DNA from: Mediterraneibacter catenae
Lineage (GTDB): Bacteria; Bacillota; Clostridia; Lachnospirales; Lachnospiraceae
Assembly (NCBI RefSeq): GCF_008691045.1
Contig: NZ_VMSO01000012.1
Coordinates: forward strand, 1 to 64,000
Length of the DNA stretch: 64,000 bases
Reading direction: 5' to 3'
In this document: positions 1 to 64,000 of the stretch, one piece after another
Numbering within the stretch: position 1 is the stretch's first letter
Layout: the number at the start of each line of letters is the position of its first letter
The notes under the pieces: model-generated
Databases searched by the model: none
What the model saw: only the letters and a program-made list of their open reading frames with translations
What the model was told of the DNA's origin: nothing
Position numbers and translations under genes: made by a program

Positions 1-535
1 AAAAACATATCCCGATATTGTAAGTGTCGTAAAAATGAGCGATTTATATAACATCAGTCTTGACCATCTTCTTAAGGAGGAAAGGCCGGTGTCAGATTAT
101 CTGAATTATCTTGAAGAAAGTACAAATACTGTAAGAAGCAGAAACAAGTTGTCTGCGATAATTCTAATTGTCGTGTATCTGGGGATATGGACGCTTTCAC
201 TTCTTTCATTCTGGATGTTTGACAGCGGTTCAGACGCCTTGGGATACAGCATTATGTATCTGTGGATATTGATGCCTGTCACTACATTTATTGTTTCCCT
301 GATAATCGGTATAAATAATTATTGGGGACATAAGAAGTGGTTCATTGCGGCTGGTTTTGGAGTTATGTATATGCTTGCTGAGTATGGAACTTTCAGTGCA
401 GCAAATATGATTTCATTTAGTAAGTTAAATGTTCCGGAATTTGTAATGATACCGATTGGCGCAGGGATTTCCTTGTTGGGAATGGGACTGGGGGCGGGAG
501 TCAAGTATCTGGCCTCCCAAGTGAAAATGAAATGA
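1..535 (+). CDS. XRE-family transcriptional regulator with C-terminal membrane domain (5' end outside window)
   Basis: The reading frame is open from base 2 and already reads like the end of a helix-turn-helix XRE domain (YPDIVSVVKMSDLYNISLD, then HLLKEE), the usual last helix of Cro/CI-type regulators. The ATG at 35 is therefore probably an internal Met and the gene starts upstream of the window. After a linker come about four hydrophobic segments (near residues 41-62, 69-92, 103-122 and 135-157 counted from that Met). XRE proteins with a C-terminal membrane domain are common in Firmicutes; the signal sensed is unknown. The stop at 533-535 is followed closely by the first CIRCE operator. Confidence 0.7.
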   Translation, partial: KTYPDIVSVVKMSDLYNISLDHLLKEERPVSDYLNYLEESTNTVRSRNKLSAIILIVVYLGIWTLSLLSFWMFDSGSDALGYSIMYLWILMPVTTFIVSLIIGINNYWGHKKWFIAAGFGVMYMLAEYGTFSAANMISFSKLNVPEFVMIPIGAGISLLGMGLGAGVKYLASQVKMK

Positions 536-566
536 TAAAAGGGTATAAACTCCAAAAAAATAAAAA

Positions 567-609
567 TTAGCACTCAACACTTGACAGTGCTAACAACAAG
601 TGCTATAGT
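567..609 (+). promoter_or_regulatory. CIRCE (HrcA) operator overlapping a sigma-A promoter, hsp20 copy 1
   Basis: TTAGCACTC (567-575), a 9-base spacer, and CAGTGCTAA (585-593) match the CIRCE inverted repeat with one mismatch. The -35 TTGACA (581-586) runs into the right arm and the -10 TATAGT (604-609) follows at the ideal 17 bases. HrcA bound here would cover the -35, so heat-shock derepression of the following hsp20 is expected. Confidence 0.92.
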
Positions 610-804
610 ACAACTAGAACAAAGGAGGAGGAACAAAAGGAACCGGTAAGCAGGAAACCTGATAGGTTCCGGAAAGAGTTTCAAATCCTCAGTTCCACTA
701 GCTTGCGACACTTGAGACAACTTCAAGAGTGCTGATGGCAGCCGACCAAAGCGGCTCATAAAAATATGTTTCTGATGTTTCAATTATGAAAGGAGAAATG
801 ACTT
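610..804 (+). promoter_or_regulatory. Long structured 5' leader of hsp20 copy 1
   Basis: About 190 transcribed bases lie between the promoter and the start codon. GGAACC (639-644) pairs with GGTTCC (665-670) around an inner CAGG/CCTG stem. The end of the leader, including AAAGGAGAAATGACTT before the ATG, is shared with copy 2. A role in post-transcriptional (thermal?) control is inference. Confidence 0.5.
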
Positions 805-1257
805 ATGTTAATGCCGAGTATTTTTGGAGAAAACTTATTTGATGATGACTGGATGGATTTTCCGTTTGAGAGAGACTTCTGGGGAAGAAAGAATCCGCTG
901 TATGGTAAAAATGCAAAGAACATTATGAAGACAGATATTAAGGAGCATGATGGAGGATATGAACTGGATATCGATCTTCCGGGATTCAAGAAAGATGAGA
1001 TCACGATCGATCTCGACAATGGTTACCTGACGATCTCTGCTGCAAAAGGTCTGGATAAAGACGAGCAGAATAAGCAGGGCAAATACATCCGCAGGGAGCG
1101 TTATGCAGGAGCAATGCAGAGAAGCTTCTATGTAGGCGATGCTGTAACAGAGGAAGATGTGAAGGCTAAATTCGAGGATGGTATCCTGAGGCTGAGCATT
1201 CCGAAGAAAGATGCAAAAGCCGTTGAGACGAAAAAGACCATCGCGATTGAGGGATGA
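805..1257 (+). CDS. hsp20: Small heat-shock protein Hsp20/alpha-crystallin, copy 1
   Basis: A 150-residue ATP-independent holdase chaperone that keeps unfolding proteins soluble in the cytoplasm. The N-terminal arm is rich in Asp, Trp and Phe (DDDWMDFPFERDFWG). The alpha-crystallin domain begins around residue 50 (GYELDIDLPGFKKDE) and ends with the conserved GILRLSIPK; the tail carries an I-x-I motif (TIAIEG) that docks onto neighbouring subunits. The ribosome binding site AAAGGAG lies 9 bases before the ATG. The gene is monocistronic, with a CIRCE promoter upstream and a terminator downstream. Its C-terminal half is nearly identical in DNA sequence to copy 2 while the first part differs more, suggesting gene conversion. 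Confidence 0.97.
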   Translation: MLMPSIFGENLFDDDWMDFPFERDFWGRKNPLYGKNAKNIMKTDIKEHDGGYELDIDLPGFKKDEITIDLDNGYLTISAAKGLDKDEQNKQGKYIRRERYAGAMQRSFYVGDAVTEEDVKAKFEDGILRLSIPKKDAKAVETKKTIAIEG

Positions 1258-1290
1258 TCTTTCCTGAAAGGGCATAAAGCATAAGAGGGT

Positions 1291-1315
1291 CCGGTACGAA
1301 AGTGCCGGGCTTTTT
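1291..1315 (+). terminator. Rho-independent terminator of hsp20 copy 1
   Basis: CCGGTAC, a GAAA tetraloop and GTGCCGG (one G-U pair), followed by GC and five T. The same hairpin follows copy 2. Confidence 0.9.
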
Positions 1316-1321
1316 ACTTGT

Positions 1322-1634
1322 TAGGGCGAGGCCCTGTTTTCAAAGCTCCGTCAATTTTATACTGCTGGATATTGTAAAGACATACAATCAGGAAGAAAGG
1401 GAGCGGGCAAAGAGGGAAAGACGGAAGCCGGAAGAGATGCCTCATATTTCCGCTCACATCTTGAGGCATACCGCATGCACCCGTATGGCGGAGACAAATC
1501 TGGATATCAAGGTGGTTCAGTATGTGATGGGACATGCCAACATCAGTGCGACTATGGATGTTTACAATCACGTTACGGATCAGGAAAGGATTGTCCGGGA
1601 GATTGCCAAACTGGATGAAGTTCGGGTCATGTAA
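1322..1634 (+). pseudogene. Tyrosine recombinase (integrase), C-terminal fragment
   Basis: About 100 residues resemble the catalytic end of an ICE/Tn916-type integrase: a helix with YNQEERERAKRE, the His-x-x-Arg box (HILRHT), the GHANI segment and the DVYNHV context of the nucleophilic Tyr. The N-terminal arm-binding and core-binding domains and the first catalytic Arg are absent, and the frame runs directly out of the hsp20 terminator region without a plausible start, so this is a remnant. It sits between two hsp20 cassettes and indicates that a mobile element once inserted or excised here. Confidence 0.8.
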
Positions 1635-1757
1635 TGCAGTCCGTCATGCACCTCATGAACTACGTTCATTCGGTCGCGGCTGTCGACGTATAGGTCCAAA
1701 ACCGAGCGTGCCTTTATGTGAACAAGCTCCCAAAAGGCAACGCGATTTCGTCTCTGC

Positions 1758-1805
1758 ATGGCTCGTAGTTTTCGCGGAAATGGTGTAAAAATGGTGTAGT
1801 AAGTC
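1758..1805 (+). repeat. Junction repeat upstream of hsp20 cassette 2
   Basis: The segment beginning ATGGCTCGTAG and ending TGGTGTAGTAAG recurs in diverged form at 19962-20020, again just upstream of a CIRCE-hsp20 cassette. The rest of 1635-1888 shows no gene. It may be the 3' flank or attachment region of the lost recombinase element (inference). Confidence 0.55.
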
Positions 1806-1891
1806 ATTTTTGAAGCAAATTAAAAAGTTGTAAATGCTCAGAAAGCCCATAAAATCAAGCTTTTTTCAGGCATTCTAAAAATTTTAAAAAA

Positions 1892-1934
1892 ATAGCACTC
1901 GACTATTGACAGTGCTAACAACAAGTGCTATAGT
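1892..1934 (+). promoter_or_regulatory. CIRCE operator and promoter, hsp20 copy 2
   Basis: ATAGCACTC (1892-1900), 9 bases, CAGTGCTAA (1910-1918). The -35 TTGACA (1906-1911) and -10 TATAGT (1929-1934) are 17 bases apart, the same arrangement as in copy 1. Confidence 0.9.
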
Positions 1935-2108
1935 ACAACTAGAACAAAAGAAGAGGAACAATAAGATCTGGCAATGAGTTTCTATTAGGTTCCGAATCCG
2001 GGTTCCCTGAAACCAACATCCAAGATAACATCGAGGGTGCTGATAAGACTGTGTAAGCAGTCCATAGATTATTTCAGAGATTCATATAAATGAAAGGAGA
2101 AATGACTT
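1935..2108 (+). promoter_or_regulatory. Long 5' leader of hsp20 copy 2
   Basis: About 170 bases. GGAAC (1955-1959) can pair with GTTCC (1989-1993), the same outer stem as in the other two cassettes. The following block (CATCCAAGATAACA through GCAGTCCATAGATTATTT) is almost identical to that of copy 3. Confidence 0.5.
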
Positions 2109-2561
2109 ATGTTGATGCCTAGTATTTTTGGAGACAATTTATTTGATGATGACTGGATGGATTTCCCATTTGACAGAGACTTCTGGGGAAAGAAGAATCC
2201 GTTGTACGGCAAGAATGCCAATAGAGTGATGAAGACAGATATCCGTGAGTATGACAGAGGATATGAGCTGGATGTAGATCTTCCGGGATTTAAGAAAGAT
2301 GAGATCAAGGTGGAGCTTGAGAATGGTTATCTGACCATTTCCGCTGCGAAAGGTCTCGATAAAGATGAGCAGGATAAGCAGGGCAAATACATCCGCAGGG
2401 AGCGTTATGCAGGAGCAATGCAGAGAAGCTTCTATGTAGGCGACGCTGTAACAGAGGAAGATGTGAAGGCTAAATTCGAGGATGGTATCCTGAGACTGAG
2501 CATTCCGAAGAAAGATGCAAAAGCCGTTGAGACGAAAAAGACCATTGCGATCGAGGGATGA
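2109..2561 (+). CDS. hsp20: Small heat-shock protein Hsp20/alpha-crystallin, copy 2
   Basis: A 150-residue paralogue of the gene at 805 with the same architecture: aromatic/acidic N-terminal arm, alpha-crystallin domain (GYELDVDLPGFKKDE to GILRLSIPK) and C-terminal TIAIEG. Its ribosome binding site, start context, operator, leader and terminator are all duplicated from copy 1. Differences concentrate in the first 80 codons (for example NRVMKTDIREYDRG against KNIMKTDIKEHDGG). A functional holdase under HrcA control is expected. Confidence 0.97.
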   Translation: MLMPSIFGDNLFDDDWMDFPFDRDFWGKKNPLYGKNANRVMKTDIREYDRGYELDVDLPGFKKDEIKVELENGYLTISAAKGLDKDEQDKQGKYIRRERYAGAMQRSFYVGDAVTEEDVKAKFEDGILRLSIPKKDAKAVETKKTIAIEG

Positions 2562-2594
2562 TCTTTCCCGAAAGGGCATAAAGAATAAGAGGGT

Positions 2595-2620
2595 CCGGTA
2601 CGAAAGTGCCGGGCTTTTTT
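2595..2620 (+). terminator. Rho-independent terminator of hsp20 copy 2
   Basis: Same CCGGTAC-GAAA-GTGCCGG hairpin as copy 1, followed by GC and six T. Confidence 0.9.
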
Positions 2621-2647
2621 ATGCTATACTTTAAGAGAAAGTATAAT
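2619..2647 (+). promoter_or_regulatory. Possible promoter with an operator-like palindrome
   Basis: TATACTTT (2625-2632), 5 bases, AAAGTATA (2638-2645) is a perfect 8-bp inverted repeat whose right arm overlaps a TATAAT -10 (2642-2647). The -35 at 17 bases upstream (TTATGC) is poor. It would serve the MazG-like gene. Confidence 0.4.
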
Positions 2648-2678
2648 ATTCGGTCTATAAAGAAAAAGGGAGATAATC

Positions 2679-3035
2679 ATGAAGCAGGAGACAATTGAGC
2701 AAGTATTAAAATTCAGGGACGACAGAAACTGGAGAAAGTTCCATAATCCAAAAGATCTGGCTATATCCATTTGTCTGGAGGCAGCGGAGCTTCTGGAAGT
2801 CTTTCAGTGGAGCGCGGAAGATGTCCAGTGTGAAGATAAAAAGGATAAGATCAGGGAAGAACTGGCAGATGTATTGAATTACTGTGTTTTGATGGCGGAT
2901 GAGTGCGGACTTGATATGGATGAAATTGTACTGGAGAAAATAAAGAAGAATGAGGGAAAATACCCGGTGGAAAAAGCATATGGGAGTAAAGAGAAATATA
3001 CGGAGTTGAAGGGGAGGGAGTGGAAATTATCTTAA
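2679..3035 (+). CDS. MazG-like nucleotide pyrophosphohydrolase
   Basis: 118 residues of the all-alpha NTP pyrophosphatase superfamily (MazG-like / dCTPase RS21-C6 type), which hydrolyse (d)NTPs to NMP and PPi. The metal-binding acidic motifs are visible: EAAELLEVFQW (about residues 31-41) and EELADVLNYCVLMADE (about 67-82). The start has an AAAGGGAGA ribosome binding site. It sits at the edge of the defence island; related enzymes are used for nucleotide-pool cleaning and some for phage defence, but no role can be assigned here. Base composition is intermediate between the core and the AT-rich island. Confidence 0.88.
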   Translation: MKQETIEQVLKFRDDRNWRKFHNPKDLAISICLEAAELLEVFQWSAEDVQCEDKKDKIREELADVLNYCVLMADECGLDMDEIVLEKIKKNEGKYPVEKAYGSKEKYTELKGREWKLS

Positions 3036-3333
3036 TAAAAAAGCGGCTATTGTTATGCAAGGTAAGGGCCTACTATATAAAAAATGCACTCACTTCTTGA
3101 CGTGAGCGTAAAAAGGACTGTGGAAGATAAGGTGGTAAAGGAAAATAGGAGATAGCGAAAAATATTTAGATTTGATAAAATTGAGATAAAAGTGAATTCT
3201 GTAATTAATAGAGCAAGTTTTAATTTCTGGGAGACTATAATGAGTTGATCTAAAATCAACAATAAGAAGTTGCATGATAAGGAAAAAGATGAAGCGACAA
3301 TTCGTAATAAACAAAGAAATAAAGGGGAGTTAG
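3036..3333. other. AT-rich intergenic region before the HEPN-type gene
   Basis: No gene seen. It holds small hairpins (CTCAC/GTGAG near 3091-3108; GTTGAT/ATCAAC at 3243-3259) and an isolated TATAAT at 3236-3241 without a convincing -35. This is where base composition drops towards the island level. Confidence 0.5.
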
Positions 3334-5247
3334 ATGAGAGTAGAATATGATGGTGTGAAATTTTATAGCGATTTTGACATGAGCTTAAGCTATAATTTTG
3401 ATAAAGCAAGAAAGATTTTAGAACAATTTGAAAAAGACATTAAGTATACGAATGTTAATCAAATAATTGAACTGTATAATATATATAAGATATTTACATC
3501 AAAAAGCATTAAAGCTGAATATACACAACCGTATAATATAAAGGTAAAGCAACTTATACCTGTAGTTGCACGTTATTTTAGAGGAATTAGTGATACGTCA
3601 TTTTTAAAGCAATATCATGTTGTCAGCGTAATTTATATAGATGATTTTTGGGAGCTATTTGATAAATTTAAGGTTTATGAGAATGTTTCTAGCGGCACCT
3701 TTAAAACTTTAATTAATGATCCAGAAACTACATTATATAATATCTTAAAATATAAAGACATTACACGGTACTATGATACTATTTTAGCAGAGTGTATGCG
3801 CAAATCTGATCAGACAGCAGAAATAATTATTGAAAAATTTTTGGAAAAGAAGACTCAAATTTCAGAAACTAATTGTTATATTCCGCCTTCATTAAAACCT
3901 GCTGAGTTTGAGGCGATTCTGGATAAATATATAGATTCTGAATATCCGCATATAGGAATGTTGCAATTGTTAGCTTCATCACAAAGTAGTGCAGAGTGTC
4001 CCATCAGTGACAAATTAAGGTTAAAAGCTAAGAGGGCAGCAGAAACTTATTTGCAGGAGCGTGTGGCTAATGGTGTTGGGATAAGTTATGGGATCGGAGT
4101 GATGTTTAGAGATTCTGATCAATTAATCTCAATGGAGGTCTCTAAATCAAATCAATATCAATTAACATATGACGCAAGTTGGATTCGAAATAATCAGGAT
4201 TATCCAACACTTCTAAATAATTTTGTATATTTGTTTGAATATACGGATCTCCATTTTCGGTGTACTTTTCCTTCTGTCCGGTCGCAGCTTGGTATTTTTG
4301 AAAAGACGTTAGGCGTAAAAGGAATAAAAGAATATGAAATTGGAACTGCATTTCGTATATCAGACATGAAATCTTCTATTGAAATGAAGGGGTATACAGC
4401 GTTCATTTCAGGCTTTAATATTCATATTGAAGATATATATAAATGGTTTTTTACTGAATATTTAAAAGATGAATTTGGTGTCCATGGATTTATCTTCAAT
4501 CCGCCATCGTATGAGCAATCTTTTTTAGAAAAATGTCGCAATCTTCCATCTGAGATGGATGGCATTCTAAAACAGTATAATTTATTTGTTCAATATGGTT
4601 CCATTGATCGGGAATTATTAGAAATGTCTTCTAATCCGGTGACATTTGATACATTACCATCAATGATAAATAACAAATATGTATATGCCAATAGCGCAGA
4701 GATAGAAAGGGAACAATTTTTGCTATTTTCTGATCAAAGTATGTTACATTATCTTCCCAACATCAAAAGATCGTTTAAAAATTTTTTTGAAGTACTATCA
4801 TCTTGTGAAGTGAAAATTTCAGATTATCCAGAATGGGAAATTAATGATATTAGATGGTTGGAGAAGCGTGGAACTATTCATATAGATACAAGTGGTATGT
4901 TACATAGTATAGACTCGCGTGTAAGATTACTTCAAGATTTATATGATCATGATGTTGTATGTCCGACTTACTATAGAGATAAAGCGGAAATAGAGAAGCT
5001 TGTTTTAACTGGTGATTTACGATATGGGAATACTTTGTTTAGTATTCCGGAACAGAATTATTTGAATTTTATGCTTAATAAATCTGAATATAGTAATGGA
5101 AAGGATTTGAGAAATAGATACATACATAGTACTTATCCAATTGATGTACATCAACAAGAACAAGATTATATGTGTTTGCTTAAAATTATGGCTGTTATTA
5201 TAATAAAAATTAATGAAGAATTGTGTTTGAAATATCCTGTAAATTGA
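3334..5247 (+). CDS. Uncharacterised protein with C-terminal HEPN-type R-x4-H motif
   Basis: A 637-residue soluble protein I cannot assign to a named family. Near the C-terminus, within a helical stretch, is NGKDLRNRYIHSTYP (residues about 588-602): R593 and H598 form an R-N-x3-H box typical of HEPN ribonucleases, in a context like that of DUF4209-type C-terminal domains (GxxLRNxxxH). The long N-terminal part is mixed alpha/beta with no transmembrane segment or nucleotide-binding loop. The start has a GGGGAG ribosome binding site 7 bases upstream. AT content is high, like the following island genes. Its position before a type I restriction operon, an Avs-like ATPase and Kiwa suggests an abortive-infection role (inference). 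Confidence 0.6.
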   Translation: MRVEYDGVKFYSDFDMSLSYNFDKARKILEQFEKDIKYTNVNQIIELYNIYKIFTSKSIKAEYTQPYNIKVKQLIPVVARYFRGISDTSFLKQYHVVSVIYIDDFWELFDKFKVYENVSSGTFKTLINDPETTLYNILKYKDITRYYDTILAECMRKSDQTAEIIIEKFLEKKTQISETNCYIPPSLKPAEFEAILDKYIDSEYPHIGMLQLLASSQSSAECPISDKLRLKAKRAAETYLQERVANGVGISYGIGVMFRDSDQLISMEVSKSNQYQLTYDASWIRNNQDYPTLLNNFVYLFEYTDLHFRCTFPSVRSQLGIFEKTLGVKGIKEYEIGTAFRISDMKSSIEMKGYTAFISGFNIHIEDIYKWFFTEYLKDEFGVHGFIFNPPSYEQSFLEKCRNLPSEMDGILKQYNLFVQYGSIDRELLEMSSNPVTFDTLPSMINNKYVYANSAEIEREQFLLFSDQSMLHYLPNIKRSFKNFFEVLSSCEVKISDYPEWEINDIRWLEKRGTIHIDTSGMLHSIDSRVRLLQDLYDHDVVCPTYYRDKAEIEKLVLTGDLRYGNTLFSIPEQNYLNFMLNKSEYSNGKDLRNRYIHSTYPIDVHQQEQDYMCLLKIMAVIIIKINEELCLKYPVN

Positions 5248-5270
5248 TAGTGGATATGTTAGAGTAATAT

Positions 5271-5405
5271 ATTACCGATAAAATTACTTTTGAGAAGGGC
5301 GTCCTTTTTGGGGATATTATTAATCGAATTATCAGAGGAACTTCGTGTTTTACAAAACGGTTGGACGAAATGGCATTACATAATGAATGGGGAAAGTATT
5401 TATGA
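5271..5405 (+). pseudogene. Short orphan coding remnant (about 44 residues)
   Basis: Between the HEPN-type gene and the zinc-ribbon gene there is an open frame without a usable start that reads protein-like (FEKGVLFGDIINRIIRG, then ALHNEWGKYL and stop). It could be the tail of a deleted gene. I recognise no family. Confidence 0.3.
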
Positions 5406-5418
5406 GGAGAAATGAAAG

Positions 5419-6549
5419 ATGGGAAAACTAAAGCAATGGTATTTTTATTACGGCGCTATTTTAACAGCTATTTTGGAGAAGAATCCAGATGTTTCTCCAA
5501 AGTTAATTGTTAATGAAGAATCAAAGCAGGTGTATAATATAGAAACGAAAGAATCGGATGCTGAATATATTATTTATTTTAAATATGCATCATGCAAAAA
5601 AGATACATATAGTGCATACAACAGTTGGGTATTCAACTTTACTGATGATGATAAGAATAGGCTGAGAAGATATTATAATGATGGAAAGCCTGTTTTTATA
5701 TATTTGTTATGTTTAAAAACGAATCTTCAGAATAGTGAAATTGTAGTGTTGAAATATGATGAATATATCCAGATAAAAAATAAATCAGCTATAACTATCG
5801 GAGTACAACCAAACAAGAAAACCTTCTATTTATTTTCCGGTGCTTCTAAAGCAAGAGATGATGCTTTTCTGGTTAAAAGAAATCGGATTACTTATAGTTT
5901 TCAAAAATTATTATCGGATACATTTTGTAATGGTAGTAATATTAAAAAGGATGAAAAAACAACAAAAGTTCAGTATAAGAATATAAAATATGGTTCAGAA
6001 AAGGTAATACAAGAACAGCAATATGAGGATAGTAATATCTGCCCTGTATGTGGAGAAGGAATTTTGACTGTGTCACGAAGTGCGGATCGAATATATAATT
6101 TTCTGGCAAAAAAATGTAACAAATGTGGAACGATATATCTGCAAAAAGAGGATTATATAAAAATTTCAAGACAATACGGAGGGATCCCATTAAAAGATAA
6201 TGTAAAGATTATGAATTGGAAACAAGAAGGATATGAAGGATACAGTGTGAATATTCCCCGAAAATCGTTACATGATCAGAAGGCAGTTGATGTGACGGAA
6301 AAGGCTAATTTAATCTATGTACTACCTCATAATAACAATATATGTCCAGTCCATCATAAGAAAATGGAAATAAGAACAATAGATCTTGGTAAGCATATAA
6401 AAGATACAGTGTATTATTGTAATGCTTGTAATAAATTATATGTTGAACAATGTAGGGAAAGCGAGCTGAATGGATTTTTGAAAAGTAAAAGAGCATTATC
6501 AAAATATAAAATTGTTTGTGACGATAAGAGTGCTAAGCGTAAAAATTAA
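5419..6549 (+). CDS. Uncharacterised double zinc-ribbon protein in the defence island
   Basis: 376 residues, no recognised family. The N-terminal half (about 1-170) is alpha/beta and includes EYIIYFKYAS and VFIYLLCLKT strands. The C-terminal half has two CxxC-type zinc ribbons: NICPVCGEG with KKCNKCGTIY (about residues 206-238), and NICPVHHKK with YYCNACNKLY (about 311-345). In the second ribbon a CPVH takes the place of CxxC. The start has a GAGGAG site. It ends 51 bp before hsdM on the same strand with similar AT-rich codon use, so it may be co-transcribed with the restriction operon. A nucleic-acid-binding accessory factor is plausible but unproven. Confidence 0.55.
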   Translation: MGKLKQWYFYYGAILTAILEKNPDVSPKLIVNEESKQVYNIETKESDAEYIIYFKYASCKKDTYSAYNSWVFNFTDDDKNRLRRYYNDGKPVFIYLLCLKTNLQNSEIVVLKYDEYIQIKNKSAITIGVQPNKKTFYLFSGASKARDDAFLVKRNRITYSFQKLLSDTFCNGSNIKKDEKTTKVQYKNIKYGSEKVIQEQQYEDSNICPVCGEGILTVSRSADRIYNFLAKKCNKCGTIYLQKEDYIKISRQYGGIPLKDNVKIMNWKQEGYEGYSVNIPRKSLHDQKAVDVTEKANLIYVLPHNNNICPVHHKKMEIRTIDLGKHIKDTVYYCNACNKLYVEQCRESELNGFLKSKRALSKYKIVCDDKSAKRKN

Positions 6550-6600
6550 GAATAGCTTACTTTGAACTGCACGGAAAATGATATAAGGAGACAAAAGAAT

Positions 6601-9156
6601 ATGAACAAACAACAATTAGCTGCGAAAATTTGGGAGTCAGCCAATAAAATGCGCTCTAAAATCGAGGCAAATGAATATAAAGACTATATTTTGGGGTTCA
6701 TTTTTTACAAATTTCTTTCTGAAAAAGAAGTGAAATATCTCAAAGAGAACGACTGGACAGAAGAGTATCTCCCGGAACTTACAGAGGATGACGATGAAAC
6801 AGTAGGAAGTGTCCAGAAAAATATAGGTTACTTTATTTCGTATGAGCATTTGTTTTCTACATGGATTGAAAAAGGAAACGATTTCAGCGTACAGGATGTA
6901 AGAGATGCACTGTCAGCGTTCAACCGTCTGATTAACTCAACCCACAAGAAAGTGTTTGAAGGTATTTTTGACACTCTTCAGACAGGCCTTTCCAAGCTTG
7001 GAGATAGTGCTGCTTCACAGTCAAAAGCTATTAGCGATTTAATACAGCTTATTAAAGATATTCCTATGGATGGCAGGCAGGACTATGATGTTTTGGGCTT
7101 TATATATGAATACCTGATCAATATGTTTGCTGCAAACGCAGGGAAAAAAGCGGGAGAGTTTTACACACCACATGAGGTATCCCTGCTTATGTCTGAAATT
7201 GTGGCAAATCATCTGAAAGGCAGAACCGAAATTAAAATATATGATCCGACAAGTGGTTCTGGTTCGCTGCTTATCAATATCGGTAAGAGTGTAGCTAAAT
7301 TTATGGAAAATGAAAACAACATCAAATATTACGCTCAGGAATTAAAACAAAATACATATAACTTAACGCGTATGAATTTAGTTATGCGTAATATTTTGCC
7401 GGATAATATCGTTACAAGGAATGCCGATACATTAGAAGATGATTGGCCATTTTTCGAGGACAGCGATCCAGTTGGAACATACAATTTATTGCCGGTAGAT
7501 GCAGTCGTATCAAATCCACCATATTCGCAAAACTGGAATCCGGCAGACAAAGAAACCGACCCTCGTTATGCTGATTATGGACTTGCGCCTAAAGGGAAAG
7601 CAGATTATGCATTTTTACTGCATGATCTTTATCATGTTAAAAACGACGGAATTATGACAATTGTTCTTCCGCATGGTGTGTTATTCAGAGGCGGTGATGA
7701 GGGAGAAATTCGCAGAAACTTGATCGAAAAAGATAAAATTGATGCCATTATCGGTCTACCTGCAAATATTTTTTATGGCACCGGTATTCCAACCATTATT
7801 ATGGTATTAAAACAAAAACGTCCTGACAATGATGTTTTAATTATTGATGCTTCAAAGGGATTTGTGAAAGAAGGGAAGAACAATAAGCTTCGAGCCTGTG
7901 ATATTAAAAAGATTGTAGATGTGGTGGCAAATCGAGAGAGTGTAGCGCATTTTTCAAAAGTTGTAAGTAAAGAAGAAATCAGACAAAATGACTATAGCCT
8001 GAATATTCCGAGATATGTAGACTCATCAGAAAAAGCAGAGCACTGGGACATCTATGCCTCAATGTTTGGTGGCATTTCTATGTCTGAATTAGACGAGATG
8101 AGAGAATACTGGAGAGCATTTCCCAATCTAAAAGAAGCATTATTTGAGCAGACATCTTCTGACTATTGTAAGCTTACCACTGATGACGTGAAGACGGCTA
8201 TTAAACAGCATAGTGATGTCTCGGCATTCAAAAATCAATATACCAACGTGTTTAATGGCATTGAAGATTATTTATATCATCAACTTATTGAGAATATGGA
8301 GACACTAAATATTTCTCGAACAGAGCAGATTTTAGCTGATGATATTTTTTCCAGATTATCAAATATTCAATTGATTGATAAATACGAAGCATATCAACTC
8401 CTTGATGATGGCTGGAATAAAATTGCAGTTGATCTGGAAATGATTCAAACGGAAGGTTTTGAAGCGGTAAAAAAAGTTGATCCCAATATGGTTCTTAAAA
8501 AGAAAAAGGGGAAGGATGAGGAAGTGCAGGATGGTTGGATCGGCCATATTTTACCGTTTGATCTTGTTCAGAACGTTTTACTGATTGACACTAAAAATGT
8601 ATTGAAAGATAAAGAAAACCGATTATCTGAGATTGGATCCGAATATGAAGCACTTATTGATTCTTTAACCGAAGAGGAAAAAGAAGCAGATTTTATAAAC
8701 GATGCAAAAGACAGTTTTGTTGCCACAGAGCTGAAAAAGGCATTAAAATCTGACAGCATTGATTCTGAAACAATGGAAAAACTGCGTGCTGCAAATACTA
8801 TTATTGCAGAAGAAAAAGCATTGAAAGCAGAAATTAAAAAGCTCTCTGCAGAGTTAGAAAGCAAAACGAAAGAAACGATTGAAAGTCTTACAGACGACCA
8901 AGCGATAGAGCTTTTAAAAGAAAAATGGAGTGTTCCACTCATTGAAAGTATTATGAAATTGCCGGATAATATTGTAAATGACCTGGTTTCTAAAATAGAC
9001 TGCCTTGCTAAAAAGTATGAAACAACCTTTGAACAAGTGGAAACAGAAATAGCAGAAACAGAAAAATCACTGTGTTCAATGATAGATGAGCTTTGCGGTA
9101 ACAAATTTGATATGTTAGGTCTAAATGAATTAAAAAAACTGCTTGGAGGTGAATGA
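6601..9156 (+). CDS. hsdM: Type I restriction-modification system, methyltransferase subunit HsdM
   Basis: 851 residues. Transfers a methyl group from SAM to adenine N6 in host DNA as part of the HsdM2S complex. Visible features: N-terminal HsdM helical domain (MNKQQLAAKIWESANKMR), GEFYTP (about 185-190), SAM-binding motif I DPTSGSGS (about 215-222) and catalytic motif IV NPPY (about 305-308). The ATG at 6601 has an AAGGAG site 10 bases upstream; a TTG 13 codons earlier has none. Most HsdM proteins are near 500 residues; here a Lys/Glu-rich, coiled-coil-like extension of roughly 300 residues follows, as in some Firmicute homologues. First gene of the hsdM-S-R operon. Confidence 0.96.
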   Translation: MNKQQLAAKIWESANKMRSKIEANEYKDYILGFIFYKFLSEKEVKYLKENDWTEEYLPELTEDDDETVGSVQKNIGYFISYEHLFSTWIEKGNDFSVQDVRDALSAFNRLINSTHKKVFEGIFDTLQTGLSKLGDSAASQSKAISDLIQLIKDIPMDGRQDYDVLGFIYEYLINMFAANAGKKAGEFYTPHEVSLLMSEIVANHLKGRTEIKIYDPTSGSGSLLINIGKSVAKFMENENNIKYYAQELKQNTYNLTRMNLVMRNILPDNIVTRNADTLEDDWPFFEDSDPVGTYNLLPVDAVVSNPPYSQNWNPADKETDPRYADYGLAPKGKADYAFLLHDLYHVKNDGIMTIVLPHGVLFRGGDEGEIRRNLIEKDKIDAIIGLPANIFYGTGIPTIIMVLKQKRPDNDVLIIDASKGFVKEGKNNKLRACDIKKIVDVVANRESVAHFSKVVSKEEIRQNDYSLNIPRYVDSSEKAEHWDIYASMFGGISMSELDEMREYWRAFPNLKEALFEQTSSDYCKLTTDDVKTAIKQHSDVSAFKNQYTNVFNGIEDYLYHQLIENMETLNISRTEQILADDIFSRLSNIQLIDKYEAYQLLDDGWNKIAVDLEMIQTEGFEAVKKVDPNMVLKKKKGKDEEVQDGWIGHILPFDLVQNVLLIDTKNVLKDKENRLSEIGSEYEALIDSLTEEEKEADFINDAKDSFVATELKKALKSDSIDSETMEKLRAANTIIAEEKALKAEIKKLSAELESKTKETIESLTDDQAIELLKEKWSVPLIESIMKLPDNIVNDLVSKIDCLAKKYETTFEQVETEIAETEKSLCSMIDELCGNKFDMLGLNELKKLLGGE

Positions 9157-9157
9157 T

Positions 9158-10411
9158 ATGGAACAAAACAAAAAAACACCTCAAGTTAGATTTAAAGGAT
9201 ACAATGATGCTTGGGAACAGCGTAAGGTCGGTGAATTGGTTGTTAAGCATAACGCGGGAATATATATAAGTAAAGAGGATTATGGATCGGGAACCAATGT
9301 CATAGGAGTAGGAAACATTTATGATAACGATATTTTTGATGGCGAAATTTATAAATTAGGTCCTGTGAGTGATAGTAAGTTTTTGCTTGAAGAAAATGAC
9401 TTGGTTTATGGAGAATCATCACTAGTTCCTGAGGGAATTGCACGAACTGTCTGTGTGGGGAAAAACGGCGCGGGTAGTGCATTTGCGTGGCACACAAGGA
9501 GGGTTAAAGTAAATCAAAACAACGTTAATTCTCATTTTGCCACATTAGAATTAAACTATCATCCAGAAGTAAGAAAATATCTTATGAGTGTTTCAACACA
9601 AACTGCATTAACAGGAATGACAACAGAAGGATATTTTGGTGCTACATTGCTGCTTCCAACAGTAGAAGAACAGAATAAAATAAGCTCTTTGTTCAAGAGA
9701 ATCGACCACCTCATCACCCTTCACCAGCGTAAGTATGACAAATTGATCAATGTGAAACAGGCAATGTTGGAAAAGATGTTTCCGAAAAATGGTTCTTTGT
9801 ATCCGGAAATCAGATTTGAAGGATTTACTGACGCTTGGGAACAGCGTAAGTTAGGAAAACTGGGTACATTAAAGAATGGAATGAACTTTTCGCAGGAAGC
9901 AATGGGCGTTGGATTTCCGTTTGTTAATTTACAAAATATATTTGGAAATAATGTGATCAATGTCAATGATTTAGGGTTGGCAATGGCATCGGAAGCACAA
10001 TTAAAAGATTACAATTTACTTGAAGGAGATGTTTTATTTGTAAGGTCATCTGTAAAATTAGAGGGGGTTGGAGAGGCTGCCCTAGTTCCAATAAACCTTG
10101 AAAATACAACATATTCTGGATTTATTATTAGATTTCGGGATGAATATGGATTGGATAAAAATTTCAAGAGATTTATTTTTTGCATAGATTCTATTAGAAG
10201 TCAAATCATGTCACAGGCAACCAATAGTGCGAATAAAAATATAAGCCAATCCGTATTGGAAAACCTTGATTTGAAGATACCGTGTAAAAATGAGCAAGTA
10301 AAAATTGGAAAGTATTTTTCCAACCTCGATTACCTCATCACCCTTCACCAACGTAAGTTAAAGAAGTTAAAAAATATAAAAAAATCTTGCCTTGAAAAAA
10401 TGTTTGTTTAA
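9158..10411 (+). CDS. hsdS: Type I restriction-modification system, specificity subunit HsdS
   Basis: 417 residues. Determines the bipartite DNA target of the complex. Two target-recognition halves are each introduced by DAWEQRKxG (about residues 18 and 226) and each closed by a conserved helix (LITLHQRK, near 184 and 392). The ATG at 9158 has GGAGGT 7 bases upstream and starts one base after the hsdM stop. The two halves share DNA-level repeats: an 18-bp identity at 9209-9226 and 9833-9850, and a 26-bp block differing by one base at 9708-9733 and 10332-10357. These could support recombination between domains, but no silent hsdS or dedicated recombinase lies nearby. Confidence 0.96.
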   Translation: MEQNKKTPQVRFKGYNDAWEQRKVGELVVKHNAGIYISKEDYGSGTNVIGVGNIYDNDIFDGEIYKLGPVSDSKFLLEENDLVYGESSLVPEGIARTVCVGKNGAGSAFAWHTRRVKVNQNNVNSHFATLELNYHPEVRKYLMSVSTQTALTGMTTEGYFGATLLLPTVEEQNKISSLFKRIDHLITLHQRKYDKLINVKQAMLEKMFPKNGSLYPEIRFEGFTDAWEQRKLGKLGTLKNGMNFSQEAMGVGFPFVNLQNIFGNNVINVNDLGLAMASEAQLKDYNLLEGDVLFVRSSVKLEGVGEAALVPINLENTTYSGFIIRFRDEYGLDKNFKRFIFCIDSIRSQIMSQATNSANKNISQSVLENLDLKIPCKNEQVKIGKYFSNLDYLITLHQRKLKKLKNIKKSCLEKMFV

Positions 10412-10427
10412 AAAAGGGGGAATTTAA

Positions 10428-13400
10428 GTGGCTTTTGACAAAGAAGCAGCTTTTGAACAGGCTGTTATAAATTTGTTGTCTAAAAATGGTTGGAGCGATA
10501 ATGTTCTGAAAAATTATAGCGAGCAAGATCTGTTGAGAAACTGGGCAAATATTCTTTTTGAAAACAACAAAGACATTGACAGACTGAATAATTGTCCTCT
10601 TACTGACAGCGAGATGCAGCAGATTATAGAGCAGATTGAGGCTTTAAAAACTCCTTTGAAGTTAAACGGATTTATTAACGGGAAAAGTGTGTCTGTTGTA
10701 AGGGATAATACGGACGATACACTGCACTTGGGGAAAGAGGTAAGCCTTAAAATATATGACCGCAGAGAAATAGCGGGCGGTGACAGTTGTTATCAAATTG
10801 TACAGCAGCCTAAGTTTCCTACTAAATCAAAAATATTAAATAACCGCCGTGGAGATTTAATGCTCTTAATTAACGGTATGCCGGTAATACATATTGAATT
10901 GAAAAAAAGCGGGATTCCTGTCAGTCAGGCATATCATCAAATAGAAAAATATTCTCATGAGGGTGTTTTTACAGGCTTATTTTCATTAGTACAGATTTTT
11001 GTTGCAATGACACCGGAAGAAACTGTATATTTTGCAAACCCTGGTATAGAGGGGGAGTTTAATCCTGACTACTATTTCCATTGGGCAGATTTTAATAATG
11101 AGCCCATCAATCAGTGGAATAAAATCGTCTCTACCATGCTTTCTATTCCTATGGCCCATCAGTTGATAGGCTTTTACACTGTTGCAGATGATTCTGACGG
11201 AGTATTAAAGGTTATGCGTAGTTACCAGTATTATGCGGCAAGTGCCATTTCTGATAAGGTGGCGAAAACTAAATGGGATGAAAAAAATCAGCTTGGCGGA
11301 TTTGTATGGCATACGACAGGTTCGGGCAAAACAATGACAAGTTTTAAATCGGCACAGTTGATTGCAAGCTCTAAAGATGCTGACAAAGTTGTATTTTTAA
11401 TGGACAGAATAGAACTGGGAACACAGTCATTAAAGGAATATAGAGGATTTGCAAATGAAAATGAGGACGTTCAGGAAACTGAAAATACAGGTGTGCTTAT
11501 TACAAAATTAAAAAGCAGTAATCCGGCAGATACGCTGATCGTAACCTCTATTCAAAAGATGAGCAATATCAAAGATGAGGACGGTGGCCTGAACGCAGAA
11601 GATATTGAAAAGATAAATCAAAAGCGTATCGTATTTATTGTGGATGAGGCGCATCGATCTACATTTGGTGATATGCTGATCACCATAAAAAACACCTTCC
11701 CAAAGGCAATTTTCTTTGGCTTTACAGGTACACCAATTCACGAGGAAAATCAAAAGAAAAAGAATACCACAACAACAGTATTTGGAAACGAACTTCATAG
11801 ATACAGTATTGCGGATGGAATACGTGATAAAAATGTTTTAGGTTTTGATCCGTATAAAGTGATGACTTTTAAGGATAAAGATGTGCGGAAGGCAGTTGCT
11901 TTAGAAAAGGCAAAAGCAGAAACGGAGCAGGAGGCAATAGCAGACCCCAAAAAGAGTAAGGTATATTATAAATATATGGATTCTGTTAAAGTGCCGATGG
12001 CAGGGTATAAGGACGAGCTTGGCGGATATGTAAAAGGAATTGAGGACTATCTTCCTAATTCTCAATATCGAACAGAGGAACATATTAATGCTGTAGTAAA
12101 AGACATATTGGAAAACTGGGTAACACTCAGTCATAACGGTAAATTTCACGCAATTTTTGCAACAAGCAGTATTCCGGAAGCGATAAATTATTATTGTGTG
12201 ATAAAAGATGCAATTTCTGATTTAAAGGTAACCGCTTTGTTTGATCCGAATATTGATAATAATGGTGGTGCTGTATATAAAGAAGAAGGGTTGGTTAAAA
12301 TTATCGAAGATTATAATGCTCGTTACAGGCAAAGCTTCACGATTCCTACATTTGCGAAAATGAAAAAGGATATTGCAGCACGTCTGGCACACAAAAAACC
12401 TTATGAACGAATAGAGAGAGAACCGGACAAGCAAATAGATCTGCTTATTGTGGTAGATCAAATGTTGACCGGTTTTGATTCAAAATGGGTTAATACTCTT
12501 TATCTGGATAAAATGCTTGAATATGAAAATATTATACAGGCATTTTCTCGTACAAATCGTTTGTTTGGTCCGGATAAGCCGTTTGGTACCATCAAATATT
12601 ACCGCAGGCCACATACAATGGAGAAAAACATTGAAGCAGCAGTAAAGCTGTATTCCGGCGAAAAGCCATGGGGATTATTTGCACAGCATCTTCCTGAGAA
12701 TTTGAAAGCTATGAACGATATTTTTGAAGAAATATCTTCACTGTTTTCAAATGCAGGTATCAATAACTTTGAAAAACTACCGGAAGACATTACCGTATGT
12801 AGAAAATTTGCAAAGTGTCTAAAAGAATTAAATGAACATTTAGAGGCTGCCAAAATTCAAGGTTTTAGATGGGATGTATCAAGCTATCAAGATGAGGAAT
12901 CGGGCGAAGTCATAGATATGCTTTTCGATGAGCGATTGTATTTAGTTTTGGTTTTGCGTTATAAGGAGTTGTCGTCAGGAGAAGGCGTATCAGGTGGCAG
13001 TGATGATGTTCCTTATGACCTTGTGAGTTATATTACGGAAATTGATACAGGAGTAATCGATTCAGACTATATGAATTCCCGTTTTGAAAAGTATATGAAA
13101 CTGCTGCAGTTAGATGGCGCGACACAGGCGTCGATCGAGCAAGCTGAGGCGGAACTGCATAAAACATTTGCCATGCTTTCACAAGAGGAGCAAAAATATG
13201 CTGATATTTTCTTGCACGATATACAGCGAGGGGATGTACAGGTAGAAGCAGGAAAAACCTTTAGAGATTATATTACAGAATATTTGGCAAAAGCAAAAAA
13301 TGATCAAGTTCATAGAATTTCGTCTGTTTTAGGTTTAAATGAAACTATGCTTCGAAACATGATGAGTCTAAAGTTGAATGTGAATAATATTAATGAATTT

Positions 13401-13664
13401 GGACGTTTTGATGAGTTAAAAAAGACGGTTGATAAATCAAAAGCAAGGCAATATTTTGAGGCAATAGAAGGAAGAAAAATAATACCGCCTAAGGTGAATG
13501 TTAAAGTGGATAATTTACTTAGAGAGTTTATCTTATCTGATGGTGTAGATATTATATTGCCAACGGATAGGGATAATGAAAAAATCAATTATCTGGAATA
13601 TTATCCTAACTTCGAAGATCTGCCGATGGTTGCTGAAGGTAAAGTGGAGTATGGTGATAAGTAA
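10428..13664 (+). CDS. hsdR: Type I restriction-modification system, endonuclease/translocase subunit HsdR
   Basis: 1078 residues. ATP-driven DNA translocase and nuclease that cuts unmethylated DNA far from the recognition site. The RecB-like nuclease has D143 and E157-x-K159 (RRGDLMLL, then HIELKKSG). The superfamily 2 motor has Walker A TGSGKT (297-302) and DEAH (406-409). The start is GTG at 10428, with AAAAGGGGG upstream and only 16 bases after hsdS. Length is normal. The polar helical C-terminus presumably contacts HsdM. The nuclease and helicase motifs are intact, so the system looks active. Confidence 0.96.
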   Translation: MAFDKEAAFEQAVINLLSKNGWSDNVLKNYSEQDLLRNWANILFENNKDIDRLNNCPLTDSEMQQIIEQIEALKTPLKLNGFINGKSVSVVRDNTDDTLHLGKEVSLKIYDRREIAGGDSCYQIVQQPKFPTKSKILNNRRGDLMLLINGMPVIHIELKKSGIPVSQAYHQIEKYSHEGVFTGLFSLVQIFVAMTPEETVYFANPGIEGEFNPDYYFHWADFNNEPINQWNKIVSTMLSIPMAHQLIGFYTVADDSDGVLKVMRSYQYYAASAISDKVAKTKWDEKNQLGGFVWHTTGSGKTMTSFKSAQLIASSKDADKVVFLMDRIELGTQSLKEYRGFANENEDVQETENTGVLITKLKSSNPADTLIVTSIQKMSNIKDEDGGLNAEDIEKINQKRIVFIVDEAHRSTFGDMLITIKNTFPKAIFFGFTGTPIHEENQKKKNTTTTVFGNELHRYSIADGIRDKNVLGFDPYKVMTFKDKDVRKAVALEKAKAETEQEAIADPKKSKVYYKYMDSVKVPMAGYKDELGGYVKGIEDYLPNSQYRTEEHINAVVKDILENWVTLSHNGKFHAIFATSSIPEAINYYCVIKDAISDLKVTALFDPNIDNNGGAVYKEEGLVKIIEDYNARYRQSFTIPTFAKMKKDIAARLAHKKPYERIEREPDKQIDLLIVVDQMLTGFDSKWVNTLYLDKMLEYENIIQAFSRTNRLFGPDKPFGTIKYYRRPHTMEKNIEAAVKLYSGEKPWGLFAQHLPENLKAMNDIFEEISSLFSNAGINNFEKLPEDITVCRKFAKCLKELNEHLEAAKIQGFRWDVSSYQDEESGEVIDMLFDERLYLVLVLRYKELSSGEGVSGGSDDVPYDLVSYITEIDTGVIDSDYMNSRFEKYMKLLQLDGATQASIEQAEAELHKTFAMLSQEEQKYADIFLHDIQRGDVQVEAGKTFRDYITEYLAKAKNDQVHRISSVLGLNETMLRNMMSLKLNVNNINEFGRFDELKKTVDKSKARQYFEAIEGRKIIPPKVNVKVDNLLREFILSDGVDIILPTDRDNEKINYLEYYPNFEDLPMVAEGKVEYGDK

Positions 13665-13730
13665 TGGCACCAAGAGACTATATGAATGGGATACGGTTGG
13701 AGTACATTAAGATGTAGAGGAAAGTAAACT

Positions 13731-16700
13731 ATGGCAGCAGGACAAATTACGTGGGAACGCTTCATCACGAACAACAATGATGCACGTGGAGTCAGATATA
13801 AATTTGAAGATTTGAGCAGACAATTATTTACATATGAATTTCTTTCTCAAAATAAGCTGTTCAAATATGTTCATAGTAATCCAAATAATCCAGGAATCGA
13901 ATCAGAACCTATATTGGATGAAGTAAATAACAGATATATTGGATACCAAGCAAAATTTTTTGATGGTAATGCTGATTACGATCAAATCAAAGAGTCAGCA
14001 CAACAAGCAGTTAAGTATTATAAAGGAAAGTTAGACTGTATTTATTTATTCTGTAATAAGCCTCTTACAACTACCTGTGATAGTTATATGAGCATTGAAA
14101 AATTGTTAAACGATGCTGGTATTGAATTACAGCCGATAACAGATACAACCATACTCGATCTTGTTAGAAAATATCCGTTTTTGGGGAAATACTACTTTGA
14201 TGATCATGGTATTTCACGTGAGTGGTTTGTAAATAAGGCATCTACAACAGTTAAAATTCTCGGGGAACGTTTTAATGCTGATTTTAATGTAGATACAGAG
14301 GCCGCAAGAAATCTATCTATTTTTTTGCAAGATCAGAGCGCCTTGGATTATTACAATAATAAAAAAAGCAAGCTTATTGAAGAAATCGCTTCATTACGAT
14401 GGGAACTTGATGATTTATACAGATATGCTCGTAAACTTTCCGAATTTATTGTCACAATACCGGATGTGAAGTTTGATTGCATTCATGATGTTGAAAACTG
14501 GAAAGGAATGATTTCTACAGCATTCGAACAGGATTTGACCGAAATAGAAACAAAAATTGCGGATGTACAACTTGAGTATGAAGAAATAAAAGGCAGCAAC
14601 AAAAATAAGGAGGCTGAATTAAAAAGAAAAGAGGGGAAATTAAATAAACTTAGAAATTTGTTTTATCGGTTAGAATTATCTGAAACTGAGCGGAATCTGC
14701 TTAATAATAAGATTCTGATAGTTGAAGGAAAAGCAGGCATTGGCAAGACACAACTGTTTGCAAACGAAGCGATTTCGTTACTTAATGCAAACGAGGATGC
14801 TTTGTTAATCCTTGGAAGTGATTGTCTTTCTGATATTAATATATTTGAACAGTTAAAGAATAATTTGAGATTGGATTTTGATTTTGAGGATCTTATCGAT
14901 ATTTTGGAAGTAATTGGAGAAACAAATGGAAAGATAGTACCAATCCTGATCGATGCATTAAATGAAAGCTGGAAACCACAATTGTGGAAATTTGTTTTGC
15001 CTGTATTGCACAAAAAAGTAAGTGATAAGAACTATGTCCGCTTGGCTGTTTCGTTTAGAAGTGAATATCAGAAATCAATCCTTCCAGAACGATTTCTTGA
15101 ATTGGATAATGTTACGAAAATAGAGCATAGGGGATTCAGAAACAATCCATTTGAGGCTGCAAAACAATTCCTTGATCATTATGGAATACAGTTTACTCCA
15201 TTACATATGTTCACTTCTAATATTGACAATCCGTTATTTTTAACACTGTATTGTAAAACATATCAAGGCGATGAAGTGGAACTGCCAACATTGTATGAGC
15301 GTCTTTTAGAAAAGGCAAACGATAAGCTTTATATGGAGAAGGCAAAACTAATTGAGGCAGCGGGTTACGATCAATCAGATAATATAGTTCTGCCTATAGT
15401 GGAAGCTATATCTAAACAGACTCTGCTTACAGGCAAGCGCCATTTTGAAAAAAGTGAGATTGAATCGATACCAATTTGGAACTCATTGGGATTGACAGCC
15501 AGACCACTTATTACGCAGCTCATACGGGAAAATATTCTTCATGACTATGAAGCCGATGGGAAAAACTATGTGTATTTTTCGTTTGATCAGATGAATGACT
15601 ATTTTTCGGCAAAGACAATTTTTTCAATGTTTCAGACTGAAGAAGAAATTAGAAAATATGTTTATGAAAATGTGTTGGGCATTGTTGATGGAGAATTTAA
15701 AAACTGGGGAAGCGAAGATCTGTTTGTACATGTTTGTGCCTTGTATGCTGAAAAGTTCGGAAAAGAATGTATAGATATTATACAATCTATAAATGATGAA
15801 TCGGCTAGGGGGGATTTATTTAGAGCATATATTGAATCTTTTGAGTGGAGAAGTAAAATCTATTTATCTGTTTCAGAATTGTTGGAACTCTGTAATGAGT
15901 ATTCTATAGCCCCGTCTGTTTTATGGAATGCCTTTATAAGCAATTCGGTAAAACAAGGTCATCTATTGAATGCAGATGCCTTATACGATGTATTAAGGCG
16001 ATATCCACTTGCCACAAGAGATTATCTTTGGACAACATTTATTAATGGAATAAGTTCAGGTGATGAGCGTATTGTTCAGTTAATTGAAATTTATAATAAA
16101 GGCGAAGCTCTTGAGGTTTCTGATAAAGAACAAATCAGACTATTACTAATTCTCTTCTCGTGGGTACTTACTTCTTCGAATCGCTGGCTTCGAGACACAG
16201 TGTCCAAGGCTATGATTGAAATTTTAAGGGATCATTTTGAGTATACGGAGTATCTTTTGAAATTGTTTTCAGATGTAAATGATCCTTATGTGATTCAAAG
16301 ACTTTATGGGATTACGTTTGGAGCTTGCGTAAAGCGTAATTGTGAAGATAAGGTAATATTTAAGTCGTTGGTTTGTTTTGCGTTTGAGGACATCTTTAAT
16401 AAGGATACTGTATATCCGGATATTTTGTTGAGAGATTATGCAAGACTTATCATAGAACGGTATTTGATGGAGTATCCAGATGAACTTCATAATTATGAAG
16501 TTGAAAAAATAAAACCACCATATAAATCAATACCGATTCCGGATATAGATGATCAAAAATATTCGGATAAAGACTTTAAAAATGGCTTATTTTATATTCA
16601 GAATTCTATGCGATTCGAAGGAATCGGTATGTATGGGGATTTTGGAAGATACGTTTTCCAAAGTGCGTTACGAAATTTTGAGGTAGATGACTACAAAATA

Positions 16701-18026
16701 TTCAATTATGCCATGTATTATATCATTAATGAACTGGGGTATCAGGGAGAATTATTCGATGATTATGATAGATTTGTGAATGGCTTCGCATACGACAGAC
16801 ACCGTGTGTTAAAGGTGGAACGTATTGGAAAGAAATATCAGTGGATTGCTATGTATAATATCTTAGCTCGAATCTCAGATTATTATCCTATGAGGAATCG
16901 GTATTCAATGGAAGAAGAGATGGTATCATACGATGGCCCATGGGAACCTTATGTAAGAGATTTCGATCCAACGCTGAATGAACATAATTTATTTTGTGAT
17001 GATGCCCCTTATTTCCCGCAAATTAATGATCATATGAGAGAGTCTGTTCAAGAAAATAATTGTGCTAAAGATGATTCTGCATTTGATGAAGATATATGGA
17101 CGAATTCTAGCCCGATTTTTTTTAGACATCAGAAAGACGACTTATTATTAACCGATGATAGAGGAAGTCAATGGGTTGTTCTGTCTAAATATGCCGATTC
17201 CGGTAAAAATGATCTGGCATATGACAAACTACTGGTCTGGAATTGGTTGTATGGATATTTTGTTACGGATGAACAATTGGCTATATTAAAAGAGTATGCA
17301 GGAAAAAATGTGGATCTACGTAATAGTGATATCAATTGGCTTCCAGAAACGTATACCCTATATAATAGAGAGTATCCATGGTCAAGTGGTAGCAAATCTG
17401 TGTTAAAATGGCAATGGAAAAATATTGAATTAAGAACCGGTGAAACAAAATTGGTTACTAGAACAATTGAAGAGCCACGGTTTTCTCGGATAGATGCATT
17501 GTGGAAGAAGTACTTAGGTGAAGCTGAAGATGAGGAAGCAGAGTTTGAATCAGAAATGGAGTTAGATGAAGACTTTGAAATTCCGACCGTTACAAAAATA
17601 TACACAGAAGAAGAACCAGTAACAATAGACTTGGGGCAAGCGCTAAATACTACGCAAGACTTATTATGGGAGGAAGAATATGATGCATCTAAAGAAGATG
17701 CCATTTCGTATTCCCATCCATGTGCAGAAATCATTAATACATTGGATCTTAGGCAAAAGAAATATGATGGGTATTATTACGATAAGACAGGTGTGCTTAT
17801 AGCTTTTGATACTGATTTGACAAAACAAAAAGCTGGATTGATTATTCGGAAAGATGCTTTGGACAAATTCTTAGAAATTAGGAAGTTTCATCTTGTATGG
17901 TTTATAAATGCCTCTAAAGAGATACATGACAAAACGCTTATGATTACCAAGTTCACAGATTGGACTGGATTATTGGAATATACAGGTGATTCTGTACAGG
18001 GAGACTATTATATTATAGAATCTTGA
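13731..18026 (+). CDS. Avs/AVAST-like STAND NTPase with N-terminal PD-(D/E)xK nuclease-like domain
   Basis: 1431 residues. Layout fits the Avs anti-phage family, in which a C-terminal sensor binds a phage protein, the STAND ATPase oligomerises and an N-terminal effector is activated. Residues 1-150 resemble the Cap4/Mrr-type nuclease effector, with E57 and the Q73-x-K75 of GYQAKFF. The ATPase has Walker A GKAGIGKT (333-340) and Walker B ILIDALNES (405-413), the form typical of these STAND proteins. About 800 further residues are helical-repeat-like, ending in an acidic stretch (about 1260-1300) and a C-terminal domain. The gene starts 66 bp after hsdR, co-directional. The subtype (Avs1 to Avs4) cannot be told by eye. 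Confidence 0.8.
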   Translation: MAAGQITWERFITNNNDARGVRYKFEDLSRQLFTYEFLSQNKLFKYVHSNPNNPGIESEPILDEVNNRYIGYQAKFFDGNADYDQIKESAQQAVKYYKGKLDCIYLFCNKPLTTTCDSYMSIEKLLNDAGIELQPITDTTILDLVRKYPFLGKYYFDDHGISREWFVNKASTTVKILGERFNADFNVDTEAARNLSIFLQDQSALDYYNNKKSKLIEEIASLRWELDDLYRYARKLSEFIVTIPDVKFDCIHDVENWKGMISTAFEQDLTEIETKIADVQLEYEEIKGSNKNKEAELKRKEGKLNKLRNLFYRLELSETERNLLNNKILIVEGKAGIGKTQLFANEAISLLNANEDALLILGSDCLSDINIFEQLKNNLRLDFDFEDLIDILEVIGETNGKIVPILIDALNESWKPQLWKFVLPVLHKKVSDKNYVRLAVSFRSEYQKSILPERFLELDNVTKIEHRGFRNNPFEAAKQFLDHYGIQFTPLHMFTSNIDNPLFLTLYCKTYQGDEVELPTLYERLLEKANDKLYMEKAKLIEAAGYDQSDNIVLPIVEAISKQTLLTGKRHFEKSEIESIPIWNSLGLTARPLITQLIRENILHDYEADGKNYVYFSFDQMNDYFSAKTIFSMFQTEEEIRKYVYENVLGIVDGEFKNWGSEDLFVHVCALYAEKFGKECIDIIQSINDESARGDLFRAYIESFEWRSKIYLSVSELLELCNEYSIAPSVLWNAFISNSVKQGHLLNADALYDVLRRYPLATRDYLWTTFINGISSGDERIVQLIEIYNKGEALEVSDKEQIRLLLILFSWVLTSSNRWLRDTVSKAMIEILRDHFEYTEYLLKLFSDVNDPYVIQRLYGITFGACVKRNCEDKVIFKSLVCFAFEDIFNKDTVYPDILLRDYARLIIERYLMEYPDELHNYEVEKIKPPYKSIPIPDIDDQKYSDKDFKNGLFYIQNSMRFEGIGMYGDFGRYVFQSALRNFEVDDYKIFNYAMYYIINELGYQGELFDDYDRFVNGFAYDRHRVLKVERIGKKYQWIAMYNILARISDYYPMRNRYSMEEEMVSYDGPWEPYVRDFDPTLNEHNLFCDDAPYFPQINDHMRESVQENNCAKDDSAFDEDIWTNSSPIFFRHQKDDLLLTDDRGSQWVVLSKYADSGKNDLAYDKLLVWNWLYGYFVTDEQLAILKEYAGKNVDLRNSDINWLPETYTLYNREYPWSSGSKSVLKWQWKNIELRTGETKLVTRTIEEPRFSRIDALWKKYLGEAEDEEAEFESEMELDEDFEIPTVTKIYTEEEPVTIDLGQALNTTQDLLWEEEYDASKEDAISYSHPCAEIINTLDLRQKKYDGYYYDKTGVLIAFDTDLTKQKAGLIIRKDALDKFLEIRKFHLVWFINASKEIHDKTLMITKFTDWTGLLEYTGDSVQGDYYIIES

Positions 18027-18124
18027 TATTGGTGTGTAAATACTGGTGGAATGTGGGCTTAGCCTTGTGCCATCAGAGTCTGTAAAACTTTATTGAATGG
18101 AACAGCAAAATTAACAATAGAATT

Positions 18125-18183
18125 ACTGTTTATTTTCATGTCTAATTATTATATTATTACAACATGAAAGTAAAACTGTTAAT
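18125..18183. repeat. AT-rich imperfect inverted repeat before kwaA
   Basis: TTTCATGT and ACATGAAA form a perfect 8-bp stem, weakly extended outward (ACTGTTT with AAAACTGT), around an AT-rich loop of about 20 bases. It may end the hsdR-avs transcript or act as an operator for kwaAB. The rest of 18027-18248 has no gene. Confidence 0.4.
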
Positions 18184-18248
18184 AGAGATTTTGAGAAAGG
18201 TTATCCTTGAAGACAGATTTGACATAGCTTGAACAGGGGGGCGGTGAT

Positions 18249-18863
18249 ATGGAAAACAGGCAGAAAATCCGTGAAAAAGATACAGGTATAAAGCTCCGAT
18301 TTTATTTTATGTCGTTATGGCTTTTGTTTGTTTTGATTTTTCTATTAACTATTGATATACCAATAAGTTTCGCTAAAGATGCGCACTTCATAGGTATTAT
18401 GCCGTTGTTGGAGAAAAACTGGCTTGCTTTTTCTTCTTTGTTACTCGCAATTCTGGGATGGATTGTTGCATCTGGTGAGAAACGAAGATGGGCAGGAGTT
18501 TCAAATCCGCCATACAAGATCAAATCTATTAAAAATGAAAATTATGAATATTTGACTTTTCTCACTACCTATATAATTCCTCTGATTTGTATCGACTTGA
18601 CTAAGATTCGTTATGTGTTTGTTCTTGTTGTACTGTTAGTATTATTTGGCTTTATTTTTATTCGAATGGATTTGTATTGTGGCAATCCTACTCTTGCACT
18701 CATGGGGTATAGGCTATATCGAGCAGAAATAGAAGGAGTTGATGCTCCTGATGGAGTGATTTTAATATCAAAAAATCGTCTGCTGAAGGAGTCATCCATA
18801 AAATGGATTCCTATAGATAAATATGTTTGGATAGCAAAGGAGATAATAAATGACATCGGATGA
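18249..18863 (+). CDS. kwaA: Kiwa anti-phage system membrane protein KwaA
   Basis: 204 residues with four predicted membrane helices (about 16-38, 57-75, 101-116, 121-140) and a cytoplasmic C-terminal tail. Size, topology and the immediate overlap with a DUF4868 gene fit KwaA, the membrane component of the Kiwa defence system. The start follows GGGGGCGGTGAT. Identification rests mainly on its partner gene; sequence alone would leave it a four-helix membrane protein of unknown function. Confidence 0.78.
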   Translation: MENRQKIREKDTGIKLRFYFMSLWLLFVLIFLLTIDIPISFAKDAHFIGIMPLLEKNWLAFSSLLLAILGWIVASGEKRRWAGVSNPPYKIKSIKNENYEYLTFLTTYIIPLICIDLTKIRYVFVLVVLLVLFGFIFIRMDLYCGNPTLALMGYRLYRAEIEGVDAPDGVILISKNRLLKESSIKWIPIDKYVWIAKEIINDIG

Positions 18864-19821
18864 ATTAAAAAATGCAGTGTCTACTGTATTAGAACAACCA
18901 CATTATACACAATTATATTTGATACTTAAGATAAATAATGAGTTAGTTATGCGTTTGGCTGACATAGAAGATGAAGAAACTGCACCGGAAATTCAGAATA
19001 TGTTTGAAGGATTTTTGAATACGACTATTATTTCTAATGAAGATATGGTAATTCGGGATCTTTCTGTAGCGGATGAGTCTCCTAATGTAATATATCAATA
19101 TGATTACGATAGTTATCCACAAGAACTGGGATTATTTAGGCAGTTTGAAATTGTTGAAGCGATTAAATCGCCTCATTTCAATTTTGAGACAGATGATCTG
19201 AGTCATTTGTTTGGTTACATAATTTATCTCGGTTCGATGCAAAAGGGTATTGTATTGTTTAAAAAGCACTATCCTATTTCTTTGATAAAGCGAGAAAGCT
19301 TTTTGTTGGGGGCTATTAAAAGCAAGGAAAGATTTGAAAGATTGCCGGGGGAAGATATTATCCGCTTAAATAATGACGTACAACTTTTGCGATTGGGCGA
19401 GACAGTATTTGTGTTTGATTTAAGAGTGTTGGAACACAATATGGGCTTTTCGGCTCTTATGCAGCAAACGGCTATAGAGACAGTTGAGGCAATCGAAGAA
19501 TTGGATATTCTTGATGATATTGAGGTGTTGAGAGATACACTTGAGGATTTATCTTTTGCACGTAAACTTTCTAAAGTAAAAAAATCCTCTGCTATTTTTA
19601 AGTTAGGGATTACAAAAGATACTATTGTTGAATTTACTAAAACGACACCAGCGCTTGTCGGAAAGTTCAAATATAGTAATGATGGAGCGAAGATTAGATT
19701 AGATTCAAAAAAATCTAAACTGGCGTTTTTGAAGTTGTTGAATGATTCGTTCTTACATTCTGAGCTAACGGAACAGTATTATGAAGCATCTGCGAAAGAT
19801 AACATTACTCAAAATGCTTGA
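18850..19821 (+). CDS. kwaB: Kiwa anti-phage system protein KwaB (DUF4868)
   Basis: 323 residues, soluble. The sequence fits the DUF4868 family: a central KKHYPISLIKR motif followed by strand-rich segments (VQLLRLGETVFVFDL) and a helical region with LSFARKLSKVKK. In Kiwa, KwaB is the effector that works with membrane-bound KwaA. The gene overlaps kwaA by 14 bp and has AAAGGAG at its start, indicating translational coupling. It is the last intact gene of the AT-rich island. Confidence 0.85.
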   Translation: MTSDELKNAVSTVLEQPHYTQLYLILKINNELVMRLADIEDEETAPEIQNMFEGFLNTTIISNEDMVIRDLSVADESPNVIYQYDYDSYPQELGLFRQFEIVEAIKSPHFNFETDDLSHLFGYIIYLGSMQKGIVLFKKHYPISLIKRESFLLGAIKSKERFERLPGEDIIRLNNDVQLLRLGETVFVFDLRVLEHNMGFSALMQQTAIETVEAIEELDILDDIEVLRDTLEDLSFARKLSKVKKSSAIFKLGITKDTIVEFTKTTPALVGKFKYSNDGAKIRLDSKKSKLAFLKLLNDSFLHSELTEQYYEASAKDNITQNA

Positions 19822-19961
19822 TAATCGATGTGGGGTTTATCCTTTGTATATATGGAACTATGTCACCAAGGAGCCGGAAGCATATCCAAATGAAAGTAAG
19901 TGTCAATCAAGCCTGCCCTCATGTGAGAAACACCCATCGGGCAGGCTGAAACTCTTCTTAA

Positions 19962-20020
19962 ATGGCTCGTAGGTTGCATGGAAAGTGGTGTGGAAATGGT
20001 GTGAATTTGGTGTAGTAAGC
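19962..20020 (+). repeat. Junction repeat upstream of hsp20 cassette 3
   Basis: Diverged second copy of the segment at 1758-1805 (starts ATGGCTCGTAG, ends TGGTGTAGTAAG). It marks the right boundary of the island. Nothing else is seen in 19822-20108 apart from a weak GCCTGCC/GGCAGGC hairpin near 19912-19946. Confidence 0.55.
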
Positions 20021-20108
20021 CTTTTTTCGGAAGAACTGAGAATTTGTAAATCGACGGAAAGCCTGTAAAAATAGACTTTTTAAGGCTTTTCCAAAAAATA
20101 TTTTTAAA

Positions 20109-20152
20109 TTAGCACGCACCTTTTGATAGTGCTAACAATTAAGCGCTATAGT
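20109..20152 (+). promoter_or_regulatory. CIRCE operator and promoter of hsp20 copy 3
   Basis: TTAGCACGC (20109-20117), 9 bases, TAGTGCTAA (20127-20135), more diverged than in copies 1 and 2. The -35 TTGATA (20123-20128) and -10 TATAGT (20147-20152) are 18 apart. Confidence 0.8.
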
Positions 20153-20324
20153 ACAACTAGAACGAAAAGAAGAGGAACAAAACGGAACAACAATGAGTTC
20201 CGTTTTGTTCCGAATCCCGGTTTCCCGGAAACCGACATCCAAGATAACACCGAGGGTGCTGATAAGGCTGTGTAAGCAGTCCATAGATTATTTAAGAGAT
20301 TCATATAAACGAAAGAAATGACTT
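20153..20324 (+). promoter_or_regulatory. 5' leader of hsp20 copy 3 with perfect 15-bp hairpin
   Basis: GGAACAAAACGGAAC (20174-20188) and GTTCCGTTTTGTTCC (20197-20211) are perfect complements around an 8-base loop. The following block matches the copy 2 leader. The ribosome binding site is damaged: CGAAAGAAATGACTT replaces TGAAAGGAGAAATGACTT. Confidence 0.55.
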
Positions 20325-20527
20325 ATGTTGATGCCGGGTATTTTTGGAGAGAATTTATTTGATGATGACTGGATGGGATTTCCCGTTTGACAGAGATTTT
20401 TGGGGGAGGAAGAATCCGTTATACGGTAAGAATGCCAATAGAGTGATGAAGACAGATATCTGTGAGCATTCCGATGAAGGATGCACAGGCTGTGGAGACG
20501 AAGAAAACTATCGCCATCGAAGGATGA
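20325..20527 (+). pseudogene. Broken hsp20, copy 3
   Basis: The first codons match the other copies. An extra G after GACTGGATGG (near 20376) shifts the frame, and a large internal deletion (about 240 bp) joins the region around codon 50 directly to the last 18 codons (GAAGGATGCACAGGCTGTGG through GAAGGATGA). The Shine-Dalgarno sequence is also lost. A CCGG-type hairpin remains at 20552-20580 but without the T-run. The cassette is decaying but keeps its CIRCE promoter. Confidence 0.9.
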
Positions 20528-20621
20528 TAATTTCATAAGCTAAGTCAAAGAAGGGCTCGGTACCAGTAAGGCACCGGGCCCAACTATTACGGTTTTTAAC
20601 AGAGAATTTTCAGCCAAGGTA

Positions 20622-20649
20622 TTCCCTCTTTCCCGTTTTCTGCTATAAT
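20622..20649 (+). promoter_or_regulatory. Probable promoter of the MATE gene
   Basis: A consensus TATAAT at 20644-20649 with a weak -35 (TTCCCT, 20622-20627). Confidence 0.45.
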
Positions 20650-20684
20650 GTTCTGGCGGTATTGAGAAGAGAGGAAAACATAAG

Positions 20685-22058
20685 ATGAAAAAGACGAATG
20701 ATTTCGGCAGGGATTCTATACCCCTGCTTGTATTAAAAATATCGATTCCGTTCATGTTCGCGCAGTTCGTCAATGTGCTGTACAGCATCGTGGACAGGAT
20801 CTATGTAGGCAACATTCCGGTGACGGGAGCGGATGCGCTTGCGGGTGTGGGTGTGTGCGCACCGATCGTAACGCTCCTGTCATCTTTTGGCGCTTTGTTC
20901 GGTATCGGCGGTTCTGTCCTGTTTTCGGTACGGCTGGGCGCCGGGGACGAGAAGAATGCCAGGAAGGTTCTGGCAAACAGCTTTGTGCTGCTCATCATCG
21001 CATCTCTGGCGCTGACACTTTTGTTTCTTATTACAAAGGGCTGGCTGCTGAACTGGTTCGGAGCGAGCGAGGTGACCTTTTCGTATGCAGATACCTATAT
21101 GACGATCTATACGGCGGGCACCTTTTTTGCGCTCCTTTCAACAGGGATGAACTATTTCATCACGGCACAGGGCTTCCCGCTCCTCGGGATGGCGACAACC
21201 CTGATTGGCGCGGTCATCAATATTATCCTTGATCCGGTGTTTATCTTCCTTCTGGATATGGATGTGGCAGGTGCGGCCGCGGCGACTGTACTGGCGCAGA
21301 TGTCTTCCTGTGCATTTGTGCTTTGTACGCTGCGCCGGAAGAAGATGAGGATACGTCTGGGGATCGTAAAGCCGGATCTGCAGGCGGGGAAACAGATCGT
21401 AAAGATCGGATTCTCACCGTTCCTTATTATGGCAACAGACAGTATCATTATTATCGCCCTGAATGCTGTGCTCCAGTATTACGGCGGGGCGGAATACGGG
21501 GATACGCTGATCACCGCGGCGACGATCGTGCAGAGTTATATGCTGCTGATCACATCCCCCATGCTTGGGATCACAGGAGGTTCTCAGCCTCTGATCAGCT
21601 TCAATTACGGAGCAAACAGACCGGACAGGATCCGAAAGACATTCTTCTGGGTGCTCATGCTGTGCGTCTGTTTCACGGCGGTCATGTTCCTTATCTCCAG
21701 ATTTATGCCGCAGTATTTTGTACGTATTTTCACGAGTGACCCGGAGTATGCGGAGCTTGCCGTATGGGGAATCAAAATATTTACGCTGATGATCGTCCCG
21801 TTGAGTTTTCAGTATGTGATCGTTGACGGGCTGACTGCCCTGGGAATGACGAAGATTTCCCTGAGCCTCTCCCTGCTTAGAAAAGGGATATATTTTGGCG
21901 CGACATGTGTTCTGCCCATCTTTTTCGCCGCCCGCTCTGCGTTTTATGCAGAGCCTGTAAGCGACGGACTGGCGGCATGCCTTTCTTGCCTGGTATTTTT
22001 CTTTATCTACAGGAAATACCTGCGCGGAGAGGGGCGGCTCGGGGATATTAAGCTGTAG
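20685..22058 (+). CDS. MATE-family multidrug/metabolite efflux transporter
   Basis: 457 residues with about 12 membrane helices. The start PLLVLKISIPFMFAQFVNVLY and YSIVDRIYVGN are hallmark MATE N-terminal motifs, repeated in relaxed form at the start of the second half. Such proteins export cationic drugs or metabolites in exchange for Na+ or H+. The substrate cannot be inferred. The AGAGAGGAAAACATAAG leader provides the ribosome binding site. Base composition returns here to the GC-richer core. Its stop overlaps by 11 bp the end of the convergent DUF2798 gene. Confidence 0.93.
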   Translation: MKKTNDFGRDSIPLLVLKISIPFMFAQFVNVLYSIVDRIYVGNIPVTGADALAGVGVCAPIVTLLSSFGALFGIGGSVLFSVRLGAGDEKNARKVLANSFVLLIIASLALTLLFLITKGWLLNWFGASEVTFSYADTYMTIYTAGTFFALLSTGMNYFITAQGFPLLGMATTLIGAVINIILDPVFIFLLDMDVAGAAAATVLAQMSSCAFVLCTLRRKKMRIRLGIVKPDLQAGKQIVKIGFSPFLIMATDSIIIIALNAVLQYYGGAEYGDTLITAATIVQSYMLLITSPMLGITGGSQPLISFNYGANRPDRIRKTFFWVLMLCVCFTAVMFLISRFMPQYFVRIFTSDPEYAELAVWGIKIFTLMIVPLSFQYVIVDGLTALGMTKISLSLSLLRKGIYFGATCVLPIFFAARSAFYAEPVSDGLAACLSCLVFFFIYRKYLRGEGRLGDIKL

Positions 22059-22524
22059 CCGCTGCAAGCTGTTTCTTGAAGATGGTACGGAAGATCAGGC
22101 GTACGAGCGGTTCGACGTAAAATACCTGGGCGCACAGCGCAAACGGAAAGTTCTGTACCAGTTTCGTCAGCCAGTGACCGAGCAGTTCCGGACACAGTCC
22201 CATGTGATAGATGGAGACGTAGAGTGTCATCATAGGCGCCATCATGGATACGGTAAATCCGGCTGTGGCGAGGATGATAAAGATCGGTTTGTCTTCACCC
22301 GGTGTAAATATACGGCGCACGAGCCGTTTTACGATCGGGGCGGCTATGTAACGCTGCGCAATGAATGCGCCGATCACCTCCACCCACATGTGGGTCAGTG
22401 CATAACCGAACGTGGCGAAAGTGACCCCGTTCTCCAGTCCGGCGTTGTAGAATGTCATGACGTACACAAAGATGAGTACCATGATGCATGTAAATGTAAG
22501 ATCCTGAAATTTTGTCTGTGGCAT
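22048..22524 (-). CDS. DUF2798-type membrane protein
   Basis: 158 residues with four hydrophobic helices in two DUF2798-like repeats (start TCIMVLIFVYVMTFYN; second TAGFTVSMMAPMMTLY). The start at 22524 has GGAGG eight bases upstream; an in-frame ATG 20 codons earlier lies in the leader hairpin region and is unlikely. Function of the family is unknown. Transcription appears to be controlled by a terminator hairpin in its own leader. Confidence 0.8.
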   Translation of the reverse strand: MPQTKFQDLTFTCIMVLIFVYVMTFYNAGLENGVTFATFGYALTHMWVEVIGAFIAQRYIAAPIVKRLVRRIFTPGEDKPIFIILATAGFTVSMMAPMMTLYVSIYHMGLCPELLGHWLTKLVQNFPFALCAQVFYVEPLVRLIFRTIFKKQLAAATA

Positions 22525-22556
22525 TTGATAATCCTCCTTAATAAAATAATTGTGAG

Positions 22557-22612
22557 TAAAAAAATAACGGGCAGTGTCAGACAACCGGACTTACGTTTCT
22601 GATACTGCTCGT
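22557..22612 (-). terminator. Leader terminator (attenuator candidate) upstream of the DUF2798 gene
   Basis: On the - strand, ACGAGCAGTATCAGA (22612-22598) pairs with TCTGACACTGCCCGT (22581-22567), followed by TTATTTTTTT. It lies between a promoter (22682-22711) and the start codon, so readthrough must be conditional or the hairpin ends the upstream VWA operon. Confidence 0.65.
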
Positions 22613-22621
22613 TGTTTGGTG

Positions 22622-22637
22622 CACATCCCAGGATGTG
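22622..22637. promoter_or_regulatory. Perfect 7-bp palindrome
   Basis: CACATCC, CA, GGATGTG. It lies between the promoter and the leader terminator of the DUF2798 gene. Could be a protein-binding site or an RNA hairpin. Confidence 0.4.
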
Positions 22638-22681
22638 TAATATTTTTTTAGAATCAGGGAAATTTCCTGAACTGCTTAAGT

Positions 22682-22711
22682 AGTCTATCACAAAATTTAT
22701 TATAAAGTCAA
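22682..22711 (-). promoter_or_regulatory. Possible promoter for the DUF2798 gene
   Basis: On the - strand, TTGACT (22711-22706) and TAGACT (22687-22682) are 18 bases apart. The -35 overlaps the end of the VWA gene. Confidence 0.45.
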
Positions 22712-24481
22712 CTTTTCGATTTTTCGCAGCAGAAGATTCCCCACGGCGTCTGAGAGATGCCGGATATTCTCAATCCTGACAAAATCATCCCCGTATATCT
22801 TCCTCGCAGCTTCTGTGCTTCCGTCCTCTCCGTTTAAGATTGCCATGACCTGTATGCCTGATTTTCTCAGAGTACGAACCTCTGCCGCGGTATCCTCCAC
22901 GCCGGCTTCGCCGGAGTAGTCGCGGCTTATATGATGCCCGTTTGACCGGTCGGGAAGAAGCCTGCGGTCATCGTTGGGACTGGCGTCGGTAAGGAGGATG
23001 AGAAGCCTGTTTCCGGCCGGGGAGGACTGCATCATATGCCCGACGCCTTTCACGGCCAGTCCGTCCCGGTTCCATCCCGCAACGAAGTAATCGAAAATCC
23101 TGTCGTCCTTATCGGAATCCTCATATCCGCAGAACCGGCGCATGACAGTATATCCCCGGAGACTGAGGAAAGAGCAGACCTGTACCGGTACTTTGCAGAG
23201 CCGCAGGCTGCGCGCGATCACGTAGGCCTGTGCAGCTATCATTTCCTGACTCTGAAGGCGTGAGGCGGAGGCGTCCAGAAGAAGATCCACAGAAAAATCC
23301 GGCTGTTCGTCTTCGAAACTGTCCGTGAATATCCTCTCATCGTTCAGCCGGACTGCACGCCAGATCTGTTCGGGAGCGATCTGGCCGGCACGGCTCGTCA
23401 GCTTCGCGGGCTGAGGGTATACGAGCAGCGCATTGCGGATCTGCTGCGCCAGACGTGTGATGCAGTTTTCATAGAAATGCCGTTTCTCTTTGAAATGGAT
23501 CCTGTTCCGTTCTGACTGTGCCTGTGCGCTGAGAATCGTTTTTTGGATCAGTGCATCCGAAGAAGATGCATCTGCGGCGTGTATGTCTGCATTCCCGGCA
23601 GCAGCCTGCCGTCCTTCTGTAAAGTAGATATGGCAGTCTTTATGGCCTCCGGTGCACAGGAGTTCCTCTATCTGGGTGCTTTCCTCCCGTGTATACAGAG
23701 GAAGTCCGAAACAGCTTTCTATGTAAATACGGTTGTTCTCTTCTGCAGCTGCTGTCAAAGGTCCTGCGTTTTTCGACTTCCGTGCTGTGATGACACCGTT
23801 TCCAGCTCCGTCCCGTGCAAAGGTGAGGTCTTCCGTGCGCATCACCCGGGAAGGGAGCAAGCGGGAGGTAAAGGAAGCAAATCTGTTCTTAAGACGGAGC
23901 AGAAAAGTGCGGTCTGCATGTTCCCGGCTGAAATGGAAATAGCGGTGCAGGATCTGAAATGTATGTTCCGCTATCTGCCGGGCATCCCATTCACCGCTGT
24001 AGGTCAGTTCTTCAAAGAGTTTCCTCTCCCGTGGATTTGCAAGTCCCGGGCCTCGCCCCAGCACGGTGTTCCATCTCGCAGACTGGAGCGCATAGACAAG
24101 GCTGTTCTGTGCCATCCACTGTTGGCGGGATCTGGTAAACTGCTGCTCGAAAAAAGCCTCTGCACATGCCAGACGCATCTCGGCGAGGACAGGACGTTCC
24201 CCCACCTCGCGTTCAAAAGCACAGTTCTCCAGACCGATCCACAGGATTCCGTCAAAGCTCTCGCGCATGAACGAGGAGCCAATCGTGTCAAAAAGTTCCT
24301 GCATGATCTCCCTGTCATACCATTTCCGCACATATCCGATGATCGAGTTCATGTACAGGTCCGGCTTTCCATCCTGGGAAAATGCCATGAATGCAGGTTC
24401 AAAACCGTATTCTCCTGCGGCTGTCCATATGATATTTAATGCCCGCCTGCGGGCGGAAATGCCGTAATCTGTGCTGCTCAT
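22700..24481 (-). CDS. VWA-domain protein (CobT/NorD-like) paired with MoxR ATPase
   Basis: 593 residues. The C-terminal third is a von Willebrand A domain with an intact MIDAS (DASAS, residues 403-407), as in NorD/CobT-type partners of MoxR ATPases. The long N-terminal part is helical with no known family. Such ATPase/VWA pairs insert metals or remodel target complexes; the target here is unknown. It lies 51 bp downstream of the ATPase on the same strand, in one transcription unit. Confidence 0.82.
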   Translation of the reverse strand: MSSTDYGISARRRALNIIWTAAGEYGFEPAFMAFSQDGKPDLYMNSIIGYVRKWYDREIMQELFDTIGSSFMRESFDGILWIGLENCAFEREVGERPVLAEMRLACAEAFFEQQFTRSRQQWMAQNSLVYALQSARWNTVLGRGPGLANPRERKLFEELTYSGEWDARQIAEHTFQILHRYFHFSREHADRTFLLRLKNRFASFTSRLLPSRVMRTEDLTFARDGAGNGVITARKSKNAGPLTAAAEENNRIYIESCFGLPLYTREESTQIEELLCTGGHKDCHIYFTEGRQAAAGNADIHAADASSSDALIQKTILSAQAQSERNRIHFKEKRHFYENCITRLAQQIRNALLVYPQPAKLTSRAGQIAPEQIWRAVRLNDERIFTDSFEDEQPDFSVDLLLDASASRLQSQEMIAAQAYVIARSLRLCKVPVQVCSFLSLRGYTVMRRFCGYEDSDKDDRIFDYFVAGWNRDGLAVKGVGHMMQSSPAGNRLLILLTDASPNDDRRLLPDRSNGHHISRDYSGEAGVEDTAAEVRTLRKSGIQVMAILNGEDGSTEAARKIYGDDFVRIENIRHLSDAVGNLLLRKIEKLTL

Positions 24482-24532
24482 CTCTATCTTGCTTCCTTTT
24501 GTAAATGCATTTTGGGTAACAGTTCGGCCGTA

Positions 24533-25438
24533 TTAATCGAACAGTGTACTCCTGCCATCTTTTTTCGATATCCTGGAAGAAATAATATCGCGGACGAGAG
24601 ACTGCTCGTAATCGTCGAAAGTCTTGTTGGTGATCCCCATATCGAGTGCTGACAGAGGGGACAGACCTCTGCGAATCAGGCGGATGGCATCCATAAGGCC
24701 GCGCAAATCCAGGACTTTCGGAGTCAATTCTCCGTTTCGGCACTTTTTTTCGATATCGGTGAACAGACCGGAGAACTGAACGGCAGACTGTTTCTTCATA
24801 TCCGGAAATTCACGGCGGAGCAGTTTCTCCAGATTGTCCCGTGTGATCTCCGGCATATGGATGACCATAAATCGGGAAGCAAGAGCTTCATTTAATTCCC
24901 GTGTGCCTGCATAGCCGTAATTCATCGTGGCGATAAAGCGGGCGGCATCGTGGACCGGGATGGCGTCATAGCCGGGCACGTTGATCACGCGGCGGAAATC
25001 AAGGACTGAGTGAAGGACGGCAAGAGCTTCATTGCGGGCCATATTGATCTCGTCCAGAATACAGAAGCCGCCGAGGGTTGCGCACTGGCAGACCGGACCG
25101 GGACGGAATACGACTTGTCCGTCACGGAAAGTATCGGTCCCGATCATAAAGGAAGCGTCCATATTGATATGAAACGATACATTGTAGGAAGGCCGCCCAA
25201 AAAGGCAGGCCAGATTTTCTGCGAGGACATTTTTCCCCGTTGCTTTGGAACCTGCCAGCAGCAGATTCTCCCCGCAGAGGAGCGCTTCGGCAGCCTGTTC
25301 CCATATTTCCTTTCCATAATACATATACCGGGGACGGGCGGTTAAGTCTGTGGCGGGGGAAGGATGTTCCCGGCGGAAATCTTCGATCCCTTTTATGATA
25401 TGTTCATCGACATGTTCTTCTCTCAAAAAATCAAGCAT
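24533..25438 (-). CDS. MoxR/CbbQ-type AAA+ ATPase
   Basis: 301 residues. AAA+ core with Walker B CILDEINMAR, a sensor region (FIATMNYGYAGTRELNEAL) and an Arg finger (SRF). The Walker A loop is unusual: GSKATGKN (63-70), with Asn where Ser or Thr normally coordinates Mg2+. The C-terminal lid follows. It precedes the VWA gene, the standard order for MoxR-VWA chaperone pairs. Probably transcribed from the repeat-containing region 25439-25640. Confidence 0.88.
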   Translation of the reverse strand: MLDFLREEHVDEHIIKGIEDFRREHPSPATDLTARPRYMYYGKEIWEQAAEALLCGENLLLAGSKATGKNVLAENLACLFGRPSYNVSFHINMDASFMIGTDTFRDGQVVFRPGPVCQCATLGGFCILDEINMARNEALAVLHSVLDFRRVINVPGYDAIPVHDAARFIATMNYGYAGTRELNEALASRFMVIHMPEITRDNLEKLLRREFPDMKKQSAVQFSGLFTDIEKKCRNGELTPKVLDLRGLMDAIRLIRRGLSPLSALDMGITNKTFDDYEQSLVRDIISSRISKKDGRSTLFD

Positions 25439-25479
25439 GGCTCTTACCTCTGGTCTGGATTGCGTTTCGCATGAATACT

Positions 25480-25643
25480 TTACAGTTCACCCGCGCCATT
25501 CGCAAAATCGCACTTACGTGCTTACTGCGGCTGATGCCGCTTTTTTGCTCATGAAAAGGCGCTCCCGTCGCATGCAAGGCGACAGTCTGATCCTTATGCA
25601 AGCATAAATCAGCCTGTCTCATGCATGCGAGTGAACTGTAACG
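25480..25643. repeat. R1 palindromic intergenic repeat, copy A
   Basis: Ends ACAGTTCAC and GTGAACTGT. Inside are hairpins GCAC/GTGC, GCGGC/GCCGC and TTATGC-AA-GCATAA. Closely related to 27531-27706 and (inverted) 46748-46915. In 25644-25830 I see nothing but a short ACCTGC/GCAGGT hairpin. Confidence 0.8.
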
Positions 25644-25830
25644 ACATTATACCACAATCATATTTTTTGTGCAGTATTCCGTCTTGTAATACCATGCCCC
25701 ATTTCATATAATAGGTTCACTTACCTGCATTTCCCGTTCGGGGAGAAGTCACCGCAGGTAGTATGGAATTGAGGGATTCCATTTTCTTTATGAGGCTTAT
25801 TCGGCCGGTTTTCAGCAGAGTTATCAATGG

Positions 25831-26571
25831 TTGCAGGAACACACGAAAGAATTTATAATAAGGAGGAAAAATGACGTTTCCTTTCTGCTCGGCGGTACAA
25901 TGAATCTGTACGAACATCAGAGCTCTTATAATCAGAATATGCCGATAAGAGGTCTGATGTATCTCGCAAGGCTGTATCAGAACTACATCGACGACTGTGA
26001 GATCAATGTGTTCAGCCCGGTATTAAAACATCTGCCCAGCCCTAAATTTATCGTATTTTATAACGGATCAAAAGGTGAGCCGGACCAGAAGATCCTCAGA
26101 CTGACAGATGCGTTTGCAGAAGAGGGGATGTCCGGAGAATCATGTCTGGAATGCTGTGCAACAATGCTGAATATCAATTACGGGCATAATTATGAATTGA
26201 TGGAGAAATGCAGACGGCTTGAGGAGTATTCCGTATTTGTAGCAGAGGTGCGTAAGGCGCTGAAAGAAGGCGGCAATCAAAGGCAGGCGGTAGACGATGC
26301 GATTGATATCTGTATCGAAAAGGGGGTACTGCGGGATATACTGATCAGAGAAAGGGCGGCGATTATGAATATGGTATTATCATGTACAGAGAAACAATAT
26401 GAGAGACTCGTCGAGAAAGAATTAGAGCAGCAGGATAAAAAAATAAAGGAGCAGGAAAGACTCCTCAAGTTAAACCGAATTCTGGTTCAGGAGAAGAAAT
26501 ATGAGCTTCTTGAGCGTATTCAGGATGATCCGGAGCTGCAGAAAGAACTTATAGAACAGTACGGAATCTGA
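25831..26571 (+). pseudogene. Rpn-family PD-(D/E)xK nuclease, N-terminally truncated
   Basis: The reading frame aligns with Rpn (recombination-promoting nuclease/transposase-like) proteins only from KNDVSFL onward; NLYEHQSSYNQNMPIRGLMY and the C-terminal Glu/Lys-rich coil (about residues 190-246) follow. The Asp of NDVSF and the E-x-Q of YEHQS, which form the active site, remain. The first 60 or so residues of the family (NTVYKDSVFR-like helix region) are missing and the preceding frame is unrelated. Probably non-functional, although translation from an internal Met is possible. Confidence 0.65.
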
Positions 26572-26619
26572 TATTAGCGAAGCGCCGGTATCCGGACTGT
26601 GAATTAAAGGAGAGACAAT

Positions 26620-27507
26620 ATGATTAAAGTAATAGCAAGTGACATGGACGGTACTCTTCTCGGAGACGACCATAAGCCGGCGCCGGAGACTCTGGCGGCG
26701 GTGAAGAAAGCGTGTGACGCGGGAATCCGTTTTATGATAGCGACGGGAAGGAATTTCCCCGGAGCGATGGCGGAACTTAAGGATGCAGAACTGGTATGTG
26801 ACTACATCGTGGGCAGCGGTGCGGAAGTGAGAAATCCGCAGCAGGAGGTTGTTGTTACACATCCGATCAGTATAGAGCTGTGCAGGGCAATTTATGAGGA
26901 GATCAGGGATTATCCGCTTTCTGTGACATTCTGCACGGACGGATATGACTACAAGATCGGAACCCCGGAGGAGATCGAGGAGAGTCTGATGCTTCAGATG
27001 CAGCTTTTCTTCTCGAACCTGCCGAGGGAGGAATTGGCGAAGTCAGAGACATACCGGCGTATAAAAAAATCTACGAGATCAATGTCCGATATGGACGAAC
27101 TGGAGGCTGCGGGGGTGCCGGTTTACAAGTTGTTCCTGTATTCCGAAGACAAGGCGATGCTTGATGAGATGAATACACGACTGCAGAGGAATAAGGATAT
27201 CGCGGTGGCGTCGTCCTTTCCGACGAATCTGGAGATTACAGACGTGAAAGCGCAGAAAGGTCCTGTTCTGAAAGAATACATTGAGTCACTGGGCTATACG
27301 ATGGACGAAGTAATGGTACTGGGCGACAGCCTGAACGACCTTTCCATGATCTCTATGGATTTTGGTGCCACGGTGGCCATGGCAAATGCAGATCCGGAAG
27401 TAAAGAGTGCGGCAAAGTACATTACGAAATCCAATACGGAATTCGGTGTGGCATATGCGATAGAGGAACTGTTAAAGAGGCAGGAGTCCCCTTGCCATCA
27501 GGAGTGA
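26620..27507 (+). CDS. HAD superfamily (Cof-type, IIB) phosphatase
   Basis: 295 residues. Motif I DMDGTLLGDD (8-17) contains the nucleophilic and acid/base Asp, motif II is IATGR, and the C-terminal GDSLNDLSM completes the active site. The cap is of the IIB type. Members dephosphorylate sugar phosphates, nucleotides or PLP; the substrate here is unknown. AAAGGAGAG precedes the start. A promoter for the next gene overlaps its 3' end. Confidence 0.94.
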   Translation: MIKVIASDMDGTLLGDDHKPAPETLAAVKKACDAGIRFMIATGRNFPGAMAELKDAELVCDYIVGSGAEVRNPQQEVVVTHPISIELCRAIYEEIRDYPLSVTFCTDGYDYKIGTPEEIEESLMLQMQLFFSNLPREELAKSETYRRIKKSTRSMSDMDELEAAGVPVYKLFLYSEDKAMLDEMNTRLQRNKDIAVASSFPTNLEITDVKAQKGPVLKEYIESLGYTMDEVMVLGDSLNDLSMISMDFGATVAMANADPEVKSAAKYITKSNTEFGVAYAIEELLKRQESPCHQE

Positions 27508-27520
27508 TTTCACGTATAAT
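27492..27520 (+). promoter_or_regulatory. Promoter for murT-gatD
   Basis: TTGCCA (27492-27497), 17 bases, TATAAT (27515-27520), overlapping the stop of the HAD gene. The transcript would run through the R1 repeat before murT. Confidence 0.7.
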
Positions 27521-27530
27521 ATCCCCCGAT

Positions 27531-27706
27531 GGCTGAACTGATCAAATAGCAGTTCAGCCCGCGCCATTCGTAAAACCGCACTTCGTGCTTATTGTGGCTG
27601 CCGCCACTGTTTTACTCATTAACGGGCGCTCTGCTCATCGGGAACGGAGCAGGCTGATTCTTATGCAGGCATAAATCAGCCTACTCATTCCCGATGGCTG
27701 AACTAT
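27531..27706. repeat. R1 palindromic intergenic repeat, copy B
   Basis: Begins GGCTGAACTG and CAGTTCAGCCCGCGCC, ends GATGGCTGAACT. Contains GTAAAACCGCACTTCGTGC and TTATGCAGGCATAAATCAGC blocks shared with copies A and E. Forms the 5' leader of murT. Confidence 0.8.
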
Positions 27707-27733
27707 AAAAAAGATAAAAAGTTGGTATGAACA

Positions 27734-29086
27734 ATGAGATTAAGAAGTAAACTTGCGATCAGAGCTGCGAAGCTGACAAGCTTTCTGATCAAAAAAATGA
27801 AACGAGGCAGCGGGGTCACTCTTCCGGGGTATGTAGCGCGCCGGATCGATCCCGACATTTTAAAGGCGATGGCACAGCAGGTCAGAGGAAAGACCATCGT
27901 CACTATGGGAACAAACGGCAAGACAACGACCAATGCGATCCTGTGCAGGGCGCTGGAGTCGGAAGGAAAAAAGGTGATCATCAACCGGACCGGAGCCAAT
28001 ATGCTCAACGGTATCATTTCGGCTTTCGTCCTTGCCACGGATAAGAAAGGCAGACTCGACGCGGACTTTGCCTGTATCGAGGTGGACGAGATCTCTTCGG
28101 TAGGCGTACTGCCGAAACTGGAGCCGGACTGCGCGTTACTGACAAATATTTCAAGAGATCAGTTAGACCGTTTTGGTGAGGTGGACATTACCTATAATAA
28201 ACTGCTGACCGCAGTGAAGAGCGTCCCGAATACAACGCTCATCATCAACTGTGATGATATTCTGTCCTATTCACTCGCGGAAGAGAGCGGGAATCCGTTT
28301 GTCACATGCGGGATCAGCGAGCAGATCTTTGACGATATCTCCCGCTCCGAGATACGGGAGAGTATCTTCTGCCGGAAATGCGGGAAGAAGCTGGAGTATG
28401 ATTTCTTCCACTACGGACAGCTTGGCATCTACCACTGTCCGAACTGTGGGTGGGAGCGTCCGGAACCGGATTACACGGCTCAGAATATTGAACTGAACGA
28501 CGAAGTATATTCCTTTGATGTTGACGGTATGCACATCGATTCCACTGCGCGCACGCCGTACAATATTTACAACACACTTTCCGCGTATACTGCGCTGAAG
28601 ACGATGGGTGCGGGATATGTCGGATTCAAAGAGATGATCGAGGCGTTTGATTACGGCAATAACCGGGAGAGCATCTTCACGATCGACGGGGCGAGAGTGC
28701 AGCTCCATCTGGCTAAGAACCCGATTGGTTTCCAGCAGAAGATTTCCCTCGTGCTCAAGGATGAGAAGCCGAAAGACATCATCATCCAGATCAATGATAC
28801 GGCGCAGGACGGCCGCGATATCTCATGGCTGTGGGATGTGGACTTCCAGTATCTGGCTGACAGCAGTGCACAGCGGATCATCACAGCGGGAACACGCCGG
28901 TATGACATGGGACTCCGTCTGAAATACGAGGATATCCCGTGCGAGACGACGACCGACCTGAAAGCAGCCGTTGCAGACTGCGCGAAGAACGGCACGAAGA
29001 ACCTGTATGTGATCGTGAATTATTCCGGGCTGTACCGGACGAACCATATGCTTGCAGAACTGGAGAAAGGAGGAGCGGGAGAATGA
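27734..29086 (+). CDS. murT: Lipid II isoglutaminyl synthase, Mur ligase-like subunit MurT
   Basis: 450 residues. With GatD it amidates the D-Glu of lipid II to D-iso-Gln, needed for efficient peptidoglycan cross-linking. The ATP loop GTNGKTTTNA (about 59-68) and Mur central-domain motifs (CIEVDE, NISRDQLDRF) are present. A four-Cys zinc ribbon (CRKCGKK with CPNCGW) is inserted in the central domain, characteristic of MurT. The Shine-Dalgarno sequence is weak. The stop overlaps the gatD start (ATGA). Confidence 0.96.
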   Translation: MRLRSKLAIRAAKLTSFLIKKMKRGSGVTLPGYVARRIDPDILKAMAQQVRGKTIVTMGTNGKTTTNAILCRALESEGKKVIINRTGANMLNGIISAFVLATDKKGRLDADFACIEVDEISSVGVLPKLEPDCALLTNISRDQLDRFGEVDITYNKLLTAVKSVPNTTLIINCDDILSYSLAEESGNPFVTCGISEQIFDDISRSEIRESIFCRKCGKKLEYDFFHYGQLGIYHCPNCGWERPEPDYTAQNIELNDEVYSFDVDGMHIDSTARTPYNIYNTLSAYTALKTMGAGYVGFKEMIEAFDYGNNRESIFTIDGARVQLHLAKNPIGFQQKISLVLKDEKPKDIIIQINDTAQDGRDISWLWDVDFQYLADSSAQRIITAGTRRYDMGLRLKYEDIPCETTTDLKAAVADCAKNGTKNLYVIVNYSGLYRTNHMLAELEKGGAGE

Positions 29087-29844
29087 TGAAACTGACGATC
29101 GGACATTTATACCCGGATCTTCTGAACCTGTACGGCGACAGAGGAAATATCCAGTGCTTCAGGAAGAGGCTTGAGTGGCGCGGGATCGAGGCGGAAGTGA
29201 TCCCCTTTCTGTCGGGAGACGAGATCGACTTTACAAAGCTCGATATTGTCCTGCTTGGAGGCGGTTCTGACAGAGAGCAGGAACTGGTCTGCGGATTCCT
29301 GCAGGATATCAAAGATGATTTTAAGAATTATGTGGAGGACGGCGGCGTCGTGCTCGCAGTGTGCGGCGGATATCAGCTCCTCGGCAAATATTATAAGACG
29401 GACAAGAAGACCATAGAGGGACTCGGCGTGCTGAATATTACGACGGACTGGGAGCCGGAGCGACTGATCAGGGATATCGTTCTGGAGAGTCCGCTGTTTG
29501 ACCGTCCGGTGGTCGGATTTGAGAACCACGGCGGCCGTACGGAGATCGGGGAGCACGAGCCTTTCGGCAAAGTGACCTACGGTTTCGGAAATACCGGGAA
29601 ATCGGGATATGAGGGCGTTGTCTATAAAAACGTGATCGCAACATATCTGCATGGTCCGCTCCTTCCGAAGAATCCGCATGTGTGCGACTATCTTCTGGAA
29701 CGCGCGCTGAAACGGAAATACGGAGAAGACGCGGTGCTCACACTGCTTACGGACGAGATGGAACAGAAAGCGAATGATTATATTGTAGAGCGGTACAATG
29801 ATAAGAAATATGTCCTGAAGGAGACGATCAAACGTCATACCTGA
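29083..29844 (+). CDS. gatD: Lipid II isoglutaminyl synthase, glutaminase subunit GatD
   Basis: 253 residues, class I glutamine amidotransferase-like (CobB/CobQ type). Releases ammonia from Gln and passes it to MurT. Nucleophile C94 lies in AVCGGYQ and catalytic H190 in ATYLHGP, matching the family positions. Start chosen at the first of two adjacent ATG codons (29083, 29086), which overlap the murT stop; GGAGGAG lies upstream. Translationally coupled to murT. Confidence 0.96.
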   Translation: MMKLTIGHLYPDLLNLYGDRGNIQCFRKRLEWRGIEAEVIPFLSGDEIDFTKLDIVLLGGGSDREQELVCGFLQDIKDDFKNYVEDGGVVLAVCGGYQLLGKYYKTDKKTIEGLGVLNITTDWEPERLIRDIVLESPLFDRPVVGFENHGGRTEIGEHEPFGKVTYGFGNTGKSGYEGVVYKNVIATYLHGPLLPKNPHVCDYLLERALKRKYGEDAVLTLLTDEMEQKANDYIVERYNDKKYVLKETIKRHT

Positions 29845-29849
29845 TGTTG

Positions 29850-29932
29850 AGTAACAGTTCAGCCATGGAACAGCCTGGGAGAGAAAATCATGCTCGCATG
29901 ATTTTTCGAGTGGCGCGAGCTGAACTGTTGTG
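29850..29932. repeat. R1 short palindrome, copy C
   Basis: AACAGTTCAGC and GCTGAACTGTT as ends, with an inner hairpin AAAATCATGC / GCATGATTTT. It follows gatD and may act as a weak transcription boundary. Confidence 0.75.
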
Positions 29933-29974
29933 GTTCCCAGAAAAGGCATGATTCCCGAGAAAGGCGGTGGAGCT

Positions 29975-30658
29975 ATGGGGCGTACGTATGTAATGTCCGA
30001 CATTCACGGGATGTCGGAGCTGTTTCAAAGGATGCTGGAACAGATCAGATTCAGTGATGAGGATACGCTGTATATACTCGGAGATATGATCGACAGGGGA
30101 CCAGACCCTGCCGGGATCCTTGATATCGTTATGGCATGCGATAATATCATCGCCCTTAAGGGGAACCATGAGGATGGTTTTGTAGAATGGTATGAAAATG
30201 TGGGGGACAAGGTGCAGCAGCGGTATTATTACAATACCTATGACATATTGGCAGACTGCGAGGCAACACGGGAAAAGCTGCCGGAATATGTGCGGTTCAT
30301 GAAAAATCTGCCGTTGTACAGGAAGGTAAAGATGAACGGGAACTGCTATCTCATGGCACATGCCTCCACAGAGGAGATCCTCCGCGTGTGGAAGAGAAAG
30401 GAACGTCTGCTCTGGGATACGTCGCTGATCGACAGGCAGACGGGGATACCGGGATATGTCTCGATCGTGGGTCATGTCCCGACTTTTATTATCCGGGGCT
30501 ATCCGAAGGAGCAGGCGTCTGTCTGGCACAGCCCGAACGGACGCATTATTGATGTGGACTGCGGAGCCGCATTTTCGGATCTGGGCGGAAGACTGGGGTG
30601 TCTGTGCCTGGATACAGGAGAGGAATACTATGAAACTTCATTACAGGATCATAAATGA
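29975..30658 (+). CDS. Calcineurin-like (PrpA/ApaH-type) metallophosphoesterase
   Basis: 227 residues. Motifs for the two-metal centre are visible: SDIHG (about 8-12), GDMIDRG (about 35-41), GNHE (about 62-65), and the later GH and DCG motifs. Family members are serine/threonine phosphatases or nucleotide phosphohydrolases. The ATG at 29975 has GGCGGTGGAG upstream. It overlaps the next gene by 29 bp and starts a four-gene run ending in a VWA-MoxR pair, so it may act on the same pathway. Confidence 0.9.
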   Translation: MGRTYVMSDIHGMSELFQRMLEQIRFSDEDTLYILGDMIDRGPDPAGILDIVMACDNIIALKGNHEDGFVEWYENVGDKVQQRYYYNTYDILADCEATREKLPEYVRFMKNLPLYRKVKMNGNCYLMAHASTEEILRVWKRKERLLWDTSLIDRQTGIPGYVSIVGHVPTFIIRGYPKEQASVWHSPNGRIIDVDCGAAFSDLGGRLGCLCLDTGEEYYETSLQDHK

Positions 30659-31583
30659 CGAGGTAGAGATCGTGCGGTGCTTCGGGGCTGATCCGGCTCT
30701 CGAGCTCCCGGAGGAGATCAACGGCAGACCGGTAAAGCGTATGGCTCCATACGCTTTTTCTGCGAGAAAGGACAGAGAAGATGAGGAGGTTCTCGTCTTC
30801 ACGACGGATGAGGAGCGTATGTTCCGGGATGAGGAGAGGCTTCTGGCAGGAGAAGTGCTTGAGAGTGTACGGCTGCCGGATACGATGGAAGAAGCGGGAC
30901 GTTATCTTTTCTACGGCTGCAGAAACTTAAGAGAGCTTCATTTCTCAGACAGGCTGAAAAATATCGGGAGCGGCGCATTTACCGGATGCCGCAGCCTGTC
31001 GGCGCTGCATGTGCGGCTGCTGGACGGAGACCGCTCCTGTGTGCATGATATTCTGGGGGATCTGTGGCAGCGGATCGATGTTACGTTTTATAAAGCGGGA
31101 AGAGAAGCAAGGCTTGTATTTCCCGAACATTACGAGGAGGCGGTGGAAAATACGCCTGCGCGCATCCTCTTTACCCAGCATCACGGATCTGGGAATAACT
31201 ACAGGCAGTGTTTTTACAATAAGGAGATCGACTACAGGAAGTACGACAGTCTGTTTTATTCGGCGAGGGCGCAGGACGATGTCAATGTGATCTCTGATCT
31301 TGTATTCGCGAGACTGATGTTTCCGGAAGAACTGACGGAAGAAGCGCAAAAAGAATATGAGGATTATGTGAGGGCGCATGCACTGCCCGTCGCGGAACAC
31401 CTGACGGATACAGAGGATCTGGCTGCGCTGAAAGAATTCTCCATCAGGGGATTCTGGACGCGGGAGTCTCTGAGCGGTGCGGTGCAGCATGCGGCTGAAC
31501 AGGGGAAACGGTCGGTTTTAAGTTTTCTCATGAATGAGAAGCACCGGCTGTATCCTGAGAGGAAGAAGAAATATGAACTGTGA
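30630..31583 (+). CDS. Leucine-rich-repeat-like (BspA-type) protein in the MoxR-VWA operon
   Basis: 317 residues, cytoplasmic. Residues about 70-130 resemble BspA-type repeats (LESVRLPDTMEEAGRYLFYG, then CRNLRELHFSDRLKNIGSGA). The C-terminal half is helical and unrecognised. The start at 30630 has CAGGAGAGG and lies inside the end of the phosphoesterase gene; the stop overlaps the VWA gene start. This tight packing suggests joint function with the ATPase/VWA pair, possibly as an adaptor (inference). Confidence 0.7.
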   Translation: MKLHYRIINDEVEIVRCFGADPALELPEEINGRPVKRMAPYAFSARKDREDEEVLVFTTDEERMFRDEERLLAGEVLESVRLPDTMEEAGRYLFYGCRNLRELHFSDRLKNIGSGAFTGCRSLSALHVRLLDGDRSCVHDILGDLWQRIDVTFYKAGREARLVFPEHYEEAVENTPARILFTQHHGSGNNYRQCFYNKEIDYRKYDSLFYSARAQDDVNVISDLVFARLMFPEELTEEAQKEYEDYVRAHALPVAEHLTDTEDLAALKEFSIRGFWTRESLSGAVQHAAEQGKRSVLSFLMNEKHRLYPERKKKYEL

Positions 31584-32967
31584 TATGACAGAGAATATAA
31601 CAGATAAAACAAATGAGCAGGCAGCGGAGAGACTGGCGCAGATCGGCAGGGAGATCCTGGGGATCTGCCGCGACGAGCTGTACTTTTCCATGCGTTTTCT
31701 GGATGTGGCGCTGAGCAGTTTTGTCTACACGATGGATCCGGAGGTAAGCCCTTTCGGGACGGACGGGTATCACATGTACTTTCATCCCCGGGAGCTTGGA
31801 GGGTTGTACCGGGAGAACCGGATACTGGCAAACAGGGGATATCTCCACATGGTCCTGCACTGTATCTTCCGGCATATCTGGAAGACGGGAGGAGACCGGG
31901 GCTCTGCATACGGCAGTGGGGAGAACGGTCCGGAGAGTGGAAAAAGACTCTGGAACTTAAGCTGCGATATCGCGGTGGAGCACATCATAGACGGATGTGA
32001 CCTCAGGCCGGTCAGATTTTCCAGAAGTCTGCTCCGGCGGGAAACATACCGGAAACTGGAACTATCCGGTCATGTGCTCAATGCGGAGAGAGTGTACCGG
32101 CTTCTGACAGAATGGGAGCTGACAGAGAAAGAACTGGGGCTGCTGGAAGAAGAGTTCCGTGTGGATGACCACAGATACTGGGAAAATGATGAGCGGAAAC
32201 AGCCTCAGGATCAGCAGATGCAGCAGAGATGGAAAGACATCGATGAAAAGATGGAGACGGATCTGGAGACATTTTCCAAAGAAGCGGCTGAGAAGAACGG
32301 CAGCTTTTTGGGCGAGCTGCGCGTGGAGAACAGGGAACGCCATGATTACCGGGAATTCCTGAGAAAGTTTTCTGTATTCAGGGAAGAATTAAAGGCAGAT
32401 CAGGATACATTTGACTATGGATTTTACAGCTACGGGATGTCCCTGTACGGGAATATGCCGCTGATTGAACCGCTTGAGACACGGGAAGAACACAGGATTG
32501 AAGAGTTTGTTGTCGTGATCGATACGTCTATGTCCTGCTCCGGCGAACTGATCGGGAAATTTTTGCAAGAGACGTACAGCGTTCTGGCGGAGAATGACAG
32601 CTTTTTCCGGAAGGTGAACATACACATCATACAGTGTGATGAGGAAGTGCATCAGGATGTGAAGATCACATCAGAGGAAGAGCTTAAGGACTATATGGAA
32701 CATTTCAGCCTGTACGGCGAGGGCGGTACCGATTTCCGTCCGGCGTTTGAGTATGTGGAAGGGCTGCGGCAGAGCGGGGAGTTCGCGGATCTGAAAGGAA
32801 TGATCTATTTTACGGACGGATACGGGATTTATCCGGAGCGTATGCCGGCGTGGCGGACTGCGTTCGTATTTCTGGAAGAAGATTACAGGGATGCAGATGT
32901 GCCGGCCTGGGCGATAAAACTGATACTGAGAGAAGAAGATATTAAGGAGGAGCACTTTGGATATTAA
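31573..32967 (+). CDS. VWA-like protein with DUF2201-type putative metallopeptidase domain
   Basis: 464 residues. The N-terminal domain resembles DUF2201 (putative metallopeptidase), but the expected HExxH reads HMVLH (about 92-96, followed by CIFRH), so the catalytic Glu is missing. The C-terminal VWA-like domain has a complete MIDAS (DTSMS, about 317-321). The start overlaps the previous stop by 11 bp and the stop overlaps the TTG start of the ATPase by 11 bp. VWA/DUF2201 proteins are typical partners of MoxR ATPases. Confidence 0.88.
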   Translation: MNCDMTENITDKTNEQAAERLAQIGREILGICRDELYFSMRFLDVALSSFVYTMDPEVSPFGTDGYHMYFHPRELGGLYRENRILANRGYLHMVLHCIFRHIWKTGGDRGSAYGSGENGPESGKRLWNLSCDIAVEHIIDGCDLRPVRFSRSLLRRETYRKLELSGHVLNAERVYRLLTEWELTEKELGLLEEEFRVDDHRYWENDERKQPQDQQMQQRWKDIDEKMETDLETFSKEAAEKNGSFLGELRVENRERHDYREFLRKFSVFREELKADQDTFDYGFYSYGMSLYGNMPLIEPLETREEHRIEEFVVVIDTSMSCSGELIGKFLQETYSVLAENDSFFRKVNIHIIQCDEEVHQDVKITSEEELKDYMEHFSLYGEGGTDFRPAFEYVEGLRQSGEFADLKGMIYFTDGYGIYPERMPAWRTAFVFLEEDYRDADVPAWAIKLILREEDIKEEHFGY

Positions 32968-34477
32968 ACGTGCAAAACAGGAGATCAAAGACGCCGTGGA
33001 GGCATATCTTTTAAAGGATACATTCGGGGAATATCAGATCCCGGCGATCAGGCAGAGGCCGATCCTTCTCATGGGACCGCCGGGTATCGGCAAGACACAG
33101 ATCATGGAGCAGATCGCAAAGGAGATGCAGATCGGGCTTGTGTCCTACACGATCACCCACCACACGAGACAGAGCGCGGTGGGGCTGCCGTTTATCCGGG
33201 AGAAGGAGTACGGCGGCAGGACATATTCTGTGACGGAATATACGATGAGCGAGATTATCGCATCTGTCTATGACAAGATGGAGCAGACCGGCAATCAGGA
33301 GGGAATCCTTTTTCTCGACGAGATCAACTGTGTCTCGGAGACTCTTGCGCCTGCCATGCTCCAGTTCCTTCAGGGAAAGACGTTCGGGACGCACAGACTG
33401 CCGGACGGCTGGATCATCGTAGCTGCGGGAAACCCGCCGGAGTACAACAAATCCGTCCGTGAGTTCGACGTTGTTACGCTGGATCGTCTGAAGAAGATTG
33501 ATGTGGAGGCAGATTTTCCGGTGTGGAAAGAATATGCCTACCGTCAGGGAATCCATCAGGCCGTGATCTCCTATCTGGATCTGCGCAGGGAAAACTTCTG
33601 CCGTATTGAGAATACAGTGGACGGGAAGAGGTTTGCCACTGCCAGGGGATGGGAAGATCTGTCCAGACTGATCCAGGTTTATGAGACACTGGGCAAGACG
33701 GCGGACCGGGAAGTGATCGGTCAGTATATCCAGCACCGGACGATAGCGAAAGACTTCGCAAATTATCTGGAACTTTACTACAAATACAGGACAGACTACA
33801 ATGTCGGGGAGATCCTGGAAGGAAAATGGGATTCGGCAGTACTCAAGAAGATACAGGCTTCAGCTTTTGACGAGCATCTGAGCATTGTCAGTCTTTTAAA
33901 CGGCAGGCTCGGCGGCATGTTCAGGGAATGCTTCCTCTGGGATGCATATGTGGCTAAGCTGTATGAATATCTTATTTATTACAGGGATAATCAGGCGGTC
34001 ATGATGCTTGACGATGTGCGCGCAATGGCTGAAAAAGACCTGGAAGATCAGAGAAAATCAGAGCTCATCACACGTGAGCAGGAGCAGACACTGATCCGAG
34101 TGACAGAGGCGCTGAACAGATTTGCGCTTGAGATAAAGGGTGAGATGTTTGTCGGAGACGGTGCGCTGGACGAGGTCCGGGAGATGTTCGGCAGGGAGCG
34201 AGAAGAGCTTGAGCAGATGACAGAAGAGGTATCACGATCTCTCGACAATGTATTCCTTTTTCTGGAGGATGCGTTTGGGGAGAGTCAGGAGATGGTAGCT
34301 TTTGTCACAGAACTCAATGCGAACTATTACAGTGTGTGGTTTATCAATGAGAATGGAAATGACCTGTATTACAGACATAATAAAGGCCTTCTCTTTGAGG
34401 AACGCCATGAGAGCGTGGTAAGACAGATGCGGGAAGCAGAAGATATGCTCAACACAGGGATCACGGGTAATATTTGA
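32957..34477 (+). CDS. MoxR-family AAA+ ATPase
   Basis: 506 residues. Walker A GPPGIGKT (40-47), Walker B FLDE (119-122) and sensor GNPPEYNKS are all intact, unlike the ATPase at 24533. A long helical C-terminal extension (about 280-506) is rich in Glu. Start is TTG at 32957 with AAGGAGG seven bases upstream, inside the end of the VWA gene. Last gene of the phosphoesterase-LRR-VWA-MoxR operon. Likely a chaperone motor working on a substrate presented by the VWA protein. Confidence 0.92.
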   Translation: MDIKRAKQEIKDAVEAYLLKDTFGEYQIPAIRQRPILLMGPPGIGKTQIMEQIAKEMQIGLVSYTITHHTRQSAVGLPFIREKEYGGRTYSVTEYTMSEIIASVYDKMEQTGNQEGILFLDEINCVSETLAPAMLQFLQGKTFGTHRLPDGWIIVAAGNPPEYNKSVREFDVVTLDRLKKIDVEADFPVWKEYAYRQGIHQAVISYLDLRRENFCRIENTVDGKRFATARGWEDLSRLIQVYETLGKTADREVIGQYIQHRTIAKDFANYLELYYKYRTDYNVGEILEGKWDSAVLKKIQASAFDEHLSIVSLLNGRLGGMFRECFLWDAYVAKLYEYLIYYRDNQAVMMLDDVRAMAEKDLEDQRKSELITREQEQTLIRVTEALNRFALEIKGEMFVGDGALDEVREMFGREREELEQMTEEVSRSLDNVFLFLEDAFGESQEMVAFVTELNANYYSVWFINENGNDLYYRHNKGLLFEERHESVVRQMREAEDMLNTGITGNI

Positions 34478-34485
34478 CTGCAGCC

Positions 34486-34520
34486 TTGCCTGAACTGTTA
34501 CCTTATGCAGACATAATATG
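34486..34520. repeat. R1 repeat fragment
   Basis: CCTGAACTGTTAC followed by CTTATGCAGACATAA, matching the end and the central block of the R1 family. A degenerate partial copy. Confidence 0.5.
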
Positions 34521-34530
34521 GGATAGGGTT

Positions 34531-34560
34531 TTGCAATTCACCCGGAGTGTATGCTATACT
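34531..34560 (+). promoter_or_regulatory. Promoter of the LUD gene
   Basis: TTGCAA (34531-34536) and TATACT (34555-34560), 18 bases apart. Confidence 0.65.
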
Positions 34561-34604
34561 ATCTATAATTATGGCATTTATTACAGGAAAGTGAGGTCGT
34601 TGGG

Positions 34605-35240
34605 ATGGATGTAAGACAGATGAGAAATGAGGCGCTCGGAAAACGCGTCGTAAAAGCGCTGGAATCAAGAAATATGGAAGCCTATTACACCGTGACAAAG
34701 GAAGAAGCGGTAAAGAAGGCTCTTGAGCTGATCGCAGAGGGAAGCACGATCAATATGGGCGGTTCTGCATCAGTTCGGGAAGTGGGTCTGATCGATGCCA
34801 TCAACGAAGGCAACTATGTGTTTTACGACCGTGACAAAGCGGCATCTCCGGAAGAAAAACAGGAGATTGCACTGAAGGCATTTACATGTGACTGGTTCTT
34901 AGGAAGTGTCAATGCCATGAGCGAGGACGGTGTGTTTGTAAATATTGACGGAAATGCAAACCGTGTGGCGGCCTATGCATTCGGTCCCAAGAATGTTCTG
35001 CTCATTGTCGGGATGAACAAGATCGTGAAGACGGAAGAGGATGCCATGCACAGGGCGAGAAACGAAGCGGCGCCGATCAATACGCAGAGGTTCGGTATCG
35101 ATACTCCGTGCGTGAAGAACGGAAGCTGTTTTGACTGCAAGAGTCCGGACTGCATCTGCTGTCAGATCATGGTCACGAGATTCAGCAGGATACCGAAGAG
35201 GTTCAAGATCATCCTTGTAGATGAAAATCTCGGATTCTGA
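34605..35240 (+). CDS. LUD-domain (LutC/YkgG-like) lactate-utilisation-type protein
   Basis: 211 residues. LUD fold with SxxxGGSAS-type glycine loop (NMGGSASVREVGL), FLGSVNAMSEDGVFVN and the AYAFGPKNVLLIVGMNKI core. The C-terminus is Cys-rich (SCFDCKSPDCICC), possibly binding a metal or Fe-S cluster. LUD proteins take part in lactate oxidation or electron transfer, but stand-alone clostridial members such as this are uncharacterised. Own promoter; R3 repeat downstream. Confidence 0.88.
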   Translation: MDVRQMRNEALGKRVVKALESRNMEAYYTVTKEEAVKKALELIAEGSTINMGGSASVREVGLIDAINEGNYVFYDRDKAASPEEKQEIALKAFTCDWFLGSVNAMSEDGVFVNIDGNANRVAAYAFGPKNVLLIVGMNKIVKTEEDAMHRARNEAAPINTQRFGIDTPCVKNGSCFDCKSPDCICCQIMVTRFSRIPKRFKIILVDENLGF

Positions 35241-35251
35241 CAGTAATCAAT

Positions 35252-35447
35252 GATGCTGGGGTCAAAAGACCCCAACTATGATGCCTACGGATTGTTCCGT
35301 GCTGCGCACTTCCACAATCCTGCCCAATATTCGCATATCGTGGGATATACATCCCACTTTTATGCTCATATCGGGGCGGGTCCCAAGGTCCTTCACCCAC
35401 CTATGAGCAAGCTCATGTGGGTTTAGACCTTTTGACCCTGGCATCAA
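35252..35447. repeat. R3 palindromic repeat, copy 1
   Basis: Starts GATGCTGGGGTCAAAAG and ends CTTTTGACCCTGGCATC, a 17-bp terminal inverted repeat with two mismatches. The right third (CACCCACCTATGAGCAAGC, GGGTTTAGACC) recurs inverted at 63476-63558. MITE-like size, no coding content. Confidence 0.75.
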
Positions 35448-35493
35448 TTAATTATAGAAAAACGATATATCAGATTCGAAAGGAATTATCTCG

Positions 35494-36381
35494 ATGGAAA
35501 CTCAAGAAGAAAAGAAGAGCGGTGCCGGGAGAAAAAGGCGTAGGGCGCACAGCAGGAGAAAAGGGCACCGCAGGGATGTGAAGAGGGAAAGAACGGCAGC
35601 AGTCCGGACAGAGGAGAAGAATGGAAAAAAGAAAAAGCAGAAAAGAGCGGCGTTTGATGTCCTCTCCGGTACGATACTGATCGTGGCGGTCTGTGTCTTC
35701 GTCTTTTCTCTTTATCAGCTGGCGATAATGCTGATACCGTATCACACCGGCGGACAGGAGTATGAAGAGATCCAGAATCTGGCTGTCACGGCGGATGAAG
35801 ACGGGAGCGGATTCAGTGTGGACTTCGACGCACTGCTTGAGATCAATCCGGATACGATCGCGTGGGTCCGTTTTGACGAACCGTCGATCATAAACTATCC
35901 GGTCGTCAAAAGCGCGGATAATAATGAATATCTTACAAAGACATTTGCAGAGAATGACAATAAACTGGGCGCGATATTTATGGATATGAGAAACAGCAGT
36001 GACTTCTCGGACAGAAATACGATTATTTACGGACATCATCTCAATGTGAGTCCGGAGATGTTTTCGAGGCTGCATCTGTATGAGGATGAAGAGTTCTGCC
36101 GGGAACATCCGAATTTTTATATCTATACTCCGGACGGAAGTGTGAGGACTTATACGGTATTCTCGGCAGGTATCGTCAATGCTGCAGCCAATAATTATGA
36201 TGTTGAATTCGCATCAGATGAGGAGTTTGAGCAGTATATTGAACTCTGCCGTGAGTCGTCAAACTATCAGGTGGATGTAGAAGTAAATGCCCAGTCGCAG
36301 ATTCTGAGTCTTTCTACCTGTACAGGAGATCAGCGGGATGAGCGTTTTCTGCTGCAGGGAGTACTTACGGCAGTGGATTAA
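35494..36381 (+). CDS. srtB: Class B sortase
   Basis: 295 residues. A very basic cytoplasmic N-terminus (about 1-52), one membrane helix (about 56-80) and an extracellular sortase domain. Catalytic residues: His in YGHH (181/182), Cys276 in LSTC and Arg in the following QRDERF. The helix-rich insertion before the Cys marks class B. Sortases cleave a sorting motif and attach proteins to peptidoglycan. No substrate with a sorting signal is seen nearby. Confidence 0.93.
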   Translation: METQEEKKSGAGRKRRRAHSRRKGHRRDVKRERTAAVRTEEKNGKKKKQKRAAFDVLSGTILIVAVCVFVFSLYQLAIMLIPYHTGGQEYEEIQNLAVTADEDGSGFSVDFDALLEINPDTIAWVRFDEPSIINYPVVKSADNNEYLTKTFAENDNKLGAIFMDMRNSSDFSDRNTIIYGHHLNVSPEMFSRLHLYEDEEFCREHPNFYIYTPDGSVRTYTVFSAGIVNAAANNYDVEFASDEEFEQYIELCRESSNYQVDVEVNAQSQILSLSTCTGDQRDERFLLQGVLTAVD

Positions 36382-36423
36382 GAGAATGCGCCGGGATTCT
36401 GATAAGATAGAAAGGAAGAGGAC

Positions 36424-36636
36424 ATGGCAGACAGATTTGATGTGGGAGATATCATAAAGATGAAAAAGCCTCATCCATGCGGGAGCCAGGAGTGGGAAGT
36501 GCTCCGCGTCGGTGCGGATTTCCGGCTGAAGTGCATGGGGTGCGGGCATCAGATCATGGTGTCGAGAAAGCTCGTAGAAAAGAATACGAGACAGATTACA
36601 AAAAAGGAGAAACAGGATGAGAGTACTGATCATTGA
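36424..36636 (+). CDS. DUF951 small protein
   Basis: 70 residues of the DUF951 family: VGDIIKMKKPHPCGSQEW, then RLKCMGCGHQIMVSR. The Cys pairs (PCG, CMGCG) suggest a metal site. It overlaps the DUF3842 gene by 20 bp. Widespread in Firmicutes, function unknown. Confidence 0.9.
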   Translation: MADRFDVGDIIKMKKPHPCGSQEWEVLRVGADFRLKCMGCGHQIMVSRKLVEKNTRQITKKEKQDESTDH

Positions 36637-37030
36637 CGGGCAGGGCGGCGGACTCGGACGTCAGCTTGTGACGGCTGTGAAAGAGTACGATCAGGATATC
36701 GAGGTTCTTGCTGTGGGAACAAACAGTGCTGCCACGAATGCAATGCTCAAGGCCGGCGCCGATCAGGCTGCGACGGGGGAGAACTCCGTGGTTGTCGCAT
36801 CTGAAAGGGTTGATGTGATCATGGGACCGGTGGGAATCGTGATCGCAGACTCCATGCTGGGAGAGATCACCTCGCGTATGGCTGTGGCTGTAGGGCAGAG
36901 CAGGGCGAAGAGAATCTTGATTCCCGTGAATCTCTGTGATAATATTGTCGTGGGTGTCAGCGACGCGTCCATGGGAAAAAACGTGCAGAATGCGATAGAC
37001 GCACTTAAGAAGAGTCTTGATGCCGATTGA
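36617..37030 (+). CDS. DUF3842 family protein
   Basis: 137 residues with a Rossmann-like start (MRVLIIDGQGGGLGRQLV) and conserved TNSAATNAMLKAGA and GPVGIVIADSMLGE segments. Family function is unknown. AAAAGGAG precedes the start inside the DUF951 gene, so the two are coupled. A possible small gene starts within its last codons. Confidence 0.88.
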   Translation: MRVLIIDGQGGGLGRQLVTAVKEYDQDIEVLAVGTNSAATNAMLKAGADQAATGENSVVVASERVDVIMGPVGIVIADSMLGEITSRMAVAVGQSRAKRILIPVNLCDNIVVGVSDASMGKNVQNAIDALKKSLDAD

Positions 37031-37151
37031 AATCAACGGTGTAAGGGTCGAACTGATAGATGCGATTTTAATTAAAAGAAAATCCGGCAGGAAGCCGGGA
37101 AAGACGGCAGAAGCCGTATGGATCGCAGATTTAATGAGAGGCTGCAGATGA
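37020..37151 (+). CDS. Possible small protein (43 residues) coupled to the DUF3842 gene
   Basis: ATG at 37020 overlaps the last codons of the DUF3842 gene in another frame. The product begins MPIEINGVRVELIDAIL, continues with a Lys/Arg/Gly segment and ends IADLMRGCR. The composition is protein-like, and the stop (37149-37151) comes before the terminator at 37241. No family recognised; no ribosome binding site of its own is obvious. Confidence 0.4.
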   Translation: MPIEINGVRVELIDAILIKRKSGRKPGKTAEAVWIADLMRGCR

Positions 37152-37240
37152 TTTGCAGCACGGAACAATCAGCAGGCATCATAGTCAGTCGGGGCTTTTG
37201 CTCCCGCTAATATAAAGATTAAGAATATTGGATATCAGGA

Positions 37241-37277
37241 AGATATCTGCTTTCAGGAGAAGGCAGATATCTTTTTT
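37241..37277 (+). terminator. Rho-independent terminator before larE
   Basis: AGATATCTGC (37241-37250) and GCAGATATCT (37263-37272), a perfect 10-bp stem followed by six T. Separates the DUF951-DUF3842 unit from the lar-nik operon. Confidence 0.88.
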
Positions 37278-37378
37278 GTGCGATACGCCCGGAGGGCGAC
37301 CGCCGTGCCCGCACGAGCGGGCATCCGACGGGCAACGGTCATCGAGCGGCAATGCCGCGAGATGACCGAGGTATCGCG
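37278..37378. repeat. R2 palindromic repeat, copy 1
   Basis: Starts GTGCGATACGCCCGG and ends GGTATCGC; inner stem CGGTCATC / GATGACCG. The first 75 bases recur at 50157-50231 with few changes. Confidence 0.75.
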
Positions 37379-37380
37379 GT

Positions 37381-37413
37381 GATCGGACAGGGGGATTTCC
37401 CCCCTATCCGGTC
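37381..37413 (+). promoter_or_regulatory. Very stable hairpin just upstream of the larE ribosome binding site
   Basis: GATCGGACAGGGGG and CCCCCTATCCGGTC pair over about 14 bp around a short loop, only a few bases before AAGGAAGG of larE. There is no T-run, so it is not a standard terminator; it could affect larE translation or be the tail of the R2 repeat. Confidence 0.5.
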
Positions 37414-37430
37414 AAAAGGAAGGAAAAAAT

Positions 37431-38186
37431 ATGGTATTAGAAGAATTTTTTTCACAGGTACAAAGGGCTGCCGCAGCCTTCTCCGGCGGAACAGACTCAG
37501 CCTTTCTACTATGGGCAGCGAAGCGGTACGGATGTGATATACATGCTTATTATGTGAAAACGGCGTTTCAGCCGGCATTTGAGCTTGAAGACGCGCGACG
37601 GCTTGCGGAAGAACTGGGGATACCGATGACAGTGGTGGACATGGATATCCTGTCGGTTCCGGAGGCGGCGGAGAACGGGCCGGACCGCTGCTATTTCTGC
37701 AAGCGGGCGATCTTCACACGGCTGAGAGAGGCTGCGCGGGAGGACGGCTATACTGTACTGCTGGACGGCACGAATGCATCGGATGATGCCGGAGACCGCC
37801 CGGGAATGCGTGCCCTGCGTGAGCTGGAAGTGCGTTCGCCTCTGCGTGAGTGTGGGATTACGAAAGCTCAAGTCAGAGAACGATCGAGAGAAGCCGGGCT
37901 GTTCACATGGGAGAAACCGTCGTATGCCTGTCTGGCAACGCGTATTCCCACGGGCATTCCGATCAGCAGATCAGATCTTGTCAGAGTCGAATGCGCGGAG
38001 TCTGTAATGGCAGAGGAAGGTTTTCGTGATTTCCGTGTCCGCCTGTACGGAGACGGTGCGCGGATTCAGGTCACGGAAGAGCAGATGCCGCTTGTGATGG
38101 AAAAGAGGAAAGAGATATGTGAAAAATTGTCGCCTCTGTTTCCGGCGGTATTTCTTGACCTGGCTGAGAGAAAAGTGACGGACTGA
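37431..38186 (+). CDS. larE: Nickel-pincer cofactor biosynthesis sulfur transferase LarE
   Basis: 251 residues, PP-loop ATP pyrophosphatase. Activates the pyridinium carboxylates by adenylation and donates sulfur to make the thiocarboxylates of the lactate-racemase cofactor. The loop SGGTDS is at 18-23. PSYACLATRIP contains the conserved Cys that acts as sacrificial sulfur donor in the lactobacillal enzyme, and CYFCKR gives two further Cys. First gene of larE-larB-larC-nikABCDE. Confidence 0.95.
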   Translation: MVLEEFFSQVQRAAAAFSGGTDSAFLLWAAKRYGCDIHAYYVKTAFQPAFELEDARRLAEELGIPMTVVDMDILSVPEAAENGPDRCYFCKRAIFTRLREAAREDGYTVLLDGTNASDDAGDRPGMRALRELEVRSPLRECGITKAQVRERSREAGLFTWEKPSYACLATRIPTGIPISRSDLVRVECAESVMAEEGFRDFRVRLYGDGARIQVTEEQMPLVMEKRKEICEKLSPLFPAVFLDLAERKVTD

Positions 38187-38276
38187 GTCCGCGGCGGGCA
38201 GGACCGGTGTCAGTCAGACAGATGCGGAACCGGACATCATGCCGGTGTGATAAGAATTTAAAAAGGAGAATTCATC

Positions 38277-39032
38277 ATGGATAATAAACACGATATTCTT
38301 ACGCTGCTCCGGAGTGTGGCGGAGGGTGCGACGTCACCTGAAGAAGCGCTTCTGAATCTGAAAGAAGTACCGTTTGAAGATTTAGACTATGCAAAGATCG
38401 ACTATCACCGGAGTATACGGCAGGGGGCTTCGGAGGTGATCTACGGCGAGGGAAAGACCCCGGAGCAGATCAAAGGGATTGTCACCGCTATGGGAGAGCG
38501 GGGATGCCGGAATATACTTGTCACGCGTATCGGTCAGGAAGCGGCCGACATTCTGTGCGGGGCAGTTCCGGCGGAGTATCATCCCCTTCCGAAACTTGCT
38601 GTTGCATTTCCGGAAGAGCGGGAGCATAGGGGCAGTATTGTGGTGGCGACCGGCGGGACAAGTGATATGCCGGTAGCAGAGGAAGCCGCGCTGACTGCCG
38701 AGACACTGGGAAATAATGTCACACGCCTCTATGACGTGGGTGTGGCGGGACTCCACCGTCTGCTCTCAAACCTGGATCCGATTATGAGCGCACGCTGTAT
38801 CGTGGCAGTGGCAGGAATGGAGGGGGCGCTCGCCTCGGTGATCGGCGGTCTGGCGGACTGCCCGGTGATCGCAGTCCCGACCAGTGTGGGATACGGCGCC
38901 AGCTTCGGCGGGCTGTCAGCACTTCTGTCCATGCTCAATTCCTGTGCGTCCGGATGCAGTGTGGTTAATATAGATAATGGATTCGGAGCCGGGTATCTGG
39001 CAAGTATGATCAATCAGATGGAAGGATTATAG
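38277..39032 (+). CDS. larB: Nickel-pincer cofactor biosynthesis carboxylase LarB
   Basis: 251 residues. Carboxylates and hydrolyses nicotinic acid adenine dinucleotide, the first step of nickel-pincer cofactor synthesis. C-terminal PurE-like domain: VVATGGTSDMPVAEEA (about 122-137), VAGMEGALASVIGGL, VPTSVGYG. AAAAAGGAG precedes the ATG. The 90-bp gap from larE holds small CCGG hairpins but no terminator. Confidence 0.96.
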   Translation: MDNKHDILTLLRSVAEGATSPEEALLNLKEVPFEDLDYAKIDYHRSIRQGASEVIYGEGKTPEQIKGIVTAMGERGCRNILVTRIGQEAADILCGAVPAEYHPLPKLAVAFPEEREHRGSIVVATGGTSDMPVAEEAALTAETLGNNVTRLYDVGVAGLHRLLSNLDPIMSARCIVAVAGMEGALASVIGGLADCPVIAVPTSVGYGASFGGLSALLSMLNSCASGCSVVNIDNGFGAGYLASMINQMEGL

Positions 39033-39076
39033 TCCACGAAAACGGAATTGGATCGAACGAAAGGAAAGAACAGGAT

Positions 39077-40402
39077 ATGAGGACACTTTATATTGAATGT
39101 AATATGGGGGCAGCGGGGGATATACTCATGGCTGCCATGTATGAACTTCTGGATGAGGAACAGAAGCAGGAGTTTTTAGATCATATGAATGGTTCGGGTC
39201 TGCCCGGCGTGAGAATCACACCGCGCAAAAGTTCTACATGCGGGATATGTGGAACGCACATGGAAGTGACTGTATACGGAGAAGAGGAGCGCGAGCCGGA
39301 GGAAGTGCATACGGGTCATCACGGACACGCACATGAAGAACTGCATGACGGTCATCACGGGCATCATCATGCAGACCCGCTGCATATTACTGAGCTGATC
39401 CGCGGGCTGGATCTGCCGGGAGAGGTAAAAGATAACGCGATCGAGACATACAATGCGATTGCCGATGCCGAGGCAAAAGCACACGGATGTCCGGTTGAAC
39501 AGGTGCATTTTCATGAGGTAGGAGCGCTGGATGCGGTAGCAGATGTGGCTGGAGTATGCTATGCCGTGTATCTTCTGAGGCCGGAGCGTATCGTGGTATC
39601 TCCGGTTCACGTAGGGAGCGGAACAGTGCGCTGCGCCCACGGGATCATGCCGGTGCCGGCGCCGGCTACGGCAAATCTGCTGGCAGACGTACCGATCTAC
39701 GGGGGCGCTATCCGCGGGGAGCTATGTACGCCTACCGGGGCAGCGCTTCTTGTACACTTTGCCGGACATTTTGGAAATATGCCGATGATGGTGAAGACAA
39801 AAGTGGGGATCGGCATCGGGACAAAGGAATTTGAACAGGCGAACTGCGTCAGGGCATTTCTGGGAGAAACGCAGGAACAGGAAATGAAATCTAACGGGCG
39901 TATTGCAGAGCTGGTGTGCAATATTGACGATATGACGCCGGAGGCGCTCGCATTTGCAGCGGCACGTCTGCTGGAATCGGGGGCGCTGGATGTCTATACA
40001 GTGGCAGGTACGATGAAGAAAGGGCGTCCGGGCTGGGAACTTACCGTGCTCTGCGGGGAAGAACAGATTGATGAGACTGCCCGGAATATTATGCGGGAGA
40101 CGACGACCAACGGAGTGAGAGCACGTCTGTGTGAAAAATATTTTCTGACTCCCGGCAGTGAAACGGTGCAGACAGAACATGGACAGATATGCGTCAAGAC
40201 AGCGGGCGGATTTGGAATCAGCCATGTAAAACCGGAGTATGAAGATACGGCTGCATTTGCGCGAAAGTCGCAGGTGTCTTACGGGGAAGCATATGAACAG
40301 ATCCTTTCTCTGCGAAGAGAGCAGATCAGGGAAAGGGAATCGGAAGAAGATATGACAGGAGATATGGGAAACAAGACGGAACAGGGAGGGTATCTGAGAT
40401 GA
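39077..40402 (+). CDS. larC: Nickel-pincer cofactor biosynthesis nickel insertase LarC
   Basis: 441 residues. CTP-dependent enzyme that inserts nickel into the pincer cofactor. Conserved start MRTLYIECNMGAAGDIL, a His-rich metal-binding stretch (about residues 78-102, HHGHAHEE, HHGHHHAD), and FHEVGALDAVADV. In Lactobacillus plantarum larC is split by a programmed frameshift; here it is one uninterrupted frame. The C-terminus overlaps nikA by 4 bp. Confidence 0.95.
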   Translation: MRTLYIECNMGAAGDILMAAMYELLDEEQKQEFLDHMNGSGLPGVRITPRKSSTCGICGTHMEVTVYGEEEREPEEVHTGHHGHAHEELHDGHHGHHHADPLHITELIRGLDLPGEVKDNAIETYNAIADAEAKAHGCPVEQVHFHEVGALDAVADVAGVCYAVYLLRPERIVVSPVHVGSGTVRCAHGIMPVPAPATANLLADVPIYGGAIRGELCTPTGAALLVHFAGHFGNMPMMVKTKVGIGIGTKEFEQANCVRAFLGETQEQEMKSNGRIAELVCNIDDMTPEALAFAAARLLESGALDVYTVAGTMKKGRPGWELTVLCGEEQIDETARNIMRETTTNGVRARLCEKYFLTPGSETVQTEHGQICVKTAGGFGISHVKPEYEDTAAFARKSQVSYGEAYEQILSLRREQIRERESEEDMTGDMGNKTEQGGYLR

Positions 40403-42015
40403 GAAAGCGGTGGATTTCTCTGCTTCTGGCAGCAGCTGTTACGGTGACGGCCCTTGCAGGCTGTGCGGGAGATACAGCTGAAGATCAATCCGCGGTACAA
40501 CAGAGAATCGAGAACTCTTCTGTTGTAATTGCCATGGACCCGAACTCTGAGCCTGAGGCGGGATTTGACCCGGCCTACGGATGGGGAGCGGGAGAGCATG
40601 TCCACGAGCCGCTGATCCAGAGTACACTCACGGTGACGAACACGGATCTGACGATCGGATATGATCTGGCGACGGATTATACAGTCAGTGAAGACGGTCT
40701 GACATGGACAGTCACGATCCGCGATGACGTAAAGTTTACCGATGGAGAACCGCTGACTGCCGAAGACGTGGCGTTTACATACAATACGGTAAAAGAGTCC
40801 AGTTCGGTCAATGACTTTACAATGCTGGACTATGCGGAGTCTTCGGATGATACGACGGTTGTCTTTCATATGACGCGTCCGTTTTCTATCTGGCCTTATA
40901 CAATGGCAATCGTAGGAATCGTGCCGGAGAATGCCTATGACAGCGCAACTTACGGTTCCAATCCGATCGGTTCAGGCAGATATATCCTGAAGCAATGGGA
41001 CAGAGGGCAGCAGGTCATTCTTGAAGCAAATCCGGATTATTACGGAGATGCGCCCGAGATGGAGCAGGTTACGATATTGTTCATGGAAGAGGATGCAGCA
41101 TTTCTGGCAGTTCAGGCAGGCGAGGTGGACCTGGCGTATACATCGGCCACATATTCGGATCAGGAGGTCGAAGGATACAGTCTTGCCTCATATGCAAGTG
41201 TTGACAACAGAGGTTTTAATCTTCCGGCTGTGGAAGAGACGACAGATTCTGAAGGACGTACGGTCGGAAATGATTTTACAGCGGACGTGCTTGTCCGTCG
41301 TGCCATCAATATCGGCATTGACCGGCAGGAGATGATCGACAATGTACTAAACGGATACGGAAGCCCGGCTTACAGTGTGTGCGACCAGCTCCCATGGTAC
41401 AATGAGGCTTCAGAAGTTTCATACAATCCCGAGGGCGCCGCGGCGCTGCTCGATGAGGCGGGCTGGACCGTAGGAGATGACGGTATCCGGGAGAAAGACG
41501 GAGTCAAAGCAGAGCTGAACCTGCTCTATTCCACCGGAGATTCTGTCCGCCAGGCGCTCGCCGCAGATTTTGCGGATCAGCTCGGTGTGCTCGGTATATC
41601 GTGTACACTTGAGGGAGTGGGCTGGGACACGGCTTACGACCGTGCGCTGTCTGACCCTCTGATCTGGGGCTGGGGAGCACATACACCGATGGAACTCTAT
41701 AATATTTATCATACGATAGAGGGGACGGACTCGGCAGAATACTCTCCGTATTCCAACAGCACTGTGGATGAATATATGGATCAGGCGCTCGCCTGCGGCG
41801 ATTTGGAAGAATCTTACAGATTGTGGCAGCAGGCTCAGTGGGACGGGACTGACGGAGTGACCCAGGACGGAGATATCCCCTGGGTATGGCTTGTGAATAT
41901 CGATCATCTCTACTGGGTGAGGGACGGCCTTACTGTGGCTGAGCAGAAGATACATCCCCACGGACATGGATGGTCCATCGTCAATAATGTAGATCAGTGG
42001 AGCTGGAAAGGATGA
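40399..42015 (+). CDS. nikA: Nickel/peptide ABC transporter substrate-binding lipoprotein (NikA-like)
   Basis: 538 residues, SBP family 5. Signal peptide with lipobox LAGC (Cys about 21) anchors it outside the membrane. The WTVTIRDDVKFTDGEPLTAEDV motif region and GSGRYILKQWDRGQ are typical of oligopeptide/nickel binders. Nickel is inferred from its place directly after larC, whose stop it overlaps. Four following genes complete the importer. Confidence 0.9.
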   Translation: MRKRWISLLLAAAVTVTALAGCAGDTAEDQSAVQQRIENSSVVIAMDPNSEPEAGFDPAYGWGAGEHVHEPLIQSTLTVTNTDLTIGYDLATDYTVSEDGLTWTVTIRDDVKFTDGEPLTAEDVAFTYNTVKESSSVNDFTMLDYAESSDDTTVVFHMTRPFSIWPYTMAIVGIVPENAYDSATYGSNPIGSGRYILKQWDRGQQVILEANPDYYGDAPEMEQVTILFMEEDAAFLAVQAGEVDLAYTSATYSDQEVEGYSLASYASVDNRGFNLPAVEETTDSEGRTVGNDFTADVLVRRAINIGIDRQEMIDNVLNGYGSPAYSVCDQLPWYNEASEVSYNPEGAAALLDEAGWTVGDDGIREKDGVKAELNLLYSTGDSVRQALAADFADQLGVLGISCTLEGVGWDTAYDRALSDPLIWGWGAHTPMELYNIYHTIEGTDSAEYSPYSNSTVDEYMDQALACGDLEESYRLWQQAQWDGTDGVTQDGDIPWVWLVNIDHLYWVRDGLTVAEQKIHPHGHGWSIVNNVDQWSWKG

Positions 42016-42021
42016 TTTATC

Positions 42022-43014
42022 TTGAAGCATCGTCTTCAGTTTACAGGAAAAAAATTAATTCGCATGATACTGCTCCTGCTCGGAGTAAGTATCGTTACGT
42101 TTCTTCTGATGTGCGCGTCGCCTCTTGATCCGCTGCAGACGAATGTGGGACAGGCGGCGCTCGGCACTATGAGTCAGGAACAGATCGCGAAACTGGAAGC
42201 ATACTGGGGAACAGACACCCCGCCGCTGGAGAGGTACATAGGCTGGCTGGGGGATGTACTGCACGGTGACTTTGGAACTTCTCTGCTTTACCGGCAGCCG
42301 GTGCTCACAGTCATCGGACAGCGTCTTGCCGGTTCTTTCTGGCTGCTCTTATCTGCCTGGGTGATCTCGGGAGTGCTTGGCCTGACTATGGGAGTGATCG
42401 CCGGAGCCTGCCGTGGGAGATGGCCGGACAAACTGATAAAGGGATACTGTCTTCTGATCTCCAGCACGCCGGCTTTCTGGCTGGCAATCCTGCTGCTCCT
42501 TGTTTTCGCCGTATGGCTTGGCTGGTTTCCCATCGGGCTTTCAGTGCCTGTGGGGATGGACGCTGCTGCGGTTACTGCTGCTGACCGGCTGCGCCATGCC
42601 GTTCTTCCTGCTCTGACACTGAGTATTACCGGTGTGGCGAATATCGCTCTCCACACCAGGGAGAAGATGATCGATGTGCTGGAGTCAGATTATGTTCTCT
42701 TTGCACGTGCCCGAGGGGAATCAGAGGCTTCTATTGTCCTTCGCCATGGACTGCGGAATGTGGCACTTCCCGCGATCACGCTGCAGTTTGCCTCTGTCAG
42801 TGAGATCATCGGAGGATCGGTGCTGGTAGAGCAGGTGTTTTCCTATCCGGGACTCGGACAGGCTGCAGTCACGGCAGGGCTCGGCAGCGACCTTCCGCTT
42901 CTGCTTGGGATTACGGTAGTTACGGCAGCTATCGTCTTTGCCGGAAATCTGATCGCGGATCTTCTCTACGGTGTGGTAGATCCGAAGATCCGGAAAGGGG
43001 CGGCGAGAGGATGA
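42022..43014 (+). CDS. nikB: Nickel/peptide ABC transporter permease (NikB-like)
   Basis: 330 residues, six membrane helices. DppB/OppB-type permease with the FARARGESEASIVLRHGLRN coupling (EAA) loop. Start is TTG at 42022, with AAAGGATG upstream; no ATG alternative keeps the N-terminal helix. Stop overlaps the nikC start (ATGA). Confidence 0.92.
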   Translation: MKHRLQFTGKKLIRMILLLLGVSIVTFLLMCASPLDPLQTNVGQAALGTMSQEQIAKLEAYWGTDTPPLERYIGWLGDVLHGDFGTSLLYRQPVLTVIGQRLAGSFWLLLSAWVISGVLGLTMGVIAGACRGRWPDKLIKGYCLLISSTPAFWLAILLLLVFAVWLGWFPIGLSVPVGMDAAAVTAADRLRHAVLPALTLSITGVANIALHTREKMIDVLESDYVLFARARGESEASIVLRHGLRNVALPAITLQFASVSEIIGGSVLVEQVFSYPGLGQAAVTAGLGSDLPLLLGITVVTAAIVFAGNLIADLLYGVVDPKIRKGAARG

Positions 43015-43901
43015 GATCTGCGAGAATTTTAGACAAGGGGATAAAGAGCAGAACTATAAGGAAAAGAAGGCGGGAAGAGAAGGATACAAATCGGCGTCTG
43101 CAGACGATCCTATTTCTCGTTGCCGCGATAGTGATACTCACCGCAGTGACCGTCGCGGGTGTTATGACAGAAGGGTATGCAGCGGAGACGGATTTTTCAA
43201 GAAGAAATCTTGCTCCGGATTTGCAGCATCCTTTCGGGACGGACTGGATGGGGCGGGACATGCTTGCCCGTACTCTGGCGGGACTGTCCCTGAGTATACG
43301 GATCGGTGTGCTGACCGCAGCCGTCAGCGCCGCAGTGGCGCTGCTTCTGGGAACAGCATCTGTCGTATTCGGAAGGAAGGCGGACGCAGTCATATCCTGG
43401 TGCATTGATCTGGTCATGGGCATTCCCCATATCTTGCTCGTTATGCTGATCTCTCTGGCATGTGGGCGAGGATTTGCCGGAGTGGTGGCAGGAGTTTCGT
43501 TAAGCCACTGGCCATCTCTGGCAAGAGTGATCCGGGGAGAACTCATACAGCTTCGGCAGGCGCCGTACATACTGGCGGCGGAGAAGATGGGAGTGTCAAA
43601 ACTGCAGAATATCAGGCGGCATATGCTGCCTCATCTGCTACCGCAGTTCCTTACAGGACTGATCCTGCTGTTCCCGCATGCGATCCTGCATGAATCAAGC
43701 GTGACATTCCTGGGATTCGGGCTGTCATCGGAACAGCCCGCCATCGGAGTGATCCTTTCAGAGAGCATGCAGTATCTGACGACCGGAAAGTGGTGGCTGG
43801 CTCTCTTCCCCGGAGCAGCGCTTGTTATAGTAGTCATATTATTTGCAATGCTGGGAGAAAGAGTGCGCCGCCTGCTCGATCCGTCAAGCGTGCATGAATA
43901 A
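43011..43901 (+). CDS. nikC: Nickel/peptide ABC transporter permease (NikC-like)
   Basis: 296 residues, DppC/OppC type. Basic N-terminus (about 1-30), first helix about 33-52, then the family HPFGTDWMGRDMLAR-type sequence and the coupling loop AAEKMGVSKLQNIRRHMLPH. Pairs with NikB to form the channel. Start overlaps nikB by 4 bp, GAGAGG upstream. Confidence 0.93.
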   Translation: MRSARILDKGIKSRTIRKRRREEKDTNRRLQTILFLVAAIVILTAVTVAGVMTEGYAAETDFSRRNLAPDLQHPFGTDWMGRDMLARTLAGLSLSIRIGVLTAAVSAAVALLLGTASVVFGRKADAVISWCIDLVMGIPHILLVMLISLACGRGFAGVVAGVSLSHWPSLARVIRGELIQLRQAPYILAAEKMGVSKLQNIRRHMLPHLLPQFLTGLILLFPHAILHESSVTFLGFGLSSEQPAIGVILSESMQYLTTGKWWLALFPGAALVIVVILFAMLGERVRRLLDPSSVHE

Positions 43902-43909
43902 GGAGTAAA

Positions 43910-44866
43910 ATGGAACCTATATTACAGATAGAACATCTATCAGTTTATTTCACACAATATGAACGCGGTTTTCGAAAAAAACAGCTTGCCACGGTAAAGG
44001 ATCTTTCTCTGGAGATAGCGCCGGGGCAGATTGTTGCTGTAGTCGGGGCAAGCGGTTCGGGAAAAAGCCTGCTGGCCCACAGTATTCTTGGAATTCTCCC
44101 TTATAATAGCCATGTGGAGGGAACGATACGCTACGCCGGACAGATGTTGACGGCAGAGCGTGCAAAGGAACTGCGGGGCAGAGAAATATTTCTGATTCCC
44201 CAGGGAGTCACATATCTGGACCCTCTCATGAAAGTAGGAGCGCAGATCCGGAAAGGCAGGAAGGATCAGGAAATAAGACGCCGCAGCCGGGCGGCTCTTG
44301 AGCGGTATGGACTCGGAGCAGATACAGAAGAGCTATATCCTTTCGAATTATCGGGCGGAATGGCGCGCCGTGTATTGATTGCTTCAGCCGTTACAGAGAA
44401 GCCGAGACTTATTATCGCGGATGAACCGACACCGGGGCTGGATGCACGGGCTGCAAAGAGGATATTAAGTCATTTTCGGGAACTGGCGGATGATGGCGCG
44501 GGGGTGCTGTTCATCACCCACGATCTGGAACTGGCCCTCTCTGTTGCGGACGTAGTGACAGTCTTTTATGCGGGTGAGACGATAGAACAGGCGGGGACGG
44601 AAGATTTTGCCTGTGTGGAAAATCTCCGGCATCCCTATACCCGTGCTTTGTGGCATGCCATGCCTGAACATGGATTCAAAGCTGTCGAGGGAACCCAGCC
44701 ATATGCGGGAACAGTACAAACGGGATGCCCTTACGCCGCACAGTGCCCGATATGTGAAGATGACTGCCGTGCAGAGGGACAGATCCCTCTGACAGCGTAC
44801 AAAGGCGGGACGGTACGGTGTCTGCATCCGGAGAAAGGGGAGAAATATGATGCTGGAAGGACATGA
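43910..44866 (+). CDS. nikD: Nickel/peptide ABC transporter ATPase (NikD/OppD-like)
   Basis: 318 residues. Walker A GASGSGKS (about 46-53), signature LSGGMARR, Walker B LIIADEPT. The C-terminal Cys-rich extension (CPYAAQCPICEDDC) is the oligopeptide/nickel ATPase C-terminal domain that may bind a [4Fe-4S] cluster. Overlaps nikE by 20 bp. Confidence 0.94.
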   Translation: MEPILQIEHLSVYFTQYERGFRKKQLATVKDLSLEIAPGQIVAVVGASGSGKSLLAHSILGILPYNSHVEGTIRYAGQMLTAERAKELRGREIFLIPQGVTYLDPLMKVGAQIRKGRKDQEIRRRSRAALERYGLGADTEELYPFELSGGMARRVLIASAVTEKPRLIIADEPTPGLDARAAKRILSHFRELADDGAGVLFITHDLELALSVADVVTVFYAGETIEQAGTEDFACVENLRHPYTRALWHAMPEHGFKAVEGTQPYAGTVQTGCPYAAQCPICEDDCRAEGQIPLTAYKGGTVRCLHPEKGEKYDAGRT

Positions 44867-45455
44867 TCTTACGTTCTTTTATCGCGGCCGTAAGAAAACC
44901 CCGGTCATAGATGGATTGGATCTGACTATATCTCCCGGGGAACGCGTAGGCCTCAGAGGCCCCAGCGGACGGGGAAAGACAACACTCTGCAAACTGCTGG
45001 CAGGATATGAGCGCCCGGTGCGCGGGAAAGTCCTCCTGGACGGCAGACCGGTCCGTGAATACCGCGGTTTCTGCCCGGTGCAGATGATATGGCAGCATCC
45101 TGAGACGGTAGTCGATCCACTGCTGCGGATGAAGCAGACAATGGAAGAAGCGGGAGATATAGAAGAGCGGCTTTTGGAGAAGCTTCATATTAATAAAGAA
45201 TGGATGGACCGCTATCCGTCTGAACTCTCCGGAGGTGAACTGCAGCGGTTCTGCCTTGCCAGAGCACTAAGAGCCGAGACGAAATATCTGCTGTGCGATG
45301 AGATCACTGCCATGTTGGATCTGGTGACACAGGCGCAGATATGGGAATTCATACTGGAAGAGGCAGAACGGCGTGAAATCGGGATGCTCATTGTAAGTCA
45401 TAGTGAAGCTCTGCTGAAAAAAGTATGTACCAGGATCATTACTCTCATCGAGTAA
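44847..45455 (+). CDS. nikE: Nickel/peptide ABC transporter ATPase (NikE/OppF-like)
   Basis: 202 residues. Walker A GPSGRGKTT, signature LSGGELQR, Walker B YLLCDEIT. Shorter than NikD because the C-terminal Cys-rich domain is absent. The Walker B ends DEIT rather than DEPT; the catalytic Glu is kept. Last gene of the lar-nik operon; an R1 palindrome overlaps its stop. Confidence 0.92.
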   Translation: MMLEGHDLTFFYRGRKKTPVIDGLDLTISPGERVGLRGPSGRGKTTLCKLLAGYERPVRGKVLLDGRPVREYRGFCPVQMIWQHPETVVDPLLRMKQTMEEAGDIEERLLEKLHINKEWMDRYPSELSGGELQRFCLARALRAETKYLLCDEITAMLDLVTQAQIWEFILEEAERREIGMLIVSHSEALLKKVCTRIITLIE

Positions 45456-45495
45456 CAGTTCAGCCATCAGGGATGGCGCGGGTTGAACTGTTACC
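45450..45495. repeat. R1 short palindrome, copy D
   Basis: GTAACAGTTCAGCC and GGGTTGAACTGTTAC around ATCAGGGATGGCGC. The smallest R1 form, directly at the end of nikE; may serve as the transcript 3' end. Confidence 0.75.
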
Positions 45496-45531
45496 TGTTA
45501 CCTCATTGACGATAAACTGTAAAAAAAGTAC

Positions 45532-45560
45532 TTGAAAATCAGAACTCCCTGTGTTATTAT
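45532..45560 (+). promoter_or_regulatory. Promoter of rpsF-ssb-rpsR
   Basis: TTGAAA (45532-45537), 17 bases, TATTAT (45555-45560). About 95 leader bases follow, containing GC-rich pairing segments (CTCCCGCG, GGGACGGGGG) that may form the S6/S18 control element; the fold was not verified. Confidence 0.75.
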
Positions 45561-45660
45561 AAATAACCGTGACATACTGTCGGATTTTATCTGAACAGTT
45601 TCATAATTCCTTGCTCCCGCGCAGGGACGGGGGCCAGAGACCATAAGGAGGTGCAGGACC

Positions 45661-45948
45661 ATGAATAAGTATGAATTAGCTGTTGTTGTGAGCGCAAAAC
45701 TCGAAGACGAAGCAAGAGCAGACGTAATCGAGAAAGTTAAAGCTCTTATCACACGTTTCGGCGGTAACGTGACAGACGTGGATGAGTGGGGCAAGAGAAG
45801 ATTCGCTTACGAGATCCAGAAGATGACAGAAGGATATTACTACTTCGTACACTTCGAGGCTGAAGCTACGGTTCCAGGCGAAGTGGAAAAGCGTATCCGC
45901 ATTATGGACAACGTGCTCAGATATTTATGCGTGAAACAGGAAGCATAA
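45661..45948 (+). CDS. rpsF: 30S ribosomal protein S6
   Basis: 95 residues, normal length for S6. MNKYELAVVVSAKLEDEAR and DEWGKRRFAYEIQKMTEGYY are characteristic. Binds 16S rRNA with S18 in the platform of the small subunit. TAAGGAGGTG precedes the start. First gene of the classic rpsF-ssb-rpsR operon. Confidence 0.98.
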   Translation: MNKYELAVVVSAKLEDEARADVIEKVKALITRFGGNVTDVDEWGKRRFAYEIQKMTEGYYYFVHFEAEATVPGEVEKRIRIMDNVLRYLCVKQEA

Positions 45949-45964
45949 GCGGAAAGAGGTATAT

Positions 45965-46408
45965 ATGAATAAAGCAGTTTTAGTAGGACGGTTGACAAGA
46001 GATCCTGAAGTCAGATATTCGCAGGGAGAAAATGCAACGGCAGTTGCAAGATATACAGTTGCCGTTGACCGCAGATTCAAGAGAGACGGGGAGCCGACAG
46101 CAGATTTCATTCCGTGTGTCGTGTTCGGACGTTCCGCAGAGTTTGCAGAGAAATATTTCCGTCAGGGAATGCGCGTTTCCATTTCCGGCCGTATCCAGAC
46201 CGGAAGCTACACGAACAAAGACGGTGTGAAAGTATACACAACGGAAGTGATCGTGGAGGAACAGGAATTCGCAGAGAGCAGAGCTGAGAGCGAGGCTAAC
46301 AGAGCATCCTTCCAGCAGTCTGCGCCGGCACCGGCGCCGAGCGCACCGGCAGGAGACGGATTTATGAATATCCCGGATGGCATTGATGAGGAGTTACCGT
46401 TCAATTAA
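45965..46408 (+). CDS. ssb: Single-stranded DNA-binding protein
   Basis: 147 residues. N-terminal OB fold (MNKAVLVGRLTRDPEVRYS; DFIPCVVFGRSAEFAEKY) and a disordered Pro/Ala linker ending in the acidic tip DEELPFN that recruits replication and repair partners. Essential single-strand DNA coat in replication. Seventeen bases after rpsF. Confidence 0.98.
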   Translation: MNKAVLVGRLTRDPEVRYSQGENATAVARYTVAVDRRFKRDGEPTADFIPCVVFGRSAEFAEKYFRQGMRVSISGRIQTGSYTNKDGVKVYTTEVIVEEQEFAESRAESEANRASFQQSAPAPAPSAPAGDGFMNIPDGIDEELPFN

Positions 46409-46426
46409 GGAAAGGAGATAACCATC

Positions 46427-46693
46427 ATGGCTTACGAAAAGGGAAGCAGACCAGAGGGCGGTTACAAGAGAAGAGGACCGGCCCGCAGAAGAAAAAAAGT
46501 CTGCGTATTCTGTGGCAAAGAGAATAACGAGATCGATTACAAGGACGTAGCAAAGTTAAAGAAATATGTTTCTGAGAGAGGTAAGATCCTCCCGAGAAGA
46601 ATCACAGGAAACTGTGCAAAACATCAGAGAGCTCTTACAGTAGCAATCAAGAGAGCTAGACATATTTCCCTGATGCCGTACGTTCAGGACTAA
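46427..46693 (+). CDS. rpsR: 30S ribosomal protein S18
   Basis: 88 residues. [18 protein letters not shown] and [16 protein letters not shown] are diagnostic. The Cys pair near the N-terminus together with GNC suggests the zinc-binding form. Last gene of the operon, followed by a clear terminator. Confidence 0.98.
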
Positions 46694-46703
46694 TTGAGAG
46701 GTA

Positions 46704-46745
46704 AAGGCTGATTTCAAGGAGTGATCCGAGAGGTCAGCCTTTTTT
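46704..46745 (+). terminator. Rho-independent terminator of the rpsR operon
   Basis: AAGGCTGA (46704-46711) and TCAGCCTT, followed by T-run to 46745. Confidence 0.88.
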
Positions 46746-46747
46746 AT

Positions 46748-46915
46748 TGGTAACAGGTCAGCCATCAGGGATGGGGGGATTGATTTATGCTTGCATAAGG
46801 ATCATCCCGCCTCATTCCTGATGTGCTGAGCGCCAGTCAATGAGCAAAGAAGCGGCGCAGCCGCAATTAGCACGTCAGTGCGGCTTTGCGAATGGCGCGG
46901 GCTGAACTGTTGCTT
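46748..46915. repeat. R1 palindromic intergenic repeat, copy E (inverted)
   Basis: Starts TAACAGGTCAGCC, ends GGCTGAACTGTT. Carries TTTATGCTTGCATAAGG and GCACGTCAGTGCGG blocks in the opposite orientation to copies A and B. Confidence 0.8.
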
Positions 46916-46942
46916 TTGTTATCAGAATGTAACAGTAAGTTA

Positions 46943-46970
46943 TTGACATATGTTCATAATCGAGTATACT
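46943..46970 (+). promoter_or_regulatory. Promoter of the DUF134 gene
   Basis: TTGACA (46943-46948), 16 bases, TATACT (46965-46970). Confidence 0.75.
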
Positions 46971-47009
46971 TATAGTCAGAACTACATTAACGGAAGGGAG
47001 GAGAAGATC

Positions 47010-47399
47010 ATGGCAAGACCGCAGAAAAGGCGCTGTATCTGTTCGGTGCCCCGGGTGACAGGATTTGCCCCGCAGGGCTGCGATGCGTCCGGTAGCATCA
47101 ACCTTACTTATGACGAGTACGAAGTGATCCGTCTGTTGGACTACATGCAGATGACACAGGAGGAATGTGCGGAGAGAATGCAGATCTCCCGCCCGACTGT
47201 GACGCGGATCTACGATGAGGCACGCAGGAAGATCGCAGACATGCTTGCTAACGGCAGAGCCCTTACGATTGCCGGCGGCGATGTCTTTGTCTGTCCGGCA
47301 ATGCGGCCGGAGTGTGCAGGAGAGGAACACTGCTGCCACAAGAATAAAGAGCTGTCGAGAGGTGTCAGGGCAGTCGGGGACGAGCTGCCGGATGAATAA
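47010..47399 (+). CDS. DUF134 family DNA-binding protein
   Basis: 129 residues. N-terminal MARPQKRRCICSVPRVTGF-type start with conserved Cys, then a sigma-70 region 4-like helix-turn-helix (TQEECAERMQISRPTVTRIY). The Cys-rich C-terminus may bind metal. Start chosen at 47010 with GGGAGGAG upstream; an earlier in-frame ATG lies in the promoter. It precedes, on the same strand, a large redox enzyme and may regulate it (inference). Confidence 0.9.
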   Translation: MARPQKRRCICSVPRVTGFAPQGCDASGSINLTYDEYEVIRLLDYMQMTQEECAERMQISRPTVTRIYDEARRKIADMLANGRALTIAGGDVFVCPAMRPECAGEEHCCHKNKELSRGVRAVGDELPDE

Positions 47400-47454
47400 A
47401 AGAGACAGAGATCCCGGCATCAGAGAAGTGAAAAAAAGAAGAGAGGTAGAGAAG

Positions 47455-50037
47455 ATGAAGGTACTCATCATCGGCGGAGTCGCTGCCGGAACAAAAACTG
47501 CGGCCAAGTTGAAACGAGAAGACAGAAGTATCAAAGTAACCGTTATTACAAAAGATCAGGATATTTCCTACGCGGGCTGCGGACTGCCGTATTATGTGGG
47601 CGGATTTATCGAGGGCAGGGACGAACTGATCGTGAACACGCCTCAGAAATACTCAGGACTTACAGGTGTTGAGGTGCGTACGGGAAAAGAGGCGGTTGCG
47701 CTCGATGCGGCGAAGAAAGAAGTTACAGTGAAAGACGTACAGACCGGAAACACAGAAGTCTGTCCTTATGACAAGCTGGTGATCGCGGTCGGTGCATCCG
47801 CGGCAGAGCTCCCGATCGATGGAAAAGATCTTCCGGGCGTATTTAAGATGAGGACACCGGATGATGCAGATGGGATTCGTACATATGCAGAGGCAAACAA
47901 TGTGAAAAAAGCAGTCGTGATCGGCGCGGGATTCATCGGTCTTGAGGCGGCGGAAAATCTGCATGCAAGAGGGATCAATGTAACAGTTATTGATTTCGCC
48001 TCCCAGATTCTTCCGAATATCCTGGATCCGGAGATGGCAGCTTATGCAAAGAAACATCTTCTGAACAGCGGGATCCGTGTGATCACAGGGACAAGTGCGG
48101 AGAAAGTGCTCGGTTCTGACAAGGTAACGGGAGTTAAGACTTCGGCGGGAACACTTCCCTGTGAGATGCTGATCATGGCGGCGGGGATTCGCCCGAATAC
48201 AGGTTTCCTGGCAGATACGGGTATTGAGATGTTCAAGGGGACGATCCTCGTGGACAGCCAGATGAAAACGAGCCTTGATGACGTCTACGCAGCCGGAGAC
48301 TGCGTGATGGTGACGAACCGGATCACGGGCAAAAGGCAGTGGTCGCCTATGGGATCCTCCGCAAATTTGGAAGGACGCACACTTGCGCAGGTGCTCGCAG
48401 GTACGCAGAAGACATATCCGGGCGTGCTGGGAACCGGTGTGGTGAAGCTCCCGGGATTAAATGTGGGACGCACCGGTCTTACCGAGGCGCAGGCAAAAGA
48501 AGCGGGATATGATGTTGTTACGGCTCTCGTGCCTACAGATGACAAAGCACATTATTATCCGGACGCCTCATTCTTTATCACAAAGTTGATCGCCGATAGG
48601 ACAACGAGGAAACTGCTCGGTGTCCAGGTGTTTGGACCGGGCGAGGTGGACAAGATGGTTGACATCGCGGTCATGGGCATCAACATGGGAGCAAAGCTCG
48701 ATGATTTTGAAAATGCAGATTTCGCTTATGCACCACCGTTTTCCACGGCTATCCATCCGTTTGTACAGGCGGTCTATGTGCTGATGAACAAGATCGACGG
48801 AACTATCGTCAGCATGACTCCGGCAGAATATGCGGCAGGAGCGGCGAAAGGATACCGTGTAGTGGACGTACAGCCGGAGCCGGCGATCCGCGGAGCGTTC
48901 TATGTAAATCTGGGTCAGGTCAACGGTGAGATCGAAGGCCTCGGCAAAGATGAGAAACTCCTGCTTGTATGCGCCAAGGGGAAGAGAGCGTACTTCCTGC
49001 AGAACAGGATGCGTTATTACGGATATAAAAATACAGTCGTACTCGAGGGCGCGACATTCTTTAATGATGTGAAAGTGGAGAATGCAGAAGGCGCAGTTTC
49101 AAAAGAAGAGGAGACAAGAGTCAAGGCGCTCGGCTTTCTGAAAGACAAGAGAACACCGGATAAGTTCAACGGCCGTGTCATCACAAGAAACGGAAAGATC
49201 ACCGCAGATGAGGCAAGGACGATTGCTGAGGCGGCGGAGCTCTATGGCAGCGGTGAGGTGACGATGACTTCCCGTCTGACGATGGAGATCCAGGGCGTGC
49301 CGTTTGACAATATCGAGCCTCTGAGAGAATATCTGATGCAGGCAGGACTTGAGACAGGCGGTACGGGATCAAAAGTCCGCCCGGTCGTATCCTGCAAGGG
49401 TACTACATGCCAGTACGGATTGATCGACACATTTGCCCTGTCAGAGGAGATACACGAGAGATTCTATCACGGATACCGTGAAGTGAAACTGCCGCACAAG
49501 TTCAAGATTGCTGTCGGCGGATGCCCGAACAACTGTGTGAAACCGGATCTGAATGACCTGGGTATCATCGGTCAGAGAGTGCCTCAGATCGATCTGGAGA
49601 AATGCCGGGGATGCAAAGTATGCCAGATAGAGAATAACTGTCCGATCGGTGTGGCTAAGATGTCGGACGGAAAGATCACCATAGATGAGGCAGCATGCAA
49701 TCACTGCGGCCGCTGCGTAGGAAAATGTCCGTTCCACGCGGTTGAAGATTACACGAACGGCTATCGCATCTATATTGGCGGACGCTGGGGCAAGAAAGTG
49801 GCTCAGGGAAGATATCTGGACAAAGTGTTTACAGATAAAGACGAAGTCCTTGCTATTGTAGAAAAAGCGATCCTTCTGTTCCGTGAGCAGGGAATCACAG
49901 GAGAGAGATTTGCCGACACTGTGGCAAGGATCGGATTTGAGAATGTACAGGAGCAGCTGCTCTCGGATGATCTTCTTGCGAGAAAAGAAGAGAATATAAA
50001 GGCTCAGAAGCACTTAAAAGGCGGGGCAACCTGCTGA
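47455..50037 (+). CDS. Multidomain FAD oxidoreductase: CoA-disulfide-reductase-like, rhodanese, sulfite-reductase-like and ferredoxin domains
   Basis: 860 residues in one chain. (1) FAD/NAD(P)-linked disulfide oxidoreductase of CoA-disulfide reductase type, about 1-445, with GGVAAG and active-site C42 in YAGCGLPYY. (2) Rhodanese-like domain, about 450-550, with C506 in LLVCAKGK. (3) Sulfite/nitrite-reductase-like siroheme domain, about 560-705, with C647/C652 and C690/C694 (GGCPNNC). (4) Two ferredoxin-type clusters, about 715-770 (CRGCKVCQ; CNHCGRCVGKCP). The architecture suggests reduction of a sulfur species with NAD(P)H or ferredoxin electrons. Start at MKVLIIGG with an AGAGAGG site; 55 bp after the DUF134 gene. 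Confidence 0.88.
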   Translation: MKVLIIGGVAAGTKTAAKLKREDRSIKVTVITKDQDISYAGCGLPYYVGGFIEGRDELIVNTPQKYSGLTGVEVRTGKEAVALDAAKKEVTVKDVQTGNTEVCPYDKLVIAVGASAAELPIDGKDLPGVFKMRTPDDADGIRTYAEANNVKKAVVIGAGFIGLEAAENLHARGINVTVIDFASQILPNILDPEMAAYAKKHLLNSGIRVITGTSAEKVLGSDKVTGVKTSAGTLPCEMLIMAAGIRPNTGFLADTGIEMFKGTILVDSQMKTSLDDVYAAGDCVMVTNRITGKRQWSPMGSSANLEGRTLAQVLAGTQKTYPGVLGTGVVKLPGLNVGRTGLTEAQAKEAGYDVVTALVPTDDKAHYYPDASFFITKLIADRTTRKLLGVQVFGPGEVDKMVDIAVMGINMGAKLDDFENADFAYAPPFSTAIHPFVQAVYVLMNKIDGTIVSMTPAEYAAGAAKGYRVVDVQPEPAIRGAFYVNLGQVNGEIEGLGKDEKLLLVCAKGKRAYFLQNRMRYYGYKNTVVLEGATFFNDVKVENAEGAVSKEEETRVKALGFLKDKRTPDKFNGRVITRNGKITADEARTIAEAAELYGSGEVTMTSRLTMEIQGVPFDNIEPLREYLMQAGLETGGTGSKVRPVVSCKGTTCQYGLIDTFALSEEIHERFYHGYREVKLPHKFKIAVGGCPNNCVKPDLNDLGIIGQRVPQIDLEKCRGCKVCQIENNCPIGVAKMSDGKITIDEAACNHCGRCVGKCPFHAVEDYTNGYRIYIGGRWGKKVAQGRYLDKVFTDKDEVLAIVEKAILLFREQGITGERFADTVARIGFENVQEQLLSDDLLARKEENIKAQKHLKGGATC

Positions 50038-50040
50038 TAC

Positions 50041-50073
50041 CTGTATCTGCAGATACAGACAGGGGCGTTTTTT
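50041..50073 (+). terminator. Palindrome and T-run after the redox fusion gene
   Basis: CTGTATCTG and CAGATACAG (50041-50058, perfect palindrome), then ACAGGGGCG and six T. Spacing to the T-run is long, so efficiency is uncertain. Confidence 0.55.
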
Positions 50074-50156
50074 CTCAGGGAATATACAAAGCAATTCATA
50101 AAATAGAGATATCAGTCTGCCGGACCGGGATGCTTTCAGAAGTGTTCCGGTCCTAT

Positions 50157-50231
50157 GTGCGATACGCCCGGAGGGCGACCGCCGTGCTTGCACGAGCGGG
50201 CATCCGACGGGTAACGGACATCGAGCGGTAA
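50157..50231. repeat. R2 palindromic repeat, copy 2 (shortened)
   Basis: GTGCGATACGCCCGGAGGGC through CATCGAGCGGTAACG, matching the first 75 bases of the copy at 37278. The right half is missing. Confidence 0.75.
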
Positions 50232-50248
50232 CGTCTGAAATTCTACAG

Positions 50249-50277
50249 TGGCATAATTTCTGAAAAAATGGTATAAT
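50249..50277 (+). promoter_or_regulatory. Probable promoter of gdpP-rplI-dnaB
   Basis: TATAAT at 50272-50277; -35 candidate TGGCAT (50249-50254) is weak. The leader holds a small hairpin (AGAGGAGAG / CTCTCTT near 50291-50315). Confidence 0.5.
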
Positions 50278-50365
50278 AAATCGTTAGTATCAAGAGGAGA
50301 GCTGCAACTCTCTTAATTTAAGCGTTGTGCGTACCTGAAGACGGGTGCGGATGAGGTGAGAAAAT

Positions 50366-52414
50366 ATGAAGAAAAAGAACAGAATGCGTTTGAAAGGACA
50401 GCTCAGGATGTATATGAGCTGGCCGCTGATCATGACAATTCTGCTGGCAGCGGTGGATATATGGGTCTATGTGATCGATAAAAAAGCCGGTTTTATCATG
50501 ACGGTATTTATCCTGATCTATCTGGGAATCGCGGGAGGATTATACTTTTACAATCGTTCTCTGATCCTTGCAGACCTGATCCAGTTTTCGGCGCAGTATA
50601 AGGGGATTGAGCATACCCTTCTCAAGGAACTTGCAGTCCCTTATGCCATTGCTCTTGAAGATGGGCGCATCCTGTGGAAAAACGATGCGTTTGCCGAGCT
50701 GATGGATAATCCCAGGAAGGAAAAGTCTCTTCACAGGATGATCCCGGAACTGCATCCGGGCGTGTTCCCGAAGGAAGATATGGAGCATGTGGAACTGGAA
50801 GTGAATTACCACGACAGAGACTATCAGGTAGAACTGCGTCGTGTGTCGCTCCAGGGATTCAGCCAGAAGGAAGAATTGCTGCAGATCCCGGAGGAAGAAG
50901 AATTTTTTGTATCGGTGTCCATGCAGGATGTGACAGAGCTGAACGCATATATCCGGGAAAATGAAGATCAGAGAATGATCGCGGGCCTAATCTATATCGA
51001 CAATTATGACGAAGTGATGGAAAGTGTCGAGGAGGTGCGTCAGTCACTGCTCGTGGCTCTGATCGACAGGAAGATCAATAAGTATATCGGCGATGTAGAC
51101 GGCATCGTCAAGAAGATGGAAAAGGATAAATATTTCGTCGTTATCCGCAAATCCAGTTACCGGAAGATCGCAGAGGACAAATTCTCCATTCTGGAAGAGG
51201 TAAAGCAGGTCAATATCGGAAATGCCCGTTCTGCTACGCTTAGTATCGGCTTGGGACTTAACACCGCCACATATGCGCTCAGTTACCAGTTTGCCCGTGT
51301 CGCGATCGATCTTGCCCTCGCCAGAGGCGGTGATCAGGCTGTCATAAAAGACTGCAATGGAATCACGTATTTTGGCGGAAAGAAAGAGCAGACAGCGAAG
51401 AATACCCGTGTGAAGGCCCGCGTAAAGGCGGAGGCATTAAGAGAGTTTATTGTAACTAAGGACCAGGTTATCGTTATGGGACATAAGATTGCCGATCCGG
51501 ACTCCTTCGGTGCATGTATGGGTATCTACAGGGCGGTAGTCAGCCTCGAAAAGAAGGCTCATATTGTGATCAATACAGTGACAGAATCTGTCCGGCCGCT
51601 GTATGATGAGATTGCAGAGAGCCCGGCATATGAAGACGATATTTTCCTGACATCCGATCAGGCGCTGGATTATGTCACGGACAGTACTATGGTGATCGTG
51701 GTCGACACAAATAAACCGCAGATGACAGAGTGCCCGGAACTGTTGAGACGTTCCCGTATGATCGCAGTACTTGATCATCACCGTCAGAGCAGCAATGTTA
51801 TCGAAAATGCGGTATTGTCCTATGTGGAACCGTATTCATCCTCATCCTGCGAGATGGTTGCGGAAGTCCTCCAGTATATCGCAGATGATATCAAGATCCC
51901 GTCAGTAGAAGCCGAATGTCTGTATGCGGGTATCATGATCGATACGAGGAACTTTATGAACAGGACAGGTGTGCGTACCTTTGAGGCGGCTGCATTCTTA
52001 AGACGGTGCGGCGCAGACATTACCCGTGTGCGCAAGATGTTCCGTGATGACATGGCATCGTACAGGGCGAAAGCGGAGGCGGTCCGCATGGCGGAAGTAT
52101 ATCGGAAAGAGTTCGCCATAGCGCAGTGCCCGAGCGATATTGACAGCCCTACAGTACTGGCGGCGCAGGCGGCCAATGAGCTGCTTGATATCAGCGGCAT
52201 CAAGGCATCATTTGTCCTGACGATATACGACGGTAAAATATATTTAAGTGCACGTTCCATCGATGAGGTAAATGTGCAGATCATAGCAGAAAAGCTGGGC
52301 GGAGGCGGTCATATCAATTCCGCGGGAGCACAGTTTGACCATACAAATATGGAAGAAGCGATCAAGGCGCTGAAAGCGACTATTGATCAGATGATAGAGG
52401 AAGGAGATATTTAA
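50366..52414 (+). CDS. gdpP: Cyclic-di-AMP phosphodiesterase GdpP
   Basis: 682 residues. Two N-terminal membrane helices (about 17-57), a PAS-like domain (about 85-190), a degenerate GGDEF domain (about 200-330) and a DHH/DHHA1 phosphodiesterase. Active-site motifs: [24 protein letters not shown] and the C-terminal GGGGH. It degrades c-di-AMP, which controls osmolyte and cell-wall balance. Three bases before rplI. Confidence 0.96.
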
Positions 52415-52416
52415 AA

Positions 52417-52866
52417 ATGAAAGTAATATTATTACAGGATGTTAAATCTCTCGGGAAAAAGGGAGAGATCGTAAATGTAAATGACGGATATGCAAGAAAC
52501 TTTATACTGCCCAAAAAGCTCGGGGCGGAAGCTACAGCAAAGAATCTTAATGATCTGAAACTTCAGAAAAACAACGAGAAAAAAGTGGCTCAGGAAAATC
52601 TCGACGCGGCGAAGGAACTTGCAGCAGAGCTTGCAGCCGGTAAGGTAGAGCTTGCGATCAAAGTGGGAGAGGGCGGAAGAACGTTCGGTTCTGTATCCAG
52701 TAAGGAAATTGCAGCAGCGGTGAAAGACCAGATGAAGCTTGATGTCGATAAGAAGAAGATCGTACTCAAAGAGAATATAAAAACACTTGGCACACATATC
52801 GTAAATGTAAAACTCCATCCGGAGGTTACGGCGGAGCTCAAAGTCGTTGTGAAAGAAGAGGCATAA
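52417..52866 (+). CDS. rplI: 50S ribosomal protein L9
   Basis: 149 residues, standard length. N-terminal [19 protein letters not shown] and [10 protein letters not shown] are diagnostic; a connecting helix and C-terminal rRNA-binding domain follow. AGGAAGGAG lies upstream inside the end of gdpP. The gdpP-rplI-dnaB order is conserved in Firmicutes. Confidence 0.98.
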
Positions 52867-52878
52867 GGGGGCTTCTTT

Positions 52879-54225
52879 ATGGAAAATATAGAAGCGGCAA
52901 TGAAGCGGATACCTCCGCATAGTATAGAGGCTGAGCAGGCAGTGCTCGGGGCGATGCTGATGAATAAAGATGCCGTTATGGTTGCTTCTGAGATTATTAC
53001 AGGAGAGGATTTCTACCAGACAGCTTACGGGATCATATTTGACAGTGTCGTAGATCTTTTTAAAGCGGGAAAACCGGTTGACCTGATAACTTTGCAGGAG
53101 AAGCTGAAAGAGAAGAATGTTCCGCCGGAGATCAGCAGTATGGAATTCGTGAAAGATCTCCTCGAAGGGACACAGACATCTGCAAATGTAAAATATTACG
53201 CAGAGATCGTGCGGGACAAATCTATCCTGCGCAGGCTGATCAGGATTAATGAGGATATTGCCAATACATGTTATCTGGAAAATCAGCCCCTCGAAGAAAT
53301 ACTGGAAAAAACACAAAAACAGGTATTTGAGCTGGTGGAGCACGGCAACTCTGAAGAGTATGTACCGATCCGGCAGGTCGTCCTGAATGCGCTGGACGTG
53401 ATCGAGAAGGCATCGAAGACAAAAGGAAATGTAACGGGAATCCCGACAGGATTTATCGATCTCGACTATAAATTGTCCGGTCTGCAGAGGTCGGACCTTG
53501 TACTGATCGCGGCCAGACCTTCCATGGGAAAGACCGCGTTTGTGCTGAATATCGCACAGCATGTGGCGTTCCGCCAGAATCTCGCAGTGGCGATCTTCAG
53601 TCTTGAGATGTCCAAGGAGCAGCTGGTGAACCGTTTGTTTTCTCTGGAGTCTCATGTGGATGCACAGATCCTGAGAACAGGTAATCTTTCAGATACAGAC
53701 TGGGAGAAACTGATCGAGGGAGCGGGAACAATTGGAAATTCGAGAATGATCATAGATGATACATCCGGTATATCGATATCGGAAATGCGTTCAAAATGCA
53801 GAAAATATAAGCTTGAGATCGGACTTGATCTCATCATCATCGACTACCTGCAGCTCATGAGCGGAAGCGGCGGACGTAAGAACGAGAGCCGTCAGCAGGA
53901 GATTTCGGAGATATCCCGATCACTCAAAGGACTTGCGCGTGAGCTGAATGTGCCGGTGATCGCGCTGTCGCAGTTGAGCCGTGCGGTGGAGCAGCGTACT
54001 GATAAGCGCCCTATGCTTTCGGACCTTCGTGAGTCCGGAGCCATCGAGCAGGACGCCGATGTATGCATGTTCATCTACAGGGATGATTATTATAATCCGG
54101 ATACAGAAGATAAAAACATTGCGGAGATCATTATTGCGAAGCAGAGGAACGGCCCGATCGGAACCGTCCGGCTTGCATGGATGCCGCAGTACACACGTTT
54201 CGGAAATGAACTGCGGCAGCAGTAA
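52879..54225 (+). CDS. dnaB: Replicative DNA helicase DnaB
   Basis: 448 residues. N-terminal helical domain (PPHSIEAEQAVLGAMLMN), linker, and RecA-type ATPase with Walker A ARPSMGKTAF (about 213-222) and IIDYLQLMSGSG. Hexameric helicase that unwinds the replication fork. No intein. AAGGGGGC precedes the start, 12 bases after rplI. Confidence 0.98.
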   Translation: MENIEAAMKRIPPHSIEAEQAVLGAMLMNKDAVMVASEIITGEDFYQTAYGIIFDSVVDLFKAGKPVDLITLQEKLKEKNVPPEISSMEFVKDLLEGTQTSANVKYYAEIVRDKSILRRLIRINEDIANTCYLENQPLEEILEKTQKQVFELVEHGNSEEYVPIRQVVLNALDVIEKASKTKGNVTGIPTGFIDLDYKLSGLQRSDLVLIAARPSMGKTAFVLNIAQHVAFRQNLAVAIFSLEMSKEQLVNRLFSLESHVDAQILRTGNLSDTDWEKLIEGAGTIGNSRMIIDDTSGISISEMRSKCRKYKLEIGLDLIIIDYLQLMSGSGGRKNESRQQEISEISRSLKGLARELNVPVIALSQLSRAVEQRTDKRPMLSDLRESGAIEQDADVCMFIYRDDYYNPDTEDKNIAEIIIAKQRNGPIGTVRLAWMPQYTRFGNELRQQ

Positions 54226-54272
54226 GCTCTTTATGGGAAAACTGCGAATGCAGTACCGGAAAAAACGATTTA

Positions 54273-54956
54273 TTATGTAAAAATTTTTCGGAGCTTCATG
54301 ATAGGATTCGTTTTGGCGGACTCTTTACGGTTTGCCTGCTGCTGGCGGATCAGAGTGTCCAGCTTGCGGAAGTGCTCCTCCTGCCGGCGGTCCTTAGCTT
54401 GCAGAAGATAATCCATTTCATGCATGACATCAGTAGTCACTGTACTGCTGATGTCTTTTTTTAATACGTCATTATTTTCGCTCAGGATTTCACGAAATAC
54501 ATCCCCGAACAGAGCGCGTATCTGATCAATCTTTTCAAGAGGGATCACAACTTCCGCCGCTTCAGCATCGGCTTCGGGCTGTGCGGATACGACAGCGGGG
54601 ATGGAAGCAGATGGTACGGATGCCGCTGTGCCGGTCCGCGTTGCCGGTTCCTGTGCTCCGGCTCCGGTATCAGCAACAGCGTTTTTAGATGCGTCTGTTC
54701 CGTCGGAAGCCTTCAGCTTAAGACGCGTCGCTTTCAGCTCAGGTATAAGAGGTTTCAGGTCTCTGAGAAGCATCCCTTCATCTTTCAGTTTCTTGATACA
54801 GCGAAAGAGCTGAATGTCATCATTCGTATAATATCGATGGCCCATTTCTGTTCTGCCTATCGTAAGATTGAGTTCTTCTTCCCAGTATCTTAATACGTGG
54901 GATTCCACATCAACCTGTTTCGCGGCTTCAGAAATCATGAATCTGACTTCACCCAT
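54273..54956 (-). CDS. MerR-type helix-turn-helix protein
   Basis: 227 residues. N-terminal MerR winged helix (FMISEAAKQVDVESHVLRYW; MGHRYYTNDDIQLF). An Ala/Pro-rich linker (about 85-135) leads to a C-terminal helical region (about 140-210) without a known ligand-binding domain, similar in outline to chromosome-anchoring or coiled-coil MerR proteins. AAGGAGG precedes the start. Convergent with dnaB. A TATAAT on the - strand at 55033-55028 may be its -10. Confidence 0.85.
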   Translation of the reverse strand: MGEVRFMISEAAKQVDVESHVLRYWEEELNLTIGRTEMGHRYYTNDDIQLFRCIKKLKDEGMLLRDLKPLIPELKATRLKLKASDGTDASKNAVADTGAGAQEPATRTGTAASVPSASIPAVVSAQPEADAEAAEVVIPLEKIDQIRALFGDVFREILSENNDVLKKDISSTVTTDVMHEMDYLLQAKDRRQEEHFRKLDTLIRQQQANRKESAKTNPIMKLRKIFT

Positions 54957-55339
54957 TAATATTTATACCTCCTTGTATCAGCCTCACATGCTGAAAACGC
55001 ATGAAAAGCGCCCTCAACTTTAATGGTATTATAGCACAGGGAGAGGGCAAAGCTTCAAACAATCGTTCGTCAAATTGCTACTTTCTTTCCCATCCCGAAA
55101 ATCGAATTTCAGACGGAAGGAACAAAGCCGGATTTTTCTCGACTACGATTCCTTTTCTACCGATTTTATAGCTTTCGATTTATTGTACAGGCTCATAATT
55201 GAAAAACAGCACAAAACAGATGAATATTAATCATGCGGACCAGAAATCAAAGCGGCTCGAATTCGCTCCCGCAGATTAACTAATACTATATCAGCCAGAA
55301 TTCATGAAATCTTAGTTAAGAAACTTACGCTTTCATCCT
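54957..55339. other. Gene-free AT-rich stretch
   Basis: Upstream region of the MerR-type gene. Apart from a possible - strand -10 (TATAAT complement at 55028-55033) I see no feature. Confidence 0.5.
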
Positions 55340-55710
55340 GTTTCTATGAGGATTTTTGGTAGCGGTTGGTTAGTCGGTAAAACGTCAAAATGGACGATTA
55401 CGGCCGTTCGGATGCACCTTACGCAGAGGGAGAAAAAGATTGAGAACGGCGACTTTGGAAGGAAATTAGGAAAAGTTAAAAGCAGGGAAATGGTGTTAAG
55501 TGAAAAAATGAGGGTGTTTGAGCTTGCGAGTTCGTCATTTTTTCACTTGTCTTTAACAATTTTCCTGCTTTGTTACTTTGAGTTATTTCCTGTAACCGGA
55601 GCCGGGATCAATCTTTTTCTCCTCCTGCGTATACGTGAGTCAGGTCGCTGTATATTGCTGTATTTCGAACGTCTTTCGTACTATCAGCCAGTACGAGAAA
55701 TTCGAATTAA
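55340..55710. repeat. Long imperfect inverted repeat (about 180-base arms)
   Basis: The centre is near 55523 (loop 55512-55534). The inner arms GTGAAAAAATGA and TCATTTTTTCAC are perfect; further out GCAGGGAAA/TTTTCCTGC, GGAAATTA/TTATTTCC and GAGAAAAAGATTGA / ATCAATCTTTTTCTC also pair, continuing with weaker matches to both ends. A MITE or a very long RNA hairpin. The open frame inside it is not a gene. Confidence 0.7.
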
Positions 55711-55754
55711 AAAAGAGACACTGTAGTGGGGGACTCCCCGGATACAGTGTCTCT
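55705..55754 (-). terminator. Terminator of the ferredoxin gene
   Basis: AGAGACACTGTA (55714-55725) and TACAGTGTCTCT (55743-55754) form a perfect 12-bp stem with an inner GGGGACTCCCC. On the - strand the stem is followed by TTTTTT. Confidence 0.9.
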
Positions 55755-55786
55755 TCTGCTTGTGATCACTTTGCGATTTTCTATTA

Positions 55787-55957
55787 TTACTCTGCTGAGA
55801 TAGCACCTGTAGGACATGCAGCTTCGCATGCTCCGCAGTCTACACAAGCTTCAGCATCGATCTCATATTTGCCATCGCCTTCGGAGATAGCGCCTACTGG
55901 ACATTCGCCTTCGCAAGAACCACAGCTTACGCATTCATCACTAATTACGTGTGCCAT
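55787..55957 (-). CDS. 2[4Fe-4S] clostridial-type ferredoxin
   Basis: 56 residues: MAHVISDECVSCGSCEGECP in the first half and ACVDCGACEAACPTGAISAE at the end. Two complete CxxCxxCxxxCP motifs bind two [4Fe-4S] clusters. A small soluble electron carrier for anaerobic metabolism. The start at 55957 has AAGGAGGG upstream on the - strand, and a strong terminator follows. Monocistronic. Confidence 0.96.
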   Translation of the reverse strand: MAHVISDECVSCGSCEGECPVGAISEGDGKYEIDAEACVDCGACEAACPTGAISAE

Positions 55958-56145
55958 AGTATGTACCCTCCTTTTCTGATTTCCGAAAAAGGCTTGTCCC
56001 TTTTCGCTACTCTCATTTTAATACAATGAAGGTGAATATACAAGAGATTTAGATGTTCTAAATTTAGTACTTCTTTGAAAATTTAGAAAAAAATCACTTT
56101 TTTTTTCAGTATTTTGGTGTATGATAAAGAACGTGGAGGTATGAT

Positions 56146-57441
56146 ATGAAAAGGAGATCATTAACGGCAGTTCTGCTTGCAGCATGTATGGCAGTGGGAG
56201 CCTGCGGCTGCAGTTCGGCAGATGACGAAGAAGTTTTTACAGGAGATATTCCGGAAGTTCCTGAGTGGCAGGCCAGTCTTGACGCGATTTCACCGGCAGT
56301 ATACGCGGAGGTTGACGATCTTGATCTGGAGCCGGGAACTTATATTTCTGTAATCGGAAAAACGGAGAATACTTCTTACTGGAAACAGGCAGCGGCCGGC
56401 GTACAGCAGGCGGCTGATGATATCAATGAAAAACTCGGATACAGTGGCAGTGATGTAGTCAGAGTGGTGTTTAATGCACCTGCGGACGGTGAGGATATCG
56501 ACGAGCAGGTTAACATCCTTGATGAGGAGCTGGCGAGATATCCTGATGTCATAGCTATTGCAAGTATTGACGAAAATGCGTCGGAGGTGCAGTTTGATCT
56601 TGCTATATCAAACGGTATTCCGATCGTGGCATTTGATTCGGGCAACAGTTATCAGGGGATACAGTGTACCTGTATGACGGATAATGCCGGAGCAGCCGCC
56701 ACAGGAGCACAGAAGCTGTGTGAGGCGATAGGTGGCAGCGGTGAGGTGGCGTTGATAGTACCCGATTCTGTGTCCGGCAATGCGAAAGACCGCGTGGCTG
56801 CTTTTCAGCAGGAAATTTCGGAAAACTATCCCGAAGTATCGATCGTTGAGACGATTTATATGGATCAGATCGATCAGCTCAAACGTGAGGCTGCTGCAGA
56901 GGAACTGGGAGTGACGGCGGAGGAGCTGGAGACGTGGACCGCAGAGGCGGCAGGCGAGAAAGATGCGATAGAGGAGGCAGAAGCTTCGGAAAGCGGAAAT
57001 ACACCTGCTGAAGATGCATCCGAGAATATATCGGAGGAGGCACGGACCCGCCTTGAAGATATTGATTCTATTGCGAACAGTATGAGCGATGAAGATGCGA
57101 TCGTGTATTATCTCGAAAAACATCCGAATCTGAAAGGCTGTTTCGGCACAAATGATGAAACGGTGCTGTTAGGAGCTAAAGCGCTTGAGAGTATGGAAAA
57201 GACGGAAGACATCGTTATGATGGGATTTGATGCGGGCAGGGAGCAGCTTGATGCTCTGGAAAGCGGCAGTATCGACGGACTTGTAGTGCAGAATCCTTTT
57301 GGGATGGGGTATGCGGCAGTTATTGCTGCGGCAAGAACTGTCCTCGAGATTGGAAATGAAGCTCAGGTAGATACCGGATTTATATGGGTAGACGCTGAAA
57401 ATATGGAAGATGAGAGCGTGCAGGCGATGCTTTACGAATAA
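56146..57441 (+). CDS. Sugar-type substrate-binding lipoprotein (periplasmic-binding protein family 1/4), orphan
   Basis: 431 residues. Lipoprotein signal with Cys20 or Cys22 (VGACGCSS). Type I periplasmic-binding fold: ISVIGKTENTSYWKQAAAGV, IPIVAFDSGN, FGTNDETVLLGA, MMGFDAGREQ. A Glu/Ala-rich insertion of about 80 residues (about 240-320) breaks the second domain, not typical of sugar binders. No permease or ATPase is adjacent; a two-component system lies convergent just downstream, so a sensing role is possible. GTGGAGG precedes the start. Confidence 0.85.
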   Translation: MKRRSLTAVLLAACMAVGACGCSSADDEEVFTGDIPEVPEWQASLDAISPAVYAEVDDLDLEPGTYISVIGKTENTSYWKQAAAGVQQAADDINEKLGYSGSDVVRVVFNAPADGEDIDEQVNILDEELARYPDVIAIASIDENASEVQFDLAISNGIPIVAFDSGNSYQGIQCTCMTDNAGAAATGAQKLCEAIGGSGEVALIVPDSVSGNAKDRVAAFQQEISENYPEVSIVETIYMDQIDQLKREAAAEELGVTAEELETWTAEAAGEKDAIEEAEASESGNTPAEDASENISEEARTRLEDIDSIANSMSDEDAIVYYLEKHPNLKGCFGTNDETVLLGAKALESMEKTEDIVMMGFDAGREQLDALESGSIDGLVVQNPFGMGYAAVIAAARTVLEIGNEAQVDTGFIWVDAENMEDESVQAMLYE

Positions 57442-57469
57442 GTATGTTGAAAGTATATCAGGATGATTT

Positions 57470-57513
57470 AAGGCTGTGGCAGGGAAAGATAATCTTTTCC
57501 TGCCACAGCCTTT
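57470..57513. terminator. Bidirectional terminator between the lipoprotein gene and the histidine kinase gene
   Basis: AAGGCTGTGGCAGG and CCTGCCACAGCCTT with TTTT on the right and matching A-rich flank on the left; serves both convergent genes. Confidence 0.85.
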
Positions 57514-57516
57514 TAA

Positions 57517-58926
57517 CTACTGCAAAACCCTGCTGAGTGAGAAGATAAATTCAGTTCCCACGCCTTCGGTGCTGATCACATTTACATGTTCATCGTGAGC
57601 CTGTATGATCTCTTTTACGATAGACAGACCCAGTCCGGTACCTTTCTTGTCCTTGCCCCGTGAGAGATCGGACTTGTAGAAACGCTCCCAGATCTTGTTC
57701 ACTTCCCCGCGGGGGATACCCATGCCGTGGTCTTTTACAGAGACAAATGTCTTCTCGTTTTTCACGCTTACTTCGATTGTAATAGAAGACTCATTTTCAC
57801 TGAATTTGATTGCATTGTCTATCAGGTTGTAAAGTACCTGCTGGATCTTACGCTTATCGGCATAGACGATCACAGAGCCGGGCATGAGGAGCAGTTCAAT
57901 GGAAATATGTTTCGGTGTGCATACGGCTTCAAATGACGCGGCGGTACCTTTGATAACTTCCTGAATATCAAATTCTGTTTTGTCGAGCATCAGTTCCTTT
58001 GTGTCGAATTCGTTTAATGTCAGCAGATCGCCGGTCAGATCTGTAAGGCGCTCTGTCTCAAACAGGATTATATTCAGATATTTGCTGTACAGTTCCGGCG
58101 GGATTGTCCCGTCAGCCATGGCCTCTACATATCCCTTTATGGATGTAAGAGGAGAGCGGAAGTCATGGGATACATTTGCCACAATCTTTTTCTGGTAGTC
58201 ATCCATGTCTTTAAGCTGGGCGGCCATGTAGTTGAGGGAGGCAGACAGATACCCCATTTCATCATGAGTATAAACGGGAATTTCGTAGTTCAGATTCCCC
58301 ATTGCATACTGCTGCGCTGCTTCGGAGATCTTCCTTAAGGGGCGGTAGACAAAAAACTGAAATCCCAGAAGAAAGATAAAAGAGAGCAGAAATACAACTC
58401 CCAGTGAGATATAAATCGTCAGCATGATCGGGCGGCAGCGCTCTTCAATGCCGGACACCGGACTGTGGATCAGAAGATATCCTTTTGTGGTGAAACCTTC
58501 AGTAACAGGCGCCATTACAGTTATGACTTCCTCGTCAAAGTAGCCGTGATAAGTACCGGAGATGTACTGGTTTCCGCCAATCTCGGCCGGATCAAAGTCT
58601 TCAATCACATCCGGAGATGAAGTGTTCTCCATGTTGGAGGAGGTGATCATTGTGCCGGATGCATCTACAAACCACAGAGAGGATTCCAGATACAGCCGCA
58701 TAGCTGCAAGCTGTGACTGCACTGCGTACAGTGAGGAGTCATCTGAAAAGTATGACGGAAGGTAATCGCCGGCGATCAACGTCGCTTCTTTATAAAGCGT
58801 CCGGGATGAATCCTCCATAAGCCGGTTTGTCACAAGCTGTGTGGTGAGTGTTGCGGTTGTAAAAATGCAGAGGAATCCAAATATAATGTAAAGGGCAATA
58901 AATTTCAGATGTAGTATACTTTTCAT
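57517..58926 (-). CDS. Two-component sensor histidine kinase
   Basis: 469 residues. Membrane helix about 9-30, extracellular sensor about 31-165, second helix about 168-192, HAMP about 193-245, HisKA with H254 (VSHDFRSP), and ATPase domain with N box (NLIDNAIKFS) and G boxes (DHGMGIP, GTGLGLS). It phosphorylates the response regulator encoded 15 bases upstream. Signal unknown; the adjacent binding lipoprotein is a candidate partner. Confidence 0.95.
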   Translation of the reverse strand: MKSILHLKFIALYIIFGFLCIFTTATLTTQLVTNRLMEDSSRTLYKEATLIAGDYLPSYFSDDSSLYAVQSQLAAMRLYLESSLWFVDASGTMITSSNMENTSSPDVIEDFDPAEIGGNQYISGTYHGYFDEEVITVMAPVTEGFTTKGYLLIHSPVSGIEERCRPIMLTIYISLGVVFLLSFIFLLGFQFFVYRPLRKISEAAQQYAMGNLNYEIPVYTHDEMGYLSASLNYMAAQLKDMDDYQKKIVANVSHDFRSPLTSIKGYVEAMADGTIPPELYSKYLNIILFETERLTDLTGDLLTLNEFDTKELMLDKTEFDIQEVIKGTAASFEAVCTPKHISIELLLMPGSVIVYADKRKIQQVLYNLIDNAIKFSENESSITIEVSVKNEKTFVSVKDHGMGIPRGEVNKIWERFYKSDLSRGKDKKGTGLGLSIVKEIIQAHDEHVNVISTEGVGTEFIFSLSRVLQ

Positions 58927-58941
58927 TTTAAATCAGATCCG

Positions 58942-59643
58942 TTATTTCGTTTCAAATTTGTAGCCGATTCCCCAGACCGTGCTCAGGCTCCAGTGAGGAT
59001 GATCCTTGATCTTTTCCCGGAGCCGCTTGATATGTACATCGACGGTTCGTGTATCACCTACATATTCATATCCCCAGATCCGGTCGAGAAGCTGCTCTCT
59101 TGTAAAGACCTGGTTCGGCGAAGAGGCGAGACAGTAGAGGAGCTCCAGTTCTTTGGGAGGCATCTCAACAGGTTTTCCGTCACAGACGACAGAATAGTTT
59201 GTCAGATTGATGACAAGACCGTCGTACTCTACGCATTTTGTTTTCTCTCTGGCGCTGCTGTCTGATTTGGACGGCTGATAGCGTCGGAGTACTGCGCGGA
59301 CCCGGGCGACCATTTCTTTGGAGTCAAAGGGCTTCATGATATAATCGTCTGCCCCCAGTTCAAGACCGAGCACCTTGTCGAATACTTCGCCTTTGGCGGA
59401 GAGCATGATGATCGGAGTGGCAGAACGGGCACGGATCTCACGGCATACCTGATAACCGTCGATTCCCGGCAGCATCAGATCAAGAAGAATGAGATTCGGC
59501 TGGTATGTGTCAAAAGCTGTCAGCGCATCTTCCCCGTTATATACGATCTTCGTGTCAAAACACTCTTTGGTAAGATAGAGTGAAATGAGTTCGGCGATAT
59601 TTTCATCGTCATCGACGATCAGTATTTTTTGTTTTCCTATCAT
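58942..59643 (-). CDS. OmpR/PhoB-family response regulator
   Basis: 233 residues. Receiver domain with acidic pocket DDD (11-13), phospho-acceptor D55 (LLDLMLPG) and K in the MLSAKGE segment; C-terminal winged helix (PPKELELLYCLASSPNQVF; RTVDVHIKRLREKI). AAGGAGGT precedes the start. Upstream partner of the kinase, 30 bp after mutS2 on the same strand, so the three may share transcripts. Confidence 0.97.
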   Translation of the reverse strand: MIGKQKILIVDDDENIAELISLYLTKECFDTKIVYNGEDALTAFDTYQPNLILLDLMLPGIDGYQVCREIRARSATPIIMLSAKGEVFDKVLGLELGADDYIMKPFDSKEMVARVRAVLRRYQPSKSDSSAREKTKCVEYDGLVINLTNYSVVCDGKPVEMPPKELELLYCLASSPNQVFTREQLLDRIWGYEYVGDTRTVDVHIKRLREKIKDHPHWSLSTVWGIGYKFETK

Positions 59644-59673
59644 ATTGCGACCTCCTTGCTGTTGTCAGAATTA

Positions 59674-62046
59674 TTATTTCAGTTCCACGATCGTTACGCC
59701 CGCATCTCCCTCGCCGAACTCGGCAAGATGATAGGACTTCACATGTTTTTGACGGCGGAGATATTCATGAATTCCCTTTCTCAGAGCTCCGGTGCCTTTG
59801 CCATGAACGACTCTCACAGTGTTCAGATGAGAAAGGAGAGCATCGTCGAGATATTTGTCGAGTTCTGCCACTGCTTCGTCAACTGTCCTTCCAAGAAGAT
59901 TGATTTCCGGGCTGACGGAGAGAGATTTGCTCATTCCGATCCGCCCCTTCGATGTGCGGGTTAATTTTTTCGGTGCATAAGCCGAGGGCTCCTCGACAAT
60001 TTCGAGATCAGAGATATTGACCTGTGATCTGAGGATTCCCATCTGTACGGTTACATTGCCGCGTGAATCGGGGAGAGACTGAACAGTTCCCGTCAGGTTC
60101 ATGCTCAGTACCTTTACAGTTTCCCCGAGTTTGAATTCTTCTGGTTTATGTGCTTTCTTTGCCTTACGGGCGGCTGATGCCGCCGGAGCAGTATCCTTTA
60201 TTTTTTTTCTCAGCCGTTCACGTTCTTTTTCCATCTCTGCAGCAGAGATGTTCTCTTTGCCGAATTTATGGAAATTGCGGATCGTCTCGTCAGCAACTTC
60301 TTTTGCTTCCCGCAGGATTGCATTCGCTTTCTCATTTGCCTCGCGCAGGATGCGGTCTCTCTGTTCGTCCAGCTTCTCCTGCCGTTTCTCGGCCTCTTTT
60401 TTCAGGGCTTCAGTCTCGCGGCGGTATGCGGCAATCTCTTCGCGTTCTTTTTCAATAGTCCGGCGGCTTGTCTCCAGATCGGTGAGCAGATCTTCGAAGG
60501 AAAGATCCTGTTCGCTGAGACGTTGTCTGGCGTCATCAATAATGAAATCAGGAAGTCCCAGCTTGCTGGAGATGGCAAAGGCATTGCTCTTTCCCGGTAT
60601 ACCGATCAGCAGACGGTAGGTGGGACGGAGACTCTCCACGTCAAATTCACAGCAGGCATTTTCCACGCCCGGAGTAGAGAGTGCATAGACTTTCAGTTCA
60701 CTGTAGTGAGTCGTAGCCATTGTACGTATATTTCTCTTGTGCAGATACGATAGGATGGACGTGGCAAGCGCAGCCCCTTCGGTCGGGTCTGTGCCGGCAC
60801 CCAGCTCGTCGAAAAGGACCAGTGAATGTTCATCTACTTTTTTCAGGAAAGAGACAATATTCGTCATATGCGACGAGAAAGTACTCAGGCTCTGCTCGAT
60901 GCTCTGTTCGTCTCCTATGTCAGCATATACCTGGTGAAATACAGCGAGCTCTGAACGGTCTCCGGCGGGAATGTGCAGGCCGGCCTGTCCCATCAGTGTG
61001 AAAAGTCCCACTGTCTTCAGGGAGACAGTTTTTCCGCCTGTGTTCGGGCCTGTGATGATGAGCAGTGTGAAGTCTTCACCGAGAGAAACCGTGATAGGAA
61101 CAACAGTCTTCTCATCAAGCAGCGGATGGCGTCCTTCTCTTATCCGGATACGGCCTTCCGTGTTCAATACAGGACGGCTTCCTTTCATGGACAGTGCCAG
61201 TGCACCGCGCGCGAATATAAAGTCCAGATCTGTCATTGCCCGGTAATCCGCACGGATTTCTTCGATATATTGTGCCGTTTCTTCGCTCAGACGTGCGAGG
61301 ATCACCTGGATTTCTTCCTGCTCCTTAGCATAGAGTTCTTTCAGATCGTTGTTGAGCTTTACGACTGCCATCGGCTCGATAAAGAGAGTGGATCCGGTGG
61401 ATGACTGATCGTGGATCAGTCCCTGCACCTGCGAGCGGTATTCGGCTTTTACCGGAATACAGTACCGGTCGCCCCGCATGGTGATGATCGGGTCCTGCAG
61501 ATAAGTCCGCAGGGAACCGTTTACAAGACCGTTCAGTGTAGTGTGGATCCGGTCATTGATACTGCCCATGCTCCGCCGGATATGTTTCAGCGTGCTGCTG
61601 GCATCGTCGCTGATCTCATCTTCTGATATGATACATCTCTCAATTTCATTTGAGAGAGAGGTGAGCGGCTCGAGCTGGTCAAAGTAAGCATCCAGACAGT
61701 CTGATGAATCTTCCTGCGTGTCGTGCCGCCCATAGGATTTGACGCGGGAAGTATTGGCGAGGAGCCGGCAGATGCGCAGCAGTTCCGATATGCTCAAGGC
61801 TCCGCCGATCTCCAGCCGCTTCATGGATTCTTCTACGGGAGCAGCATCAGAAAAGGAGATCCGGCCTTTCCTTACGATGCGGGTATACGCCGCAGCAGTC
61901 TGCTCCTGAAATGTATTAATCTTCTCAAGATCGGTCATGGGTTTCAGCCGCCGGCATAACTGACGCCCGCGGAATGATCCGGCTTCTTCTTCCAGCCGGG
62001 AGATGATCTTGTCAAATTCAAGTTTTGTGAGTGTTTTCTGATTCAT
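59674..62046 (-). CDS. mutS2: Endonuclease MutS2
   Basis: 790 residues. N-terminal core/lever domains, ATPase with Walker A GPNTGGKT and Walker B LFDELGAGTDP, a long coiled coil (about 510-620, Glu/Lys/Arg-rich), a KOW-like segment (GETVKVLSMNLTGTV) and a C-terminal Smr nuclease domain with VVHGKGTGALRKG. MutS2 limits recombination and, in Bacillus, also rescues collided ribosomes. Length is normal. Confidence 0.97.
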   Translation of the reverse strand: MNQKTLTKLEFDKIISRLEEEAGSFRGRQLCRRLKPMTDLEKINTFQEQTAAAYTRIVRKGRISFSDAAPVEESMKRLEIGGALSISELLRICRLLANTSRVKSYGRHDTQEDSSDCLDAYFDQLEPLTSLSNEIERCIISEDEISDDASSTLKHIRRSMGSINDRIHTTLNGLVNGSLRTYLQDPIITMRGDRYCIPVKAEYRSQVQGLIHDQSSTGSTLFIEPMAVVKLNNDLKELYAKEQEEIQVILARLSEETAQYIEEIRADYRAMTDLDFIFARGALALSMKGSRPVLNTEGRIRIREGRHPLLDEKTVVPITVSLGEDFTLLIITGPNTGGKTVSLKTVGLFTLMGQAGLHIPAGDRSELAVFHQVYADIGDEQSIEQSLSTFSSHMTNIVSFLKKVDEHSLVLFDELGAGTDPTEGAALATSILSYLHKRNIRTMATTHYSELKVYALSTPGVENACCEFDVESLRPTYRLLIGIPGKSNAFAISSKLGLPDFIIDDARQRLSEQDLSFEDLLTDLETSRRTIEKEREEIAAYRRETEALKKEAEKRQEKLDEQRDRILREANEKANAILREAKEVADETIRNFHKFGKENISAAEMEKERERLRKKIKDTAPAASAARKAKKAHKPEEFKLGETVKVLSMNLTGTVQSLPDSRGNVTVQMGILRSQVNISDLEIVEEPSAYAPKKLTRTSKGRIGMSKSLSVSPEINLLGRTVDEAVAELDKYLDDALLSHLNTVRVVHGKGTGALRKGIHEYLRRQKHVKSYHLAEFGEGDAGVTIVELK

Positions 62047-62124
62047 ATATACCCCTTACAGATAAATTGCTTTCATAATATTCTACCCCATTCTCGGAAT
62101 AAAGAAAAGTCTTTTCCAAATGAT

Positions 62125-62153
62125 TGAACTATCCATCTGAATCGGTTATACTA
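62125..62153 (+). promoter_or_regulatory. Promoter of the HtrA-like gene
   Basis: TTGAAC (62125-62130), 17 bases, TATACT (62148-62153); GGAGGAAA follows before the ATG. Confidence 0.8.
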
Positions 62154-62173
62154 GAATCTGGAGGAAACGATCC

Positions 62174-63472
62174 ATGGCAGACAATAAAGATCAGATTCCA
62201 GGACCGGACAGAGAGCCGGAAGAAAAGAAATATTCTTTCTTACAAGAGACGATCAAACCGAAACCAATCAGCAGGCAGCAGCTCGTGCGACAGCTTGTGA
62301 GGATCGCTATATACGGCGTGATCCTGGGAGTTTTTGCCTGCCTTGGTTTTTTTGCGCTTAAACCGTGGGTACAGGATAAATTTCGCGGGGATCTTGAAAC
62401 AGTTACTATTCCTGAGGATGAAGATTCCGACGAGGCGGAAGAGAGAGACGGAACAGAAGAGGACGGAGCAGAAGAACAGACGGATACAGAACAGCCTCTG
62501 ACTGCGGAAAGCTATGAGCAGATCATGGCATCGATGAATGAAAGAGCAGCAGAAGCGAAGAAAGGCATCGTGTCGGTGGAAGCAGTATCAGAACAGACAG
62601 ACTGGGATGCCGAGATGACCGGAATAAAAAGAAGTGCAACGGGAGTGATCACGGCGGATAACGGTCAGGAACTCCTGATTATGGCAGATAATTCGATATG
62701 TGCTGATGCATCAAAATGGACGGTTACGTTTGACGACGGGAAAACCTATGACGCCGCATTGAAACGGCAGGATCGAAATACCGGACTCGCTATGTTCTGT
62801 GTCGCCAGAGGAAATATCGAGGATACTACATGGGATGCAGTCAAAGTATCTGTATTGGGAAATTCGAATCTGGTAAAGCAGGGCGATGTGGTAATGGCGC
62901 TCGGCAATATGTTCGGATATCCGGAAGGAATGAGTTACGGTGTCGTCAGTTCTACTGAATATAAGGCGGCGTTTTATGACGGAGAATGCGATGTGCTGGC
63001 CACAGATATTGCAACAGAGGTCGAAGGTACCGGTGTATTGTTTAACCTGACCGGGGAAGTTATAGGTCTTATCTCGCCGTCTGTATGGAAAGACAACGAA
63101 AACAATGTTGTGAATGCGTATGCCATTTCCGATCTGAAATCAGTCATAGAGATCATGGCAAATGGCGAGAGTGTACCATATATCGGCATTTACGGTACAA
63201 CGGTCACGTCGGAACTCAAAGAAAAACAGGGAATGCCCGCGGGAATCTATGTGGTTGACGTGGATCCCGATTCTCCGGCTATGGAAGCGGGAATCCAGAG
63301 CGGAGATATTATCTGCCAGGTCGGTGATGAAAGCGTGTCCAGTATTGTTACATATCAGAGCGCAGTTCTTGCGACAAAGTCAGGCCGTCAGGTTGTGGTC
63401 AAAGGCATGCGTCTCGGAGCAGACGGGTATGTGGATGTAAAGTTTACCGTGACAGTTGGCAGTAAAGAATAG
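62174..63472 (+). CDS. HtrA/DegP-like PDZ protein lacking the catalytic triad (pseudoprotease)
   Basis: 432 residues. Cytoplasmic N-terminus, one membrane helix (about 43-63), an acidic linker (about 80-108), a trypsin-like domain (about 120-325) and a PDZ domain (about 335-430). The fold landmarks of S1C proteases remain (ATGVITADNG, MALGNMFGYPEGMSYGVVSS, FNLTGEVIGLI). Where GNSGGP is expected the sequence is VEGTGV (283-288), the TNxHV histidine site reads MADNSI, and the DLAV aspartate site reads TGLAM. All three catalytic residues therefore appear lost. A ligand-binding or regulatory role is likely. Confidence 0.82.
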   Translation: MADNKDQIPGPDREPEEKKYSFLQETIKPKPISRQQLVRQLVRIAIYGVILGVFACLGFFALKPWVQDKFRGDLETVTIPEDEDSDEAEERDGTEEDGAEEQTDTEQPLTAESYEQIMASMNERAAEAKKGIVSVEAVSEQTDWDAEMTGIKRSATGVITADNGQELLIMADNSICADASKWTVTFDDGKTYDAALKRQDRNTGLAMFCVARGNIEDTTWDAVKVSVLGNSNLVKQGDVVMALGNMFGYPEGMSYGVVSSTEYKAAFYDGECDVLATDIATEVEGTGVLFNLTGEVIGLISPSVWKDNENNVVNAYAISDLKSVIEIMANGESVPYIGIYGTTVTSELKEKQGMPAGIYVVDVDPDSPAMEAGIQSGDIICQVGDESVSSIVTYQSAVLATKSGRQVVVKGMRLGADGYVDVKFTVTVGSKE

Positions 63473-63475
63473 AAT

Positions 63476-63558
63476 GATGCCAGGGGCAAAAGGTCTAAAC
63501 CCACATGAGCTTGCTCATAAGTGGGTGAAAGACCTTGGGGCGTTTGCCCCAACATTAT
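63476..63558. repeat. R3 palindromic repeat, copy 2 (short)
   Basis: GATGCCAGGGGCAAAAGG, then GGTCTAAACCCAC with GTGGGTGAAAGACC as a hairpin around ATGAGCTTGCTCAT, ending GGGGCGTTTGCCCC. Matches, inverted, the right end of the copy at 35252-35447. Confidence 0.75.
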
Positions 63559-63590
63559 AACATTAAAATTATATTGGAAAGAGGATTAAC

Positions 63591-64000
63591 ATGAGATATA
63601 TCAATGGATTACATGAAGGCGAGACAATAAGGAATGTTTATCTCTGCAAGGGAAAACGTTCCGCGGAGACGAGGAACGGAAAGCCCTATGATAATCTGAT
63701 CCTGCAGGATAAGACGGGAACCCTGGACGGGAAGGTCTGGGATCCTAATTCACAGGGGATCGCGGATTATGATGAGAAGGACTTTATCGAAGTATATGGC
63801 GATGTGATCAGTTATAACGGCAACCTTCAGATCAATATCAAACAGATCAGGAGAGCAGAAGAGGGCGAATACGTTCCCGCGGATTATATGCCGACCACGG
63901 ACAAAAATGTGGACAAAATGTATGCCGGACTGACAGGATACATCAGTAAGATTTCCAGCCCGTGGCTGCGTCAGATCCTTGAGTTTTATTTTGTGAAAGA
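63591..64000 (+). CDS. yhaM: 3'-5' exoribonuclease YhaM family (3' end outside window)
   Basis: About 136 residues visible before the window ends. The sequence begins MRYINGLHEGETIRNVYLC and continues with an OB fold (LILQDKTGTLDGKVWDP; DVISYNGNLQINIKQIRRA), as in YhaM/CBF1-type exoribonucleases, whose HD nuclease domain would follow outside. GAGGATTAAC supplies the ribosome binding site. It follows the R3 repeat. Confidence 0.85.
   Translation, partial: MRYINGLHEGETIRNVYLCKGKRSAETRNGKPYDNLILQDKTGTLDGKVWDPNSQGIADYDEKDFIEVYGDVISYNGNLQINIKQIRRAEEGEYVPADYMPTTDKNVDKMYAGLTGYISKISSPWLRQILEFYFVK

Follow-up and report, generated by a model that had tools for sequence, protein, structure and literature searches.

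A 17-kb block of predicted anti-phage genes is very probably a decayed relative of elements whose integrase appears to target the CIRCE heat-shock operator

Introduction

Known defence hot spots are places in the chromosome to which integrative elements bring different systems in related strains, and Tn916 inserts at many AT-rich sites. We know of no defence hot spot that uses a heat-shock operator. None was found in the literature searched, nor was an earlier report of CIRCE as an attachment site; PMC12056078 was rejected as a lead, "Circe" in its available text being the name of a company. Streptococcal ICEs integrate in or beside housekeeping genes by means of site-specific tyrosine integrases, at targets said to minimise harm, a few of which lie at gene 5' ends; the available text of PMC4701971 counts 18 target genes and names eight. 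TnGBS-type elements insert 15-16 bp upstream of -35 boxes (PMC4701971, available text).

In the window, by which we mean the whole stretch of 64,000 nucleotides that was analysed, lies a 17-kb block of predicted anti-phage genes (E2, 3083-20135). We propose that E2 is very probably a decayed integrative element, and that the integrase of its relatives uses the CIRCE of heat-shock genes as attB. These relatives share with Tn916-type elements a PF02920 plus PF00589 integrase at one end and direct arm repeats at both ends, but their target would be CIRCE rather than many AT-rich sites. With known defence hot spots they have in common varied defence systems at one site on integrative elements. They resemble streptococcal ICEs in their site-specific tyrosine integrases and in targets of a kind said to limit harm; however, no CIRCE gene is among the targets named in the available text of PMC4701971, and here one operator motif leads to several unrelated target genes. 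As with TnGBS-type elements, the target is intergenic and linked to a promoter feature common to many genes, whereas those elements combine a DDE transposase, target duplication and low specificity, and here a tyrosine integrase and a sequence core are found (PMC4701971, available text).

Results

In the integrase subfamily (at least 44% identity, Lachnospiraceae), 32 of the 43 loci had a CIRCE (TTAGCACTC-N9-GAGTGCTAA) within 700 bp on the 3' side of the integrase, while seven had a bare core and four (L237, L262, L321 and L326) neither. Among more distant Tn916-type integrases this was the case for 1/32, and on the 5' side of the integrase for none of 75 loci. An integrase tree of 56 rows (one locus entered twice; 4/59 loci with pieces <330 aa left out) placed all 34 rows with CIRCE or core inside one clade of 35 rows (support 98/94), and none of the 21 rows outside it had either. 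The clade representative from L113 has a PF02920 N-terminal and a PF00589 catalytic domain. The only feature common to the target genes was CIRCE: hsp20 stood at 16 of the 32 CIRCE loci, clpB at 11, htpG at two, and groES and a thioesterase gene at one each. On this evidence the landing site is the CIRCE operator and not a duplication of hsp20. A sister integrase (L284) is also found at a CIRCE, ahead of a gene that reads as htpG by eye.

Integrases 99-100% identical to one another occur in this genus and in six more, suggesting that they were recently transferred between genera. Many of the sequences come from draft genomes or MAGs. All matches at E<=1e-95 in 392 genomes from the order belonged to the window's family, and in 391 genomes from the class the matches outside that family (E<=1e-80) were 38-41% identical and had no CIRCE. 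Plasmid and phage collections held no integrase relative of at least 60% identity (best 41% and 43%, E<=1e-50).

Five elements could be delimited by direct repeats of 18-28 bp containing ATTAGCACTCACCTCTTG: G379 (23.5 kb), G092 (28.9 kb), G198 (20.3 kb, with a bare core and no full CIRCE on its right side), G406 (28.1 kb) and G035 (23.2 kb). A sixth had kept its left junction alone. The repeat shared by an element's left and right junctions stops inside CIRCE. Junctions at CIRCE were sharp both for the G379 element, at clpB, and for the G406 element, at the sole hsp20 found in a stretch of 29.5 kb. When the flanks of the G092 element were joined, they aligned across the junction with L012 (77.6%) and L115 (76.7%) over 738 columns each; these are empty sites, with no element between the flanks, from another genus than G092 and at about 77% identity. 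In G092's own genus, none of the three genomes searched, one of them G092, spanned an empty junction. A core by itself is no mark of an element, since ACCTCTTG is common as the exact spacer at hsp20 CIRCEs without arm repeats (21/72) as well as at those with them (9/14).

The first 20.6 kb of the window, which begins at a contig end, contain three CIRCE-hsp20 cassettes (Table 1), and the genome has eight CIRCE places. Cassettes A and C each share 83-84% identity with B along some 480-750 bp, and operators B and C differ from the element core. The hsp20 of cassette C is 93% identical over 115 bp to the MATE-adjacent hsp20 of G009, and is read as the native copy beside MATE. An earlier note on this DNA had described a defence block bordered by an intact and a broken cassette, and B and C are indeed intact and broken. 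The recombinase remnant it placed at the edge is also real: over 1311-1631 it matches residues 297-403 of the L113 integrase at 74% identity. E1, a first element, would have lost its body and survive between hsp20 A and B only as this fragment and a right end. The repeats noted at the edges match the right-end repeats of related elements, at E1 as well as at E2.

Table 1. Features in the window; attachment sites and element ends are assigned from sequence
Feature	Position	Strand	Evidence or remark
CIRCE operator of hsp20 cassette A	567..593	+	left arm perfect
hsp20 A, intact	805..1257	+	PF00011
Integrase 3' fragment, Tn916-type, putative E1 remnant	1302..1634	+	PF00589 (Phage_integrase), 55.8 bits; homology from about 1348
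E1 right-end arm repeats (AAATGGTGTAAAAATGGTGTAGTAAG)	1778..1803	+	
CIRCE of hsp20 B, putative attR core of E1	1892..1918	+	
hsp20 B, intact	2109..2561	+	PF00011
MazG-like protein	2679..3035	+	PF12643
Putative worn attL of E2, degenerate half-CIRCE core (AATGCACTCACTTCTTG)	3083..3099	+	
Sub-terminal left-end sequence common to another element	3113..3198	+	score 82; best of 500 shuffles 56
PDC-S56 candidate defence protein, possible HEPN RNase	3334..5247	+	PADLOC 702 bits
Zinc-ribbon-like protein	5419..6549	+	Pfam matches under their cut-offs
HsdM, type I methyltransferase	6562..9156	+	PDLC03022 (MTase_I) 1282 bits; PF02384
HsdS, type I specificity subunit	9143..10411	+	Specificity_I 315 bits; two repeated halves (repeats D7, D9)
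HsdR, type I restriction subunit	10428..13664	+	PDLC03048 (REase_I) 479 bits; PF18766, PF12008
Avs2 STAND NTPase	13731..18026	+	PDLC02164 639 bits; PDLC02162 residues 6-1424
KwaA (Kiwa)	18249..18863	+	PDLC00219 215 bits
KwaB (Kiwa)	18850..19821	+	PDLC00233 290 bits; PF16162
E2 post-integrase right-end segment	19907..20010	+	82-83% over 100-105 bp to segment 3' of integrase, L231, L232
E2 right-end arm repeats	19994..20019	+	
CIRCE of hsp20 C, putative attR core of E2	20109..20135	+	one mismatch to searched pattern
hsp20 C pseudogene	about 20326..20530	+	~250 bp internal loss and frameshift
MATE transporter, conserved right flank of site	20685..22058	+	PF01554

At its right end E2 has retained post-integrase segment, arm repeats and CIRCE. 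The left end is weak: the terminator and arm repeats expected between the core and the sub-terminal stretch are absent. The half-core aligned best with the left end of G035 (3081-3108), a score reached by 1/500 shuffles; with the left end of L017 the best alignment fell elsewhere (3089-3139) and was reached by 8/500. Searches of ORFs, Pfam and homology to the clade integrase revealed no integrase, RepA or DnaC gene inside E2. As E2 has no clade integrase, we call it a decayed derivative of the CIRCE-integrating clade and not a complete member, and having lost both integrase and left arm repeats it is probably immobile and fixed in place.

Gene identities were assigned by PADLOC and Pfam profile searches, and much of what the earlier note had read in the block was borne out. 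Every gene between cassettes B and C lies on the plus strand. The block is AT-rich, with a GC of 0.344 in 3084-20109 against 0.501 in 20685-64000, and GC3 is 0.23-0.32 in the eight genes from PDC-S56 to KwaB compared with 0.48-0.50 in hsp20 A and B and 0.64 in MATE. Type I restriction-modification is represented by clustered hsdM, hsdS and hsdR, each with its own domains; the Avs-like STAND ATPase is matched over most of its length by an Avs2 profile and has a P-loop (GKAGIGKT at 333); and kwaA, whose product has three hydrophobic peaks, adjoins kwaB as expected of Kiwa. The reading frames of these genes are still open, and their products are predicted to act in defence. Other labels held in part. 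The "HEPN-type" protein, PDC-S56, has an RNxxxH motif (R593, N594, H598; 593-598) invariant in 40/40 aligned rows, query included, but no Pfam match at E<=0.05 was found, and Foldseek with its structure model (pLDDT 89.8) gave no match in the PDB at E<=0.001; the HEPN label, which has the motif as its basis, was therefore not accepted as proven. The "zinc-ribbon" protein does have Pfam matches, but below their cut-offs; a distant homologue occurs in L116 near hsdM and hsdR homologues.

The MazG-like enzyme was correctly identified, but its place in the defence block was rejected. The GC3 of mazG (0.49) is near the host value, and in relatives L184, L185 and L186 an element left end lies no more than 400 bp beyond a related mazG; MazG is thus probably the left flank of E2 and not cargo. 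A mazG was matched in 19 of 58 genomes, and most of the mazG loci read have no element left end within 400 bp after the gene. In G049, mazG occurs on both sides of a left end, once with a c106-family neighbour. Behind mazG and the left end in L184 (G050, another species) lies an Avs2 91% identical to that of the window.

Comparison of related genomes upheld the claim of a hot spot. The hsp20-MATE junction is met repeatedly in the genus: hsp20 lies upstream of MATE in 32/38 sites, and 13 of the same 38 contain an integrase or a piece of one. The DNA upstream of hsp20 differs between species and includes defence cargo unlike that of the window. The pattern that the note had named as counting against it, the same genes with core-like composition in all relatives, was absent among the sites compared. 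What did not survive is the proposal that hsp20 duplicates form the landing zone: the same integrase clade is also found at the CIRCEs of clpB, groES and htpG, and in G406 at the sole hsp20 of the 29.5 kb examined. Duplication of hsp20 as cause or requirement was rejected on these grounds; each repeated cassette is either an attR-hsp20 junction or a paralogue, and repetition is not a requirement.

The cargo examined varies among elements and includes BREX, type I, II and III restriction, Hachiman-like and Avs2 genes. In L123, two of four proteins gave weak LeoA/LeoBC matches, and in L185 and L186 one of three large ORFs had a weak match. Since the large ORFs of the close subfamily were picked by eye, no rate of defence cargo is claimed. 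PADLOC matches (E<=1e-25) beside more distant CIRCE integrases were found for 2/10 large proteins, at one of five loci (BREX, G209), and beside outgroup integrases as controls for 0/10 proteins. Each set was drawn from five loci, two ORFs per locus, these being the largest in the 15 kb on the 5' side of the integrase, with element ends not delimited; control loci L336, L340 and L343 (of eight) and CIRCE locus G084 (of six) were left out. With so few matches at the distant CIRCE integrases, it is only for the close subfamily that defence cargo is shown.

Discussion

The basis of our proposal is sequence: the core, the ends, the adjacency to CIRCE, one empty site and the cargo. Close relatives of E2 encode a RepA_N initiator and a DnaC/IstB-like protein and, at the right end, a Tn916-type tyrosine integrase, and there are defence genes in their cargo. 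Their integrase would catalyse recombination with the CIRCE of a heat-shock gene, probably within or beside the shared core, which covers the left arm and most of the spacer. Since the core is carried on the right end of the element, a complete CIRCE would be rebuilt after integration, and this operator, with TTGACA overlapping its right side, would again precede the chaperone gene, where HrcA could still regulate it. In the present genome E2 would have come to lie in this way between mazG and the hsp20 C-MATE pair.

It could be argued that the integrase recognises the hsp20 upstream region, or chaperone promoters in general, and that CIRCE is a mere passenger. Half of the CIRCE loci are at hsp20, and because the core overlaps TTGACA, promoter and operator are not fully separable. 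We nevertheless consider this improbable, since clpB, groES, htpG and the thioesterase gene have the CIRCE repeat alone in common, the repeat shared by the two junctions stops inside CIRCE, and the sister integrase of L284 lies at the CIRCE of an apparent htpG. As a second alternative, the hsp20 repeats could have recombined with one another, homologously or by unequal crossing-over, and trapped the defence genes between copies with no site-specific integration. The three similar cassettes, the duplicated mazG around the left end in G049, and tandem hsp20 pairs in L146 and L147, with no integrase found in the stretch examined, would be in keeping with such events, and they may be the source of the present order of copy B and E1. 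As an account of the block this is very improbable, however, since its edges are marked not by hsp20 alone but by an integrase fragment, by arm repeats and by end sequences specific to the elements, and equivalent blocks with sharp CIRCE junctions occur at clpB and at an hsp20 that is the sole one in the stretch examined.

That the block is a resident defence island, slowly accumulated in the absence of any element, with the integrase fragment an unrelated old insertion, is hardly credible to us. It would agree with the failure to find integrase, RepA and DnaC genes inside E2, but at its right end E2 still has the arm repeats and post-integrase segment that CIRCE elements have, GC and GC3 shift at both edges, and Avs2 is 91% identical to a gene that in another species lies behind the left end of an element.

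Most site-specific elements are bound to a single gene. Here the docking site is apparently a regulatory palindrome before several chaperone genes, so that the same integrase would find several equivalent ports in each genome, and insertion would rebuild the operator. CIRCE may thus serve as an address for seeking defence cargo in Lachnospiraceae, and insertion there may explain odd tandem hsp20 arrays. It is possible, if rather doubtful, that HrcA and Int compete for CIRCE and that integration and excision of the islands depend on the heat-shock state. If this were true, islands could move and be exchanged once stress, and perhaps phage infection as well, had taken HrcA off CIRCE, and the CIRCEs before several chaperone genes would act as built-in docking ports for defence cargo. 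It also becomes testable whether stress regulation and the movement of immunity genes are linked.

Pfam scans of ten G046 and four G092 proteins, RepA_N and an IstB-like protein among them, revealed no conjugation gene; the cargo of the other elements was mostly scanned with PADLOC only. In the region of a distant relative (G176), an AAA_10 protein was observed.

Results

The earlier note had proposed that duplicated hsp20 genes act as the landing zone of the island, but comparison of related integrases places the target in CIRCE, the HrcA operator found before heat-shock genes. In total, 75 integrase loci were collected, 30 from a first search and 29, 9 and 7 new ones from three later searches (best-ranked matches only), and a CIRCE was called when it had ≤4 mismatches and lay within 700 bp 3' of the integrase gene. 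At least 44% identity to the integrase of genome G046 was found at 43 of these loci, and in this close subfamily CIRCE was present at 32, the core only at 7 and neither at 4. Among the more distant loci CIRCE was found at 1/32 (L284), and on the 5' side of the integrase at 0/75; the loci are related to one another, and these counts are not independent trials. In the integrase tree (56 rows, of which 53 are distinct, with one locus present twice and four short pieces excluded) every row with CIRCE or core fell within one 35-row clade with support of 98/94, the sole row of that clade with neither being L262, whose right flank is lost; CIRCE or core was found in none of the 21 rows outside it.

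The genes downstream of the 32 CIRCE loci were hsp20 (16), clpB (11), htpG (2), groES (1) and a 4HBT thioesterase gene (1), with a contig end in one case. Pfam supported four of the clpB (Clp_N/AAA), both htpG (Hsp90), Cpn10, 4HBT and one partial Hsp20; the remaining seven clpB were named by eye from their shared N-terminal sequence and the remaining hsp20 by tblastn. Since clade integrases are found before all of these genes, the sequences indicate that CIRCE, and not hsp20, is the target. At L270, where the CIRCE before the thioesterase gene is occupied by a clade integrase, this gene is either an unusual CIRCE-controlled gene or one moved in by rearrangement. The spacer of hsp20 CIRCEs was exactly ACCTCTTG in 9/14 with upstream arm repeats (short direct repeats near element ends) versus 21/72 without them, and the element core is therefore close to a common native form.

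Nine aligned left ends shared a conserved stretch, which in eight begins at a CIRCE half-site or a one-base variant of it, (A)TTAGCACTCACCTCTTGG; the ninth, the upstream one in L034, is without the half-site. The half-site is followed by a hairpin-like stretch, two direct copies of TGGTGTAGTAAA and then the cargo. At the right end, more arm repeat copies are followed by AT-rich DNA of about 100 bp, which leads into the complete CIRCE belonging to the target gene. In G050 and G002 the right end of one element is followed directly by the left end of another at TTAGCACTC, and the elements are therefore stacked in tandem. The five elements delimited by direct repeats span 20.3-28.9 kb; in G198 the right junction shows just the bare core with other DNA beyond it, as would be seen within a tandem array, and a sixth element, in G353, retains its left end but is missing its right flank. 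When the flanks in G092 were joined computationally, they aligned unbroken to L012 and L115, in which a MATE-like gene and CIRCE-hsp20 are contiguous, as at an empty site.

Direct repeats and PADLOC matches of related elements
Genome	Delimiting direct repeat	Cargo
G379	AAAAAATTAGCACTCACCTCTTG	type I restriction, PtuA/AriA-type ATPase
G092	TTAAAAAAATTAGCACTCACCTCTTG	type III restriction, HKD-Snf2 protein
G353		type II and III restriction, PDC-S68, HKD-Snf2
G198	TATTTAAAAAATTAGCACTCACCTCTTG	type I and type IV restriction
G406	AAAAAATTAGCACTCACCTCTTG	type I restriction, HamB, PDC-S37/Hhe
G050		Avs2
G035	ATTAGCACTCACCTCTTG	BREX

The GC content of the G379, G092, G353, G198 and G406 elements was 0.35-0.40. 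The cargo of the close subfamily was taken from hand-picked large ORFs, so that the PADLOC matches give no rate of defence cargo, and the cargo of L123, at the same site, had weak matches only. Under a fixed rule, 2/10 proteins beside the more distant CIRCE integrases matched defence profiles, at one locus (BREX), versus 0/10 beside outgroup integrases; defence cargo is therefore shown for the close subfamily only.

L185 has three successive left ends with different ORFs between them, one of which weakly matches the UG24 reverse-transcriptase defence profile, and reads as an array of CIRCE elements or of cargo cassettes. In L186, a left end and its ORF stand between two copies of mazG, one of which is accompanied by its c106-family neighbour, and flanking genes seem to be copied around CIRCE elements, mazG here like hsp20 in the window.

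In the genus search, the MATE region was matched in 50/58 genomes. Of 38 fetched sites, 32 had an hsp20 upstream of MATE and 13 a whole or partial integrase; many contigs stop near the site, so that little can be read from an absence. The sequence upstream of hsp20 was variable, and occupied sites with different cargo were found, as the idea of a hot spot had anticipated. In G046 the type I system is a different one and is accompanied by RepA_N, an IstB/DnaC-like protein and a complete Tn916-type integrase (PF02920, PF00589), whose gene stops about 490 bp short of hsp20. In G035, BREX genes, DndA/SspA and AbiD precede a related module (RepA 58%, DnaC 70% and integrase 81% identical). Relatives of the window's cargo at these sites were distant (Hsd proteins in L113 and L116, a zinc-ribbon homologue in L116). 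At the site in another species (G038) there is a fossil HsdR C-terminus, 82% identical to that of the window over 74 aa, and this site may formerly have held the same cargo.

Positions of features in the window and in compared sequences
Feature	Sequence	Positions
mazG	window	2679-3035
Decayed element E2	window	3083-20135
E2 left half-core, AATGCACTCACTTCTTG	window	3083-3099
E2 sub-terminal stretch	window	3113-3198
Zinc-ribbon-like protein	window	5419-6549
MATE gene	window	20685-22058
CIRCE before clpB (L316)	G000:C1	198194-198220
Another Tn916-type integrase (L247)	G000:C12	274626-275759
HsdR fossil	L140 (G038)	14974-15195
Successive left ends	L185 (G007)	6353-15520
Duplicated mazG	L186 (G049)	1507-8573

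The window covers the first 64 kb of contig C4, and its bases 1-20600 contain three cassettes of CIRCE and hsp20, named A, B and C; hsp20 genes of this kind are also present in Mediterraneibacter and related Lachnospiraceae records. The hsp20 of C is a pseudogene adjoining the MATE gene, and the 3' fragment of a tyrosine integrase sits between A and B. The genes of the B-to-C interval share one strand and comprise one MazG-like gene and eight that are AT-rich (PDC-S56, zinc-ribbon-like protein, HsdM, HsdS, HsdR, Avs2, KwaA and KwaB), so that the gene list of the earlier note was correct overall, with its HEPN and zinc ribbon labels weakly supported. The AT-rich composition it noted was borne out, GC being 0.344 in 3084-20109 versus 0.501 in 20685-64000. 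GC3 was 0.23-0.32 in the eight genes, 0.48-0.50 in hsp20 A and B and 0.49 in mazG, which is present as described but seems to be a neighbour rather than cargo. The zinc-ribbon-like protein, encoded directly before hsdM, had no Pfam family above cut-off, and only 10 homologues were returned when 5.8 billion proteins were searched by word matching.

Judged by sequence, the right end of E2 is good and its left end worn. The right end has arm repeats, a CIRCE with one mismatch and a stretch of 100-105 bp that is 82-83% identical to sequence downstream of the integrase in L231 and L232. On the left, the half-core alone is weak (1/500 shuffles reached the score of its alignment to the left end in G035), and the sub-terminal stretch scored 82 against the L034 left end (best of 500 shuffles, 56); hairpin and arm repeats were not found between the two. 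E2 itself yielded no integrase, RepA or DnaC. In G050, G049 and G007 a left end lies within 400 bp after a related mazG, but this is not so at most other mazG loci, and the Avs2 of the G050 element is 91% identical to that of the window.

Discussion

The ends, core, target, empty site and cargo of these elements are seen in the aligned genomes. With its 9-9-9 layout, CIRCE is similar to the inverted-arm core at which tyrosine recombinases act, and we propose that Int would bind at the arm repeats and at the half-site of CIRCE, with strand exchange in or beside the spacer. With TTAGCACTC-ACCTCTTG coming from the element end and ACAGTGCTAA from the host, the operator and TTGACA upstream of the chaperone gene would be restored. 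Integrative elements and defence islands are already known; as far as we have seen the CIRCE target is new, no description of CIRCE as an attachment site having turned up in searches of an open library of 5.39 million papers, with most subscription papers and preprints outside that scope.

In the simplest history, E2 would have entered the CIRCE between mazG and the native hsp20 C, after which its integrase would have been lost and hsp20 C would have decayed, leaving A and B. Our guess is that hsp20 B came to lie ahead of mazG via recombination within a tandem array.

The window's genome has HrcA and eight CIRCE places (one per strand for the backward control pattern), before hrcA, groES, htpG, clpB, three hsp20 and one other gene, with groES, htpG and clpB named by eye. 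A stretch just upstream of its clpB CIRCE resembles the right end of the 58%-identity integrase subtype (compare L239) and is likely what remains of a second insertion, at a different CIRCE. The same genome encodes another Tn916-type integrase (36%), at L247, where there is no CIRCE; a nearby repeat matches the element arm sites, and arm repeats seem to be common to integrases beyond the CIRCE clade.
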